DNA from: Oscillospiraceae bacterium
GTDB lineage: Bacteria; Bacillota; Clostridia; Oscillospirales; Acutalibacteraceae
Length of the DNA: 44,025 nucleotides
NCBI GenBank assembly: GCA_031271865.1
Contig: JAISUW010000033.1
Coordinates: 1 to 44,025, forward strand
Reading direction: 5' to 3'
Positions 1-44,025 of this stretch are shown here, in pieces. The notes beneath the pieces were generated by a model. It did no database searches, was not told where the DNA came from, and saw only the letters and a program-made list of their open reading frames with translations. The translations under genes and the position numbers were made by a program. Each line of letters starts with the position of its first letter. Within the stretch, counting starts at the first letter, position 1.

Positions 1-790
1 AACAAGGCCGCGGTAACAAAAAACAGGTACACGAGCACCCATCACAAACTAAAGCGCGAAAGCGGCAGCACCCCCACCTCCACCCCGCGAGGAGGCAACG
101 GGTGCCCTGAAGGGGCAAAGCGCCCTGAAGGGGCGGAGATGCCCTGAAGGGGCAATGCGCCGGGACGCAGAAGCGGGCGCCCTAAAAGGGGCGAAGATGC
201 CCTGAAGGGCCAATGCGCCCTGAAGGGGCGAGATGCCCTGAAGGGGCAAAGCGCCCTAAAGGGGCGGAGATGCCCTGAAGGGGCAATGCGCCGCGACGCA
301 GAAGCGGGCGCCCTAAAGGGGCGGAGATGCCCTGAAGGGGCAATGCGCCGGGACGCAGAAGCGGGCGCCCTGAAGGGGCGAGATGCCCTGAAGGGGCAAT
401 GCGCCACAACCGCCGCGAGATGCCCTGTAGGGGCAATTGCGCCAGTACGCAGAAGCGGGTGCCCTGAAGGGGCAAAGCGCCCTGAAAGGGGCGAGGTCCT
501 ATTGATAATCCTAAAAAGTAACATAAGGTAACAAAAAATATCCCCTACGCATCGCCCGTCACGTAACACGTAACACGTATCACGAGCACCCATCACAAAC
601 TAAAGCACGAAAGCGGCAGCACCCCCACCCCCACCCCGCGAGGAGGCACCGGGTGCCCTGAAGGGGCAAAGCGCCCTAAAGGGGCGGAGATGCCCTGAAG
701 GGGCAAAGCGCCCTGAAGGGGCGGAGATGCCCTGAAGGGGCAAAGCGCCCTGAAGGGGCGGAGATGCCCTGAAGGGGCAAAGCGCCTGGC
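1..790. repeat. Two-block array of short GC-rich palindromes with duplicated flanks
   Basis: About 23 copies of a palindromic core of the type GCCCTGAAGGGGC lie in two blocks, about 103-494 (16 copies) and 654-779 (7 copies). Copies alternate between a TGCCC...GGGCA form and a CGCCC...GGGCG form, so the outermost bases of the arms change together and pairing is kept. A few copies carry CCTAAAGGGG or CCTGTAGGGG centres. The spacing is about 18-19 bp, with a few longer linkers containing GCCGGGACGCAGAAGCGGGC-like sequence. Each block is preceded by the same roughly 73-bp sequence (30-102 and 581-653), so the whole unit was duplicated. Between the blocks (495-580) I see nothing recognisable. Open frames through the array are low-complexity translations of the repeat and I do not call them genes. 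Confidence 0.85.
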
Positions 791-847
791 TGCCAATATA
801 CCATAAGCCATAGCACCCGCAATCCCTTGACCATCTGCGCCAAGACC

Positions 848-1984
848 TTAGGTTCGGAAAATGCTTTCATACCACGCAACAAATTCCGACACATTCCAAT
901 AGATCAGTTCCCCCAGCCAACGGAAGAGGAAGAAGTCAGAGCGGATAATGGAGTCCAAGAAATCCGCTACTCCCGGGTCTTTAATGAACGCCCCGAAGTT
1001 GCCGGGTTCCGTGTCGGCGATGACCGCCACGGCATTGCCGTAGTCCCTGACCGGGACAAAGACGGCGCGTTCCTTGCCGAAGTCGCCCCAGTTGTTGGGG
1101 TAGTGGACGGACAGATACAGCTGCCCATCCGTGCCCGTGAAGAGCATCCCATGTCCGGCATCTTCTTCGATCTGGTAGCTGCGCTCATAGAGATGCCAAT
1201 TCTTATGCACCCAAGGACCCAAGATGTCACCGGATGCGGAGCGCGACTGCGCCACGACATAGCCGTTGTTTGTATAGCCGGACCAGAGCATCAGGAGTTC
1301 CCCGGTTTCCGAGCGGTAGAGGAACGGTCCCTCCGAGATGTGCGGGATGCCGCGGTAGAGGTCCTCATTGCCCAAGAGCTTGACAGGCTCACCCGCATAG
1401 CCGGTCAGGTCCGGCAGGAGTTTGACGGCTTTGATGCTCTCTATCTGCGACCACACGACCACCTCTTCGCAGTAGACCATCCACGGCTGCCCCTCCCGAT
1501 CCACATAGAAGGAGGAATCAATCCAAGGCGTGTCGGCGGGTGCCATGCCGTCGGGGGTGATTTCCGTGAAAGGACCCAAGGGGTTGTCGCCGCGCAGGAT
1601 GGTGCAGGTACTCAAGCCCACCGAGCGGCGGATATAAGTGGCAAATATATAGAAGTACCCATTATAGTAATGGCATTCGGGCGCCCAGTAGTTTCCGTTG
1701 GCATCGCTCCCGGCCGGCGGCGACCAGACGCGTACAGGACCGGCCCAGTTCTCCAAGTCCGTGGAAACGTAGCAGCCATAGCCGGGCGGTGCGCAGCCGG
1801 TGGCATACATGAAGTAGGTATCCTCATAGACCAAGATGAACGGATCGCGCACATTGATGTCCGCCCGGCTGCGCGTGGCGTTCATGTCCACCCGCGGGTC
1901 AGAGAAAGCCGCCGCGGCATGGCTCACCCCCATTGCGCCGGCGAATACGCAAAAGCAGAGAATCCAACAGAGCAGCTTTTTCAT
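848..1984 (-). CDS. Secreted glycoside hydrolase family 43 protein
   Basis: The 378-residue protein opens with a signal peptide (MKKLLCWILCFCVFAGAMG, likely cleaved near SHAAAA). A five-bladed propeller of the GH43 type follows. The expected catalytic carboxylates are visible: Asp47 in RDPF (general base), Asp156 in PWIDSS (pKa modulator) and Glu218 in ISEGPF (general acid). GH43 enzymes cleave arabinan, xylan or related plant side chains; the exact substrate cannot be told. The start at 1984 was chosen because GGGAGTG lies about 8 bases upstream and the signal peptide begins there, although the frame extends to 2062. The last 40 residues form an aromatic, hydrophobic tail (DFFLFRWLGELIYW...AWYESIFRT) outside the propeller, possibly a surface or membrane retention segment. 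It has its own promoter (2051-2079), separate from the beta-helix gene upstream. Confidence 0.85.
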   Translation of the reverse strand: MKKLLCWILCFCVFAGAMGVSHAAAAFSDPRVDMNATRSRADINVRDPFILVYEDTYFMYATGCAPPGYGCYVSTDLENWAGPVRVWSPPAGSDANGNYWAPECHYYNGYFYIFATYIRRSVGLSTCTILRGDNPLGPFTEITPDGMAPADTPWIDSSFYVDREGQPWMVYCEEVVVWSQIESIKAVKLLPDLTGYAGEPVKLLGNEDLYRGIPHISEGPFLYRSETGELLMLWSGYTNNGYVVAQSRSASGDILGPWVHKNWHLYERSYQIEEDAGHGMLFTGTDGQLYLSVHYPNNWGDFGKERAVFVPVRDYGNAVAVIADTEPGNFGAFIKDPGVADFLDSIIRSDFFLFRWLGELIYWNVSEFVAWYESIFRT

Positions 1985-2050
1985 CCCGAAACACTCCCAT
2001 GAATCAATTTGCGCCCAAGCAGCCGACAAAGACCGGCAGGCTATACTTAG

Positions 2051-2079
2051 AGTGTACACCATTTCGGCGGTATTGTCAA
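2051..2079 (-). promoter_or_regulatory. Sigma-A promoter of the GH43 gene
   Basis: On the minus strand, TTGACA (2074-2079) and TACACT (2051-2056) are separated by exactly 17 bases. The GH43 start codon is 66 bases downstream of the -10 box. The site lies between the GH43 gene and the beta-helix gene, so the two can be transcribed separately. Confidence 0.7.
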
Positions 2080-2090
2080 GTGCTTTTGGT

Positions 2091-3266
2091 TCAGTTTTCT
2101 TTGATCCGCACCCGGAGGCGGACGGCGCGCAAATCCATAAAGTACCCGGGAATTAACAGCTGATCCTGTTTTGTCTGCAAGCGGACAGCGTGCCTGTCAT
2201 CCAAGTCATCGTAGACAATGCAAGTGTTGCTGAGGTTCTTAAACACCGCCAGCGGGGCAGTCGGTGAGCAGTCGTCCAGGCGGTTGCGCAGAAAATTTTT
2301 CATGCGGAACTCGTGCAATCGGCTTTCCCCGACAACCAGCGGCTCTGTGTTTGCCGAATCTGTTTTATGGACAACCATATCGCGGAGTTCCACGTTTTCA
2401 ATCCAACCGACCCCGTCGGGTTCGTCCTCCTCACGGAAGAGGGGTGTGCGGCAGTAGCGCAGCGCATCCATATTGACGGCGTAGCGTCTGCAACCGCCGG
2501 TTACGTCCCGGATACTTATATTGCGGATAGCGGAATGCTTGCAGGTGGCCATGCGGATAAAGGACCAGCAGTCCTCCGCATGGATATGCTGAATGACCAC
2601 GTTCTCTATGTCCCCGCAGGAGAGGCCGTTGTTTTCATTGCGCCAATTGCAATCGTCAGCATTCAGGGCGATGAGGTCGTCGTTGGTTTGCTTCCCGGAA
2701 GCAGAGATGAACTCCACAAGGCCGTTCTTGACATTCCCGCCGAAGTGGATGCCGTCTTGGTTGGGGGTTTCCTGCCGGCTCGAAAACGAAATGCGCCGGA
2801 TTGAAAAGCCGTCAACATCCGAAAATGCAATGCCGTGGCTTTGGGCGTTCAGAATCCCTACGTCTTCTATCCTTAAGCCCTGCACATTCACAAAGCGCAT
2901 GGTGTTGCCGGAATAGCTTTCCGTATCGAACAAGTCCTTGCTTCTCTGCGTGCCGGGCGCCGTATTCTGCCTATCCCAGGAGCCTCCGATAATGGTGATA
3001 TTGCGGTTGCCGCCGGCCATATCCTTGTTGGAGAGCATGAAATCAGCGGCGGTGCGCGGCGTGTCGCCGTCAAAAACAAAATGCACACCGTCCCCGCATT
3101 GCAGCACTGTATCCGAACCGATTTTCAAACCGGCAACCAACCGATAGATACCCTCGGGCACGCTAACGACGCTCGCACCGGCATCCAGAGCTGCTTGGAC
3201 GGCAGGGCTGTCGTCGGCTTTACCGTCCCCGACGGCGCCATAATCACGGACGTTAACGGCGGTCAT
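2091..3266 (-). CDS. Right-handed beta-helix protein, GH28/pectate-lyase-3 type
   Basis: This 391-residue protein starts with VNVRDYGAVGDGKADDSPAVQAAL, the hallmark N-terminus of Pectate_lyase_3/GH28-like beta-helix enzymes. Repeated beta-helix rungs follow (NITIIGGSWD, LRIEDVGILNAQSHGIAFSD, VDGFSIRRISF, QDGIHFGG, NDDLIALNADD). The paired aspartates in QDGIHFGG and NDDLIALN match the positions of polygalacturonase catalytic and binding residues. No signal peptide is visible, so it may act in the cytoplasm on imported oligosaccharides, unlike the secreted GH43 next to it. The start at 3266 is preceded by AAGGAG at a good distance; the frame continues upstream without a better start. The C-terminal 90 residues (after ENVELRDMVV) look like a small beta domain. 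The family is clear; the substrate (polygalacturonate or another uronic-acid glycan) is inference. Confidence 0.8.
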   Translation of the reverse strand: MTAVNVRDYGAVGDGKADDSPAVQAALDAGASVVSVPEGIYRLVAGLKIGSDTVLQCGDGVHFVFDGDTPRTAADFMLSNKDMAGGNRNITIIGGSWDRQNTAPGTQRSKDLFDTESYSGNTMRFVNVQGLRIEDVGILNAQSHGIAFSDVDGFSIRRISFSSRQETPNQDGIHFGGNVKNGLVEFISASGKQTNDDLIALNADDCNWRNENNGLSCGDIENVVIQHIHAEDCWSFIRMATCKHSAIRNISIRDVTGGCRRYAVNMDALRYCRTPLFREEDEPDGVGWIENVELRDMVVHKTDSANTEPLVVGESRLHEFRMKNFLRNRLDDCSPTAPLAVFKNLSNTCIVYDDLDDRHAVRLQTKQDQLLIPGYFMDLRAVRLRVRIKEN

Positions 3267-3303
3267 ATAATATCTCCTTATCAGCAGTGTATTCGTCCCA
3301 CTT

Positions 3304-3332
3304 ATTGTAGCACAAACCGCGGAAGAATGCAA
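3304..3332 (-). promoter_or_regulatory. Sigma-A promoter of the beta-helix gene
   Basis: On the minus strand, TTGCAT (3327-3332) and TACAAT (3304-3309) are 17 bases apart, about 40 bases upstream of the start codon at 3266. An extended TGC precedes the -10 box. Confidence 0.7.
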
Positions 3333-3383
3333 GGCAAATACAGCGGCACTGCAAGGTGATTCAAAATATTTTAGCATTACCTC

Positions 3384-3412
3384 TTGCAATTTTGATTCGG
3401 TTGTGGTAAAAT
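3384..3412 (+). promoter_or_regulatory. Sigma-A promoter of the rplS operon
   Basis: TTGCAA (3384-3389) and TAAAAT (3407-3412) are separated by 17 bases. The promoter is divergent from that of the beta-helix gene and would give a leader of about 115 bases before rplS. Confidence 0.7.
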
Positions 3413-3417
3413 ATACA

Positions 3418-3535
3418 AGTGTGCCCCTGCCAAGGGGGAAGCGTTTGGGCTGACAACTTCCGTTCCTCTGCGTTCCCTGCCATACACCCGAGAGCGGCGC
3501 CATGAACGGTCGAATATACATTCAGGAGAGATTCC
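3418..3535 (+). promoter_or_regulatory. Structured 5' leader of rplS, possible L19 autoregulatory leader
   Basis: The predicted rplS leader is about 115 nt and can form at least two hairpins. One pairs CCCCT with AGGGG around GCCA (near 3423-3436). The other pairs GGAAG with CTTCC (near 3437-3462). Firmicutes often control rplS through an L19-binding leader, so the position fits. I cannot confirm a match to a known leader family by eye. Confidence 0.35.
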
Positions 3536-3964
3536 ATGAGCAAGGTCATCAAAACCCTCAAGCAATCCGATGTTGCTGCCCGCATTGAAAAAGGCAGCAT
3601 GGGCAACCCGAACTCCGCGGAAGCCGCCCTTCTGCGCGTGGCGCAGTCCTCCCTCAAGGAGGCACCGCCGGAGATCGTCATCGGTTCCTACGTGAAGGTA
3701 CACGTCAAAATCCGCGAAGGCGAGCGCGAGCGTATCCAGGTATTTGAAGGTACGGTCATTGCACGCCGCGGCAGCGGAATCAGCGAAACCTTCACCGTCC
3801 GCCGCCTAAGCTACGGTGTCGGTGTGGAGCGTGTGTTCCCCGTGCATTCCCCCAATGTGGCGAAGGTCGAAATCGTGCGTCTGGGCCAAGTGCGCCGCGC
3901 CAAACTGTACTATCTGCGCGGCCGTGTCGGTAAGGCTGCCAAGGTCAAAGAGAAGCTGGCATAA
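3536..3964 (+). CDS. rplS: 50S ribosomal protein L19
   Basis: L19 sits at the 30S/50S interface of the ribosome. The conserved core is unmistakable: [22 protein letters not shown], then [26 protein letters not shown], and [21 protein letters not shown] at the C-terminus. The protein has 142 residues against about 115 in Bacillus; the extra length is an N-terminal stretch of about 25 residues ([20 protein letters not shown]...). The start at 3536 has a good AGGAGA about 6 bases upstream, so the extension seems real, although an ATG at 3599 would give a shorter form. It is the first gene of an operon with two signal peptidases and rbgA, a common Firmicutes arrangement linking ribosome assembly and secretion. 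Confidence 0.97.
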
Positions 3965-3979
3965 GCAAAGCAATCTCCT

Positions 3980-4002
3980 GCGGGAGGGGTTCACCCTCCC
4001 GC
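3980..4002 (+). terminator. Strong hairpin between rplS and lepB, attenuator-like
   Basis: GCGGGAGGG (3980-3988) pairs perfectly with CCCTCCCGC (3994-4002) around the loop GTTCA. No T-run follows, so it is more likely a processing or partial-attenuation element that keeps rplS expression above that of the genes downstream than a full terminator. Confidence 0.45.
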
Positions 4003-4037
4003 AAACCCTATAAGTGAAAACGCAAAGGCAGAACGCT

Positions 4038-4640
4038 ATGGCAAAGAGCCGGGAAAACTGGTACGCCCTGCGGACAGCCAGGGACGCGGTGGGTGACAAA
4101 AGCCCGCTGCGGTGGCTGTATGACTTCATCGGCTCGCTGATATGCGCGATGGTCATGGTCTTTGTTATGTTCGGTTTCTTTGTGCGCCCCGTCCGTGTGG
4201 AGGGCAGTTCCATGATGCCGAACTTTGTTGACGGCGACTGGCTCTTGGTGAACCCCCTCCCGATAGAACCAAAGCGCGGGCAGGTGGTTGTCCTCTCTGA
4301 CCCGGGAACGCTGCACAAACCTATCATTAAACGCACAATCGGTCTGCCGGGGCAAACAATCGACTTCGCCGAGGGCAAGGTGCTTGTAGATGGCTCCGCC
4401 ATTTTTGAGGCCTATATCCCCTACGGTGTGGAAACGGTTCCCGCCCCGGACTATGCGGCAGCCATGGAATACCCCGCCGCCGTCCCGGATAACACCCTTT
4501 TTGTCATGGGCGACAACCGCACCAATTCCACCGACAGCCGCCGCAAAGAAGTTGGCTTCGTCCCGCAGAACCGCATCGTCGGCACGGTGTTTTGCCGCCT
4601 CTACCCCACTTTCGCCTGGAAACCCGCCGGCGATTATTGA
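4038..4640 (+). CDS. lepB: Type I signal peptidase (first paralogue)
   Basis: This membrane-anchored serine protease cleaves signal peptides from exported proteins. One N-terminal transmembrane segment (FIGSLICAMVMVFVMFGFFV) is followed by the family boxes: VEGSSMMPNF with the catalytic Ser directly before MMP, the catalytic Lys in KRTIGLPGQTI, and GDNRTNSTDSR. The length, 200 residues, is normal for Gram-positive enzymes. I prefer ATG 4038 because AAAGGCAG lies 8 bases upstream; a GTG at 4014 in the same frame has no Shine-Dalgarno sequence. A second paralogue follows 47 bases downstream. Two adjacent copies suggest divided substrate preference, but nothing in the sequence shows which proteins each one handles. 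Confidence 0.9.
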   Translation: MAKSRENWYALRTARDAVGDKSPLRWLYDFIGSLICAMVMVFVMFGFFVRPVRVEGSSMMPNFVDGDWLLVNPLPIEPKRGQVVVLSDPGTLHKPIIKRTIGLPGQTIDFAEGKVLVDGSAIFEAYIPYGVETVPAPDYAAAMEYPAAVPDNTLFVMGDNRTNSTDSRRKEVGFVPQNRIVGTVFCRLYPTFAWKPAGDY

Positions 4641-4687
4641 CATAAAGCGATACACAAGCAATGCAACCCAAAGCAGAAAGGCGGACC

Positions 4688-5248
4688 ATGCCGGAAAAAG
4701 AAGAACAAACCGAAAAGAAAAAGTACAGCTCCCTGTATGACTTCGCTGATATCCTCGTCTCCGCAATTACAGTCATCACGTTGCTGTTCCTCTTCTGCTT
4801 CCGCTTTGCGGGGGTCATCGGCAGTTCTATGTTCCCGACCCTTCGCGACCGGGATTCCCTTCTGATTTCCGCTACTGCCGGGACTGCCAAGCCGGGTGAC
4901 ATTGTGATCATCACCCAACCCAACATCTGGCATGAGCCCCTCGTCAAGCGTGTCATCGCTATAGGCGGTCAGACCATTGACATCCGGGACGGAAATGTCT
5001 TCATTGACGGACAGGAATTGACCGAGGCTTATCTTCCGGAAGGTCTGAATACCGAACCGGCTCCCGCCTATTCCGCTTCCGTAGATATGCCTTATACCGT
5101 CCCCGCCGGCTATGTCTTCTGTATGGGCGATAACCGCAATAACTCCACGGACTCCCGCTTCGAGGAAGTCGGTCCGATCCGTGAGGACTACCTCTTGGGC
5201 CGCGTCGTGCTGCGCCTGTTTCCCTTCGGAAACTTCCGGGTGGTGTAG
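4688..5248 (+). CDS. lepB: Type I signal peptidase (second paralogue)
   Basis: The protein has 186 residues with a charged cytoplasmic N-terminus (MPEKEEQTEKKKYSS), one transmembrane helix (ILVSAITVITLLFLFCF) and all catalytic boxes: GSSMFPTL (Ser before MFP), KRVIAIGGQTI (Lys) and GDNRNNSTDSRF. The start at 4688 follows AAAGGCGG; an ATG at 4661 in frame lacks a ribosome binding site. It differs clearly from the preceding copy, so the tandem arose by an old duplication. Its stop codon is one base from the rbgA start codon, so rbgA is translationally coupled to it. Confidence 0.9.
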   Translation: MPEKEEQTEKKKYSSLYDFADILVSAITVITLLFLFCFRFAGVIGSSMFPTLRDRDSLLISATAGTAKPGDIVIITQPNIWHEPLVKRVIAIGGQTIDIRDGNVFIDGQELTEAYLPEGLNTEPAPAYSASVDMPYTVPAGYVFCMGDNRNNSTDSRFEEVGPIREDYLLGRVVLRLFPFGNFRVV

Positions 5249-5249
5249 G

Positions 5250-6200
5250 ATGAAACGTAAGCCGGAGCGCGGCGGCCGTAATACGGCCGCAACAGATGGC
5301 CGTAATACGGCCATCCCCGAGGGCGGCCGTAATACGGCCGCTGCCCCCCCCCTGCAATGGTTTCCGGGGCACATGGCGAAGACGCGGCGCCTGATGCAGG
5401 AGCATCTTTCCTTGGTAGACGGCGTTGTAGAACTGCGGGATGCCCGGGCGCCGGAGAGCAGTGCCAACCCGGAGTTGCCGAAGTGGACAGGGGAGAAGCC
5501 GCGGATACTATTGCTGAACAAGCGGGACTTAGCCGAGGCTGACGCAACCCGGGCATGGGCCCAGCGGCTGCGGGCGCAAGGGGCGCACGTACTCATCTGC
5601 GACTGCAAGACGGGCAAGGGATTACAGGACTTTCTGCCGACAGTAAAGAAAGCGCTCGCCCCGGTGATAGAGAAGAACGCCTCGAAGGGAATGCCGGGCA
5701 AGCCATTGCGTCTGATGGTTGTCGGCATACCGAACACAGGCAAATCCAGTTTCATCAACCGCATGGCGAAGCAAAGCAAGGCTGCGGCTGCGGACCGACC
5801 GGGAGTCACGCGCCGCCTGACGTGGTTCTCCTTGGGGAAGATCAACGGGATTCCTTTGGAGCTGCTGGACACACCGGGTGTCCTCTGGCCGAAGTTGGAG
5901 GACCAAGCTGCGGCACAGCGCTTGGCATTCTTGGGTTCGATCCGGGACGAAGTGATGGACACGGAGCATCTGGCATGCCTTTTGCTTAGGTTTCTGCAGG
6001 AAGGCTATACCGACAGGCTCCGGGAACGCTATACGCTCACGGACACCGGCGGCGAGCCGTATAACCTTTTGGCGGCTATAGGCAAAGGCCGCGGGATGCT
6101 CCTCCCCGGCGGGGAGACGGACACCCTGCGCGCCGCGAACGCCCTTTTGGATGATTTCCGCGGCGGCAAACTGGGATCCATTACGCTCGAAAGGGCTTGA
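5250..6200 (+). CDS. rbgA: Ribosome biogenesis GTPase RbgA (YlqF) with a repeat-built N-terminus
   Basis: RbgA is a circularly permuted GTPase that acts late in 50S subunit assembly. The motifs appear in permuted order: G4 NKRD (residues 90-93), G1 GIPNTGKSS (159-167) and G3 DTPG (207-210), after the conserved QWFPGHMAK start region (36-44). Bacillus RbgA begins almost at QWFPGHMAK, so about 35 extra residues are present here. They are encoded by three copies of the palindrome GGCCGTAATACGGCC (translated GRNTAA-like) and a run of Cs. No in-frame start codon exists between 5250 and the conserved region apart from rare non-ATG options, so the extension is probably translated. Length 316 residues against about 282. 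Last member of the rplS-lepB-lepB-rbgA group; the next gene starts 8 bases downstream. Confidence 0.93.
   Translation: MKRKPERGGRNTAATDGRNTAIPEGGRNTAAAPPLQWFPGHMAKTRRLMQEHLSLVDGVVELRDARAPESSANPELPKWTGEKPRILLLNKRDLAEADATRAWAQRLRAQGAHVLICDCKTGKGLQDFLPTVKKALAPVIEKNASKGMPGKPLRLMVVGIPNTGKSSFINRMAKQSKAAAADRPGVTRRLTWFSLGKINGIPLELLDTPGVLWPKLEDQAAAQRLAFLGSIRDEVMDTEHLACLLLRFLQEGYTDRLRERYTLTDTGGEPYNLLAAIGKGRGMLLPGGETDTLRAANALLDDFRGGKLGSITLERA
5272..5341. repeat. Three in-frame copies of a GGCCGTAATACGGCC palindrome inside rbgA
   Basis: Copies lie at 5274-5288, 5298-5312 and 5325-5339. Their flanking bases extend the palindrome and differ in step: GC...GC, AT...AT and GC...GC. The distances between copies are 24 and 27 bases, both multiples of three, so the reading frame of rbgA is kept. 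Confidence 0.9.
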
Positions 6201-6208
6201 GAACAGCA

Positions 6209-7924
6209 ATGGCAATCTTCACCCTCGGCGATACGCACCTGTCCTTTGGTTCGAAGAAGCCCATGGACATCTTCCCCGGCTGGGAAGGACACGCCGCCCG
6301 CATTGAAACACATTGGCGCCGCCTCGTGAGAGACGGCGATACGGTTGTCATCCCCGGGGATGTGTCGTGGGCGATGAATCTGAGCGATGCTCTGGAGGAC
6401 TTCCGTTTCCTGCACAGTCTCCCGGGGACGAAGATACTCATGAAAGGCAACCATGACTATTGGTTCTCCACCCGCAAGAAGATAGAGGACTTCTGGGAAA
6501 GCAACGGTTTCACCTCCCTGAAGCTCTTGCAGAACAACGCCATTGCAGCGGAGGCTGCCGCCATCTGCGGCTCCCGCGGTTGGTTCTTTGACTCCGGGGA
6601 GAGTGCAGACGAAAAGGTTCTCGCCAGGGAGGCGGAACGGTTGCGTATGTCTATCCGCGAGGCGCGCAAGCTCTCCGACCGCGTGCTTGTATTCCTGCAC
6701 TACCCGCCGCTGACGCTGGATAAGGTCTGTGAGCCGCTGTATAATATATTGGTTGAGGAGGGTGTCACCGACTGCTGGTATTGCCATCTCCACGGAAAAA
6801 CGGCGCACCGCCGCGCCTTTCAGGGGGTGCGGGACGGCATTCGCTTCCGCTTGGTGTCGGCGGATTATCTGGGCTTCTGCCCTGCATTGGTGCCCCCGGA
6901 GTCCGGCCGGCTCCTGCCGCCGGTCGTCTCGGTCATCCTGCCGTTTTATAACAATGAAAGCACCCTGAAGCGAGCAATAGACGCCGTAGCTGCGCAGACA
7001 TTCACGCGTTGGGAGCTGCTGCTCATCAACGACTGCGGGAGCGACAAGTCCGCCAAAGCCGCCGCCAAAGCCGCCGCAAAGGACAGCCGCATACATATCT
7101 ATAACAGAATGGAAAACGGCGGACCCGCTGCGGCGCGCAATACCGGCATAGATGCCGCACAGGGGGAGTACATCGCGTTCTTGGATGCCGACGACACCTA
7201 CCTCCCGCAGTACCTGGAAACGGCGCTGTGCGGTATTGGGGATGCCGACTGCATTCGTATGGGCTTCCAATGGATTGCCGATGGTGCAGATCCGCCTCCC
7301 GCAGCGCCGGAAGTCCCTCCCGTAGCTTGTGAGCCTTTAACCCCGGAAGCACTCTCGGAATATGCCGCCGCATTGCAGACGAACGGTTTCTTTCGCTACC
7401 ACTGGCGGGTGATGCTGCGCCGAACTTTTGTGCAGGCGAAAGGCTTGCGCTTCCCGGAGGGTATGCCCTACGGGGAGGACAGCATCTTCCTGTTGGACGC
7501 ATTCTTTCAAGCGTGCGCCGCTGTGAATTGCCCCGCCGGACTCTATTGCTATTACGAGAATACGACCGGTCTTACCCACACCTTCTGGGAACGTCCGGAG
7601 GCTTTGGCGCTGATCTCTTCCCATGTTGCCGCCAAGCAGGACCGCATTATCCGTTATGTGCAGGAGCCGTACAAAACAGCCGCTCTGGAAAACCTTGCAG
7701 ACTATGTCTGCACTACCGTCCTGCCCTCCCTTTTGATAGCCGCCGCCCTTCATAAGGACAAAACCCAACGCGTGCGAGCCATCCTGAAATGCCCCATGGC
7801 CAAACAGGCCTATAAGCGCCGCCACGGCAAACCCTCCCGTTCCATGGATACCCTTGCGGTATGGCTGGCGCAGCATAAACTCTATACTGCCGCTGCCGTG
7901 TGTGTCCGGCACCTGTGGCGCTGA
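6209..7924 (+). CDS. Fusion of a metallophosphoesterase and a family 2 glycosyltransferase
   Basis: Residues 1-230 are a calcineurin-like metallophosphoesterase: GDTHLS (Asp8, His10), PGDVSW (Asp51), KGNHDYW (Asn81, His82), FLHYPP (His164) and CHLH (193-195, where most relatives have GHxH). Residues 239-571 are a GT2 glycosyltransferase: VSVILPFYNNESTLKRAI, ENGGPAAARNTG and the nucleotide-sugar DxD-type motif DADD (326-329). In relatives I know, the first domain is a stand-alone protein of about 230 residues, so this fusion is unusual. The junction at 6899-6923 is in frame with no stop. The start at ATG 6209 was chosen over an in-frame TTG at 6197, which would abut the AAAGGG. The GT part probably builds a surface glycan; the link to phosphoesterase activity is unknown. 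A sequencing error removing a stop cannot be excluded. Confidence 0.85.
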   Translation: MAIFTLGDTHLSFGSKKPMDIFPGWEGHAARIETHWRRLVRDGDTVVIPGDVSWAMNLSDALEDFRFLHSLPGTKILMKGNHDYWFSTRKKIEDFWESNGFTSLKLLQNNAIAAEAAAICGSRGWFFDSGESADEKVLAREAERLRMSIREARKLSDRVLVFLHYPPLTLDKVCEPLYNILVEEGVTDCWYCHLHGKTAHRRAFQGVRDGIRFRLVSADYLGFCPALVPPESGRLLPPVVSVILPFYNNESTLKRAIDAVAAQTFTRWELLLINDCGSDKSAKAAAKAAAKDSRIHIYNRMENGGPAAARNTGIDAAQGEYIAFLDADDTYLPQYLETALCGIGDADCIRMGFQWIADGADPPPAAPEVPPVACEPLTPEALSEYAAALQTNGFFRYHWRVMLRRTFVQAKGLRFPEGMPYGEDSIFLLDAFFQACAAVNCPAGLYCYYENTTGLTHTFWERPEALALISSHVAAKQDRIIRYVQEPYKTAALENLADYVCTTVLPSLLIAAALHKDKTQRVRAILKCPMAKQAYKRRHGKPSRSMDTLAVWLAQHKLYTAAAVCVRHLWR

Positions 7925-7946
7925 CGCCGATTCGTGAATATTTCTC

Positions 7947-7993
7947 TTTGTCGACAGGATACGACAATATCCGCATCTGAAATAGAGTAGAAT
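7947..7993 (+). promoter_or_regulatory. Putative Spo0A-controlled promoter of spoIIGA
   Basis: TTTGTCGACA (7947-7956) is close to the Spo0A box TTTGTCGAAA, and a second box lies inverted nearby (ACGACAAT, 7961-7968). A -10 element TAGAAT lies at 7988-7993 with no good -35 at 17 bases. This arrangement resembles the spoIIG promoter of Bacillus, where Spo0A-P activates sigma-A RNA polymerase at a promoter with abnormal spacing. Assignment by pattern and position only. Confidence 0.5.
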
Positions 7994-8048
7994 AGAGGTT
8001 GTCAGACTGCAATGGCTGCCTCTGCCATTGTATCGGAAAGGATGCAGG

Positions 8049-8921
8049 ATGACGGAACTCGTTTATGCCGACATACTGGTCGCGGAGAATATCATCCTCA
8101 CCTACTTGCTGTTGCTGGGCGCGTCGGCGATTGCCTCTGTCCGCGCCAAACGGTGGCGAGTGGTGCTGTCTTCCTTTGCCGGGGGGGCTTCCTCTCTTTT
8201 GGCGCTCCTGCCGACCCCGCCTTTAGCGCTCTCTCTGCTGGAACGGGCGGGATTGCTCTTTCTGCTTGTCTTTGCCGCTTGGGGCTGGGGAAACTGGAAG
8301 CGCTTCCTGCGGGTGTGCGGTGCGTTCCTCGCTGTCACAATCGTTTTCGGCGGTTTGATGTTTGTCCTGGAGATGACCCTCAAACCGGAAAGTATGTTCT
8401 ATGGGAACGGTATTGTGTACTTTGACCTGGATATGCTGACGCTCATCCTCTTTGCCCTGATCGGTTATGGTGCGGCGAGGGGCATTGCCGCCTTGGTGCA
8501 CCGCCGCAACCCCGGCGCACATAAAGCGCAGGCAACTATCTACATATTCGGTCAGTCCATTACCTTGGATGCCATATATGACAGCGGCAACTCCCTCACG
8601 GACGGCTTCACCGGCACCCCCGTAATGGTTGTTGCTTACTGCGCTGTCGAGAGCTTTCTGCCGGAAAACCTGCGCGGCTTCTTCCAAGGCAGTCTGTCTA
8701 TTGCCGACCTCCCGGCTAATCAACCGTGGAGCGTCCGCCTGCGCCAAGTGCCTTACCACGCCGTGGGGAAAGATGGATTGCTCCCCGCTTTCCGCGCGGA
8801 TAAGGTCGTTGCTCGTATGAACGGAAAAGATACGCAAACCTTGCAGGCGATTTGTGCCGTTACGATGGATGAATTGCCGGAGACGTATGGGGCAATTCTG
8901 CAGAAGACGATGGTGGATTGA
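8049..8921 (+). CDS. spoIIGA: Sporulation sigma-E factor-processing peptidase SpoIIGA
   Basis: SpoIIGA sits in the asymmetric septum and cleaves pro-sigma-E to start the mother-cell programme. The N-terminal 150 residues hold about five hydrophobic segments beginning with VYADILVAENIILTYLLLL, typical of the family. The C-terminal half is an aspartic-protease-like domain with the catalytic Asp178 in DSGNSL. Length 290 residues, close to the Bacillus protein (309). The start at 8049 is preceded by GGAAAGGATGCAGG; an in-frame TTG at 8028 is less likely. In most spore formers sigE and sigG follow directly, but here only repeats and then glnN on the opposite strand follow, so the substrate gene is elsewhere. 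Confidence 0.88.
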   Translation: MTELVYADILVAENIILTYLLLLGASAIASVRAKRWRVVLSSFAGGASSLLALLPTPPLALSLLERAGLLFLLVFAAWGWGNWKRFLRVCGAFLAVTIVFGGLMFVLEMTLKPESMFYGNGIVYFDLDMLTLILFALIGYGAARGIAALVHRRNPGAHKAQATIYIFGQSITLDAIYDSGNSLTDGFTGTPVMVVAYCAVESFLPENLRGFFQGSLSIADLPANQPWSVRLRQVPYHAVGKDGLLPAFRADKVVARMNGKDTQTLQAICAVTMDELPETYGAILQKTMVD

Positions 8922-8951
8922 GGCAGGAGGTAGTTGGACGTAGCTGACAGT

Positions 8952-9122
8952 AGGATTACGTAGTTTCTTCAGCTAATAGAAATGATAGTATATTAAGGAT
9001 TCAGAATGCGGATGGTCGAAAAAGCGAGGGTGAATCCGAAAACAGTCCCGATATATCCGACAGGATTGAAGGTGTATCGCTTGCACACTACCATTATGCG
9101 TGGCTGAATAAACTACATAGTC
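8952..9122. mobile_element. MITE-like element, copy 1
   Basis: A noncoding element of about 171 bp with imperfect terminal inverted repeats. The left end is AGGATTACGTAGTTTCTTCAG and the right end reads GCTGAATAAACTACATAGTC. It shares an internal GGGTGAATCCGAAAACAGTCCC segment type with the other copies. It lies just after spoIIGA. Confidence 0.8.
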
Positions 9123-9290
9123 ATATTATGCCGGTGGCGGCAATGGTGGATTCAGGTGGTTGGGGGCAGTTGGACGTAGCTGACAGTAGGATTACGTAAT
9201 GCGTGGCTGAATAAACTACATAGTCATATTATGCCGGTGGCGGCGATGGTGGATTCAGGTGGTTGGGGGCAGTTGAAGGTAGCTGACAGT
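9123..9290. repeat. Duplicated 65-bp spacer enclosing an internally deleted MITE
   Basis: A 65-bp sequence starting ATATTATGCCGGTGGCGGC occurs at 9123-9187 and again at 9226-9290 with only a few differences. Between the copies is a 38-bp MITE remnant (9188-9225) consisting of the outer end AGGATTACGTA joined to the other end GTGGCTGAATAAACTACATA. The structure suggests a tandem duplication of spacer plus element followed by an internal deletion. Confidence 0.8.
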
Positions 9291-9463
9291 AGGATTACGT
9301 AGTTTCTTCAGCTAATAGAAATGATAGTATATTAAGGATTCAGAATCCGGATGGTCGAAAAAGCGAGGGTGATTCCGAAAACAGTCCCGATATATCCGAC
9401 AGGATTGAAGGTGTATCGCTTGCACACTACCATTATGCGTGGCTGAATAAACTACATAGTCCT
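9291..9463. mobile_element. MITE-like element, copy 2
   Basis: A 173-bp copy almost identical to the one at 8952-9122, in the same orientation, ending CTACATAGTCCT. It is one arm of the nested duplication. Confidence 0.8.
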
Positions 9464-9521
9464 GTTGTCAAATCTGACGCCCGACCCAAAGCAAGTAACA
9501 AACGCCCCACCCAAAGCAAGA

Positions 9522-9551
9522 AGCCCCGCCGAACCGGGCGGGGCTTTTTTT
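9522..9551. terminator. Rho-independent terminator between the repeat cluster and glnN
   Basis: AGCCCCGCC (9522-9530) pairs with GGCGGGGCT (9537-9545) and is followed by a T-run on the plus strand (to 9551). On the minus strand, downstream of the glnN stop codon, the same hairpin is followed by a weaker T-rich stretch, so it may end transcription in both directions. Confidence 0.75.
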
Positions 9552-9591
9552 GCAAAGCAAAAGCAGCAGAAAAAGGTAAGGCAAACGGAGC

Positions 9592-11697
9592 TTACACACG
9601 GAAGAGCAAATCCGCATAGGTGGGATAGGGCCAGTAGTCGGTGGCGATAACCGTCTCGAGGGTATCGGCAGAGCCGCGAACGAGGTTCATGGCAGCCACG
9701 ACTTTGTCGCCGACATAGGTAGCTTGAGCGGCGGCATCGCCGGCCTCTTCCACGGCGAGGACAGCGGCTTCGAGTTCGCCGTTATTCTTATAGAGCGCTT
9801 CGGCGGTGGCGGAGATTTGGGCGATGAGTTCCTCCTCATAGACGGTGCTGACGGAGGCGCTGAGGCTCTTCTTGTTCAGGGCGGATTTGGTGAGGGCAGC
9901 GGAGTAGGCAACGGCGGCGGGGAGGATATCGGTCTTGACCATACCGACGAGCGCCTGTGCCTCAATAACGAGAACCTTGACATAGTTCTCCAGGAGGACT
10001 TCGGTGCGGCTTTCGATTTCCTCTTTGGAGAGGACATGGTGCTTCTCAAGGACAGCGATATTGGCTTCGTCCAGATAGTGCGGGAGGGCTTCGGGAGTGG
10101 AGGGATAGTTATGCAGACCGCGGCGGGCGGCCTCTTCCGGCCAGCCGGCATCATAGGCGTTTCCGTTATACACGATGTGCTTATGGGCAGCGTAGGTTTC
10201 CTTGACGATGGCTTGCACTTCTGCCTTGAGGTCGGCGGCGGCTTCGAGGCGGGTGGCGAACTCATCGAGGATATCGGCGACTGCGGTGTTGAGCATCATG
10301 TTGGTGCAGGCGATGGACTGCGCGGAGCCTACGGCACGGAACTCAAACTTGTTGCCGGTGAACGCAAACGGGGACGTGCGGTTGCGGTCGGTGTTATCTT
10401 TCGGGAGCGGCGGCAGGACGGCGACACCGCTGTCAAGGAAGATTTGCCCTTTGTTCTGGAAGGGAGTTCCGGCTTCGATGGACTCCAGAATCTCGGTCAG
10501 GTCAGAGCCGAGGAACACGCTGATGATAGCGGGCGGGGCTTCGTTGGCACCCAAGCGGTGGTCATTGCCGGCTGTGGCTGTGGAGACACGCAGGAGGTCT
10601 TGGTAGACATCCACGGCTTTGATGGTCGCGGCGAGGAAGAGCAGGAACTGGGTATTCTCCTCGGGGGTCTTGCCGGGGTTCAGGAGGTTCTCACCGGTAT
10701 CGGTGGCCATGGACCAGTTGTTATGCTTTCCGGAGCCGTTGACGCCGGCGAACGGCTTCTCATGCAGGAGGGCGGCCAGACCGTGGTCGAGCGCCACTTT
10801 CTTAATCAACTCCATGGTGAGCTGGTTCTGGTCGGTGGCGACATTGGTGGTGGAGAAGATCGGTGCAATCTCATGCTGGGCGGGGGCAACTTCGTTGTGC
10901 TCGGTCTTGGAGAGGATGCCCAGTTTCCAGAGTTCCTCATCAAGGTCGGCCATGAACGCCTTGATGCGGGACTTGATAACGCCGAAGTAATGATCCTCAA
11001 GCTCTTGCCCCTTGGGCGGCTTGGCACCGATGAGGGTCCGGCCGGTCAGGATGAGGTCGGGGCGCTGGTTGTAGAGTTCCTGGTCGACAAGGAAGTACTC
11101 TTGCTCCGGGCCGACGGTGGTAGCAACTGTTGAGGCCTCGGTGTTGCCGAAGAGCTTCAAGACGCGCAGGGCCTGGTCGGAGAGGGCTTGCATGGAGCGC
11201 AGGAGAGGCGTCTTCTTGTCAAGCACTTCGCCGCCGTAGGAACAAAACGCGGTCGGGATGTAGAGCGTGTCGTCTTTCACGAAAGCAGGGCTGGTCGGAT
11301 CCCAAGCCGTATAACCGCGGGCTTCGAACGTAGCGCGCAGTCCGCCGGACGGGAAAGAGGAGGCATCCGGTTCGCCTTGGATGAGTTCTTTGCCGGTGAA
11401 CTGCATAATGATTTTGCCGTCGCCGACAGGGGCAATGAAGCTGTCGTGCTTCTCCGCCGTGATGCCGGTCATGGGCTGGAACCAGTGCGTGAAATGCGTG
11501 GCACCTTTCTCGATGGCCCAATCGCGCATTGCGGAGGCGACGGAGTTTGCGACCTCTGTGTCCAGCTTCGCGCCGGTTTTGATGGTCTTTTGGAGAGCTT
11601 TGAACACGTCCTTGGGGAGGCGTTCACGCATAATGCTGTCAGAGAACACCATTGAGCCGAAAAGCTCAGGGACTGCCGATTTTTCGAGTTTCGCCAT
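9592..11697 (-). CDS. glnN: Type III glutamine synthetase
   Basis: The enzyme makes glutamine from glutamate, ammonia and ATP. At 701 residues it has the size of the type III (GSIII) class, not the roughly 440 of GlnA. The start is typical ([20 protein letters not shown]), and the class motifs are visible: [39 protein letters not shown] and [21 protein letters not shown] chose ATG 11697 because GGATGG lies about 8 bases upstream and the family normally starts here; an in-frame ATG four codons earlier (11709) abuts the AAAGG. GSIII is common in Bacteroidetes and some anaerobic Firmicutes. It has its own promoter (11802-11830). No TnrA or GlnR site was recognised. Confidence 0.95.
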
Positions 11698-11801
11698 GAA
11701 TGTATCCATCCTTTCGCTGCCTTAGTTATTCGGAGCTGAAAATAATAAATGAAGCTGTCAGGTAATCTACCCACTATACAGCCTCATTGCTATCAAACGA
11801 A

Positions 11802-11830
11802 ATTATATCACAAATAACGGGAAAAGTAAA
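11802..11830 (-). promoter_or_regulatory. Sigma-A promoter of glnN
   Basis: On the minus strand, TTTACT (11825-11830) and a perfect TATAAT (11802-11807) are 17 bases apart. The leader to the start codon is about 100 bases and AT-rich, with no clear hairpin. Confidence 0.65.
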
Positions 11831-11910
11831 GGTTTTTTTGAAAATAATCCCTTAGAATTTTATGAATGTATTGTTGCGAATTTTAGGCATTATGCTGTAT
11901 CCGGTTGGAA

Positions 11911-12933
11911 TTACCATTTGGTCCAAGGTTTGGGTACAAAGCATGCCTCAAACATCGCTACGGCAAAGCGGTCCGTCATGCCGGCGATATAATCGGCGGA
12001 GGCGCGGGAACTCCCCTCCTTTTCCGCTATGCGCACATACTGCGCGGGCATCGCGTTCGGCACATGGTTGTAGTAGTCAAACAACCAAACAATCATATCC
12101 TTTGCCTTGCTCTCCTCTGATTTGCAGAGGGGGTTGGTGTATACGGCATCAAACATAAACCGATGCAGTTCATCGGCGGCGCTTTCCGCTTCTGAACTTA
12201 GAGAGATTTGCGGCTGCTGTTTTGCCATCAGCTCGGCGGAAGCGGTCACGCAATCCGTTACGAGGGCGTTGATTCGAGCGGACTTCGTTGTTCCCAACAC
12301 CGCGCAGGCATCTTTTGGCAAGTCTGCGGCACTAAGAATACCGCCGCTCTCCGCATCGTCTATATCATGGTTGATATAGGCTATGCGGTCGGCAACGCGT
12401 ACAATCTGCCCCTCCAAAGTGCCGGCCGGCGGGTCACACGTGTGCCGTAGAATGCCGTCCCGGACTGCGGCTGTGAGGTTCAAACCCTGCCCGTCTTTCT
12501 CTAAGTGCTCCACGACGCGAAGACTCTGCTCATAATGCCGGAACGGGAAACCGCAGACCGCGTCCAGTGCGCGCTCGCCGGCGTGCCCGAAGGGAGTATG
12601 ACCCAAGTCGTGGCCCAATGCAATGGCTTCCGTCAAGTCCTCGTTCAGATGCAAGGCCCGTGCGATGGTGCGGGCTATCTGGGATACCTCCAGGGTGTGC
12701 GTCAGCCGCGTTCGGTAATGGTCCCCCGTCGGAGAGAGGAACACCTGCGTCTTGTGCTTCAAACGCCGGAATGCGTGTGTGTGCAGGACCCGGTCACGGT
12801 CACGCTGGTATGCCGTTCGGATGGCGCAAGGTTCCTCCGCATTCCGCCGCTCGCTCCCCACTCCATCGGAAAAGGCGGCATAAGGGGAGAGCAAACGGTG
12901 TTCCGTCTGCAGCTGCTCTTCGGCTATAGTCAT
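11911..12933 (-). CDS. dGTPase-like HD-domain dNTP triphosphohydrolase
   Basis: The 340-residue protein belongs to the dNTP triphosphohydrolase branch of the HD superfamily, which removes triphosphate from dNTPs. The metal ligands are visible: His in RTRLTHTLEVSQIARTIAR, the His-Asp pair in GHDLGHTPFGHAGE and Asp in DRIAYINHDIDD. The family N-terminus (HRLLSPYAAFSDGVGSERRNAEEPCAIRTAYQRDRDR) is also present. In many Clostridia this gene lies next to dnaG and rpoD; here it stands between glnN and a transposase homologue. The start at 12933 has GAGG about 6 bases upstream. The specific nucleotide preference cannot be predicted. Confidence 0.88.
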   Translation of the reverse strand: MTIAEEQLQTEHRLLSPYAAFSDGVGSERRNAEEPCAIRTAYQRDRDRVLHTHAFRRLKHKTQVFLSPTGDHYRTRLTHTLEVSQIARTIARALHLNEDLTEAIALGHDLGHTPFGHAGERALDAVCGFPFRHYEQSLRVVEHLEKDGQGLNLTAAVRDGILRHTCDPPAGTLEGQIVRVADRIAYINHDIDDAESGGILSAADLPKDACAVLGTTKSARINALVTDCVTASAELMAKQQPQISLSSEAESAADELHRFMFDAVYTNPLCKSEESKAKDMIVWLFDYYNHVPNAMPAQYVRIAEKEGSSRASADYIAGMTDRFAVAMFEACFVPKPWTKW

Positions 12934-13042
12934 AGATTGCCTCGCTTTCTGCGCTTCGGTTCTTCTCTTATTATACGCACAAACGACCGGCTTTTCCTCC
13001 GCTTCCGCTATCTTACAAATAATTGCAAATAGGCCTCTTACA

Positions 13043-13966
13043 CTACCCGGCGCCCCGCGTCAGTTGCCGGTAGGTGATGTGTGCAGATTCCGGCATTGCC
13101 GCCAATACCCGATCAAAGATGCTGTCCTCCATGCGCCTGCGGTTGAATCGGTATTCCGCCTCCGTCAGATACCGCTGGATGTGCCTTGCATCCAACCCGT
13201 GATAGGTGCCGTTGAAGAGCAACTTGATATTCGATACCACGGTTCGCAGCCATAAAAGCATATCCTTGTCCGCATCCGCTACCGTATAGGCTGTCAGATA
13301 CTTCTCTGCCATCGCTTTGCGGTAGTTCGGGAATGCGCCCGTCTGCAGTTCGGCTCCCGCTTCAAATGCAGTGCCTAATGCCGCTCGTACTGTCTCTCCC
13401 TTTAAATCCTTGACGTGCAGCAGCTTTACATAGCGCGGCCCTCCCTTCTCCGTCTTCGTCATTCCGATAAGTACGTTCGCCCTTTGCTGCCCACGCCGCT
13501 GCGGCAGTCCCGGTTGCTTGTTTTTGAAATTCGTATCCTCAAAGGATATGATGCCTGCTAACATGTACTTCCCCTCCCGCATCCCCATCATCTGACGTAT
13601 GCGCTGCAACAAAAACCACGCGCTGTTGTATGCCGTGTGCAGGTGCTTTTGTAAATAAAGGGCCGAGACCCCACGCTTGTCCGTCGCCGCTATATAAATC
13701 GCCCAAAACCACTTGCGCAGAGGTAAGTGCGTCCCCTCCATCGCCGTCCCTACAATTAAAGACGTCTGGTGCCGGCATTCCTTGCACTGGTATACCTTCC
13801 GCTTTTTGATCGGGTAAAGCTCCGTGCAGCCGCATCGAGGACAGCAGAACCCCGCAGCCTTGCGTACCTCGTACAGTTTTTTGTAGCACGCTTCTTCGGT
13901 TGCATACCGCGCCGCAAATGCGGTGAAGCCTATCGGTTCGCCTTCTTGGTTGTGGGTCAGGGGCAT
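13043..13966 (-). CDS. IS1595-type transposase homologue with altered catalytic residues
   Basis: This intact 307-residue protein has the IS1595/ISXO2-like layout: an N-terminal zinc ribbon (CPRCG...CKEC), a helix-rich LPLRKWFWAIYIAATDKRGVS region and a C-terminal FNGTYHGL...HIQRYLTEAEYRFNRRR block. The DDE positions look changed. Where relatives have VDETYIGG, this reads FEDTNFKN; TDxxxxY reads TGAFPNY; and the NxIE before the GTYH block reads VSNIKL. It may therefore be inactive or domesticated, although my alignment is by eye. It has a strong promoter (14007-14035) and an AAAGGAG Shine-Dalgarno sequence. I see no convincing terminal inverted repeats; weak GGC...GCC ends near 13033 and 14005 are not enough. 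It is not flanked by the MITE ends, so it need not drive that family. Confidence 0.8.
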   Translation of the reverse strand: MPLTHNQEGEPIGFTAFAARYATEEACYKKLYEVRKAAGFCCPRCGCTELYPIKKRKVYQCKECRHQTSLIVGTAMEGTHLPLRKWFWAIYIAATDKRGVSALYLQKHLHTAYNSAWFLLQRIRQMMGMREGKYMLAGIISFEDTNFKNKQPGLPQRRGQQRANVLIGMTKTEKGGPRYVKLLHVKDLKGETVRAALGTAFEAGAELQTGAFPNYRKAMAEKYLTAYTVADADKDMLLWLRTVVSNIKLLFNGTYHGLDARHIQRYLTEAEYRFNRRRMEDSIFDRVLAAMPESAHITYRQLTRGAG

Positions 13967-14006
13967 GGGGATTCTCCTTTGGTTTGATTTGTGGGATTAT
14001 GTGCCT

Positions 14007-14035
14007 ATTATACCATATTTCGACAAATTTTGCAA
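14007..14035 (-). promoter_or_regulatory. Sigma-A promoter of the transposase homologue
   Basis: On the minus strand, TTGCAA (14030-14035) and TATAAT (14007-14012) are separated by 17 bases, about 40 bases upstream of the start codon. Confidence 0.7.
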
Positions 14036-14048
14036 GATTTTTTTCTTA

Positions 14049-14220
14049 AGGATTACGTAGTTTATTCAGGTATTCTAATCCATTATATATAGCCATTTAT
14101 AAGAATTATTGCATTTAAATCTTAGACTGAATTCAGAAACACCCCATAAAATTGATAAAATAAAACGAATAATCTGAATAATATCATCATTTATAAAGGC
14201 TGAAATAACTACATAGTCCT
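14049..14220. mobile_element. MITE-like element, copy 3
   Basis: A 172-bp AT-rich copy with left end AGGATTACGTAGTTTATTCAG and right end GGCTGAAATAACTACATAGT. The interior has diverged strongly but keeps a GAATTCAGAAACACCCCATA block comparable to the other copies. Together with the next copy it fills most of the gap between the transposase homologue and collagen-like gene 1. Confidence 0.75.
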
Positions 14221-14285
14221 AGTCCTATCGGCCGGCTCAGACCGAGCAATCCCAGATCAACGCGCCTTCCGAGTACGAAATATAT

Positions 14286-14455
14286 GACTACGTAGTTTCT
14301 TCAGCCATTTTGGATAATGATATATAATGGTTCTATGTATTGTTTCCCATGTATTTATGAGGTGATTTGGAATATACCCTCTGATTTTAAATCGGTATAT
14401 GCGGCAACTGCATTACTATAGCCATTTACAATAGCTGAACAAACTACATAGTCCT
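14286..14455. mobile_element. MITE-like element, copy 4, inverted relative to copy 5
   Basis: Ends are GACTACGTAGTTTCTTCAGCC and AGCTGAACAAACTACATAGT. The interior matches the reverse complement of the copy at 16562-16733 along its whole length (shared GATATATAATG, TTCTATGT, GGTGATTT and TATGCGGCAAC blocks), at roughly three quarters identity by eye. It lies about 135 bp upstream of collagen-like gene 1. The remaining bases 14456-14590 hold no promoter I can assign with confidence. Confidence 0.8.
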
Positions 14456-14590
14456 ATACCATAGCCTTTATTTACTCCTACGAAACGCCTTGCGAGACGG
14501 AAAAATGTTATCCTTTTTTTCTCCCTCCCCGCATATAGATACAAAGAAATCATTCTAACGGAAGAAAACCAAACGAGAGGTGAGCAACAT

Positions 14591-16417
14591 ATGCCCCAGA
14601 ATTACGGTTATCCATGCTACAATTGCAGTAATTTTGAGAATTGCTGCAGCGAAAGTTTTGAAAGGCCGCCGTGCCGACAGAACTGCTGTCCAAGCTGTCC
14701 GCAGGACGGCAGTTATATCTACTTAGGGAGCGGAGCTAACCGCCGCCGTGCCGTTCGAGTGGAACAGCAAAAAGCAATGGAAGCCCGGAATCGGCAGCGG
14801 CAGCAACGGCAGCACCCGCAGCCGGCCACACCGCCGGAACCGACTTACATCCGACCGACAGGCAACCGTGTGCGCCGCAGCGAAACAACCTGTGCTGCAG
14901 AGGATGCAACAGAAACCGATACGGAAGAAATCGCCGAAGTAGTTGAAGAGACGATTGCAGCAGAAGCTGTCTGCGAGGAAGTTACGGATACCATAACAGT
15001 AGAAGCTGTCTGTGAGGAAGTCACGGAAACCACTACAGCAGAAGCTGTCTGTGAAGAAGTTGTTGCGATTGCCGAAACAGCGGAGGAATCCGTAACCGAG
15101 GTCTATGAGGATACGGCATACGGCTCACCAAATTGTTATGTCCCCATCATGAGTGCGTCGAGCCCTGTGGAAGAGGCGGTCGTGGAAGAGATTACAGAAA
15201 CAATCACGGCGCAGGTGACCGAAGAGATAACGGCAGTCTTGACAGAAACCGTGGCAGAAACAGCCGCGGAGTGTACGGACAGCCGGAATACCTATACAGT
15301 ATACGAGACAGGTGTGTTGACGGAAGCGGAGCCATGTGCTTCTTGCTCCCAGGTAGTAACAGAGCTGATACCCGGACCGCCGGGCCGCCCGGGAAGAGAT
15401 GGTGCGGTTGGTCCGACCGGTCCGCAGGGGGATTTGGGGCCGACAGGACCGGAAGGCGCAGTAGGGCCGACCGGTCCGCAAGGTCCGCAAGGAGAACCCG
15501 GACCTGCCAGTCTGCGCGGCGCAGTAGGTGCGACCGGACCGCAAGGAGCGATAGGTCCCACCGGTGCGCAAGGGGAACCCGGGCCTATCGGACCTATGGG
15601 AATGATCGGACCGCAGGGTCCGCAGGGAGAACCCGGTCCGCAAGGTCCGGAGGGACTCCCCGGTCCGCAAGGCCCGCAAGGTGTACCGGGGCCGCAGGGA
15701 GAAGCCGGTCTTCCGGGACCTGCAGGACCGCAAGGGGTTCCCGGTCCGCAGGGCGATAGAGGCGAAAAAGGTGACGTCGGTCCTACCGGTGTGCAAGGGG
15801 TGCGCGGCCCGAAAGGCGATCCGGGGCAAGCAGGGCCCGCCGGAGAACGCGGCCGTCCGGGTATCCAAGGGCAGCAAGGGCAAGCCGGTCCCGTCGGACC
15901 TATGGGGCCTCCCGGAGCACGCGGGGAACGCGGCGCAGAAGGCCGTGTCGGACCGACAGGCGCTACCGGACCTTCCGGACCTCCCGGACCGCCCGGAGCA
16001 GCAGGCAGTGTCGTCTATGCCCACGCCGGCATCATCGGTGCCTTGCGCGATGACTTCACGGAGAGTGTCGGCTTTATGCGTTACTTCTCCAAAGCTACCG
16101 TCAGCGCAGGTATGGAAGCAGATGACGGCGACCAGCGCTTGCTCGTTTATGAGAACGGAACCTATATCGTTCACTATAGTTTCTCCTACTTGAATGCCTG
16201 CGATTGCGCGGTTTCGGTTGTGCTCAACGGTAACCGGGTGCTGGATGGTTCCGCTTTGTTGCTGAAAGGCAAAAACGGCGATACCTTGAGCGTCAACAAG
16301 ACTACCTTGACCACCTTGAACGCCGGCGATGAACTCAAGCTGTTTGTTTCCTCTAATGGCGCTCCATTCCGTTGGCGGCAGGATACCCTGAGTTTCCATA
16401 TTCTGAAAGTCGGTTGA
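14591..16417 (+). CDS. Collagen-like protein 1 with a C-terminal jelly-roll-type domain (exosporium-like)
   Basis: The 608-residue protein has four parts. Residues 1-45 are Cys-rich ([14 protein letters not shown]...CCPSCP). Residues about 90-255 are a Glu/Thr/Val-rich stalk with three 13-residue repeats [13 protein letters not shown] (39-bp DNA period, from 14963). Residues about 260-472 are about 71 uninterrupted Gly-X-Y triplets rich in GPTGPQG. The final 134 residues ([17 protein letters not shown] to FHILKVG) resemble the C-terminal trimeric domain of BclA-like exosporium glycoproteins. No signal peptide is visible, which fits a mother-cell-made spore-surface protein. The start follows GAGAGGTGAG. 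The gene is bracketed by inverted MITE copies. The spore-surface role is inference from architecture; other cell-surface roles remain possible. Confidence 0.88.
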
Positions 16418-16465
16418 CAGGGTATTTTTTGATACCGATTGTAACCTACAGTCCTCTGTAACCAA

Positions 16466-16510
16466 CAGTCCTCTTCTGCCTGTTTGAGGCGGGAGAGGAT
16501 TGTGTTTGTG
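16466..16510 (+). terminator. Probable terminator of collagen-like gene 1
   Basis: CAGTCCTCTTCTGCCT (16466-16481) pairs with AGGCGGGAGAGGATTG (16487-16502) around GTTTG, followed by TGTTTGTGT. The hairpin is strong but the T-tract is interrupted. Confidence 0.55.
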
Positions 16511-16561
16511 TAATGCCCTGAAAGTGCGTTGATCTGGGATTGCTTGGTCTATGCCGGGTGT

Positions 16562-16733
16562 AGGATTACGTAGTTTCTTCAGCCAATCCAAATGGCTATC
16601 GTAAAGTGGTTGCCGCATAGACTGACTTGAAATCGGGGGGTGTATCCGAAATCACCTTATGAATACAGGGGAAATAAAACATAGAATCATTATATATCAT
16701 CATCGAAAATGGCTGAAGAAACTACGTAGTCTT
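16562..16733. mobile_element. MITE-like element, copy 5
   Basis: A copy of about 171 bp with left end AGGATTACGTAGTTTCTTCAG and right end GGCTGAAGAAACTACGTAGTC. Here the two terminal repeats are nearly perfect inverted complements (TACGTAGTTTCTTCAGCC against GGCTGAAGAAACTACGTA), the best-preserved ends in the window. It lies between collagen-like gene 1 and the helicase gene. Confidence 0.85.
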
Positions 16734-16776
16734 TAAATCCATATCCGGCTTGCAACTTGATAATGCCTAACAAGAA

Positions 16777-19017
16777 TTACAGCTCCGCAGCGCGGAGAAC
16801 CGTCTGCAGCGCCTGGGGATCATATTTCTCCGTACGGTACTGCTTATCCAGCAAAGACTGCGGCACGTAGGGGTCAAATTTGGAGAAGGCCTCCCATTTG
16901 GCGGGGAGCGGCAGCAGGTCGGCGGAGATGCCGTCTTTCGCCAAGGCGTGCAGTGCGTTTTCTACATACTCCGCGCCCTGTGTGATTGACTCAAAATTTA
17001 GATACACGGGGAGTGTTTCCGCCGGAGCAAATTCGCCTTTCACGTGCCAGAGCCGCAGCGCGGCTTGTATGGTGCGTAGCACCTTGTCCCCGCTCCAAAG
17101 GAATAGGCAGAGAGAGTCCTCTGCTGTCTGGAAGACCGGTTTTTCTAAAATCATATGCTCCCTTGCCATTAGGCGCATATCTTTGAGGCGTTCCTTGCAG
17201 ACAGGAGAGAGATAGGCATAATCCGTATCTTCAAGCAGGACTTGGCGTATCCGTTCATGCACCACAGGATCCAGCGGTCCCTCATAGGGAGAAACCCATA
17301 CGCTCTCGCTACGGCCTTGGGTCGGTTCGACAGTGATGGTCTTGCGTTTTTCGTCCATGTTCGTGACGATCCAGCTTTTTCCGGCCAAGGAAATGCGCGC
17401 TCCCGGGACAACATACGTCTGGGTCAGGGAACCGATGACCTGCTGTTTGTAGAGGACTTTGAACTCTTCTTCTGCCACGAAGACGGACAGGAACTCATAG
17501 GAGTTGATGATGCGCTCTCCCTCCGGTCCGACGAGGAGAAGACCGCGCTCATCCTTATCGAGGTGGCGTGTCTCTATCATGTGTTTGAGGAGTGCCTTGT
17601 AATCGTCCTGCGGAATGTCCTTGAAAGCAGCGAGGGTAAGTACCTCCTGCGCCAAGCGAGCCGCCGGGGCGAAGCCGCCCAAGGAGAGCAGACAAGCCAT
17701 GGTCTGGTGGTACAGGACACCGTAAGGCAAGGAGGCGTTCTCGGGGAGGGGTTCCACCCAGCGTTTTTCCAGATAGAGCTGTATGATGGCTATGGATTTG
17801 AGGAAATCCCAGTTGAAGTAACTCAGGACATCGCCCGGTATGGCAACACTTTCATTAAAGACCGCGAAGAGAAGTTCCGCCCGCTGCCCCTGCCGGCCGC
17901 AGCGGCCGATGCGTTGAGCAAAGGAGGAGGCGGTCAAAGGGGCGCCGATTTGCACAACGCGGTCCAATGAGCCGATGTCTATGCCTAACTCCAACGTGAC
18001 GGTGGCCGCCGTGACGAGAGGGCGGTCGGATTGCTTCATCTCTCGCTCGGCACTCTCCCGCAGAGCGGCGGAGATGCTCCCGTGGTGGACGCGGTACACG
18101 TCCGGGGTGCGGCAGAGGGCGGCGACCTTCTTCAGCGTGGCGGCAACGGACTCCGTTCCCATGCGGCTTTTAGCGAAGACGATGGTTTTCTTACCTAAGG
18201 TGTTTTCATAGAGCCAAAAGGCGTAGCTGTCCGCGAGGATGTCTTCCTCGAAATGGGTCTTTTGGTCCTCCTCCTCATTCTCGGCTTGGGGGTGGAAGTA
18301 TTCCATGCCGATGCCGAGATTGCGCTTGGCGGCGGGGACAATGGGGTGCTGCGTCCGGCGGTTCTGCCCGGAGGAGAGCCAGCGGCCGAAAGCCGCGGCA
18401 CTCTCCGGGTGGATGGTGGCCGAGAGTCCGATGCGGCGCGGCGGATTCACAGCCTTGCCGTCCGGCGTTTTGCTTGACGAACAGCGATCCACGCGCTCCA
18501 AGAGGCATTGCAGGTGAATGCCGCGTACCCCTTGGCAGAAAGCGGCGACTTCATCCGCGATTACAAAGCGCAAATCCCGGAACAAGTTGGAGGCGTCTTT
18601 TGGGCGGCGTGTGAGGAGGGATTCCAAACTCTCCGGCGTAATCTGGAGGACACCGGTTGGGTTTTGGAGAAGTTTCTGCTTGCCGCCTTGGGAGGCATCG
18701 CCGTGCCACTTCGTGAGCTGTATACCGCCCTCCTCCAATAAACTGCCTAAGCGGACGAACTGGTCATTGATGAGCGCTTTGAGTGGGCTGATATACAGAA
18801 TACCAACGGAAGCGGACGGATGTTCGCTGAGGATTGTGAGCGCGGGTAAAAATGCCGCCTCGGTCTTGCCGCTTGCCGTGCCGCTGGAGAGGAGGAGGTT
18901 GTCCTCAGTTTGGAACAGCACTTCGCAAGCCGCGACCTGTACCGGGCGCAGTGTTTCCCAACCTTTACGGTAAATATGATCCTGTATCCACGGGGAGAGG
19001 CGTTCGTATGGATTCAT
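16777..19017 (-). CDS. Lhr-like DEAD/DEAH-box helicase with a DEVA motif II
   Basis: This 746-residue superfamily 2 helicase shows motif I GTASGKTEAAFLP, motif Ia YISPLKALINDQ, motif Ib ITPESLESLL, motif II ADEVA, motif III LSATIHP, motif IV KKTIVFAKSR, motif V LELGIDIG and motif VI QRIGRCGRQGQ. The layout and large C-terminal domain resemble Lhr-like helicases that unwind DNA-RNA or DNA duplexes. Relatives normally have DEVH or DEIH in motif II; here the His is Ala, followed by AFCQGVRG. It is the last gene of a five-gene minus-strand operon and its ATG overlaps the stop of the kdsB-like gene by four bases (ATGA). Its link to the glycan genes upstream is unexplained. No nuclease domain is visible. 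Confidence 0.85.
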   Translation of the reverse strand: MNPYERLSPWIQDHIYRKGWETLRPVQVAACEVLFQTEDNLLLSSGTASGKTEAAFLPALTILSEHPSASVGILYISPLKALINDQFVRLGSLLEEGGIQLTKWHGDASQGGKQKLLQNPTGVLQITPESLESLLTRRPKDASNLFRDLRFVIADEVAAFCQGVRGIHLQCLLERVDRCSSSKTPDGKAVNPPRRIGLSATIHPESAAAFGRWLSSGQNRRTQHPIVPAAKRNLGIGMEYFHPQAENEEEDQKTHFEEDILADSYAFWLYENTLGKKTIVFAKSRMGTESVAATLKKVAALCRTPDVYRVHHGSISAALRESAEREMKQSDRPLVTAATVTLELGIDIGSLDRVVQIGAPLTASSFAQRIGRCGRQGQRAELLFAVFNESVAIPGDVLSYFNWDFLKSIAIIQLYLEKRWVEPLPENASLPYGVLYHQTMACLLSLGGFAPAARLAQEVLTLAAFKDIPQDDYKALLKHMIETRHLDKDERGLLLVGPEGERIINSYEFLSVFVAEEEFKVLYKQQVIGSLTQTYVVPGARISLAGKSWIVTNMDEKRKTITVEPTQGRSESVWVSPYEGPLDPVVHERIRQVLLEDTDYAYLSPVCKERLKDMRLMAREHMILEKPVFQTAEDSLCLFLWSGDKVLRTIQAALRLWHVKGEFAPAETLPVYLNFESITQGAEYVENALHALAKDGISADLLPLPAKWEAFSKFDPYVPQSLLDKQYRTEKYDPQALQTVLRAAEL

Positions 19018-19736
19018 TTCTCCATTTGCTTTCTGACGTAATCCAAATCGGAGGGGACATCAACGCTCATGGCATCGGTCTTCAGCTTTACGGCTTTGAC
19101 GTGTACGCCCTTTTCCAGCAGGCGGAGGAGTTCTATGCTCTCGCTCTCCTCTGTGAAACTGCGGGGAGTCTCTCGGTATATCTTCAGAATCTGCGGCGTG
19201 CAGGCGAATAGCCCTATGTGTTTGTATACCCGTTCCTCTCCGGCGGAGGCATCTGTCGCATAAGGAAAGTCACGGCGGGACGCACCCACGATGGTATTGT
19301 GCGTCGACAAAGAATACTTCACAGTAGTGTCTTTGTCGGCATCGGCTTGCCGCGCAAAGGGGGCGCATGCTTGCACGGCGGAAGCCGTATCCGCTGCGCC
19401 GCGCAGAAACTGACGTATTTTCCCGGGGGTCAGCATCGGTTCGTCCCCAAAGAGCAGGATATAGCGGTGGGCTTTCAGCAGACCGGCCGCCTCTGCTGCG
19501 CGGTCGGTGGCGGTTTGGTGCCGGTCGGAGGTTTGCAGGGCAGGGATTTTGTATTTGCGGCACTCTTCCACGACAATCGGTGACTCCGTCAGCACCACGA
19601 TGTGATTGAATGCGCCGGTCATCTCTGCGTTCTCATAAACGTGCCAGACCATCGGTTTGCCGCCGATTAACGCCAATGGTTTCCCGGGGAAACGCGTTGA
19701 GCCGTACCGCGCAGGGATGAAGCAAATGGTATCCAT
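19014..19736 (-). CDS. kdsB: CMP-Kdo synthetase-like cytidylyltransferase
   Basis: The protein (240 residues) belongs to the family that activates 3-deoxy-octulosonate or related acidic sugars with CTP to give CMP-sugars. It has the signature FIPARYGSTRFPGKPLALIGGKPM, then SDRHQTATDRAAEA, ILLFGDEPML (acidic metal site), YKHIGLFACTPQ and the C-terminal SVDVPSDLDYVRK. KdsB is usual in Gram-negative lipopolysaccharide synthesis; here it sits in a spore former, directly after a GT52-like transferase that would need a CMP-sugar donor, so the two probably form one pathway. I chose ATG 19736 (AGGTG 6 bases upstream); a GTG at 19745 is possible. The specific sugar (Kdo, a nonulosonate or another) cannot be told from sequence. 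Confidence 0.85.
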   Translation of the reverse strand: MDTICFIPARYGSTRFPGKPLALIGGKPMVWHVYENAEMTGAFNHIVVLTESPIVVEECRKYKIPALQTSDRHQTATDRAAEAAGLLKAHRYILLFGDEPMLTPGKIRQFLRGAADTASAVQACAPFARQADADKDTTVKYSLSTHNTIVGASRRDFPYATDASAGEERVYKHIGLFACTPQILKIYRETPRSFTEESESIELLRLLEKGVHVKAVKLKTDAMSVDVPSDLDYVRKQMEK

Positions 19737-19745
19737 CTTTATCAC

Positions 19746-20900
19746 CTACTCCAAAGTGTTGTAATAGCTTATCGGAAATACGTGGGAGCCGCAGCGGATA
19801 CTGTCTTTTGTATACGTCCAGCCATCGCCGAAATCATCGGCTTTGATGATTTCTCCCGGGTACTTGTCCTTTTGGGCATAGCCCCACTCGTAGCCCATTT
19901 TGATTTTTTCCTCTGCGCATGTCAGGGTGTCTATCGCAAAACTCGTAATTGTTACCGCACGCTTAAAGTGTAATTCGTGCCCATACTCCAGTATTTCCAT
20001 CGGCAATGCGGCAGGAAGCACATCGATGCGCGGGTTGTCCTTGAACTCTTCCTTATAGTCGTAGCGATCCCGTGGGTGCGGTTTGATGACGATATGCAGT
20101 CCGGTTCCATGCGTTTCCATCAGTTCACGCATTACGCCGATTTGTCCCTCTAATGTTGCTACGCCGAAGTCACTCACCGGTTGGGTGAGGAGAAGCATTG
20201 CTTCCTCTTCCTCCGGGAGGCGCAGCTGTATTTCAGCTGTAAAAGCGCTGTAGAGGAGTTCCTTGTGTTCCGGCGGCAAATTCCGAATGGCTACCTTGGA
20301 GTCCCAGATACGGATTTTGTGCCGGGGAATATGCAGCATGGCTGCATCTGATACCTCCACCGACTTGCAGTAAAAGCTCTTGCCGAACTTGTAAATCGGC
20401 TCCGTCCAATAGAAAAGCAGTTTCTGCTTCCGTGTGCGTTGATAGTAGTTTCCCCAAAAGTTGTAAGCGGAATATTGCCAATTCCAGTAAACCGCATCTT
20501 CCAATACATGATACTTTCGCCGTTCACAGCGAAGCCAACAGGGAAAGGCATTGGAATCAACGAATAAATAGACCTTACGAAAGCGTTTTAAATCCAACTG
20601 CGGCCCCAGAATCGGACGCAAAAGACCTTTGAAGTACCGCGCATAGTTCCGGCTCCAATGCGCTGTGCCGGTGTACCATTTCTCAATCTTGTGGTACTGT
20701 AAATGCGAAATATTCCGAAGCAGCTTTACTTCTCCGAACAGCCCGGTGCGCCGCAGAGCGGCGGTAATCTCCTCTGCATGGGCGGCATGGCTGAATACGG
20801 CAACCGTCGGCGGAACTGCGGCATGCAATGCCTTTATACACACGACCAGCGCTTGGATAAAGCTCAGTACATAGTATAAATCCGGTTTCTTCCGCTTCAT
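19746..20900 (-). CDS. Glycosyltransferase of the GT52/polysialyltransferase type
   Basis: The 384-residue protein shows the pattern of polysialyl- and sialyltransferase families GT52/GT38: an N-terminal Rossmann half, LEDAVYWNW in the middle, LLTQPVSDFGVATLEGQI, and the conserved IKPHPRDRYDYKEEF followed by VLPAALPMEIL. The HP motif binds CMP in these families. No signal peptide or membrane helix is clear, so it is probably cytoplasmic or membrane-associated. It is coupled to dus upstream (ATGA overlap) and ends 9 bases before the CMP-sugar synthetase. Together they suggest transfer of Kdo or a sialic-acid-like sugar to a capsule, teichoic acid or spore glycan. Similarity is motif-level only, so the exact family is tentative. 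Confidence 0.75.
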   Translation of the reverse strand: MKRKKPDLYYVLSFIQALVVCIKALHAAVPPTVAVFSHAAHAEEITAALRRTGLFGEVKLLRNISHLQYHKIEKWYTGTAHWSRNYARYFKGLLRPILGPQLDLKRFRKVYLFVDSNAFPCWLRCERRKYHVLEDAVYWNWQYSAYNFWGNYYQRTRKQKLLFYWTEPIYKFGKSFYCKSVEVSDAAMLHIPRHKIRIWDSKVAIRNLPPEHKELLYSAFTAEIQLRLPEEEEAMLLLTQPVSDFGVATLEGQIGVMRELMETHGTGLHIVIKPHPRDRYDYKEEFKDNPRIDVLPAALPMEILEYGHELHFKRAVTITSFAIDTLTCAEEKIKMGYEWGYAQKDKYPGEIIKADDFGDGWTYTKDSIRCGSHVFPISYYNTLE

Positions 20901-21862
20901 GCTTCCGCCTCCCACCAGGAGAGCAGTTTCGCTGCAATGGCTTCCAGGTCGGGTATCCGCATTGCGGATACGATTTCCCGCCGCAGTGCGGCGGCCCCCC
21001 GCACACCTTTGGTATACCAAGCCGCGTGTTTCCGTGCCTCCCGCATACCGATATACTCCCCTTTATACAGGCACAGTCTGCGGGTATGCTCCAGCATGAG
21101 TTCCATACGTTCCCGCAAAGACGGCGCAATGCTCCCGTCTTCCCGGAACGCCCACGGTCTGCCCTGCGCGCCGCGGCCGATCATGACGGCATCGCAACCG
21201 GTTGCCTCCAACAAATAGGCAGCATTGCCGCTGTCTTGCACATCTCCGTTGGCGATGACAGGAATCTGTACAGCCTGTTTCACTGCAGAAATTGAATCAA
21301 TGTCCACCGGCGGGGCAAACATTTGCTGTTTGTGCCTGCCGTGAATGGTGACAAACGCTGCCCCCGCTGCTTCGCAGCGTTTTGCGATTTCCGGGGCGGT
21401 GATGTGTTCGGCATCCCAACCGGTACGGAGTTTGACGCTGAGCGGTATGTTTCCGGCGGCTTTGCCGGCGAGCAGTACCATGCGTTCACATTTCATAGGC
21501 TCTTTCAGGAGCGCGGAGCCGGCCCCGCCGTGGGTTATTTTCGGTGCCGGGCAGCCCATATTGATGTCTATAAAGGCAGGAGGAAGGGAATCCTCTATTC
21601 CTTCTGCGAGCAGTTTGCGTACGGCATCGGCAACGGTTTCCGGGCTGTCACCGAAGAACTGCACGCCCATAGGTGCTTCCGCGGGTGTAATGCGCAAGAG
21701 TTTGGCGGAGGTTTTGTCACCGAGGATATACCCCTTTGCGGAAACCATCTCCGATACGCAGAACGCCGCTCCGGATGCCATGCACAACTCCCGCATGGCG
21801 CGGTCCGCCACGCCGGCCATCGGTGCGAGGGAAGGTTTGCCGCGCCGGATAAAATCAAGCAA
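20897..21862 (-). CDS. dus: tRNA-dihydrouridine synthase
   Basis: Dus enzymes are FMN-dependent and reduce uridines in the tRNA D-loop. Visible motifs are LAPMAGVADRAMREL, MGVQFFGDSPE, DINMGCPAPKITHGGAGSALL (catalytic Cys in GCP), SVKLRTGWD, VTIHGRHKQQMF and PVIANGDVQD with IGRGAQGRPW. The start is probably the TTG at 21862 (giving MLDFIRRGKPSLAPMAG): it follows AAAGGGGGG at 6-7 bases and overlaps the end of the histidine phosphatase gene. Earlier in-frame codons would run far into that gene. Length 321 residues, normal for the family. The 3' end overlaps the GT52-like start by four bases. Confidence 0.92.
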   Translation of the reverse strand: MLDFIRRGKPSLAPMAGVADRAMRELCMASGAAFCVSEMVSAKGYILGDKTSAKLLRITPAEAPMGVQFFGDSPETVADAVRKLLAEGIEDSLPPAFIDINMGCPAPKITHGGAGSALLKEPMKCERMVLLAGKAAGNIPLSVKLRTGWDAEHITAPEIAKRCEAAGAAFVTIHGRHKQQMFAPPVDIDSISAVKQAVQIPVIANGDVQDSGNAAYLLEATGCDAVMIGRGAQGRPWAFREDGSIAPSLRERMELMLEHTRRLCLYKGEYIGMREARKHAAWYTKGVRGAAALRREIVSAMRIPDLEAIAAKLLSWWEAEA

Positions 21863-22484
21863 TGCTTGCCCCCCTTTCCGGGGCGATGGAAACCGCCTCA
21901 CACTTTTGCCCCTGCATCCAGAGCCGCAAGTCCGCGCGCAGGGTATAACCGGTTCCCGGCATACAAGCCCACTCGTGCATCTGCGCTTCGGGAAGCGCAA
22001 AGCGGTGCATGAGAGCCATAATCACGCCGCCGTGGGTAATCAGTACGGAATGCGGCGTCTTTGTTTTCAGCAGACCTTGGATCAGCAACGCAAAAGTATT
22101 CGTCAGCCTTGCAGAGAAGTCCGTAAGCGACTCAGCAAAGGGAGGCGTTACACCCGGCGCACCGGAAATCCAGCTGTGAAACAGCTCGTGCTTTTGGAGT
22201 TCGGCAGGCGTTTTGTTTTCGTATTCGCCGAAGAAATACTCCCGGAAATCCGGCAATTCAATTGAATTCAATTGCGGATAAAGGATCGCTGCCGTTTCTT
22301 TGCAGCGCAAGAGCGGAGAGCAGAACACCGCGTCCGCCGCCGGGTAACCCCCCGCCAGCGCCATTGCTTTCAATTCCTGCTTTCCCTGCGCCGTCAGCGG
22401 CGCCTCCGTTTGCCCGATGAAGCGACCTTCGCTTTCCCCCTCGCAGATGCCGTGCCGCAGCAAGGTGAGGTAAACCGCAGCCAT
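21855..22484 (-). CDS. Histidine phosphatase family protein
   Basis: The 209-residue protein has the phosphoglycerate-mutase/histidine-phosphatase fold: the catalytic RHG in LTLLRHGICEGESEGRFIGQTEAPLT, an Arg in SPLLRCKETA, the acidic FGEYENKTPAEL and the second catalytic His in VLITHGGVIMALM. The family includes alpha-ribazole phosphatase (CobC) and sugar-phosphate phosphatases; I cannot choose between them. The start at 22484 follows GAGGAGG. First gene of the five-gene operon, with promoter at 22532-22560. Confidence 0.88.
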   Translation of the reverse strand: MAAVYLTLLRHGICEGESEGRFIGQTEAPLTAQGKQELKAMALAGGYPAADAVFCSPLLRCKETAAILYPQLNSIELPDFREYFFGEYENKTPAELQKHELFHSWISGAPGVTPPFAESLTDFSARLTNTFALLIQGLLKTKTPHSVLITHGGVIMALMHRFALPEAQMHEWACMPGTGYTLRADLRLWMQGQKCEAVSIAPERGASIA

Positions 22485-22531
22485 AGCGCCTCCTCTGTTG
22501 TTCGTTTTCAGAAACTCTGCCCGTTGCTTAT

Positions 22532-22560
22532 ATTGTATCATATCCCGCGGAGAAATGCAA
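22532..22560 (-). promoter_or_regulatory. Sigma-A promoter of the phosphatase-dus-glycosyltransferase-kdsB-helicase operon
   Basis: On the minus strand, TTGCAT (22555-22560) and TACAAT (22532-22537) are 17 bases apart, about 50 bases upstream of the first start codon. Confidence 0.7.
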
Positions 22561-22649
22561 CACAGAAGATTTTGCAAGCCAAAATTCGACCAAATCCGAC
22601 GGTTTCAGATGAAGGCACCGTAAATTTTGCAAAAGTGCGCAAAAAACGC

Positions 22650-22678
22650 TTGCAATCCGCAGAAAAATCCGGTATATT
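22650..22678 (+). promoter_or_regulatory. Sigma-A promoter of the PDDEXK-family gene
   Basis: TTGCAA (22650-22655) and TATATT (22673-22678) are 17 bases apart, about 60 bases upstream of the start codon at 22738. Confidence 0.65.
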
Positions 22679-22737
22679 GAAGATGGGGGCAGAAAGCAAA
22701 CGGAAAAACAACAAGAAGCAAACAAGGAGGAACAAAT

Positions 22738-23409
22738 ATGAATACGGATACAGCAGTCAAGTCTCTCACACAAGTGCAGGAGGAGGCGGAAGAAAAAACG
22801 ATTATCCCCTATTCCAAACCCTACTATACGTTCCCAATCTTGGAGGGCAAAGGTGCTCTGCGCGAGAAAGAAGTAGAAGACCTGCTCGTGAATAACATAT
22901 GCGAAACCCTGGCGGAGATGGGAGAATGCTTTGCCTTTGTCGGGAGGCAAATGCGTTTGTCGAATGACCCCGCCTTTTTGGATCGCGCTGACTTGGTATT
23001 CTACAATTACGCGCTGCACCGCTTCTTTATTGTGGAGCTGAAAGTCAGCAATTTCAACAGCCGTGACAGCGGGCAAATCAACCGCTATATTAACCTTGCC
23101 GACTGTTACCTGCGCAAGGAGGGAGATAATAAAACCTGCGGTATTCTTCTCTGCGCCCAGGTGAATAAAGAGGAAGCACAACTATGTTTACAAACCATCA
23201 AATCCCGGCTTTTTATATCGGCCTACAATATACAAAAGTCGGCCGCGCTAACGCTGACAAAAGCAGTGGAAGTTGCCGACCCAACGGAAGAGACCTTTGG
23301 AGTGTATCATATAAGCAACCTGGCGCCGGAAATCGCAGAAGTGCTTTCACCGGAGTGGTGTGCCGGCGTTTCGCGGCTTTTGTTTGCAGACAGCGGCAGT
23401 ACCGCATAG
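22738..23409 (+). CDS. PDDEXK nuclease-domain protein related to the DUF1016/YhcG C-terminus
   Basis: The 223-residue protein matches the C-terminal nuclease-like domain of DUF1016 (YhcG) proteins: FAFVGRQMRLS, then DRADLVFYNYALHRFFIVELKV, which carries the Asp and the ExK of a PD-(D/E)xK site, then INRYINLADCYLR and GILLCAQVNKE. Full YhcG proteins are about 350 residues with an N-terminal domain that is missing here, so this is a short or trimmed member. The start at 22738 has AAGGAGG 8 bases upstream and its own promoter. The function is unknown; some relatives lie near restriction systems, but none is present here. Confidence 0.75.
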   Translation: MNTDTAVKSLTQVQEEAEEKTIIPYSKPYYTFPILEGKGALREKEVEDLLVNNICETLAEMGECFAFVGRQMRLSNDPAFLDRADLVFYNYALHRFFIVELKVSNFNSRDSGQINRYINLADCYLRKEGDNKTCGILLCAQVNKEEAQLCLQTIKSRLFISAYNIQKSAALTLTKAVEVADPTEETFGVYHISNLAPEIAEVLSPEWCAGVSRLLFADSGSTA

Positions 23410-23425
23410 GCAGTATCGGCAATAC

Positions 23426-23449
23426 AAAAAGGCACGGCAAAGCCGCGCC
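23426..23449 (-). terminator. Terminator of spoVT
   Basis: Read on the minus strand, GGCGCGGC pairs with GCCGTGCC (one G-U pair) around TTT and is followed by TTTTT. It lies 29 bases past the spoVT stop codon and also marks the end of the convergent gene. Confidence 0.75.
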
Positions 23450-23477
23450 CCTATATCTTTGCTTCTTGCCTCTTGAA

Positions 23478-24020
23478 TCACTCTTCCATCTGCCGACCGA
23501 GGAAAGACGCGGCAACCTGGATGAGCTTCACATCGGCTTCATTCGGGCGTCCTGCACCGTTTTCGTCAACGGTGAGGACTACGCAGCCGGACACATCGCC
23601 GCCCGCGATAATCGGGCAGGCAATGAGGGCGCGGCGGTCGATTCCCTCTACCGGCAGGAGATGGTCGCTCTCGGGACCTGCCACATACGAAGCGCGGCCT
23701 TCAATCACGCCTTCGAGTGCCGGGGTGACGCGGCGGTCGATGATCTCTTTCTTCGACAGCCCCGCTACGGCAATGACGCGGTCGCGGTCGGTGATAATCA
23801 CCGGCTGGTTGGTGGAACGGAAGAGGACTTCCGCATACTGCTTGGAGGTGGTGGACATCTCCCCGATGGGGCTGTACTTCTTGAATACAACCTCACCGTC
23901 TGCATCTGTAAAGATTTCGAGCGGATCCCCCTCACGGATACGCATTGTCCTGCGAATCTCCTTCGGAATGACCACGCGGCCGAGATCGTCGATGCGCCGC
24001 ACAATACCCGTTGCTTTCAT
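23478..24020 (-). CDS. spoVT: Stage V sporulation protein T
   Basis: SpoVT is an AbrB-type transcription factor that tunes sigma-G-dependent forespore genes. Residues 1-50 are the swapped-hairpin DNA-binding domain (MKATGIVRRIDDLGRVVIPKEIRRTMRIREGDPLEIF). Residues about 56-180 are a GAF-like sensor domain (CPIIAGGDVSGCVVL). The length of 180 residues matches the family. The start at 24020 has AGGGAGA upstream. A possible forespore promoter lies at 24111-24140. The gene is downstream of glyA on the same strand, but a 150-bp gap suggests independent control. Confidence 0.95.
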   Translation of the reverse strand: MKATGIVRRIDDLGRVVIPKEIRRTMRIREGDPLEIFTDADGEVVFKKYSPIGEMSTTSKQYAEVLFRSTNQPVIITDRDRVIAVAGLSKKEIIDRRVTPALEGVIEGRASYVAGPESDHLLPVEGIDRRALIACPIIAGGDVSGCVVLTVDENGAGRPNEADVKLIQVAASFLGRQMEE

Positions 24021-24110
24021 TGCTCTAATCTCCCTTGTTCAATATAAGGCGGCCTTCAGGCCTCCGGTGTCCCATCGGCGGGAGGATAGCCTCCAACCGT
24101 CTGACAAGGG

Positions 24111-24140
24111 TAGGTTTACCGTTTTGGGCGGAAATATGCG
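24111..24140 (-). promoter_or_regulatory. Possible sigma-F/sigma-G promoter of spoVT
   Basis: On the minus strand, GCATA is followed after about 14 bases by GGTAAACCTA, which resembles the forespore -35/-10 pattern with one mismatch and slightly short spacing. In Bacillus, spoVT is sigma-G dependent. Weak evidence. Confidence 0.3.
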
Positions 24141-24171
24141 GTCAGGATTGAAAAAATAGGGAGACGCGTTT

Positions 24172-25419
24172 TCAATACAATGGGAACGCCTCGGTCATGC
24201 CCGTGACAAGTTCACGCAGACTTTCGGCTTTGCTTTCGTAATCCGTTGCGCAGAGATAGATGGCCTCGGCGATTTTTTCCATCTCCGCTTCCCCGAAGCC
24301 GCGGGTGGTGACGGCCGGTGTGCCGACGCGGATGCCGCTGGTGACAAAAGGCTTCTCCGGGTCATTGGGGATGGCGTTCTTGTTGACGGTGATATACACC
24401 TCATCCAAGCGGCGCTCCAGTTCCTTGCCCGTAATCCCAAGGGAACGCAAATCCAAAAGCAGAAGGTGGTTGTCCGTGCCGCCGCTGACCATATCCACGC
24501 CGCGGGTGCGCAGGGCGTTTTCCAAAGCCTTGGCGTTTTTGCGCACCTGCTGCTGGTAGACGGTAAACGCCGGTTGGAGCGCCTCCCCGAAGCAGACGGC
24601 TTTCGCGGCAATGATGTGTTCCAGCGGTCCGCCTTGGTTGCCGGGGAAGATGGCCTTGTCTATCGCTTTGGCGAGTTCCGCCTTACAGAGAATCAGACCG
24701 CCGCGGGGTCCGCGCAGGGTCTTGTGCGTTGTGGAGGTCACCACATCCGCATAGGGTACAGGGGAGGGATGCTCCCCTGCGGCAATCAGGCCGGCAATGT
24801 GCGCCATATCCACCATGAACTTGGCGCCGATGGCTTCGGCGACTGCCGCAATGCGCGGGAAGTCGATAATCCGCGGGTAGGCGGAGGCGCCGGCGACAAT
24901 CAGTTTCGGCTTCACTTCTTTGGCAGTTGCCTCTAAGGCATCGTAGTCCAGGAACCCGCTCTCGTCCACGCCGTAGGGGAAGAACTTATAAAGGATACCG
25001 CTCATATTCACCGGGCTGCCGTGGGAAAGGTGCCCGCCGTGCGCCAAGTTCATCCCGAGGACCGCGTCCCCGGGTTGGAGCAAGGCACTGTAGACGGCCA
25101 TGTTCGCCTGCGCCCCGGAATGGGCTTGGACATTGGCGTGCGCCGCGCCGAAAAGGGTTTTGGCACGCTCGATGGCGAGGGTTTCCACTTCGTCCACGAA
25201 TTGGCAGCCGCCGTAGTAACGTTTGCCGGGGTAGCCCTCGGCGTACTTATTGGTCAGCACACTCCCCATGGCGGCCAGCACCGCCGGACTGACGAGGTTC
25301 TCGCTGGCAATTAGTTCAATGTTTCTGCGCTGCCGCCCGAGTTCCCGCCCCATAGCCGCTCCCACTTCCGGGTCGGCGGCCGACACAAAACCGATTGTGT
25401 CCATCAGTTCACTGTACAT
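24172..25419 (-). CDS. glyA: Serine hydroxymethyltransferase
   Basis: GlyA converts serine and tetrahydrofolate to glycine and methylene-tetrahydrofolate with PLP. It is full length at 415 residues. Motifs are [65 protein letters not shown] and the PLP lysine in [12 protein letters not shown]. The start at 25419 follows GGAGGAATAAGCGT. A consensus promoter lies 100 bases upstream. The leader contains an ATATCATTATATGAT palindrome that could be an operator, but I cannot name a regulator. Confidence 0.97.
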
Positions 25420-25523
25420 ACGCTTATTCCTCCGCTAATATTGCCTCCGCTGTAATATATATTATAGAATAATATAATACATCATATAATGATATAAAAC
25501 GCCGGAGCTTTGCTGCTTTCTAT

Positions 25524-25552
25524 ATTATATTCCTTTTGCCAAGGCTTGTCAA
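25524..25552 (-). promoter_or_regulatory. Consensus sigma-A promoter of glyA
   Basis: On the minus strand, perfect TTGACA (25547-25552) and TATAAT (25524-25529) are 17 bases apart. The resulting leader is about 100 nt and very AT-rich. Confidence 0.8.
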
Positions 25553-25585
25553 GTAGGATTACGGAGGAAAGCCGTATTCGCAGAC

Positions 25586-27043
25586 TTAATCGTTCTCCAC
25601 GTTCAGATACGCCTCCGAGCGCAGGCGGCGCATCTCTTCCAGTTCGGCATACATCCGTGCCCGCTTTTCCCCGCTGAGGTCATAGAAGAGCTTCGGGACA
25701 GCGCCCAGAATCCCCGCGGCCGCCGGGAAGAGCATACACATGGCAAAGAGCGCATACTTGGAGGCATCGGTTTGCTTGCCGAAGCCGGCATTGAGGTCGT
25801 AGCCGGTCGCTTTCATAACCGCAGTAGAGAGCGAGTTGACGATGTTGCGCACAATCTTGGCGGCCATGGACTTCACGGCGAGGGTTGTCCCCTCGGAGCG
25901 GAAGCCGTTCTTCCACTCGCAGTAATCCAGCGCATCCAGCAGGACTTCTTTCGGGATAATCTTATTGACGGACAAGGTGCCTTTATAGAGGATGTCCCGC
26001 CCCATGAGGAGTGCCACCATCGGTCCGGGCTTTTGGTAAACGCCGGCCGGACCGCGCCCCCCGATAGACCCGACCGCAAAGATAACCAGCGAGCAAACAT
26101 CTTTCAGGTGCTGCCCCAGTATCCACAGGAACTTGATGGGAAACACTTCACGGACTTTGTTAATGTAGCCGTAGGACAAAAACGATAGAGGTGCTCCCGG
26201 AATGATGACCACATTGCGCAAAGATTCGCTTCCAAGGACATCGATGTAGTAGTTATGCTCCCAAGTCGCTACGGAGAAGCCGGCGAAGAACTCCGAAATC
26301 ATAATCAAGAGCATGGGTTTGTTGTGCAGAATCGTGCGCAGACCCTCCAGGTAGTTGTGCTTCTCCGGGGATTGGGCGATGCGCTCTTTCGAGAACAGCG
26401 CAAAGAAGAGTGCCAGCAAGCCGCACATGGCTGTCGTCACAACACCCATGCTGACATAGGTTTTCTCCAGACCGAAAGTCACTTTGTTGTGGTTGACGAG
26501 GTCAATGAGTATCCCCATGAGAATCTGCGGGATGCTCTCCCAGATGGAGGAGATGACCTCCGCCATGGTATAGAGCCGCACACGGTCGTCCGGGGAAGGT
26601 GTGAGGTTGGAGAGCAAGCCCGTCTCACTGATGTCCCGCACCGTGCCGAAGGTCTCCTGCACCATGGCAAGTGCCAGCCAGAAGCCAATCTTGACCGGAT
26701 CCAAGGGGTCTTTGGAGAGGAATAGGGGGCTTGCCCAGTACAGAATCCCCATCAGTGTGCCGGGTATGGCATAGGCAACCAAATACGGCCGGAACTTCCC
26801 CCAGCGGGTGTTGGTCTTGTCGATCAGACCGCCGAGGAGAACGTCGTTGATAACATCCCATATCCCGTTGATGAAGCCGATGATGGAGTTCCAAGCCAAA
26901 TCCAGTTTGAGCACATTGATGACAAAGCGCGTCTGGAATTCGTTGATGTTGAAGTTCTTGGAACTGTCAAACAGCACATAGGACATGGTCTCCTTGCCGG
27001 TGATGTAGCGGCGGGAGAGGGTTTGTTTCTCTTCTTGCGCCAT
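25586..27043 (-). CDS. GPH-type sugar:cation symporter (MFS)
   Basis: The 485-residue protein has about 12 hydrophobic segments and the conserved GPH (glycoside-pentoside-hexuronide) features: a start region that pairs substrate and cation, WDVINDVLLGGLIDKTNTRWGKFRPYL in the first cytoplasmic loop (the family RxGKxRP-type motif) and SKERI further on. These carriers import glycosides with Na+ or H+. The start at 27043 follows AGGAAGGC. It has a C-terminal cytoplasmic tail (EKRARMYAELEEMRRLRSEAY). No hydrolase or regulator is adjacent, so the substrate is unknown; the GH43, beta-helix and GH172 enzymes elsewhere in the window make a plant-type oligosaccharide plausible. Confidence 0.82.
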   Translation of the reverse strand: MAQEEKQTLSRRYITGKETMSYVLFDSSKNFNINEFQTRFVINVLKLDLAWNSIIGFINGIWDVINDVLLGGLIDKTNTRWGKFRPYLVAYAIPGTLMGILYWASPLFLSKDPLDPVKIGFWLALAMVQETFGTVRDISETGLLSNLTPSPDDRVRLYTMAEVISSIWESIPQILMGILIDLVNHNKVTFGLEKTYVSMGVVTTAMCGLLALFFALFSKERIAQSPEKHNYLEGLRTILHNKPMLLIMISEFFAGFSVATWEHNYYIDVLGSESLRNVVIIPGAPLSFLSYGYINKVREVFPIKFLWILGQHLKDVCSLVIFAVGSIGGRGPAGVYQKPGPMVALLMGRDILYKGTLSVNKIIPKEVLLDALDYCEWKNGFRSEGTTLAVKSMAAKIVRNIVNSLSTAVMKATGYDLNAGFGKQTDASKYALFAMCMLFPAAAGILGAVPKLFYDLSGEKRARMYAELEEMRRLRSEAYLNVEND

Positions 27044-27083
27044 AAATTTCAGCCTTCCTCTGTATGTAATGCCTGCCAATTTA

Positions 27084-27112
27084 ATTTTACACTATATCTG
27101 CATAGAATGCAA
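27084..27112 (-). promoter_or_regulatory. Sigma-A promoter of the GPH transporter gene
   Basis: On the minus strand, TTGCAT (27107-27112) and TAAAAT (27084-27089) are 17 bases apart. Confidence 0.7.
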
Positions 27113-27184
27113 GGATAATTTTCAGCGCCGGTCGACAGAAGAAGTGCTTCTGCTGACCCCGCGCAAAAATTTACAATATAACCA

Positions 27185-27213
27185 TTGACAAGCGGTAATG
27201 AATTTGTTAGAAT
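27185..27213 (+). promoter_or_regulatory. Sigma-A promoter of the SPFH-tadA-aminotransferase operon
   Basis: TTGACA (27185-27190) and TAGAAT (27208-27213) are 17 bases apart, about 70 bases upstream of the first start codon. Confidence 0.75.
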
Positions 27214-27281
27214 GATAGCGATGGCTGCCCGAGGCGCAGCGTACCGCCCCGGAATCCGGCAGCCGCAGAAAGAGGCCTCCC

Positions 27282-28097
27282 ATGAAAAAGATAATCATCC
27301 CCGTTGTGATTGCCCTCGCCGTTTTGATTCTCCTCGGGGCGTCCGTGACCGCCGTCCCGACCGGCGCAACCGGTGTGGTGCTGACCTTCGGCGCACCGAC
27401 CGGGCGCACACTCACCAACGGTATCCATTTGAAAGTGCCTTTCGTCCAGACCGTCCAGAAAGTGTCCAACCAAATCCAGAAACTGGAAGTCCAAGCCTCC
27501 GCCGTTTCAAAGGATCTCCAAGCAGTATCGAGCGTCGTCGCCGTCAACTACAAAGTCGCGGCCTCCTCCTCTGTAGACATCGTCCGCAATATCGGCGCTG
27601 ACCTCTATGAGGACAAGATTCTCTCCCCCGCTGTGCAGGAGAGCGTCAAGAGCGCTACAGCGAAGTACACCGCCGAGGGACTTATCACCGAGCGCGCCAA
27701 AGTCAGCGCCGAAATGGCGGCCACCATAGAAGCCAAGGTCAGCGAATACGGCATAGTCATCCAGGAATTCAACATCGTGGACTTTGACTTCTCCGAGGAG
27801 TTCAACAAGGCCATTGAAGCCAAGCAGGTTGCGCAGCAGAACCTCATCAAGGTGAAGACCGAGCAGGAGGAACTGGTCGTCAAGGCCGAAGCCGCGGCCA
27901 ACGCCGCCGCCGCCCAGGCCAAAGCCATCCTCACGGAGGCGGAAGCGCAGGCGAAAGCCAACCAACTCCTCGCCGCCTCTATCTCCGCGAACCTTGTGGA
28001 GTATGAGAAGATTAAGAAGTGGGACGGCAAGATGCCGACAGTTACCGGCGGCCAAGCTATCATTGACTTCCGCTCCGTGACCGGCACCGCCGAATAA
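27282..28097 (+). CDS. Prohibitin-type SPFH domain membrane protein
   Basis: The 271-residue protein has one N-terminal membrane anchor (MKKIIIPVVIALAVLILLGA), an SPFH/band-7 domain (VPTGATGVVLTFGAPTGRTL, then VNYKVAASSSVDIVRNIG, then GIVIQEFNIVDFDFSEEFNKAIEAKQVAQQN) and an Ala/Glu-rich coiled coil near 195-235. Prohibitin-like proteins form ring scaffolds in membranes and often regulate proteases or lipid domains. The start follows AGAGGC. tadA begins 8 bases downstream. The partner protease is not obvious; the S41 homologue nearby lacks catalytic residues. Confidence 0.88.
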   Translation: MKKIIIPVVIALAVLILLGASVTAVPTGATGVVLTFGAPTGRTLTNGIHLKVPFVQTVQKVSNQIQKLEVQASAVSKDLQAVSSVVAVNYKVAASSSVDIVRNIGADLYEDKILSPAVQESVKSATAKYTAEGLITERAKVSAEMAATIEAKVSEYGIVIQEFNIVDFDFSEEFNKAIEAKQVAQQNLIKVKTEQEELVVKAEAAANAAAAQAKAILTEAEAQAKANQLLAASISANLVEYEKIKKWDGKMPTVTGGQAIIDFRSVTGTAE

Positions 28098-28105
28098 AGG
28101 GACTT

Positions 28106-28567
28106 ATGACAGATATGGACTTCATGCGCCGCGCCCTGCAACTGGCAGCGGAAGCCGCCGCCGATGGGGAAACCCCCGTCGGTGCGGTGGTCGTGCGGGA
28201 CGGCATCATCGTCGGCGAAGGCCGCAACCGCCGCGAGAAAGCCAAAAACGCCCTCTGCCACGCGGAGCTGGAAGCCATCCAAAATGCCTGCACGGCTTTG
28301 GGCGGTTGGCGGCTTTGGGCGTGTGAGCTGTTTGTTACCCTCGAGCCGTGCCCCATGTGCGCCGGAGCCATCATCAATGCCCGCCTCCGCCGCTTGGTCT
28401 ACGGCGCCGCCGACCCCAAAGCCGGCTGCTGCGGCAGCGTCACCGACCTGTTCGCCCTGCCTTTCAACCACCGCCCTGCAGTGGAAGCCGGATTGTGCGC
28501 CGCAGAGTCCGCAGCCCTCCTGCGTGGCTTCTTCCAATCCCTGCGCAGCAAGAAGCAGATGGATTAA
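28106..28567 (+). CDS. tadA: tRNA-specific adenosine deaminase
   Basis: TadA deaminates A34 of tRNA-Arg(ACG) to inosine. The zinc site is intact: HAE at 52-54 (His ligand and catalytic Glu) and PCPMC at 81-85 (two Cys ligands). Other family parts are TPVGAVVV, GEGRNRRE and NARLRRLVYGAADPKAG. Length 153 residues, normal. It sits between the SPFH gene (8-base gap) and the aminotransferase gene (16-base gap), in one operon. Confidence 0.95.
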   Translation: MTDMDFMRRALQLAAEAAADGETPVGAVVVRDGIIVGEGRNRREKAKNALCHAELEAIQNACTALGGWRLWACELFVTLEPCPMCAGAIINARLRRLVYGAADPKAGCCGSVTDLFALPFNHRPAVEAGLCAAESAALLRGFFQSLRSKKQMD

Positions 28568-28583
28568 CATTGAGGTATTACCC

Positions 28584-29768
28584 ATGCGCTTGGAAAAACG
28601 TATCTTCCTCTCCCCGCCCGACCTTACCGGCAAAGAAATCGATTTCCTCAGGGAAGCCCTCGATACCAATTGGGTCGCGCCCGCAGGCCCGCATATCGCG
28701 GCATTTGAGCTGGAGCTTTGTTCCACGTTATGCGGCTACGCCGCACCGTGCGGCTACGCCGCATCATGCGGCTACGCCGCACCGTGCGGCGTAGCCGCAC
28801 ATGCTTGCGCGCTGTCATCCGGGACAGCCGCCCTCCACTTGACGCTGTTAGAGCTTGGTGTGGGGGATGGGGACACGGTCTTTGTCAGTGACCTCACATT
28901 TGCCGGGAGCGTAAATCCCATCTTGTACTGCGGGGCAACGCCTGTGTTCATAGACGCGGCGCCGGACGGCTGCAACATGGATCCGGCGGCGCTGGAACGG
29001 GCATTTGCAACCCAACCCCGCCCCAAAGCCGTGGTTATCGTTGATTTGTACGGTATCCCCGCCGACTATGACCGCTTGCTGCCCTTGTGCGCGTCGCACG
29101 GTGTTCCGGTTATAGAGGATGCGGCGGAGGCTCTGGGCGCAACGTACAAAGGAAAGTCCTGCGGGCTGTTCGGGGCGTTTGGCGTGTTTTCTTTCAACGG
29201 CAACAAGATTATTACCACCTCCGGCGGCGGGATGGCGGTAGCGGCTGATGCGGACGCTATACGGCACATCAACTTCCGCGCCAACCAAGCCAAAGAGCCT
29301 GCACCCTACTACCTGCACAAAGAGTTGGGCTACAATTACCGTATGTCAAATCTGCTGGCAGGCGTGGGGCGCGCACAGCTGGCGAGCTTGCCGGACAAAA
29401 TTGCCCGCCGCAAGGCTATATATGAACGCTACCGAGCGGCTTTCGCCGACCTGCCGCTCACGCTGCTGCCGATTCCGGCGGGGTGTGCGCCGAACTATTG
29501 GCTGAGTGTCGCGGTACTGTCGCCCGAAGCACCGCTGTCGGCCGCCGCGCTCACCGAGCAGCTGGAAGGGGATAATATAGAAGCACGGCGCATCTGGAAT
29601 CCCATGCACCGGCAGCCTGTATTCGCTGATTATCCCCGTATCATCGCCGGGCGTGCGTCAAACGCAGACGAGCTGTTCGAGAACGGTATCTGTCTGCCCT
29701 CCGGTTCCTCCCTCACAGAGGAGGAGCAAGGGGAGATTATTTCGCGTGTATGTGACCGGCTGTCCTGA
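28584..29768 (+). CDS. DegT/DnrJ/EryC1-type PLP aminotransferase with a palindrome-encoded insert
   Basis: These enzymes transaminate keto-sugars for surface glycans. Visible motifs are FLSPPDLTGKEIDFLREAL, NWVAPAGPHIAAFE, SSGTAALHLTLLELGVGDGD, VIVDLYGIPADYD, VIEDAAEALGA and the PLP lysine in SFNGNKIITTSGGGM. Most of the 394 residues fit the family. Between ELCSTL and AHACALSSGTAA lies an insert of about 22 residues (CGYAAPCGYAASCGYAAP...) encoded by four 18-bp units of the palindrome TGCGGCTACGCCGCA. In relatives these flanks join directly (ELA.Y.G..HAVALSSGTAA), so the insert is probably recent and tolerated because it keeps the frame. The start at 28584 has GAGGT 8 bases upstream. The stop is 4 bases from the convergent S41 gene stop. 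Confidence 0.9.
   Translation: MRLEKRIFLSPPDLTGKEIDFLREALDTNWVAPAGPHIAAFELELCSTLCGYAAPCGYAASCGYAAPCGVAAHACALSSGTAALHLTLLELGVGDGDTVFVSDLTFAGSVNPILYCGATPVFIDAAPDGCNMDPAALERAFATQPRPKAVVIVDLYGIPADYDRLLPLCASHGVPVIEDAAEALGATYKGKSCGLFGAFGVFSFNGNKIITTSGGGMAVAADADAIRHINFRANQAKEPAPYYLHKELGYNYRMSNLLAGVGRAQLASLPDKIARRKAIYERYRAAFADLPLTLLPIPAGCAPNYWLSVAVLSPEAPLSAAALTEQLEGDNIEARRIWNPMHRQPVFADYPRIIAGRASNADELFENGICLPSGSSLTEEEQGEIISRVCDRLS
28731..28799. repeat. Four in-frame TGCGGCTACGCCGCA palindromes inside the aminotransferase gene
   Basis: Copies at 28731-28745, 28749-28763, 28767-28781 and 28785-28799 have an exact 18-bp period (15-bp palindrome plus CCG, TCA, CCG spacers). The fourth copy has the centre inverted (GTA for TAC). 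Confidence 0.92.
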
Positions 29769-29772
29769 ATCC

Positions 29773-31056
29773 TCAGGAATACTGCGCCGGGTAGGAGGCA
29801 AGGACGGCAGCTGCCAGTGATTCAGTGATAATTGCATCATTGGTGAGGTTGGCAGAGAGTTGCTTATTGATGGTGTAGTCCGGCTGCACACCGTGTACGG
29901 TGGAGCTGACGCGGCCGTAGGTGCCGCCGCCGTACGGTGTTACAACGCCGTAGGTAATCTGAATGGCACCCCCGACGCGGGAGAGCTTCTTGATGACCTG
30001 CGCGGAGTCATTCCCTGCCGTCTGGTAGCCGATGACTTTGACATAGCCGGGGAAGTAAGCCCGCAGGTTATACGCAAAGAGTTCCGCCGGGCCGTTGGTG
30101 GAGCCGTTTACAAGAATCACTGCGGGGTTGACGGACTTGAAGTCCTTGTCCGCCGCACGGTTCTTCACTTCCCCTTTGTTGTCTGTGATACTGTACATGG
30201 GCTTGGAACCGGAACCGACGGGGACGAGGTAGTCCAGGGTTTCCGCTGCGTATTCCAGCAGACCCTCCTGCGTGCCGCGCAAGTCGAACAGGAAAGCTTC
30301 CGCCCCTTGCGTGATGACGTTCATGTACGCCTCTTCCAACTGGGAGCGCGTGTTGGCATAGAAAGCGGAAATCTTGATGATTGCCACCTTGCTGTCCGTC
30401 ACGCTTGCGGTAACGGTCTGCACGGAATTTCCCAAGGGGATGTTCACCGTTTTGGTGACGCTGTCGCGCTCAAAGGTTACACGCACAGATGTGATGGGGT
30501 TATCCGTTTTGATGGTGTTGAGCTGCAGGATGGCTGTCGCTGCGGCTTCTGCAGACTCGGGCGTCAGGTTCTGCGCAGTAAGCAGTGTGCGTCCCTCCGC
30601 TTCCACAGAGGTCAGCAAATCCCCTGCGGCTATGCCGCTGCGGGCGGCAGGGGAACGTGTATCCACACCGGTAACCACAATCCCGCCGGCGCTGAGGTTG
30701 GCGTCTTTGTCGTAAGCGACCTGCAAGCCGAGGTTCGTGGCGGAGCCTTTCATCTGCTCCAGATAGGCATTGTACTCAGTGGTGTTCATGTACTTGCTGT
30801 AGGTGTCTTTCAGTCCGGACATATAACCGCGCACAAGTGCCTCATTGATGTCGTCCGTCTCCAGTTTGTTTTTGTAGTTGGAGCCTACCAAACCCGCTAC
30901 CTCACTCAAGACGGCGTTTTGGTTGGCGCGTCCGATGAAGTCATTGATTATTTTGTTATGCTGGTTCTGCGCATACATCATCGTGAGAGGAATGGTAACA
31001 GCTACCAGCAGCAACGCCAAGGCCAGCGCCGCGCCTATCGTAATCTTTCTATTCAT
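29773..31056 (-). CDS. S41 (CtpA-type) peptidase homologue, probable pseudoprotease
   Basis: This 427-residue protein has a signal anchor (residues 1-30), an N-terminal helical cap, a PDZ domain (about 100-190, with GIVVTGVDTRSPAARSGIAAGD) and an S41 fold (AFLFDLRGTQEGLLEYA, 255-270). The two positions that carry the Ser-Lys dyad in CtpA are changed. TASAAE-type Ser is replaced in NGSTNGPAELFA (Gly322), and the TxGKG Lys is replaced in GYQTAGNDSAQ (Asn349). It is therefore probably not a protease, and may bind peptides or regulate another protease. The start at 31056 is plain. It follows the CdaR-type regulator by 42 bases and is probably cotranscribed. The alignment is by eye; Ser319 next to the site could in principle substitute. 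Confidence 0.85.
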   Translation of the reverse strand: MNRKITIGAALALALLLVAVTIPLTMMYAQNQHNKIINDFIGRANQNAVLSEVAGLVGSNYKNKLETDDINEALVRGYMSGLKDTYSKYMNTTEYNAYLEQMKGSATNLGLQVAYDKDANLSAGGIVVTGVDTRSPAARSGIAAGDLLTSVEAEGRTLLTAQNLTPESAEAAATAILQLNTIKTDNPITSVRVTFERDSVTKTVNIPLGNSVQTVTASVTDSKVAIIKISAFYANTRSQLEEAYMNVITQGAEAFLFDLRGTQEGLLEYAAETLDYLVPVGSGSKPMYSITDNKGEVKNRAADKDFKSVNPAVILVNGSTNGPAELFAYNLRAYFPGYVKVIGYQTAGNDSAQVIKKLSRVGGAIQITYGVVTPYGGGTYGRVSSTVHGVQPDYTINKQLSANLTNDAIITESLAAAVLASYPAQYS

Positions 31057-31098
31057 GTCCCCTACTCCGTTAAGCCGAAAAGTGAATGGCGTTAATTT

Positions 31099-32187
31099 TT
31101 AATAACGAGTGGGTTTCGCGTCCAGATATTTCTTCACCATGAGCGCCACTTTGAAAACGATGGCGTCATCAAATTCGCGCAGATCCAGCCCGGTCATTTT
31201 GCGGATTTTCTCTAGGCGATAGACGAGTGTATTGCGGTGGACGAAGAGCCGGCGGGAGGTTTCCGATACATTGAGGTTGTTCTCAAAGAACTTCTGAATC
31301 GTGAAAAGCGTCTCCTCGTCCAGGCTGTCGATGGTGCCGCGCTTGAACACTTCCGAGAGGAACATCCCGCACAAACGTTTGGGCAATTGGTAAATCAACC
31401 GAGCGATGCCGAGGAAGTCATAGGAGATAATCTTCTTCTCGGTATCAAAGACTTTGCTGACCTCCAGCGACACCTGCGCCTCTTTGTAGGAATCGGCAAG
31501 GTCTTGGATGGTGGTGACAATGGACCCGATGCCGATGGTCGGTTGGATATAGCTTTCGGTGGAGACGGCATCGGCAATGGAGCGGGCGAGCTTCTCCAAC
31601 TCCGGTGTGCCGACATGGGGGCTGAGTTCTTTGACGAGGGCAATGTCGTTCTCGCTGATGCTGATGACATAATCTTTGTTTGTATCCGGGAAGAGAGCTT
31701 GTACAGCATCATAAGCGGAAATCTCGCAGCCCTCCGCCATACGAATGAGCAGAACGGAGCGCGGTACCTCGTTATTGAATTGCAGTTCGCGCATCCGCAG
31801 GTAGATGTCGCCGGGCAGGATGTTATCCTGGATCACGCTTTTGATGAAGGCGGCGCGGTCATAGCGCTCGCCGGCGTGCTGGTCTATGGTTCCCAATAAC
31901 AGAGCCGCCATGGCGACGCTCTGTGACGCCTTTTCGTCATTTCCGTCCACATAGGCTGTGTAGGTATACCCCGGAATGAAACCTTGCGTCATGGCATAGG
32001 TCCGTTCCTCAAAGGCAACGGGGGAACCGCCTGCTGTGAGAGCAGAATAATCAATAAGAACGGCGTCACCAATCTCTTCCGGGCGAGAAGACGCAACAAC
32101 CTTTCCCAGGTTATCCGCAACGCCGACAGTTCTCCCGATGGTTTCGGAAATCTGATTCACGATGTTCTGAAATAGGCGGTTCGCCAT
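31099..32187 (-). CDS. CdaR/PucR-type transcriptional regulator
   Basis: The 362-residue protein has an N-terminal putative diacid-recognition region (MANRLFQNIVNQISETIGRT, then VVASSRPEEIGD), a middle GGDEF-like degenerate region and a C-terminal HTH (FFENNLNVSETSRRLFVHRNTLVYRLEKIRKMTGLDLREFDDAIVF) typical of CdaR and PucR. CdaR controls sugar diacid (glucarate/galactarate) use; no such genes are seen here, so the effector is unknown. I chose ATG 32187, with GGATGG about 8 bases upstream; an ATG at 32199 abuts the GAGAGG. The S41-like gene follows. Confidence 0.85.
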   Translation of the reverse strand: MANRLFQNIVNQISETIGRTVGVADNLGKVVASSRPEEIGDAVLIDYSALTAGGSPVAFEERTYAMTQGFIPGYTYTAYVDGNDEKASQSVAMAALLLGTIDQHAGERYDRAAFIKSVIQDNILPGDIYLRMRELQFNNEVPRSVLLIRMAEGCEISAYDAVQALFPDTNKDYVISISENDIALVKELSPHVGTPELEKLARSIADAVSTESYIQPTIGIGSIVTTIQDLADSYKEAQVSLEVSKVFDTEKKIISYDFLGIARLIYQLPKRLCGMFLSEVFKRGTIDSLDEETLFTIQKFFENNLNVSETSRRLFVHRNTLVYRLEKIRKMTGLDLREFDDAIVFKVALMVKKYLDAKPTRY

Positions 32188-32309
32188 GATGGAATCCATC
32201 CTCTCAATAATACGGATTTCAGTTCGTATGGGACGATTCGGCAAATTGCACAAAGCCGTTGTATTGTTCTCAATTCGCACAAAAGGCTCGTCCGACAACC
32301 TTTGTATAT

Positions 32310-32338
32310 ATTGTACACCTTTTCTGCACAAATTGCAA
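32310..32338 (-). promoter_or_regulatory. Sigma-A promoter of the CdaR-type regulator
   Basis: On the minus strand, TTGCAA (32333-32338) and TACAAT (32310-32315) are 17 bases apart. The rest of the gap between the two genes (32339-32563) is AT-rich and holds nothing I can name. Confidence 0.7.
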
Positions 32339-32563
32339 GGGTTCTTCGTCAATTTTCTGCGCCGCGCATGAAAAATCTGCCCAAATTGGTCTAAGTTAGA
32401 ATAGAATCGCTTATATATTCGGCAAATTGCTTAAAAATACCTGTGGAAAACTGTTCAAATTGCCATTGTGAAAAATGCCGAATCAGCTGCTGCATGAGTT
32501 GAATTGAGGTGGGAGCAACCAAACCAATCCGTAAGGAGCGCGAAGCAGGAAGCCTTTTCCGGC

Positions 32564-33778
32564 TCAGAGGCTCGCGGCAAAGGCGGCACCGAACGCCGCG
32601 GCGGCTTGCAAGTCTTCCGGTGCCGGGACGAAGTTCACCTTAAACGGTTCCCCGAATACTTTACATTTGAGCTGTTCCAAGCGGCCTTGCAGATTGCCGC
32701 AGGCTTCCCCGCTCCAACCGTAGGAGCCGAAAAGCGCGGCAGGGCGTTTGGCAATATTTACGCAATCGGCGTGGGCAAGCAAATACCACAGCGGCGGCAC
32801 GGCATCGCGGTTAATGGTCGGGCTGCCCAGCAGGAAAGCAGTGCTTGCGTTGAGCTTTGCGGCGGCGGCGGCGTAGTCCGTATCCAAGTCCAGCTCGTAC
32901 AGGGAAGCCTCCGCTTCGGGAAGCGCTTGCCGTATGCCCGCCTGGATTGCTTCGGCAATCTGTTTGGTATTCCCATAGGCTGCGGCATAGAAAATCGGTA
33001 TGCGCAGCACGGCATCGGCAGGCAAGGGTGCGCTCCATGACCGATAGCATTCCACGGCGGCTTCGAGAAGCCTCCCTTTGGTCAGGACAAGGCCATGGGA
33101 GGGGCAGATGTACAGCAAATCTCCGAGCAGCGGCGAGAGCTTCTGCAGGCCTTTGCCTGCAAAGGACTTGAATGGGCTGACGATGCAGTCAAAATAGTAT
33201 TTCATGGCATCCAAGTAGGCACCGCCGTCGGCGGCGGCGGAAGCCGTATCGAGTACCTTTGTGTCGCAGAAATGCGCTCCGAACACATCGCAGGAGAAGA
33301 GTGCTTTCTCCTCGGGGCAGTAGGTCATCATCGTATCCGGCCAGTGGAGAAACGGCGCAATGAAAAAGCGCAGGGAGACATCCCCCAGTTCCAGTACATC
33401 GCCGTCTTTGATGATGCGGAGCTTGAGGTCAGCTTTGTTTGTAATCTGTGCCAAATACTTGGCGGCGACGGCGTTGGTGACAATCACCATCTCCGGATAG
33501 GCGGCGGTCAAGGCGGCAATGTCGCCGGCGTGGTCGGGTTCCGTGTGGTTGACGATGAGGAAATCGGGGGCTTTGCCGCCCAAGGCTTCTGTGATTTCGT
33601 CCGTTTGCCGGGACAGAAAGTCCGTGTGGGCACCGTCGATGAGGGCTGCTTTCTCGGTGCCTTGCACAACATAGCTGTTGTAACTCGTACCGTTTGCTGT
33701 GCGCATTACCACATCAAAGATGCGCAGGTTTGGGTTGAAGACGCAGGTGAATTGGATGCGCTTTGTCAGTTGAAGCAT
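32564..33778 (-). CDS. fprA: Flavodiiron protein (FprA-type)
   Basis: Flavodiiron proteins reduce O2 or NO in anaerobes. The 404-residue protein has the beta-lactamase-like diiron domain with all ligands: His78, Glu80, Asp82 and His83 in NHTEPDHAGD, His145 in FLHWPD, Asp164 in FSCDVFGAH and His228 in CPSHGLVL. A flavodoxin domain starts near 257 (IPIFYAAAYGNTKQIAEAI) with FGSYGWSGEACGNL. The start has AAGGAG 6 bases upstream. It is the last gene of the pyruvyltransferase-hisI-ADH-fprA run, 20 bases after the ADH gene. No rubredoxin is present nearby as a donor. Confidence 0.95.
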   Translation of the reverse strand: MLQLTKRIQFTCVFNPNLRIFDVVMRTANGTSYNSYVVQGTEKAALIDGAHTDFLSRQTDEITEALGGKAPDFLIVNHTEPDHAGDIAALTAAYPEMVIVTNAVAAKYLAQITNKADLKLRIIKDGDVLELGDVSLRFFIAPFLHWPDTMMTYCPEEKALFSCDVFGAHFCDTKVLDTASAAADGGAYLDAMKYYFDCIVSPFKSFAGKGLQKLSPLLGDLLYICPSHGLVLTKGRLLEAAVECYRSWSAPLPADAVLRIPIFYAAAYGNTKQIAEAIQAGIRQALPEAEASLYELDLDTDYAAAAAKLNASTAFLLGSPTINRDAVPPLWYLLAHADCVNIAKRPAALFGSYGWSGEACGNLQGRLEQLKCKVFGEPFKVNFVPAPEDLQAAAAFGAAFAASL

Positions 33779-33798
33779 GATTTCTCCTTACAGCATAA

Positions 33799-35007
33799 TC
33801 AGGCGCACGATTGCAGGATAGCCAAAGTATCCTGCCAGTTGAGCCGCAGGAAAGAGCCATTGCCGAATTCCTTGGCGGTATCGGCGCCGGTAGACTTTTT
33901 GGCCATCTCCTCCAAGCGGTCGGCGGGAATCCCCAGTTCGGAGAGGGCAGACGGCAATCCCAAAGACTCCCAGAATGCCGCGAGCTTATCGATGGCTTGC
34001 ATTACAGCCGCGTCCGGGTCGGTAATCTCCGCCGGGACATCCATTATATTATGCGCAAACTGCACAAGCTTCCGGCGTCGGAAGATACGGGCGCCGTCCC
34101 GGTCGCAGCGGTACACATAGCGCAGCCACGCCGGACAGATGACGGCCAAACCCGCTCCGTGTGCCACGTCATAGATGGCGGAGAGTTCGTGCTCTATGTG
34201 GTGGCTCGCCCAGTCCTGCGCTCTGCCGACACCGACCAGGTTATTGTGCGCCAAGGCTCCTGCAAAGCCTATCTCGGCGGCGGCATTGTAATTGCCGGGG
34301 TTCTTCACAAAAGCGGGGGCGTTCTTCATGATGGCTTTCAGCAGACCTTCGCACAGCGCATCGGTGACATCGGTGTTCTCCGTGCGGGTGAAGTATCGCT
34401 CGAAGATGTGCATCATCATGTCTGCAACCCCATTGGCGGCTTGGTGCTGCGGGAGCGTGGCATACAGTTCCGGGTTGATGACGCTCACGACCGGCCGGAT
34501 GCACTCCTCGCTGTGACCGTATTTGCGCAGGGTGTCCGCATTGGAGATGACAGAGGAGTCGCTCATCTCGCTCCCCGCGGCAGGGATGGTGCAAACGGTA
34601 GCGACAGGCAGGGCTTTGCCGGCAACCGTATGCTTTTGTTTGTCATATATATCCCAGACGTCGCCGTCATACAGGACGCCCATGGCTATCGCCTTGGCAC
34701 TGTCAATCGCAGATCCGCCGCCGATTGCCAGAATCAGCTCCGCGCCGAATCCCCTTGCCAACGCTATGCCCTCCCGCACCAAGGTCACGCGAGGGTTCGG
34801 CTGTACGCCGCCCAGTTCGGTAAAGGCTATCCCCGCTTTGTTCAGCGATGCCGCGACACGGTCATACAGTCCGCTGCGCTTCACGCTCCCGCCGCCGTAG
34901 TGGAGCAGTACCTTGCCGGCATACGGCCGGATGTGCTCTCCGATAGCATTCTCTTCCCCCCGACCGAGATATAACTTCGTGGGGAGGTTTAGGAAAAGAT
35001 TCAGCAT
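33799..35007 (-). CDS. Iron-containing alcohol dehydrogenase (butanol-dehydrogenase type)
   Basis: The 402-residue enzyme reduces aldehydes to alcohols with NAD(P)H. Family features are the nucleotide loop GGGSAIDSAKAIAMG, TIPAAGSEMSDSSVISN, and the Fe-ligand regions GVADMMMHIFERYF and HHIEHELSAIYDVAHGAGLAVICPAW. It resembles BdhA-type enzymes (LPTKLYLGRGEE at the start). The start at 35007 follows AAGGAG. Longer readings into upstream palindromes (to 35061) are not needed. Together with fprA next door, it may help dispose of reducing power or respond to oxidative stress. Confidence 0.93.
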   Translation of the reverse strand: MLNLFLNLPTKLYLGRGEENAIGEHIRPYAGKVLLHYGGGSVKRSGLYDRVAASLNKAGIAFTELGGVQPNPRVTLVREGIALARGFGAELILAIGGGSAIDSAKAIAMGVLYDGDVWDIYDKQKHTVAGKALPVATVCTIPAAGSEMSDSSVISNADTLRKYGHSEECIRPVVSVINPELYATLPQHQAANGVADMMMHIFERYFTRTENTDVTDALCEGLLKAIMKNAPAFVKNPGNYNAAAEIGFAGALAHNNLVGVGRAQDWASHHIEHELSAIYDVAHGAGLAVICPAWLRYVYRCDRDGARIFRRRKLVQFAHNIMDVPAEITDPDAAVMQAIDKLAAFWESLGLPSALSELGIPADRLEEMAKKSTGADTAKEFGNGSFLRLNWQDTLAILQSCA

Positions 35008-35026
35008 GGTTGGCTCCTTGAAAGGG

Positions 35027-35078
35027 TGCCCCGTAGGGGCATTAATGCCCCGTAGGGGCACTGAGCCCCGTAGGGGCT
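35027..35078. repeat. Three CCCCGTAGGGG palindromes between hisI and the ADH gene
   Basis: Copies TGCCCCGTAGGGGCA (35027-35041 and 35046-35060) and AGCCCCGTAGGGGCT (35064-35078) have 18- to 19-bp spacing. The outer base pair is T-A in two copies and A-T in the third, so the arms stay complementary. They fill most of the 78-bp gap between the two genes. Confidence 0.9.
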
Positions 35079-35085
35079 TTCGCGC

Positions 35086-35505
35086 TCATTCCTCGCCGGG
35101 AATAAAAGCAAGCGTATCGGCATCCTGCGTAATAACCCGGTAGAAGCAAGTGGTGCGGCATTCGCCGTTGTTTTTTTTCGTATGGCAGATACCGCCTTTA
35201 TTCGGGCGGACGAAAGCCAAGATGGAGTTCTGCTCACAGTTCACACGTGCTTCAATGAATTGAAATGTGTTGCCGCTCTCGTCTGCACCTTTGTGCCAAA
35301 GTCGGTTGCGGGAGGTGGACCAGAGGTACAGCTCGCCGGTCTGCCAAGTCTTGACCAAAGCTTCTCGGTTAGCATAGGCTAACAGCAAGACTTCTTTTGT
35401 GTCGTAGTCTTGGATGATGACAGGGACGACGCCTTGCCCGGCGACTTTGTCAATTTTGTCATAATCCAAACTTAGGCGCATGGATTGTGTTACATCGTGG
35501 GTCAT
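35086..35505 (-). CDS. hisI: Phosphoribosyl-AMP cyclohydrolase-like protein (HisI), NCEQN variant
   Basis: HisI opens the purine ring of PR-AMP in histidine synthesis. The 139-residue protein fits the fold: PVIIQDYDTKEVLLLAYANREAL, TGELYLWSTSRNRLWHKG and the zinc cysteines in NCEQN, GGICHTK and TTCFYR. The usual metal motif DCDxD reads NCEQN, so the Mg-binding aspartates are replaced. I recall stand-alone HisI proteins with this NCEQN pattern in other anaerobes, so it may be a natural subfamily, not decay. No other his gene is nearby. The start at 35505 has GAAGGAG upstream. The activity is uncertain. Confidence 0.8.
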   Translation of the reverse strand: MTHDVTQSMRLSLDYDKIDKVAGQGVVPVIIQDYDTKEVLLLAYANREALVKTWQTGELYLWSTSRNRLWHKGADESGNTFQFIEARVNCEQNSILAFVRPNKGGICHTKKNNGECRTTCFYRVITQDADTLAFIPGEE

Positions 35506-35541
35506 ACGTACAGCTCCTTCAATCTGAAACCCGCAGCGGGT

Positions 35542-36765
35542 CTATGTTTCCGTACACGCAAATTGCTTCAATGCGGCGGCTGCCGCAGCAGCATTGGCTT
35601 TCCATAGGGGAGCCGCCTCTGCCATATGTGCCCGCAGTTCATTTTCCTTTTCCAAGAGTGCCTTGGCTTTTACGATGAGGGAATTGCCGGTCAGTTCGGA
35701 AGCCGATATGGTCAACGCAGCGGTGTCGGGGAAGAGTGCCGGCACACCCCATGGGTTCGTGCCGCAGAAGAGATCCTCTGCGATGGCGGCGGATTTCGCG
35801 GAGTAGCCCAGTGCAAGGGCGGGAACGGCGGAGGAATATGCCGCTATAGCGGCATGGGTTCGCGCCGCCACCAAGAGTCGGGCCTTAGAAATAATGTACT
35901 TCAGCTGCGGGGCGGTCAAGCGTCCGTCCTCGTCGCAGTTGAAGACTTTGGTGCGGTCGGTGAAAGCATACTCCAGCGGTCGGAAAGACTGCCGGTCGTC
36001 AACCCCTTCCCGGGTCACATGGGGCAGAAGCCCCACTGTACCGCCGTCCGCCAAGACAGAGCGCACAAAAGCAATGCAGGCTTCCACGGCGCAATCATTC
36101 TTTTCGGTGATATAGGGGCTGAGGTTGAGCAGAACGGTTTCCCCCGGGACAAAGCCGGAGGGGAGGGGGCATTCGTCCGGTTCCATACCGAAAGCGGGGT
36201 CGGGAGCAAGCGTGGTCTTTTCGCCGCAACCGAGTGCCGTGAGCATGGCATAGGTTCGGGTTTCTCGAGCGGTGATGGCTTTGTAGCGCAGGAGGTTTGC
36301 CTGCTTCTGCGGGGTCATGGTGTCGGAATCCAGGGAGCAGCCCCACAGCACGGCGGGCTTGTTTGCCGCTGACAGTGTCAGCTGAACTGCCGCAAAGTCG
36401 GATACCGTACCGTAGCAGTAGTTGTCGCCGCCCACGGACAGTGCCAAGTCGCACTCCGCGATGTCCGAGTAGGAGAACACTTTTGTGAAGAAGAATGTAT
36501 CCGCTTTCTCCTGCGACTCGAAGCGGTACTTGGCGAGCTTCAGCCAGTCCATGGAGTATTTGTGGATGTTTGGCATTCGGTGCGGGAGGAAGGACTTGAC
36601 AGAGGTATCTGCTGCCTCGAAGGCGGTGTCCTCCTGCGGATAGTGGGAGTATATGTCTATTGTGCACCCCGGGAAAGCCTCGCGCAGCAGAGGAATCGTC
36701 CCCCGCAGAATGGCTTCGTTTCCGCGGTTAAGGGAACCGGCGTGTGGATACAGGGCAATGCGCAT
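35542..36765 (-). CDS. Polysaccharide pyruvyl transferase family protein
   Basis: These enzymes add pyruvate ketals to surface glycans (CsaB-like). The 407-residue protein opens with RIALYPHAGSLNRGNEAIL, which resembles the family nucleotide-binding start. It also has ALSVGGDNYCYG, KPAVLWGCSLD, ITARETRTYAML and ARTHAAIAAYSSAVPALALGYSAKS. In Gram-positive bacteria CsaB products anchor S-layer proteins with SLH domains, but none is seen here. The start at 36765 is preceded by GAAGAGACG. A sigma-A promoter at 36840-36868 heads this operon, which continues into hisI 36 bases later. Confidence 0.85.
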   Translation of the reverse strand: MRIALYPHAGSLNRGNEAILRGTIPLLREAFPGCTIDIYSHYPQEDTAFEAADTSVKSFLPHRMPNIHKYSMDWLKLAKYRFESQEKADTFFFTKVFSYSDIAECDLALSVGGDNYCYGTVSDFAAVQLTLSAANKPAVLWGCSLDSDTMTPQKQANLLRYKAITARETRTYAMLTALGCGEKTTLAPDPAFGMEPDECPLPSGFVPGETVLLNLSPYITEKNDCAVEACIAFVRSVLADGGTVGLLPHVTREGVDDRQSFRPLEYAFTDRTKVFNCDEDGRLTAPQLKYIISKARLLVAARTHAAIAAYSSAVPALALGYSAKSAAIAEDLFCGTNPWGVPALFPDTAALTISASELTGNSLIVKAKALLEKENELRAHMAEAAPLWKANAAAAAAALKQFACTET

Positions 36766-36839
36766 AAGCGTCTCTTCACTCCCTTCCCGGTGGGAAGACT
36801 AAACCGGAATCAGCACCGGAACACTATAGTATAAACCAC

Positions 36840-36868
36840 ATTATAGCACAATTCCATGGGAATTGCAA
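36840..36868 (-). promoter_or_regulatory. Sigma-A promoter of the pyruvyl transferase-hisI-ADH-fprA operon
   Basis: On the minus strand, TTGCAA (36863-36868) and TATAAT (36840-36845) are 17 bases apart, with an extended TGC before the -10. Confidence 0.75.
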
Positions 36869-37004
36869 GAGAAATTTTCCCGGCCGGTAAAGCAGAAGCA
36901 AAATGAATAATTTTCTGTTCGAACACATTAGACAAGTTATATCGAACATATCTATACATTGATTTTAAGTGCTTTTTGCTGCCGAACCGTATGCGTTTTT
37001 CATT

Positions 37005-37033
37005 CACCAACCAATGCAAGGGCGCATAAGATA
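37005..37033 (+). promoter_or_regulatory. Sigma-K-type promoter of collagen-like gene 2
   Basis: CACC (37005-37008, matching the mACm -35 of sigma-K) and CATAAGATA (37025-37033, matching CATAnnnTA) are separated by 16 bases, the expected spacing. The start codon is 40 bases downstream of the -10. Sigma-K acts in the mother cell late in sporulation. Confidence 0.65.
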
Positions 37034-37072
37034 GTATGGTATGCAACGTACTTAAAAAAGGAGTGACAGCCT

Positions 37073-38857
37073 ATGCTGGATATGTACGACGACGAACAAT
37101 TCCAGGGCGGCGATTATAAAACGATTCGCTGCCAATGCGCCTATTGCGGGCGCTGCATGGAGCGCACCTTCTGCCTGCTTCGCGGAGAACCCGGACCCTG
37201 TGGACCTCCGGGACCGCCCGGACCGCCCGGAGAGGTCGGTCCGCGTGGTGAACCCGGAATTCCCGGCATACCGGGACCAATGGGCCCTCCCGGAGCAAGA
37301 GGTGAACGAGGTGAGCGAGGTGAACGCGGTGAACCCGGTATTCAAGGTATCCCCGGGCCAATGGGCCCGCCCGGAGAACGCGGGGAAATCGGCCCGGCCG
37401 GTCTTCCCGGGATTCCGGGGCCTCAAGGTCCCCAAGGTCCGATTGGGCTTCCCGGTCCTATCGGTCCCCAAGGCGAACGGGGCGAGCAAGGAATCCAAGG
37501 CATTCCCGGAATGCCCGGCCCCATGGGCGTTCCCGGTGAAAGAGGAGAGCAAGGCGCGCCCGGTATTCCGGGTCCCGCCGGCCCGCAGGGTCCAGTGGGC
37601 CCCAAGGGCGACCAAGGCGAACGCGGGGAACGCGGCGACATCGGCCCAATGGGACCGCAAGGGATGCCCGGCTTGCCGGGAGTCCAAGGCGTGCCCGGCT
37701 TGGACGGCCGTGACGGCGCCATCGGCCCCGCAGGACCAATCGGACCCCAAGGACCGGCCGGATTGCCGGGCCCAATGGGTCCGCAGGGCGAACGCGGCTA
37801 CGAAGGTGCCCAAGGACCCGCCGGCCCCGCCGGAAGCCCCGGTTTGCCCGGTCCCATCGGACCGCAAGGCGAGCGCGGAGACCCGGGTCCCGTTGGACCC
37901 ATGGGCCCGCAAGGTCTGCAAGGTGTGCCGGGACCCCAAGGTGAGATCGGTCCCGCCGGACCCGCCGGTCCGCAAGGAGTCGCAGGTCCGCCCGGTCTGC
38001 CCGGCCCCGTCGGTCCGCAAGGATGCGAAGGCGCCGCAGGACCGCCCGGATTGGCAGGCCCCGCAGGACCGCCCGGACAGGACGGAAGAGATGGCCCAAT
38101 GGGCCCGATTGGCCCAATCGGCCCGGCAGGTGTGCCCGGTCCAATGGGACCGGCCGGACAAGATGGCCGCGACGGGCCTATGGGACCGCCCGGACCAATC
38201 GGACCGGCCGGAGCCCCGGGTCCTGTCGGTCCGGTCGGACCGGCCGGCCCGCCTGGACCGCCCGGACTCAACGGACGCGACGGACGCGACGGACTCGATG
38301 GTAATGACGGCATACCGGGTGCCCCCGGTGCGCCGGGAGCAGCAGGCCCCGCAGGACCGGCAGGTCCCGCCGGAAGCCCGGGTTCACCGGGTTCCCCGGG
38401 CGGTGGTGGCGGCGGTGGCGCGGGTGCCGGCGGCGGCGCAGGCGGTGCCGGCGGTGCCGGAGCCGGCAGCGCCGGAGCTGCTGGATCCTCATCGGCGGGA
38501 GTGGCGGCCTCTTCCACTTCTTCCACTTCCTCCTCAACCAGCTCAAGCACAACCTCGGCCTCCACATCCTCGGCGGCCGGTGGCGGCGGCGGCGGCGGCG
38601 GCGGAGCCTCGTCCTCTTCATCCTCTTCCATCTCGGCGCTGATGGCAGCCCTCAACGCAGTCGCAGCGGAAGAAGCAGCAGCTTCTGCCGCAGCAGGGAA
38701 CGGCTCCTCCTCTTCTTCGAGCAGCTCTTCCTCCGACAGCGGCTGGTATCCGCCCACTTGGGACGGTGTCGTGACGGTTCCCGCAACCACAGCCCAACAG
38801 ACCGCAGTCAGCGAAGACGGCAGCTCTTCCGCCTCGGCAAGCGCTTCCGTGGGTTGA
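37073..38857 (+). CDS. Collagen-like protein 2 with a Gly/Ser-rich tail
   Basis: The 594-residue protein has a short Cys-containing head (residues 1-37, [15 protein letters not shown]), about 135 Gly-X-Y triplets from residue 38 to about 442 ([28 protein letters not shown]), then a Gly/Ala stretch and a Ser-rich tail ([16 protein letters not shown] and [14 protein letters not shown]) of about 150 residues. Unlike collagen-like protein 1 there is no jelly-roll domain. The start follows AAAAAAGGAGTGAC. A sigma-K-type promoter sits 40 bases upstream and a perfect terminator lies 32 bases after the stop. These fit a spore-surface filament protein. Ser-rich tails may be glycosylated. Very open frames on the opposite strand are a side effect of the GC-rich repeats. 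Confidence 0.9.
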
Positions 38858-38888
38858 TTCCCGGCAACGTAACATCCATGCAAAATGT

Positions 38889-38921
38889 CACCGCAGGGCA
38901 TATGCCCTGCGGTGCTGTTTT
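38889..38921 (+). terminator. Terminator of collagen-like gene 2
   Basis: CACCGCAGGGCATATGCCCTGCGGTG is a perfect 26-bp palindrome (38889-38914) followed by CTGTTTT. Confidence 0.8.
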
Positions 38922-38971
38922 CAACCGGGAGGGGGGCAGAACCAAAAAATGCAAACAAAAACCCGCCCCCC

Positions 38972-39000
38972 TTGACAAACTGCATACACTGTGGTATAGT
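38972..39000 (+). promoter_or_regulatory. Sigma-A promoter of an orphan small transcript
   Basis: TTGACA (38972-38977) and TATAGT (38995-39000) are 17 bases apart on the plus strand. No plus-strand gene follows; the next gene is convergent and ends at 39126. Confidence 0.7.
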
Positions 39001-39005
39001 AATCA

Positions 39006-39112
39006 TGCAAGGCGGGCACGGTTTTACGGCCGGTTACTCCCCCAATCATGAGTAGCAGTTGCCACCGCAGAAGCTGGGGAGCATCATGGCGGTGGCTTCT
39101 GCTTTATATTGT
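39006..39112 (+). ncRNA. Putative small RNA with interlocked helices and its own terminator
   Basis: A transcript from the promoter at 38972-39000 would be about 105 nt. It can form a first hairpin (GTTACTC 39033-39039 with GAGTAGC 39050-39056). Two further 8-bp helices interlock: GCCACCGC (39061-39068) with GCGGTGGC (39089-39096), and GCAGAAGC (39067-39074) with GCTTCTGC (39095-39102). The order X-Y-X'-Y' allows either a pseudoknot or two alternative states. The Y-Y' hairpin is followed by TTTATATTG, which suits termination. I do not recognise an Rfam class. A 16-codon frame ([16 protein letters not shown]) starts at 39005 but has no ribosome binding site. Confidence 0.45.
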
Positions 39113-39125
39113 ATTATCCATATAC

Positions 39126-40301
39126 TTACCACACCAGCGTCAAACTGTTGTCGCCGTTGTCGGTGTAGGTGATTTGTACGCCTGCGGCAATCTGCTCTTC
39201 TAAGGAGGCCGCGATGGCATCTTTGACCTCGGTGTCCGGCAGAGTGATGGTGCTTTCCAGTGTGATGCGCTCGGCAGTATAGAGATAAGGCTTGAGGACG
39301 AATGCCGTCATCCACCAGTGCTTGGTTTGCGGGCGGTCCACCAAGACCTCGCCCGTTTCTTTCACCGTGAGCCGGAACGTCATCGGAAGGCGCTCGTCTA
39401 AGTTGCCTTGGTCATTCGGGGGCTGCTGGGCACAGTCCCACCAATCGCCGGTGTCACCCTCGGGCTTGTTGTAGAAGCCGACTTCTCCGCCGGTGGTGAA
39501 GAAGTAGCGCCCCTTCCAGAGCTGGAGCATCCAATCCCTGTTTTGGTATGTATACTGCAGGCGCACGGTGTCGGCGCGGATGGCGGCAGTATCCAAGAAC
39601 AGGTCGTCGTAGAGCTTGGCATAGCGCAAGATACGCTGCAGCTGCGGATAGGTGGAGGAGTAGGCGAATGCGTCATCTACGTCAAAGTTGAAGCCGGTGG
39701 AGGCGATGCCTACGTTGCCGAGGTTGACGTCCGTCTGTTCGATGGTGTTAGTGGCTGTGTTGAAATCTATGCCGGAGTCTATCGTCGCCCGTGAGCCGTC
39801 CTGATAAATGGCCGTAAGCGTGATGCGCCGGAGGTTGGGGGATCGATCCTGGGGTTCCGTTCCGATTTCCACGGTCTCCGGCATTCCGGCTAGAATACCA
39901 AAGACTTTAAACATAACCATTTTGCCGGCGTCTATCGTAGTGTCGTTTGTGCCGAATTCATAGTCATAGGCGCGCTGCAGGAAGTAGTCGCGCATATTGT
40001 TGAATATGTCCGGGCAGAGGGCATAGACCCAGCGCATATGGGAGAATATATCCGGAATGGTATTGGTGACAGCCAGCACATCCCAGCCGGAGTTTTGCTC
40101 AAACAGGTCGAAAACCTCCTGCATATAGGGGTCGCAGACAATCTCCAGATTGTTACGGTTCTCGGCATCCCGCAGGAGCTGTACATATTCCTTTGTTTCG
40201 GTGATGCGTACACCGGGTTTCTCGGCAGACACACCGACCGCGCAGAATACCTGCAACAGCGAGCATATGGTGCATATCAAACGGATTACCGTCAATACCA
40301 T
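39126..40301 (-). CDS. Exported DUF4474-like protein
   Basis: The 391-residue protein starts with a signal or anchor segment (MVLTVIRLICTICSLLQVFCAVGVSA). The central and C-terminal parts resemble DUF4474 proteins of Clostridia: FNFDVDDAFAYSSTYPQLQRILRYAKLYDD, LQYTYQNRDWMLQLWKGRYFFTTGGEVGFY, DWWDCAQQ, MTFRLTVKETGEVLVDR and HWWMTAFVLKP. The function of DUF4474 is unknown. I chose ATG 40301 with GGAGG 8 bases upstream; a TTG at 40316 is also in frame. It follows the alpha/beta hydrolase gene by 95 bases on the same strand. The two may share a transcript and function outside the membrane. Confidence 0.75.
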   Translation of the reverse strand: MVLTVIRLICTICSLLQVFCAVGVSAEKPGVRITETKEYVQLLRDAENRNNLEIVCDPYMQEVFDLFEQNSGWDVLAVTNTIPDIFSHMRWVYALCPDIFNNMRDYFLQRAYDYEFGTNDTTIDAGKMVMFKVFGILAGMPETVEIGTEPQDRSPNLRRITLTAIYQDGSRATIDSGIDFNTATNTIEQTDVNLGNVGIASTGFNFDVDDAFAYSSTYPQLQRILRYAKLYDDLFLDTAAIRADTVRLQYTYQNRDWMLQLWKGRYFFTTGGEVGFYNKPEGDTGDWWDCAQQPPNDQGNLDERLPMTFRLTVKETGEVLVDRPQTKHWWMTAFVLKPYLYTAERITLESTITLPDTEVKDAIAASLEEQIAAGVQITYTDNGDNSLTLVW

Positions 40302-40396
40302 TGCAAACGCCTCCAATCTATATCAGATAAAAGTAAATGAGGACCGGGAAACAGGGGATGCACCGGCACTCGGCAGCAGATGCCGGCCGTTCGGTG

Positions 40397-42007
40397 TCAG
40401 AAGAAGAGCATAATCCACCAGTCCCAGATATAGTTGAAGTAATAGCACACCTTGAAGAAAACGGCTGCGACTTGCTCCCAGAACGTCGGCGGGGCGGGTT
40501 CCTCGGCGGGGGCTTGGGGTTGGAGAGCGTCGGTCCAACTGTCCGGTGTCAGTTCGCTCACAAACTGCGGGTGCTCCGGGTCGGAGAAGACGGTGGCATC
40601 CTCCGTATTGACATACCACCATAGCCACTCATAGTCTTGGAGTGAGAAATGATTGGCATTGTTGATGAACCACGTCGTTTCCGGGAACATACAGGTGGAG
40701 GCGTCAATCTGCAAATCCGGGGAGATGTAGTTGTGCTCCGGATACTGCGCTTGCGTGTATGTGCCGCCGTAGGTTTGTGACAGCGTCTGCCCGGGGAGGG
40801 ACGCCGTTGCACCTAGGGAAGCGCTGCTCACCTCGCAGATGGTGTCGGAATTGATGTTGGCATTGCGTGTGACGGGAACCAACGAGGAGCCATAGGAGCA
40901 GATGAGTGCGACCGGTATCACCTCCGCCGCCAATGCCAGCAATTCGCGGGCGCGGCCGGCAACTTTGGTTTGGTATTCGTTGGTCTTGGCGATTAAGCCG
41001 GAGTACGTAATCCAGTCATCGCCGAAGCATGCGCGGATGCCGCTCTCGTAGCGGTCGGCGGGAACCAAGCTCCAGATAAAGGGCATTGTCAATACACTCG
41101 GGATAATGGCTTCCTTATATATATCTTCCTTGAAACCGGAGAGCATGACCAAAAGCGTATTGGAGAGTACACGCAGCCAGCCCATATCGGTGATGTCTTT
41201 GAGCGGTTGCAGGAACGGAGCGACGTCGTCGCTCGCCAAGATGTCTTTGAGGAACGTGGAGGTTAGTGCGGCGTCGGGGCACGCCCAGATCTCCTTGTTG
41301 ACGAGGTCACCGAAAAAGGAGGAACCCTCCAGGAAGCCGTTACGGATGATCAGCTTGGAGATGTACTGCGTGCCGTACAGCGCCAGGTACGCCAAGCAGA
41401 GGGGAGCGGAACCGCTCTGGAAGCTCACGGGTATGGCATCCACGCCGTACCTTTCGCAGCAAGCCGCGAGAAAAGTATGCAGCCCGACGGCATTGTCCAT
41501 TGGAGAGAGCCGCCAGTCAAAGTCAAATGCAACCATTCCGTAGGATGTAAAGTCATTTCCGTTGGGGTCTGTATAATTGGCGTGCGGATAGGTGCTTAAA
41601 TTGTACGTCGGCCGTTTGGGCGTGCCGTCCGGGTTGCAGCCAATGGCGCCGAAGAAATCATTGAGCATTTGGATTCCGTACTGCTTCACGCCGGCTATGT
41701 TCAGATTTTTGAGTTCCTCCACGAGTAAGGCCGCCGTTGCAGCGAGTTGCTGCATTTCTTTGCTTTCGCTCTTAGATAAATCGACAATGGCATCGAAGAA
41801 ATCCGGGTTCTCCGAACCGTCTTCCAAATAAGCGCTTTCGAAAAGCAGACTGTGGAAAGCACCCCTAACGATGACACCGTTGACAGGCAAAGAATTGGGA
41901 TAGCCGTGCGGGTACTCGGCCGCAAAACAAGGCACTGCCCCGCCGAAGGCGAGCAGTACCGCCATAAATACCGCCAAAAACACGGTTCTCTTTTTCAGTT
42001 GCTTCAT
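40397..42007 (-). CDS. Secreted alpha/beta-hydrolase-like protein with an aromatic C-terminal tail
   Basis: The 536-residue protein has a clear signal peptide (KKRTVFLAVFMAVLLAFGGAVPCFAA, cleaved about residue 30). The layout resembles clostridial secreted lipase/esterase-like proteins: a possible nucleophile elbow FQSGSAP (Ser198) where others have HSMGG, a later acidic region SDTICEVSSASLGAT, and a His in NNANHFSLQDYEWLWW. Substitution of the elbow is unusual, so activity is uncertain. After a Pro/Ala/Glu linker (QAPAEEPAPPT) the protein ends in an aromatic tail (FWEQVAAVFFKVCYY...WWIMLFF). The start at 42007 has AAGGGA upstream and overlaps the stop of a small frame (ATGA). Confidence 0.7.
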   Translation of the reverse strand: MKQLKKRTVFLAVFMAVLLAFGGAVPCFAAEYPHGYPNSLPVNGVIVRGAFHSLLFESAYLEDGSENPDFFDAIVDLSKSESKEMQQLAATAALLVEELKNLNIAGVKQYGIQMLNDFFGAIGCNPDGTPKRPTYNLSTYPHANYTDPNGNDFTSYGMVAFDFDWRLSPMDNAVGLHTFLAACCERYGVDAIPVSFQSGSAPLCLAYLALYGTQYISKLIIRNGFLEGSSFFGDLVNKEIWACPDAALTSTFLKDILASDDVAPFLQPLKDITDMGWLRVLSNTLLVMLSGFKEDIYKEAIIPSVLTMPFIWSLVPADRYESGIRACFGDDWITYSGLIAKTNEYQTKVAGRARELLALAAEVIPVALICSYGSSLVPVTRNANINSDTICEVSSASLGATASLPGQTLSQTYGGTYTQAQYPEHNYISPDLQIDASTCMFPETTWFINNANHFSLQDYEWLWWYVNTEDATVFSDPEHPQFVSELTPDSWTDALQPQAPAEEPAPPTFWEQVAAVFFKVCYYFNYIWDWWIMLFF

Positions 42008-42132
42008 AACAAATCCCTTCCCATACTGCAAATCATATCAGCTGCTTTCTGTGCATTTGTTTCATATTTTGTGACCGATTGGTTCAACAAATGCCGATAT
42101 GTAGAATGAATACCTATTTGTCGCAAAATCAT
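42004..42132 (-). CDS. Possible 42-residue protein coupled to the alpha/beta hydrolase gene
   Basis: A short frame (MILRQIGIHSTYRHLLNQSV to CSMGRDLL) ends in ATGA, overlapping the hydrolase start by four bases, the classic sign of translational coupling. Upstream is GGAAACGGAG, close to the ATG. LRQIGIHSTY and VTK...Y.TN loosely recall the Spo0A C-terminal domain with a deletion, but this is too weak to name. It could be a leader peptide or the remnant of a gene. Confidence 0.35.
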   Translation of the reverse strand: MILRQIGIHSTYRHLLNQSVTKYETNAQKAADMICSMGRDLL

Positions 42133-42274
42133 CTCCGTTTCCTCACTTGTTTTCCCAAAATTCAACAGAATATTTCCGAAACAGAAGCAAGAAGCCGACG
42201 GCAAGAAACAGGCGTGGGATGCGTGCGCCGGCAATTGCCAATAGTTACAAACGGTAACAAAAAATATCCAAAAA

Positions 42275-43324
42275 TCAGTTAATCTCCAGGCCATCGGTAT
42301 CCGGCAGCGTGCCGGATACATCCGTTACATCCCGGAGATAGAAGAACGCCACGGAGCTGATATCGTCTTGGAGCGGGAGATACCGCCCGACCGACCGCCA
42401 GCCCAGAGCTTGGCACGTTACGCGGATGTCTTGCGCAAAGTAAATCGGGTCCGGGATGTGCCAGCGGTAGAGGGAGAAGCGCAGGTTGGCGTTGTACAGT
42501 CCGTCCGTCTTGGTGACTTTGTTCAGACCGGCATAGGGGGTGCAGAACTCTTGGTACCGTCCGCCGGGGTCGAAGTTATAGGAGCCGCAGAAGTAGTCCT
42601 CCGTTCCCGTCCCGCAGATGGTCGGGAAGTCCGTGTCGCCGTCCAGGTAGAACTTGACCTCCCCTTCCCCCCACCAGCCGTTGCTGTTGACGCCCCAGAA
42701 GAGATACGTACCCACGTACTGCCCTTGCCCTTGGATATTGTCCAGTATGGTATACACTTCTTTATACGGTAGCGGGTTCGTGCGCCTAAACTGCGCATGG
42801 AAGTAGGCGGCCTGTGCAGGAACATCCTCGAGCGTGTAGTCTATATAATAGTATAGCGTCACGTTGCCGTGGTGGAGGTTCTCCACCGTAATGCGCGCCC
42901 CGGTGCGGAAAGGCATCTCCCAGTAGCAATTGAAAGCGCGCTTTGGGTTCACGCAGACCGCGGCGGAGGTCATCTGCTTGTACTCTTGGTAGGCCGCCAT
43001 AGCGAAGAAATCCCCCAGCGGCACTTCCACGGACGGCTTGTCCGCGCCGTCCCAGTAGATGCGCAGGATCATCTTGCGGTCGGCAGGTGCAGAGTCCGTC
43101 AGCCACATATGCCGTATCACGCCCATATCCCGGATGTCGGCAATGACGGCGGTCTTCCCGGATTCAATGTTTATGGAGGGGCTGACCTTCCAGCCCTGCC
43201 CCAAGTCGCGGGCGCAGAATGCCCCCGTCCCCTCGGTCGACATGCCGGCCTTGCCCTTCTCCCCGGTCGGATTCTCGGCGGAGATGCTCCGGGACACGCG
43301 GCGGGTGATTTCGGAAATATTCAT
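42275..43324 (-). CDS. GH172 (former DUF2961) glycoside hydrolase
   Basis: The 349-residue protein matches DUF2961, now family GH172, whose members act on difructose dianhydride and alpha-D-arabinofuranosides. Motifs are RHMWLTD near 71, VEVPLGDFFAMA, NCYWEMPFRTGARI, GWWGEGEVKFYLDGD (Glu220, Glu222) and GTGTEDYFCGSYN (Glu242); two of these glutamates are the likely catalytic pair. Characterised relatives form trimers or hexamers. No signal peptide is seen. The start at 43324 has GGGAGGCGG upstream. It is 17 bases behind the flavodoxin gene and probably in its transcript. Confidence 0.9.
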   Translation of the reverse strand: MNISEITRRVSRSISAENPTGEKGKAGMSTEGTGAFCARDLGQGWKVSPSINIESGKTAVIADIRDMGVIRHMWLTDSAPADRKMILRIYWDGADKPSVEVPLGDFFAMAAYQEYKQMTSAAVCVNPKRAFNCYWEMPFRTGARITVENLHHGNVTLYYYIDYTLEDVPAQAAYFHAQFRRTNPLPYKEVYTILDNIQGQGQYVGTYLFWGVNSNGWWGEGEVKFYLDGDTDFPTICGTGTEDYFCGSYNFDPGGRYQEFCTPYAGLNKVTKTDGLYNANLRFSLYRWHIPDPIYFAQDIRVTCQALGWRSVGRYLPLQDDISSVAFFYLRDVTDVSGTLPDTDGLEIN

Positions 43325-43341
43325 TTACTGCCGCCTCCCGT

Positions 43342-43755
43342 TCAGGTGCTTTTCACATTCGCAAGACCCGCGAAAGTGCAGCCTCGCCCCTCTGTGACCG
43401 TACGCAAGCGCTCCTCGGCTTTGCAAGCGCCGCTGAGGGAAACCAGCGTGTATGCCACCGCCTTCCCTGCCGGCAGGAACGCCAAAGCAGAATTAATTGC
43501 CGGAGGTACATTCCCCGCCCAAATGGGGGCGTATACCTGAATCTCGTCATAGGCTTCCAAGTCAATTTCCAGCGGCGCTATGGACCAGCCCTTGCCCATA
43601 ATGGACAGCGGACAGCCCATCAGGAATGTCAGAACCTTCGGCGGACGCTTTGCATCTTTGATTTCATAAATCGCCGCGCCGGCGGCGGCAGCTGCTTGCT
43701 CCGCCAACGCTTTGGCGTGGCCGCTGTAGGAGTAGTACAGAATGAGTGTCTTCAT
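43342..43755 (-). CDS. Flavodoxin family protein
   Basis: The 137-residue protein starts MKTLILYYSYSGHAKALAEQAA, the FMN phosphate-binding loop of flavodoxins, and has APIWAGNVPPAINSAL, which stacks on the flavin, then YTLVSLSG. It is a small electron carrier. The start has GAAGGAGG. Promoter at 43821-43849. Its pairing with a GH172 enzyme on one transcript is unexplained. Confidence 0.88.
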   Translation of the reverse strand: MKTLILYYSYSGHAKALAEQAAAAAGAAIYEIKDAKRPPKVLTFLMGCPLSIMGKGWSIAPLEIDLEAYDEIQVYAPIWAGNVPPAINSALAFLPAGKAVAYTLVSLSGACKAEERLRTVTEGRGCTFAGLANVKST

Positions 43756-43820
43756 GGATGTGCCTCCTTCGGTGTGGGGATTGCGGAGGGAGCGGTGGGA
43801 TAATTCAGTATTATAATCGT

Positions 43821-43849
43821 ATTATACCGCAAATGCGGGAATTTGTCAA
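43821..43849 (-). promoter_or_regulatory. Consensus sigma-A promoter of the flavodoxin-GH172 operon
   Basis: On the minus strand, perfect TTGACA (43844-43849) and TATAAT (43821-43826) are separated by 17 bases. A small CCCGCATTTGCGG inverted repeat lies in the spacer and could be an operator. Confidence 0.8.
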
Positions 43850-43897
43850 GGGTTGGGTTTGGGGGGGGAATATTTGCGGCTTGCGTGCGGAAATATA

Positions 43898-44025
43898 AAG
43901 ATTATGTACTTTTCTCAGCATTAAATATTGTTGATATATAACATATCTAAAAAATTCCAAACGGAAAATATAGGGGTGAATTCAAAAGCAGTCCCCAATA
44001 ATTAAACCATCCTTTTCTGTAACCA
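43898..44025. mobile_element. MITE-like element, copy 6, cut by the window end
   Basis: The left end AGATTATGTACTTTTCTCAGC is a diverged form of AGGATTACGTAGTTTCTTCAG, and the interior GGGGTGAATTCAAAAGCAGT matches GGGTGAATCCGAAAACAGTC of copy 1, in the same orientation and at the same distance. The right end lies beyond the window. Confidence 0.6.

What the first reader, a model, noticed from the sequence alone, without database searches (positions are those of the whole stretch)
1..35086. Locus-specific clusters of 15-bp palindromes with covarying arms
Four clusters share one design and not one sequence: GCCCTGAAGGGGC (about 103-779), GGCCGTAATACGGCC (5272-5341), TGCGGCTACGCCGCA (28731-28799) and CCCCGTAGGGG (35027-35078). 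Each is a GC-rich palindrome of about 15 bp with a short centre, repeated every 18-27 bp. Within clusters, the outer arm bases change together (T-A, C-G, A-T, GC-GC, AT-AT), so complementarity is maintained. This points to selection for, or a generating mechanism that needs, a hairpin or dyad and not a fixed sequence. A process that seeds and expands palindromes at many sites, with the sequence differing per site, does not match any family I know. Rickettsia palindromic elements are the nearest analogue for in-gene palindromes, but they are longer and share sequence.
Basis: partly seen in the sequence, partly recalled or inferred. Interest (0 to 1): 0.8.

Follow-up and report, generated by a model that had tools for sequence, protein, structure and literature searches.

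The report
Short hairpin repeats with covarying stems
The clusters are very short DNA hairpins found in more than a hundred copies across this bacterium's genome, even inside genes; their loop and inner stem stay nearly constant while the outer stem varies in matching pairs, and they are probably spread by a small transposase that would read the loop and the pairing.

Summary
The clusters are real, but they are not "one sequence per locus". Three of the four belong to one 15-bp family (loop GTA or GAA; stems such as TGCCCC, TGCCCT, TGCGGC). The fourth (5272-5341) belongs to a 19-bp family with loop AAT. A fifth pair lies at 20953-20994. Both families recur genome-wide: CCGCAWTGCGG 128 copies (reversed control 1), GCCCYGWAGGGGC 107 (control 1); same-genus relatives have far fewer. 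In the 1.08 Mb sampled, 90 of 177 perfect 8-bp-stem triloop hairpins have loop AAT/ATT, on 43 stems (74 of 90 share inner CCGC/CCGT). Stem changes are compensated. Units sit a few bp after stop codons or inside genes, in frame. The one IS200-like (Y1) gene found, a divergent REP-associated transposase (RAYT), is flanked by nine AAT-loop hairpins; 14 of 46 RAYT loci, all in relatives, have GTAG-tagged hairpins, the classical REP design. Published biochemistry of such enzymes (loop read, intact stem needed, bottom-stem pairs exchangeable) would explain the covarying arms. I file the AAT family as an untagged REP/REPIN variant. The GTA family is alike in design, but no enzyme was found. Not settled: whether some units arose in place (DusB, CarB).

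The parts
103..492 (+). GTA/GAA-loop hairpin array, mostly 15-bp units [T/C]GCCCTGAAGGGGC[A/G] at 18-19 bp, interleaved with other repeats and degenerate copies
654..779 (+). second GTA/GAA-loop array, after a near-copy of the segment that precedes the first array
5272..5341 (+). three AAT-loop units (GCGGCCGTAATACGGCCGC etc.) read in frame at the N-terminus of the YlqF/RbgA GTPase gene
5250..6200 (+). YlqF/RbgA-type GTPase gene; 34 residues precede the part that aligns with B. subtilis YlqF (from its residue 3)
20953..20994 (-). AAT-loop unit plus a second palindrome with loop ACT, centres about 24 bp apart, in a DusB-like gene; relatives show no length change there
20897..21820 (-). DusB-like gene (name from recall, not from a call); relatives' orthologues align over nearly its whole length
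28731..28799 (.). four GTA-loop units at 18 bp, in frame: three TGCGGC-TAC-GCCGCA (GTA on the minus strand) and one TGCGGC-GTA-GCCGCA
28584..29768 (+). DegT/DnrJ/EryC1 aminotransferase gene holding the array; the ten best relatives' loci all lack 17-20 residues there
35027..35078 (+). three GTA-loop units (outer pairs T/A, T/A, A/T) between two minus-strand genes, 7 bp after the stop of the PRA-CH gene and 19 bp before the start of the Fe-ADH gene

Best explanation
The clusters are arrays of REP-like DNA hairpins of two families, told apart by a nearly constant three-base loop (AAT, or GTA/GAA) and inner stem while outer stem bases vary in matching pairs, and they are likely spread as single-stranded DNA by a RAYT-type transposase that would recognise the loop and the intact pairing, not the outer stem sequence. 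Shown: loop constancy, fixed unit length (19 and 15 bp), compensated stem changes, genome-wide copies, placement after stop codons and in frame inside genes, and one divergent RAYT gene flanked by nine AAT-loop hairpins. Inferred: that this RAYT moves the AAT family, and that arms covary because copies with a broken stem are not moved or kept. Only by analogy: that the GTA/GAA family, whose enzyme was not found, works the same way.
For: Loop: 90 of 177 perfect 8-bp-stem triloop hairpins carry AAT/ATT, next class 14; 43 distinct stems, 74 of 90 with inner CCGC or CCGT. Fixed length: pairing 87-94% at the four outer positions and 9% at the fifth (n=67); 97% then 11% for CCCCGTAGGGG (n=35). Compensation: among AAT-loop hairpins with three paired outer positions and one changed core pair, 31 of 32 stay paired. 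Arrangement: adjacent AAT pairs are -+ 22, ++ 18, -- 7, +- 1. RAYT: the one PF01797 match of the genome; best NCBIfam match REP-associated tyrosine transposase, E 3.4e-7; H66, H68 and Y123 invariant in 22 sequences; predicted fold: 28 PDB chains at E<=0.001, all IS200/IS605-type or REP transposases, including E. coli RAYT bound to REP (4er8); six AAT-loop hairpins before and three after the gene. Of 888 called genes one has AAT hairpins within 250 bp on both sides; the RAYT gene, which my caller missed, would be the second. Relatives: GTAG- or CTAC-tagged hairpins within 250 bp of 14 of 46 RAYT loci (own locus included, not among the 14) against 3 and 5 of 46 in control windows. Biochemistry: for S. 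maltophilia TnpA-REP, loop changes and a mid-stem mismatch nearly abolish cleavage, complement swaps in the three bottom stem positions improve it and swaps higher up matter moderately; the Marinomonas enzyme behaves similarly (PMC8266576, sections read).
Against: AAT units have no GTAG tag at the foot; the S. maltophilia enzyme needs it for cleavage, while in Marinomonas altered tags changed the cut site. The RAYT scores below NCBIfam's cut-off (30.2 against 80 bits) and just under Pfam's (22.8 against 23; 23.5 with neighbours). No strain pair was found, so movement was not seen. The GTA family has no known transposase. Two relatives' RAYTs with CGTA-n-TACG hairpins (L086, L093) show no clear amplification of that core: G001 21 and G011 20 against 3-20 in the other ten same-genus relatives searched. 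A test for matching stems on both sides of RAYT genes was weak (9 of 46 against 0 and 4 of 46). In DusB the units cause no length change.
Confidence: 0.65

Rival explanations
1. The hairpins are host RNA or DNA signals (mRNA 3'-end protection, transcription or translation control) kept by selection at gene ends; the RAYT neighbourhood is incidental.
For: Distances to facing 3' gene ends: AAT 21 of 31 within 0-17 bp, GTA 13 of 15 within -10 to 7 bp; no AAT (0 of 25) or GTA (0 of 13) cluster lies in a divergent gap, although 102 of 661 gaps are divergent. GTA-family units in co-directional gaps are antisense 28, sense 6, though by cluster (coding ones included) the bias is 18:9, p 0.12.
Against: Units also lie inside recD2, scfB, carB, rsmG and degT genes; they are nearly absent from same-genus relatives, although orthologues of degT, carB, scfB, gatA and the DusB-like gene were found there; nine hairpins flank the one RAYT.
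Confidence: 0.15
2. Units are made in place by template-switch or hairpin-templated repair that turns near-palindromes into perfect ones, without any mobile element.
For: DusB: 18 of 18 relatives align without gaps over unit 2, and 16 of them span both units. CarB: unit 1 lies on the ungapped LARITG stretch, and the 66-bp array adds only 7 residues relative to 7 of 12 same-genus loci (the other five differ by 2, 6, 32, 33 and 33).
Against: The same loops and inner stems recur at dozens of loci, which a sequence-blind process would not give; DegT (10 of 10) and ScfB (12 of 13 same-genus loci) are longer than in relatives. The DusB pair could be chance: relatives' loci show 7 clusters of any kind per 622 kb.
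Confidence: 0.12
3. Intrinsic terminators or other ordinary gene-end hairpins.
For: Position after stop codons.
Against: Only 2 of 67 multi-unit clusters have TTTT within 12 nt after, or AAAA within 12 nt before; tandem, inverted and in-gene copies; no Rfam family at gathering score in the window.
Confidence: 0.02

Closest known systems
GTAG-tagged REP families and REPtrons with RAYT/TnpA-REP (PMC2817692, abstract seen; PMC3733652 and PMC8266576, parts read)
   Same: Short-loop hairpins, compensated stem variants, inverted pairs and clusters, 3' gene-end position, in-gene copies encoding extra residues, a RAYT flanked by its own hairpins
   Different: No GTAG or CGTC tag at the foot; outer stems highly variable (43 stems in 90 units, though 74 share inner CCGC/CCGT); host is an Oscillospiraceae-like Bacillota genome
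REPIN (paired REPs; PMC3116915, listing and start of abstract seen)
   Same: AAT units sit in inverted order (- before +) with centre spacing of mostly 24-25 bp
   Different: The spacer between the two hairpins and the outer stem differ from copy to copy
Untagged REP-like families (named for M. tuberculosis, D. radiodurans, Bordetellae, Brucellae and Cyanobacteria in PMC3733652, passage seen)
   Same: No terminal tag
   Different: Here a flanking RAYT gene is present for the AAT family; whether those families have one was not checked
REP-like sequences tallied in Bacillota by RepRanger (PMC12306157, two passages seen)
   Same: REP-like palindromes counted in B. subtilis, Acetivibrio clariflavus and Fervidicola ferrireducens
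   Different: The word RAYT does not occur in that text; its sequences were not compared with these
Rickettsia palindromic elements (recalled; RPE-4, RPE-6 and RPE-1 mentioned in PMC3733652)
   Same: In-frame palindromes inside unrelated genes
   Different: Shorter units, arrays, triloop hairpins, a RAYT in the genome

Membership tests
REP/RAYT (REPtron), AAT-loop family | RAYT gene flanked by cognate hairpins | tested here: met
   Nine AAT-loop hairpins around the one Y1 gene found; cognate in place, not shown biochemically
REP/RAYT (REPtron), AAT-loop family | HUH transposase with HxH and catalytic Tyr | tested here: met
   Invariant H66, H68, Y123 in 22 sequences; fold matches IS608 and 4er8; Y---N context as in class 2, but NA, not NP
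REP/RAYT (REPtron), AAT-loop family | GTAG or CGTC tag unpaired at the foot | tested here: not met
   No such tetranucleotide beside 60 + 21 units; some flank positions are C-rich (C in 43 of 60 at +1, 44 of 60 at -7)
REP/RAYT (REPtron), AAT-loop family | High copy number linked to presence of the RAYT | tested here: met
   128 CCGCAWTGCGG in G000 against 1-15 in 13 same-genus genomes and 0-17 in 26 others; nearest RAYT homologue in those genomes is 40% identical. One genome only
REP/RAYT (REPtron), AAT-loop family | Inverted pairs or clusters | tested here: met
   -+ 22, ++ 18, -- 7, +- 1
REP/RAYT (REPtron), AAT-loop family | Cleavage of the single-stranded hairpin by the cognate enzyme | not testable with these tools
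   Needs purified protein
REP/RAYT, GTA/GAA-loop family | RAYT flanked by its hairpins | tested here: not met
   The one Y1 gene found in a 93.8% complete genome is flanked by AAT units; 0 of 33 sampled GTA clusters lie within 300 bp of an AAT unit
REP/RAYT, GTA/GAA-loop family | GTAG tag at the foot | tested here: not met
   GTAG lies at loop and closing pair; outer pairs match around the GTA centre, and pairing fails beyond (97% then 11%)
Rickettsia palindromic element | Shared long palindromic sequence (recalled) | tested here: not met
   Units of 15 or 19 bp with varied stems
Intrinsic terminator | T-tract after the hairpin | tested here: not met
   2 of 67 multi-unit clusters

The most novel reading that the evidence does not exclude
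The genome runs a hairpin-printing system: single-stranded hairpins released by a RAYT (and by an unknown enzyme for the GTA/GAA family) are copied onto native DNA at replication forks, so that units overwrite existing codons as well as insert. That would explain copy-specific outer arms, retained pairing, in-frame arrays in housekeeping genes, and the units that cause no length change in DusB and CarB.
Probability: 0.13. Interest if true: 0.85.

Novelty: new variant of a known kind. Interest (0 to 1): 0.52.

Why it matters
GTAG and CGTC REPs are described mainly from Proteobacteria (PMC3733652, abstract). Here a Bacillota genome has an untagged REP-like family beside its RAYT, with a constant loop and freely varying outer stem, plus a second family without a known enzyme. 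It makes "what does a RAYT read?" testable: the genome offers dozens of natural stem swaps on one loop. The in-frame arrays in recD2, scfB, carB, rsmG and degT suggest that conserved enzymes tolerate hairpin-coded peptides, a natural source of protein insertions.

Tried and rejected
Four independent local inventions: rejected, since cores recur genome-wide and clusters 1, 3 and 4 share loop, length and outer pairs. Head-to-tail GTAG-REP reading of the GTA arrays (GTAG + GGGC-spacer-GCCC): rejected, because outer pairs match around GTA and mostly fail beyond. Intrinsic terminators: rejected. Known RNA families: none at gathering threshold in the window. Orientation of GTA units against gene strand: by cluster 18 antisense, 9 sense, p 0.12; nothing firm. 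Amplification of CGTANTACG in relatives with RAYT-flanking CGTA hairpins: not clear. Identical stems on both sides of RAYT genes: weak, 9 of 46 loci against 0 and 4 of 46 in two control windows. A strain carrying or lacking the DegT insert: none among the 120 listed hits, nearest non-self protein 62% identical; I did not read those sequences one by one. GNA-triloop stability as an explanation of the GTA loop: recalled only; the energy model gives both strands equal or nearly equal energy and the literature search listed no direct paper. GCCCCGAAGGGGC in G006 (27 copies): the one locus read (L119) has other flanks, so I did not count it as this family. DNA uptake sequences were considered from memory and not tested.
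Full report
What was checked. The window is the whole contig C24 of a 2,397,091-base, 70-contig, 93.8% complete genome. The nearest named non-self proteins of its DegT are from Oscillospiraceae metagenome-assembled genomes. All four clusters are present as described. Sixteen exact GCCCTGAAGGGGC copies lie between 104 and 778.

Not locus-specific. I sampled 61 pieces of the genome (1,076,033 b; 15 of the first 20 stretches come from contigs with hits). The most frequent hairpin 11-mers are CCGCAATGCGG (68), CCCCGTAGGGG (35) and CCGTAATACGG (24). Searched by structure, 15-mers with loop GTA/GAA have stems TGCCCC, TGCCCT, AGCCCC, CGCCCT, TGCGGC, TGCCGC and rarer ones, so window clusters 1, 3 and 4 are one family. 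Cluster 2 belongs to the AAT-loop family. In the whole genome CCGCAWTGCGG has 128 copies against 1 for the reversed control, 1-15 in 13 same-genus genomes and 0-17 in 26 others. GCCCYGWAGGGGC has 107 against 1; twelve of the 13 same-genus genomes have 0-8 and one (G006) has 27, all GCCCCGAAGGGGC, with other flanks in the one locus read.

What is constant and what varies. For CCGCAATGCGG (n=67) the four pairs outside the core are complementary in 94, 91, 93 and 87% (expected from column composition 40, 39, 39, 70%), and the fifth in 9% (expected 28%): the unit is 19 bp. For CCCCGTAGGGG (n=35) the outer pair is complementary in 97% (55% expected) and the next in 11% (41% expected): a 15-bp unit. 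Of all perfect hairpins with an 8-bp stem and a 3-base loop, 90 of 177 have loop AAT/ATT; the next loop class has 14. In relatives' loci, some of them fetched for CCGCAWTGCGG itself, it is 11 of 108. The 90 have 43 different stems; 74 share inner CCGC or CCGT and a few others look like chance. Where one core pair differs and three outer positions pair, 31 of 32 remain paired. Permutation controls and their limits are in the observation check. GGAGCAATGCTCC, GCAGCAATGCTGC and TTCGCGAA hairpins are further repeats of this genome; the last does not pass the distinct-arm permutation test.

Where they sit. Of intergenic AAT clusters 19 lie between co-directional genes, 6 between convergent and 0 between divergent ones; for GTA 11, 2 and 0 (all gaps of 20 bp or more: 475, 84, 102). 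Distances to facing gene ends are under 10 bp in 17 of 31 AAT and 13 of 15 GTA cases. Gene calls are from a home-made caller. Only 2 of 67 multi-unit clusters have a T-tract.

In genes, in frame. Units lie in genes for RecD2, GatA, the SCIFF maturase ScfB, RsmG (cut by the stretch end) and CarB (fused to DapF), and in genes matching RihA-like hydrolases, PgfM-like glycosyltransferases and DnaJ below the family cut-offs; also in the window's DegT and YlqF genes. Adjacent AAT units are a multiple of 3 bp apart in 12 of 13 coding cases and 17 of 39 intergenic ones (Fisher p 0.003); GTA units use 18-bp spacing, not 19, in 12 of 14 coding and 11 of 33 intergenic cases (p 0.0013). DegT: the ten best relatives' loci all lack 17-20 residues there. 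CarB: of 12 same-genus loci seven lack 7 residues, three lack 32-33, and two divergent copies differ by 2 and 6. ScfB: 12 of 13 same-genus loci are shorter in this stretch, by 4-29 residues; one (G003) is longer by 6. RsmG and RecD2 show extra residues against solved homologues, GatA and CarB do not. YlqF has 34 residues before the start of the B. subtilis alignment.

Against simple insertion. In the DusB-like gene, 18 of 18 relatives align without a gap (two alignments end before unit 1 is spanned), and unit 2 encodes A-A-A-L-R-R where relatives read, for example, A-A-A-L-R-G or A-A-R-L-R-A. In CarB, unit 1 lies on the ungapped LARITG stretch, where relatives read LARISG, LKEITG and the like. 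GatA shows no net gain against L258 and L262 and up to 5 residues against others. Chance is not excluded for the DusB pair: relatives' loci show 7 clusters of any kind per 622 kb.

The enzyme. One Y1_Tnp match was found in the genome: C56:7777-8298, 174 codons. Its best NCBIfam match is REP-associated tyrosine transposase (NF047646, E 3.4e-7, 30.2 bits, cut-off 80). In an alignment of 22 sequences H66, H68 and Y123 are invariant. Its AlphaFold model (mean pLDDT 84, pTM 0.72) matches 28 PDB chains at E<=0.001, all transposases of the IS200/IS605 or REP kind, among them E. coli RAYT with REP DNA, 4er8 (TM 0.52). By sequence alone no solved relative was found. Six AAT-loop hairpins precede and three follow the gene. 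Three other proteins passed a word-limited search of 5.8 billion (29-35% identity), while 74 of 300 genomes of the family, own included, have a homologue. Around 46 RAYT loci (best-scoring loci only; own included), 14 have a GTAG- or CTAC-tagged hairpin within 250 bp against 3 and 5 in control windows, with stems differing from locus to locus.

How it likely works. Corneloup et al. (PMC8266576; abstract and sections 17 and 20 read) report for S. maltophilia TnpA-REP that loop changes and a mid-stem mismatch nearly abolish cleavage, that complement swaps in the three bottom stem positions improve it, and that swaps in the central and upper stem have a moderate effect; Marinomonas is similar. 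That is the pattern found here: loop constant, inner stem mostly kept, outer stem free but paired. The step from this analogy to the present RAYT is inferred. The missing GTAG tag is the main point against it, since the S. maltophilia enzyme needs it for cleavage; in Marinomonas altered tags changed the cut site. For the GTA/GAA family no enzyme was found.

Known or new. Compensated stems, clusters, gene-end positions and in-gene REPs are described by Di Nocera et al. (PMC3733652; abstract, Results part 1, section 16 and passages read), who also name untagged families; the word Firmicutes does not occur in that text. A 2025 tool paper tallies REP-like sequences in three Bacillota species (PMC12306157, two passages seen). 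My searches listed no paper on REP/RAYT systems of Oscillospiraceae; only listed titles and abstract starts were seen, and the library is incomplete. I therefore call it a new variant of a known kind.

Noticed in passing
window 527, 42253; 43 places in the 1.08 Mb sample: Another dispersed repeat, GGTAACAAAAAAT, mostly as a hairpin such as GTTACAATCGGTAAC followed by A6 and TATCC or TGCACC, sometimes in tandem with periods of about 80-110 bp.
   Followed up: partly
L043 1-112, L057 17822-17966, L062 2-142, L066 7861, L068 43, L104 64 and 10025, L116 60: GGTTCGCGAACC / GGGGCTTCGCGAAGCCCC hairpins often lie at contig ends, so they may be part of a longer repeat that breaks assembly.
   Followed up: no
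window 31-102 and 582-653: Near-identical segments precede both GCCCTGAAGGGGC arrays; the contig starts inside this repeat region.
   Followed up: no
window 9096-9301: Two head-to-tail copies of a 103-bp unit, 97% matches.
   Followed up: no
window 15413-15696 and 37651-38298: 27-, 18- and 9-bp repeats that look like collagen-type Gly-X-Y coding repeats (reading from recall).
   Followed up: no
L105 8659-12735: carB and dapF form one open frame; 9 of 12 same-genus relatives' loci have open frames of 1307-1362 codons there too.
   Followed up: partly
G000:C70:43046-43141: A second place in the genome encodes a peptide like the ScfB insert.
   Followed up: no
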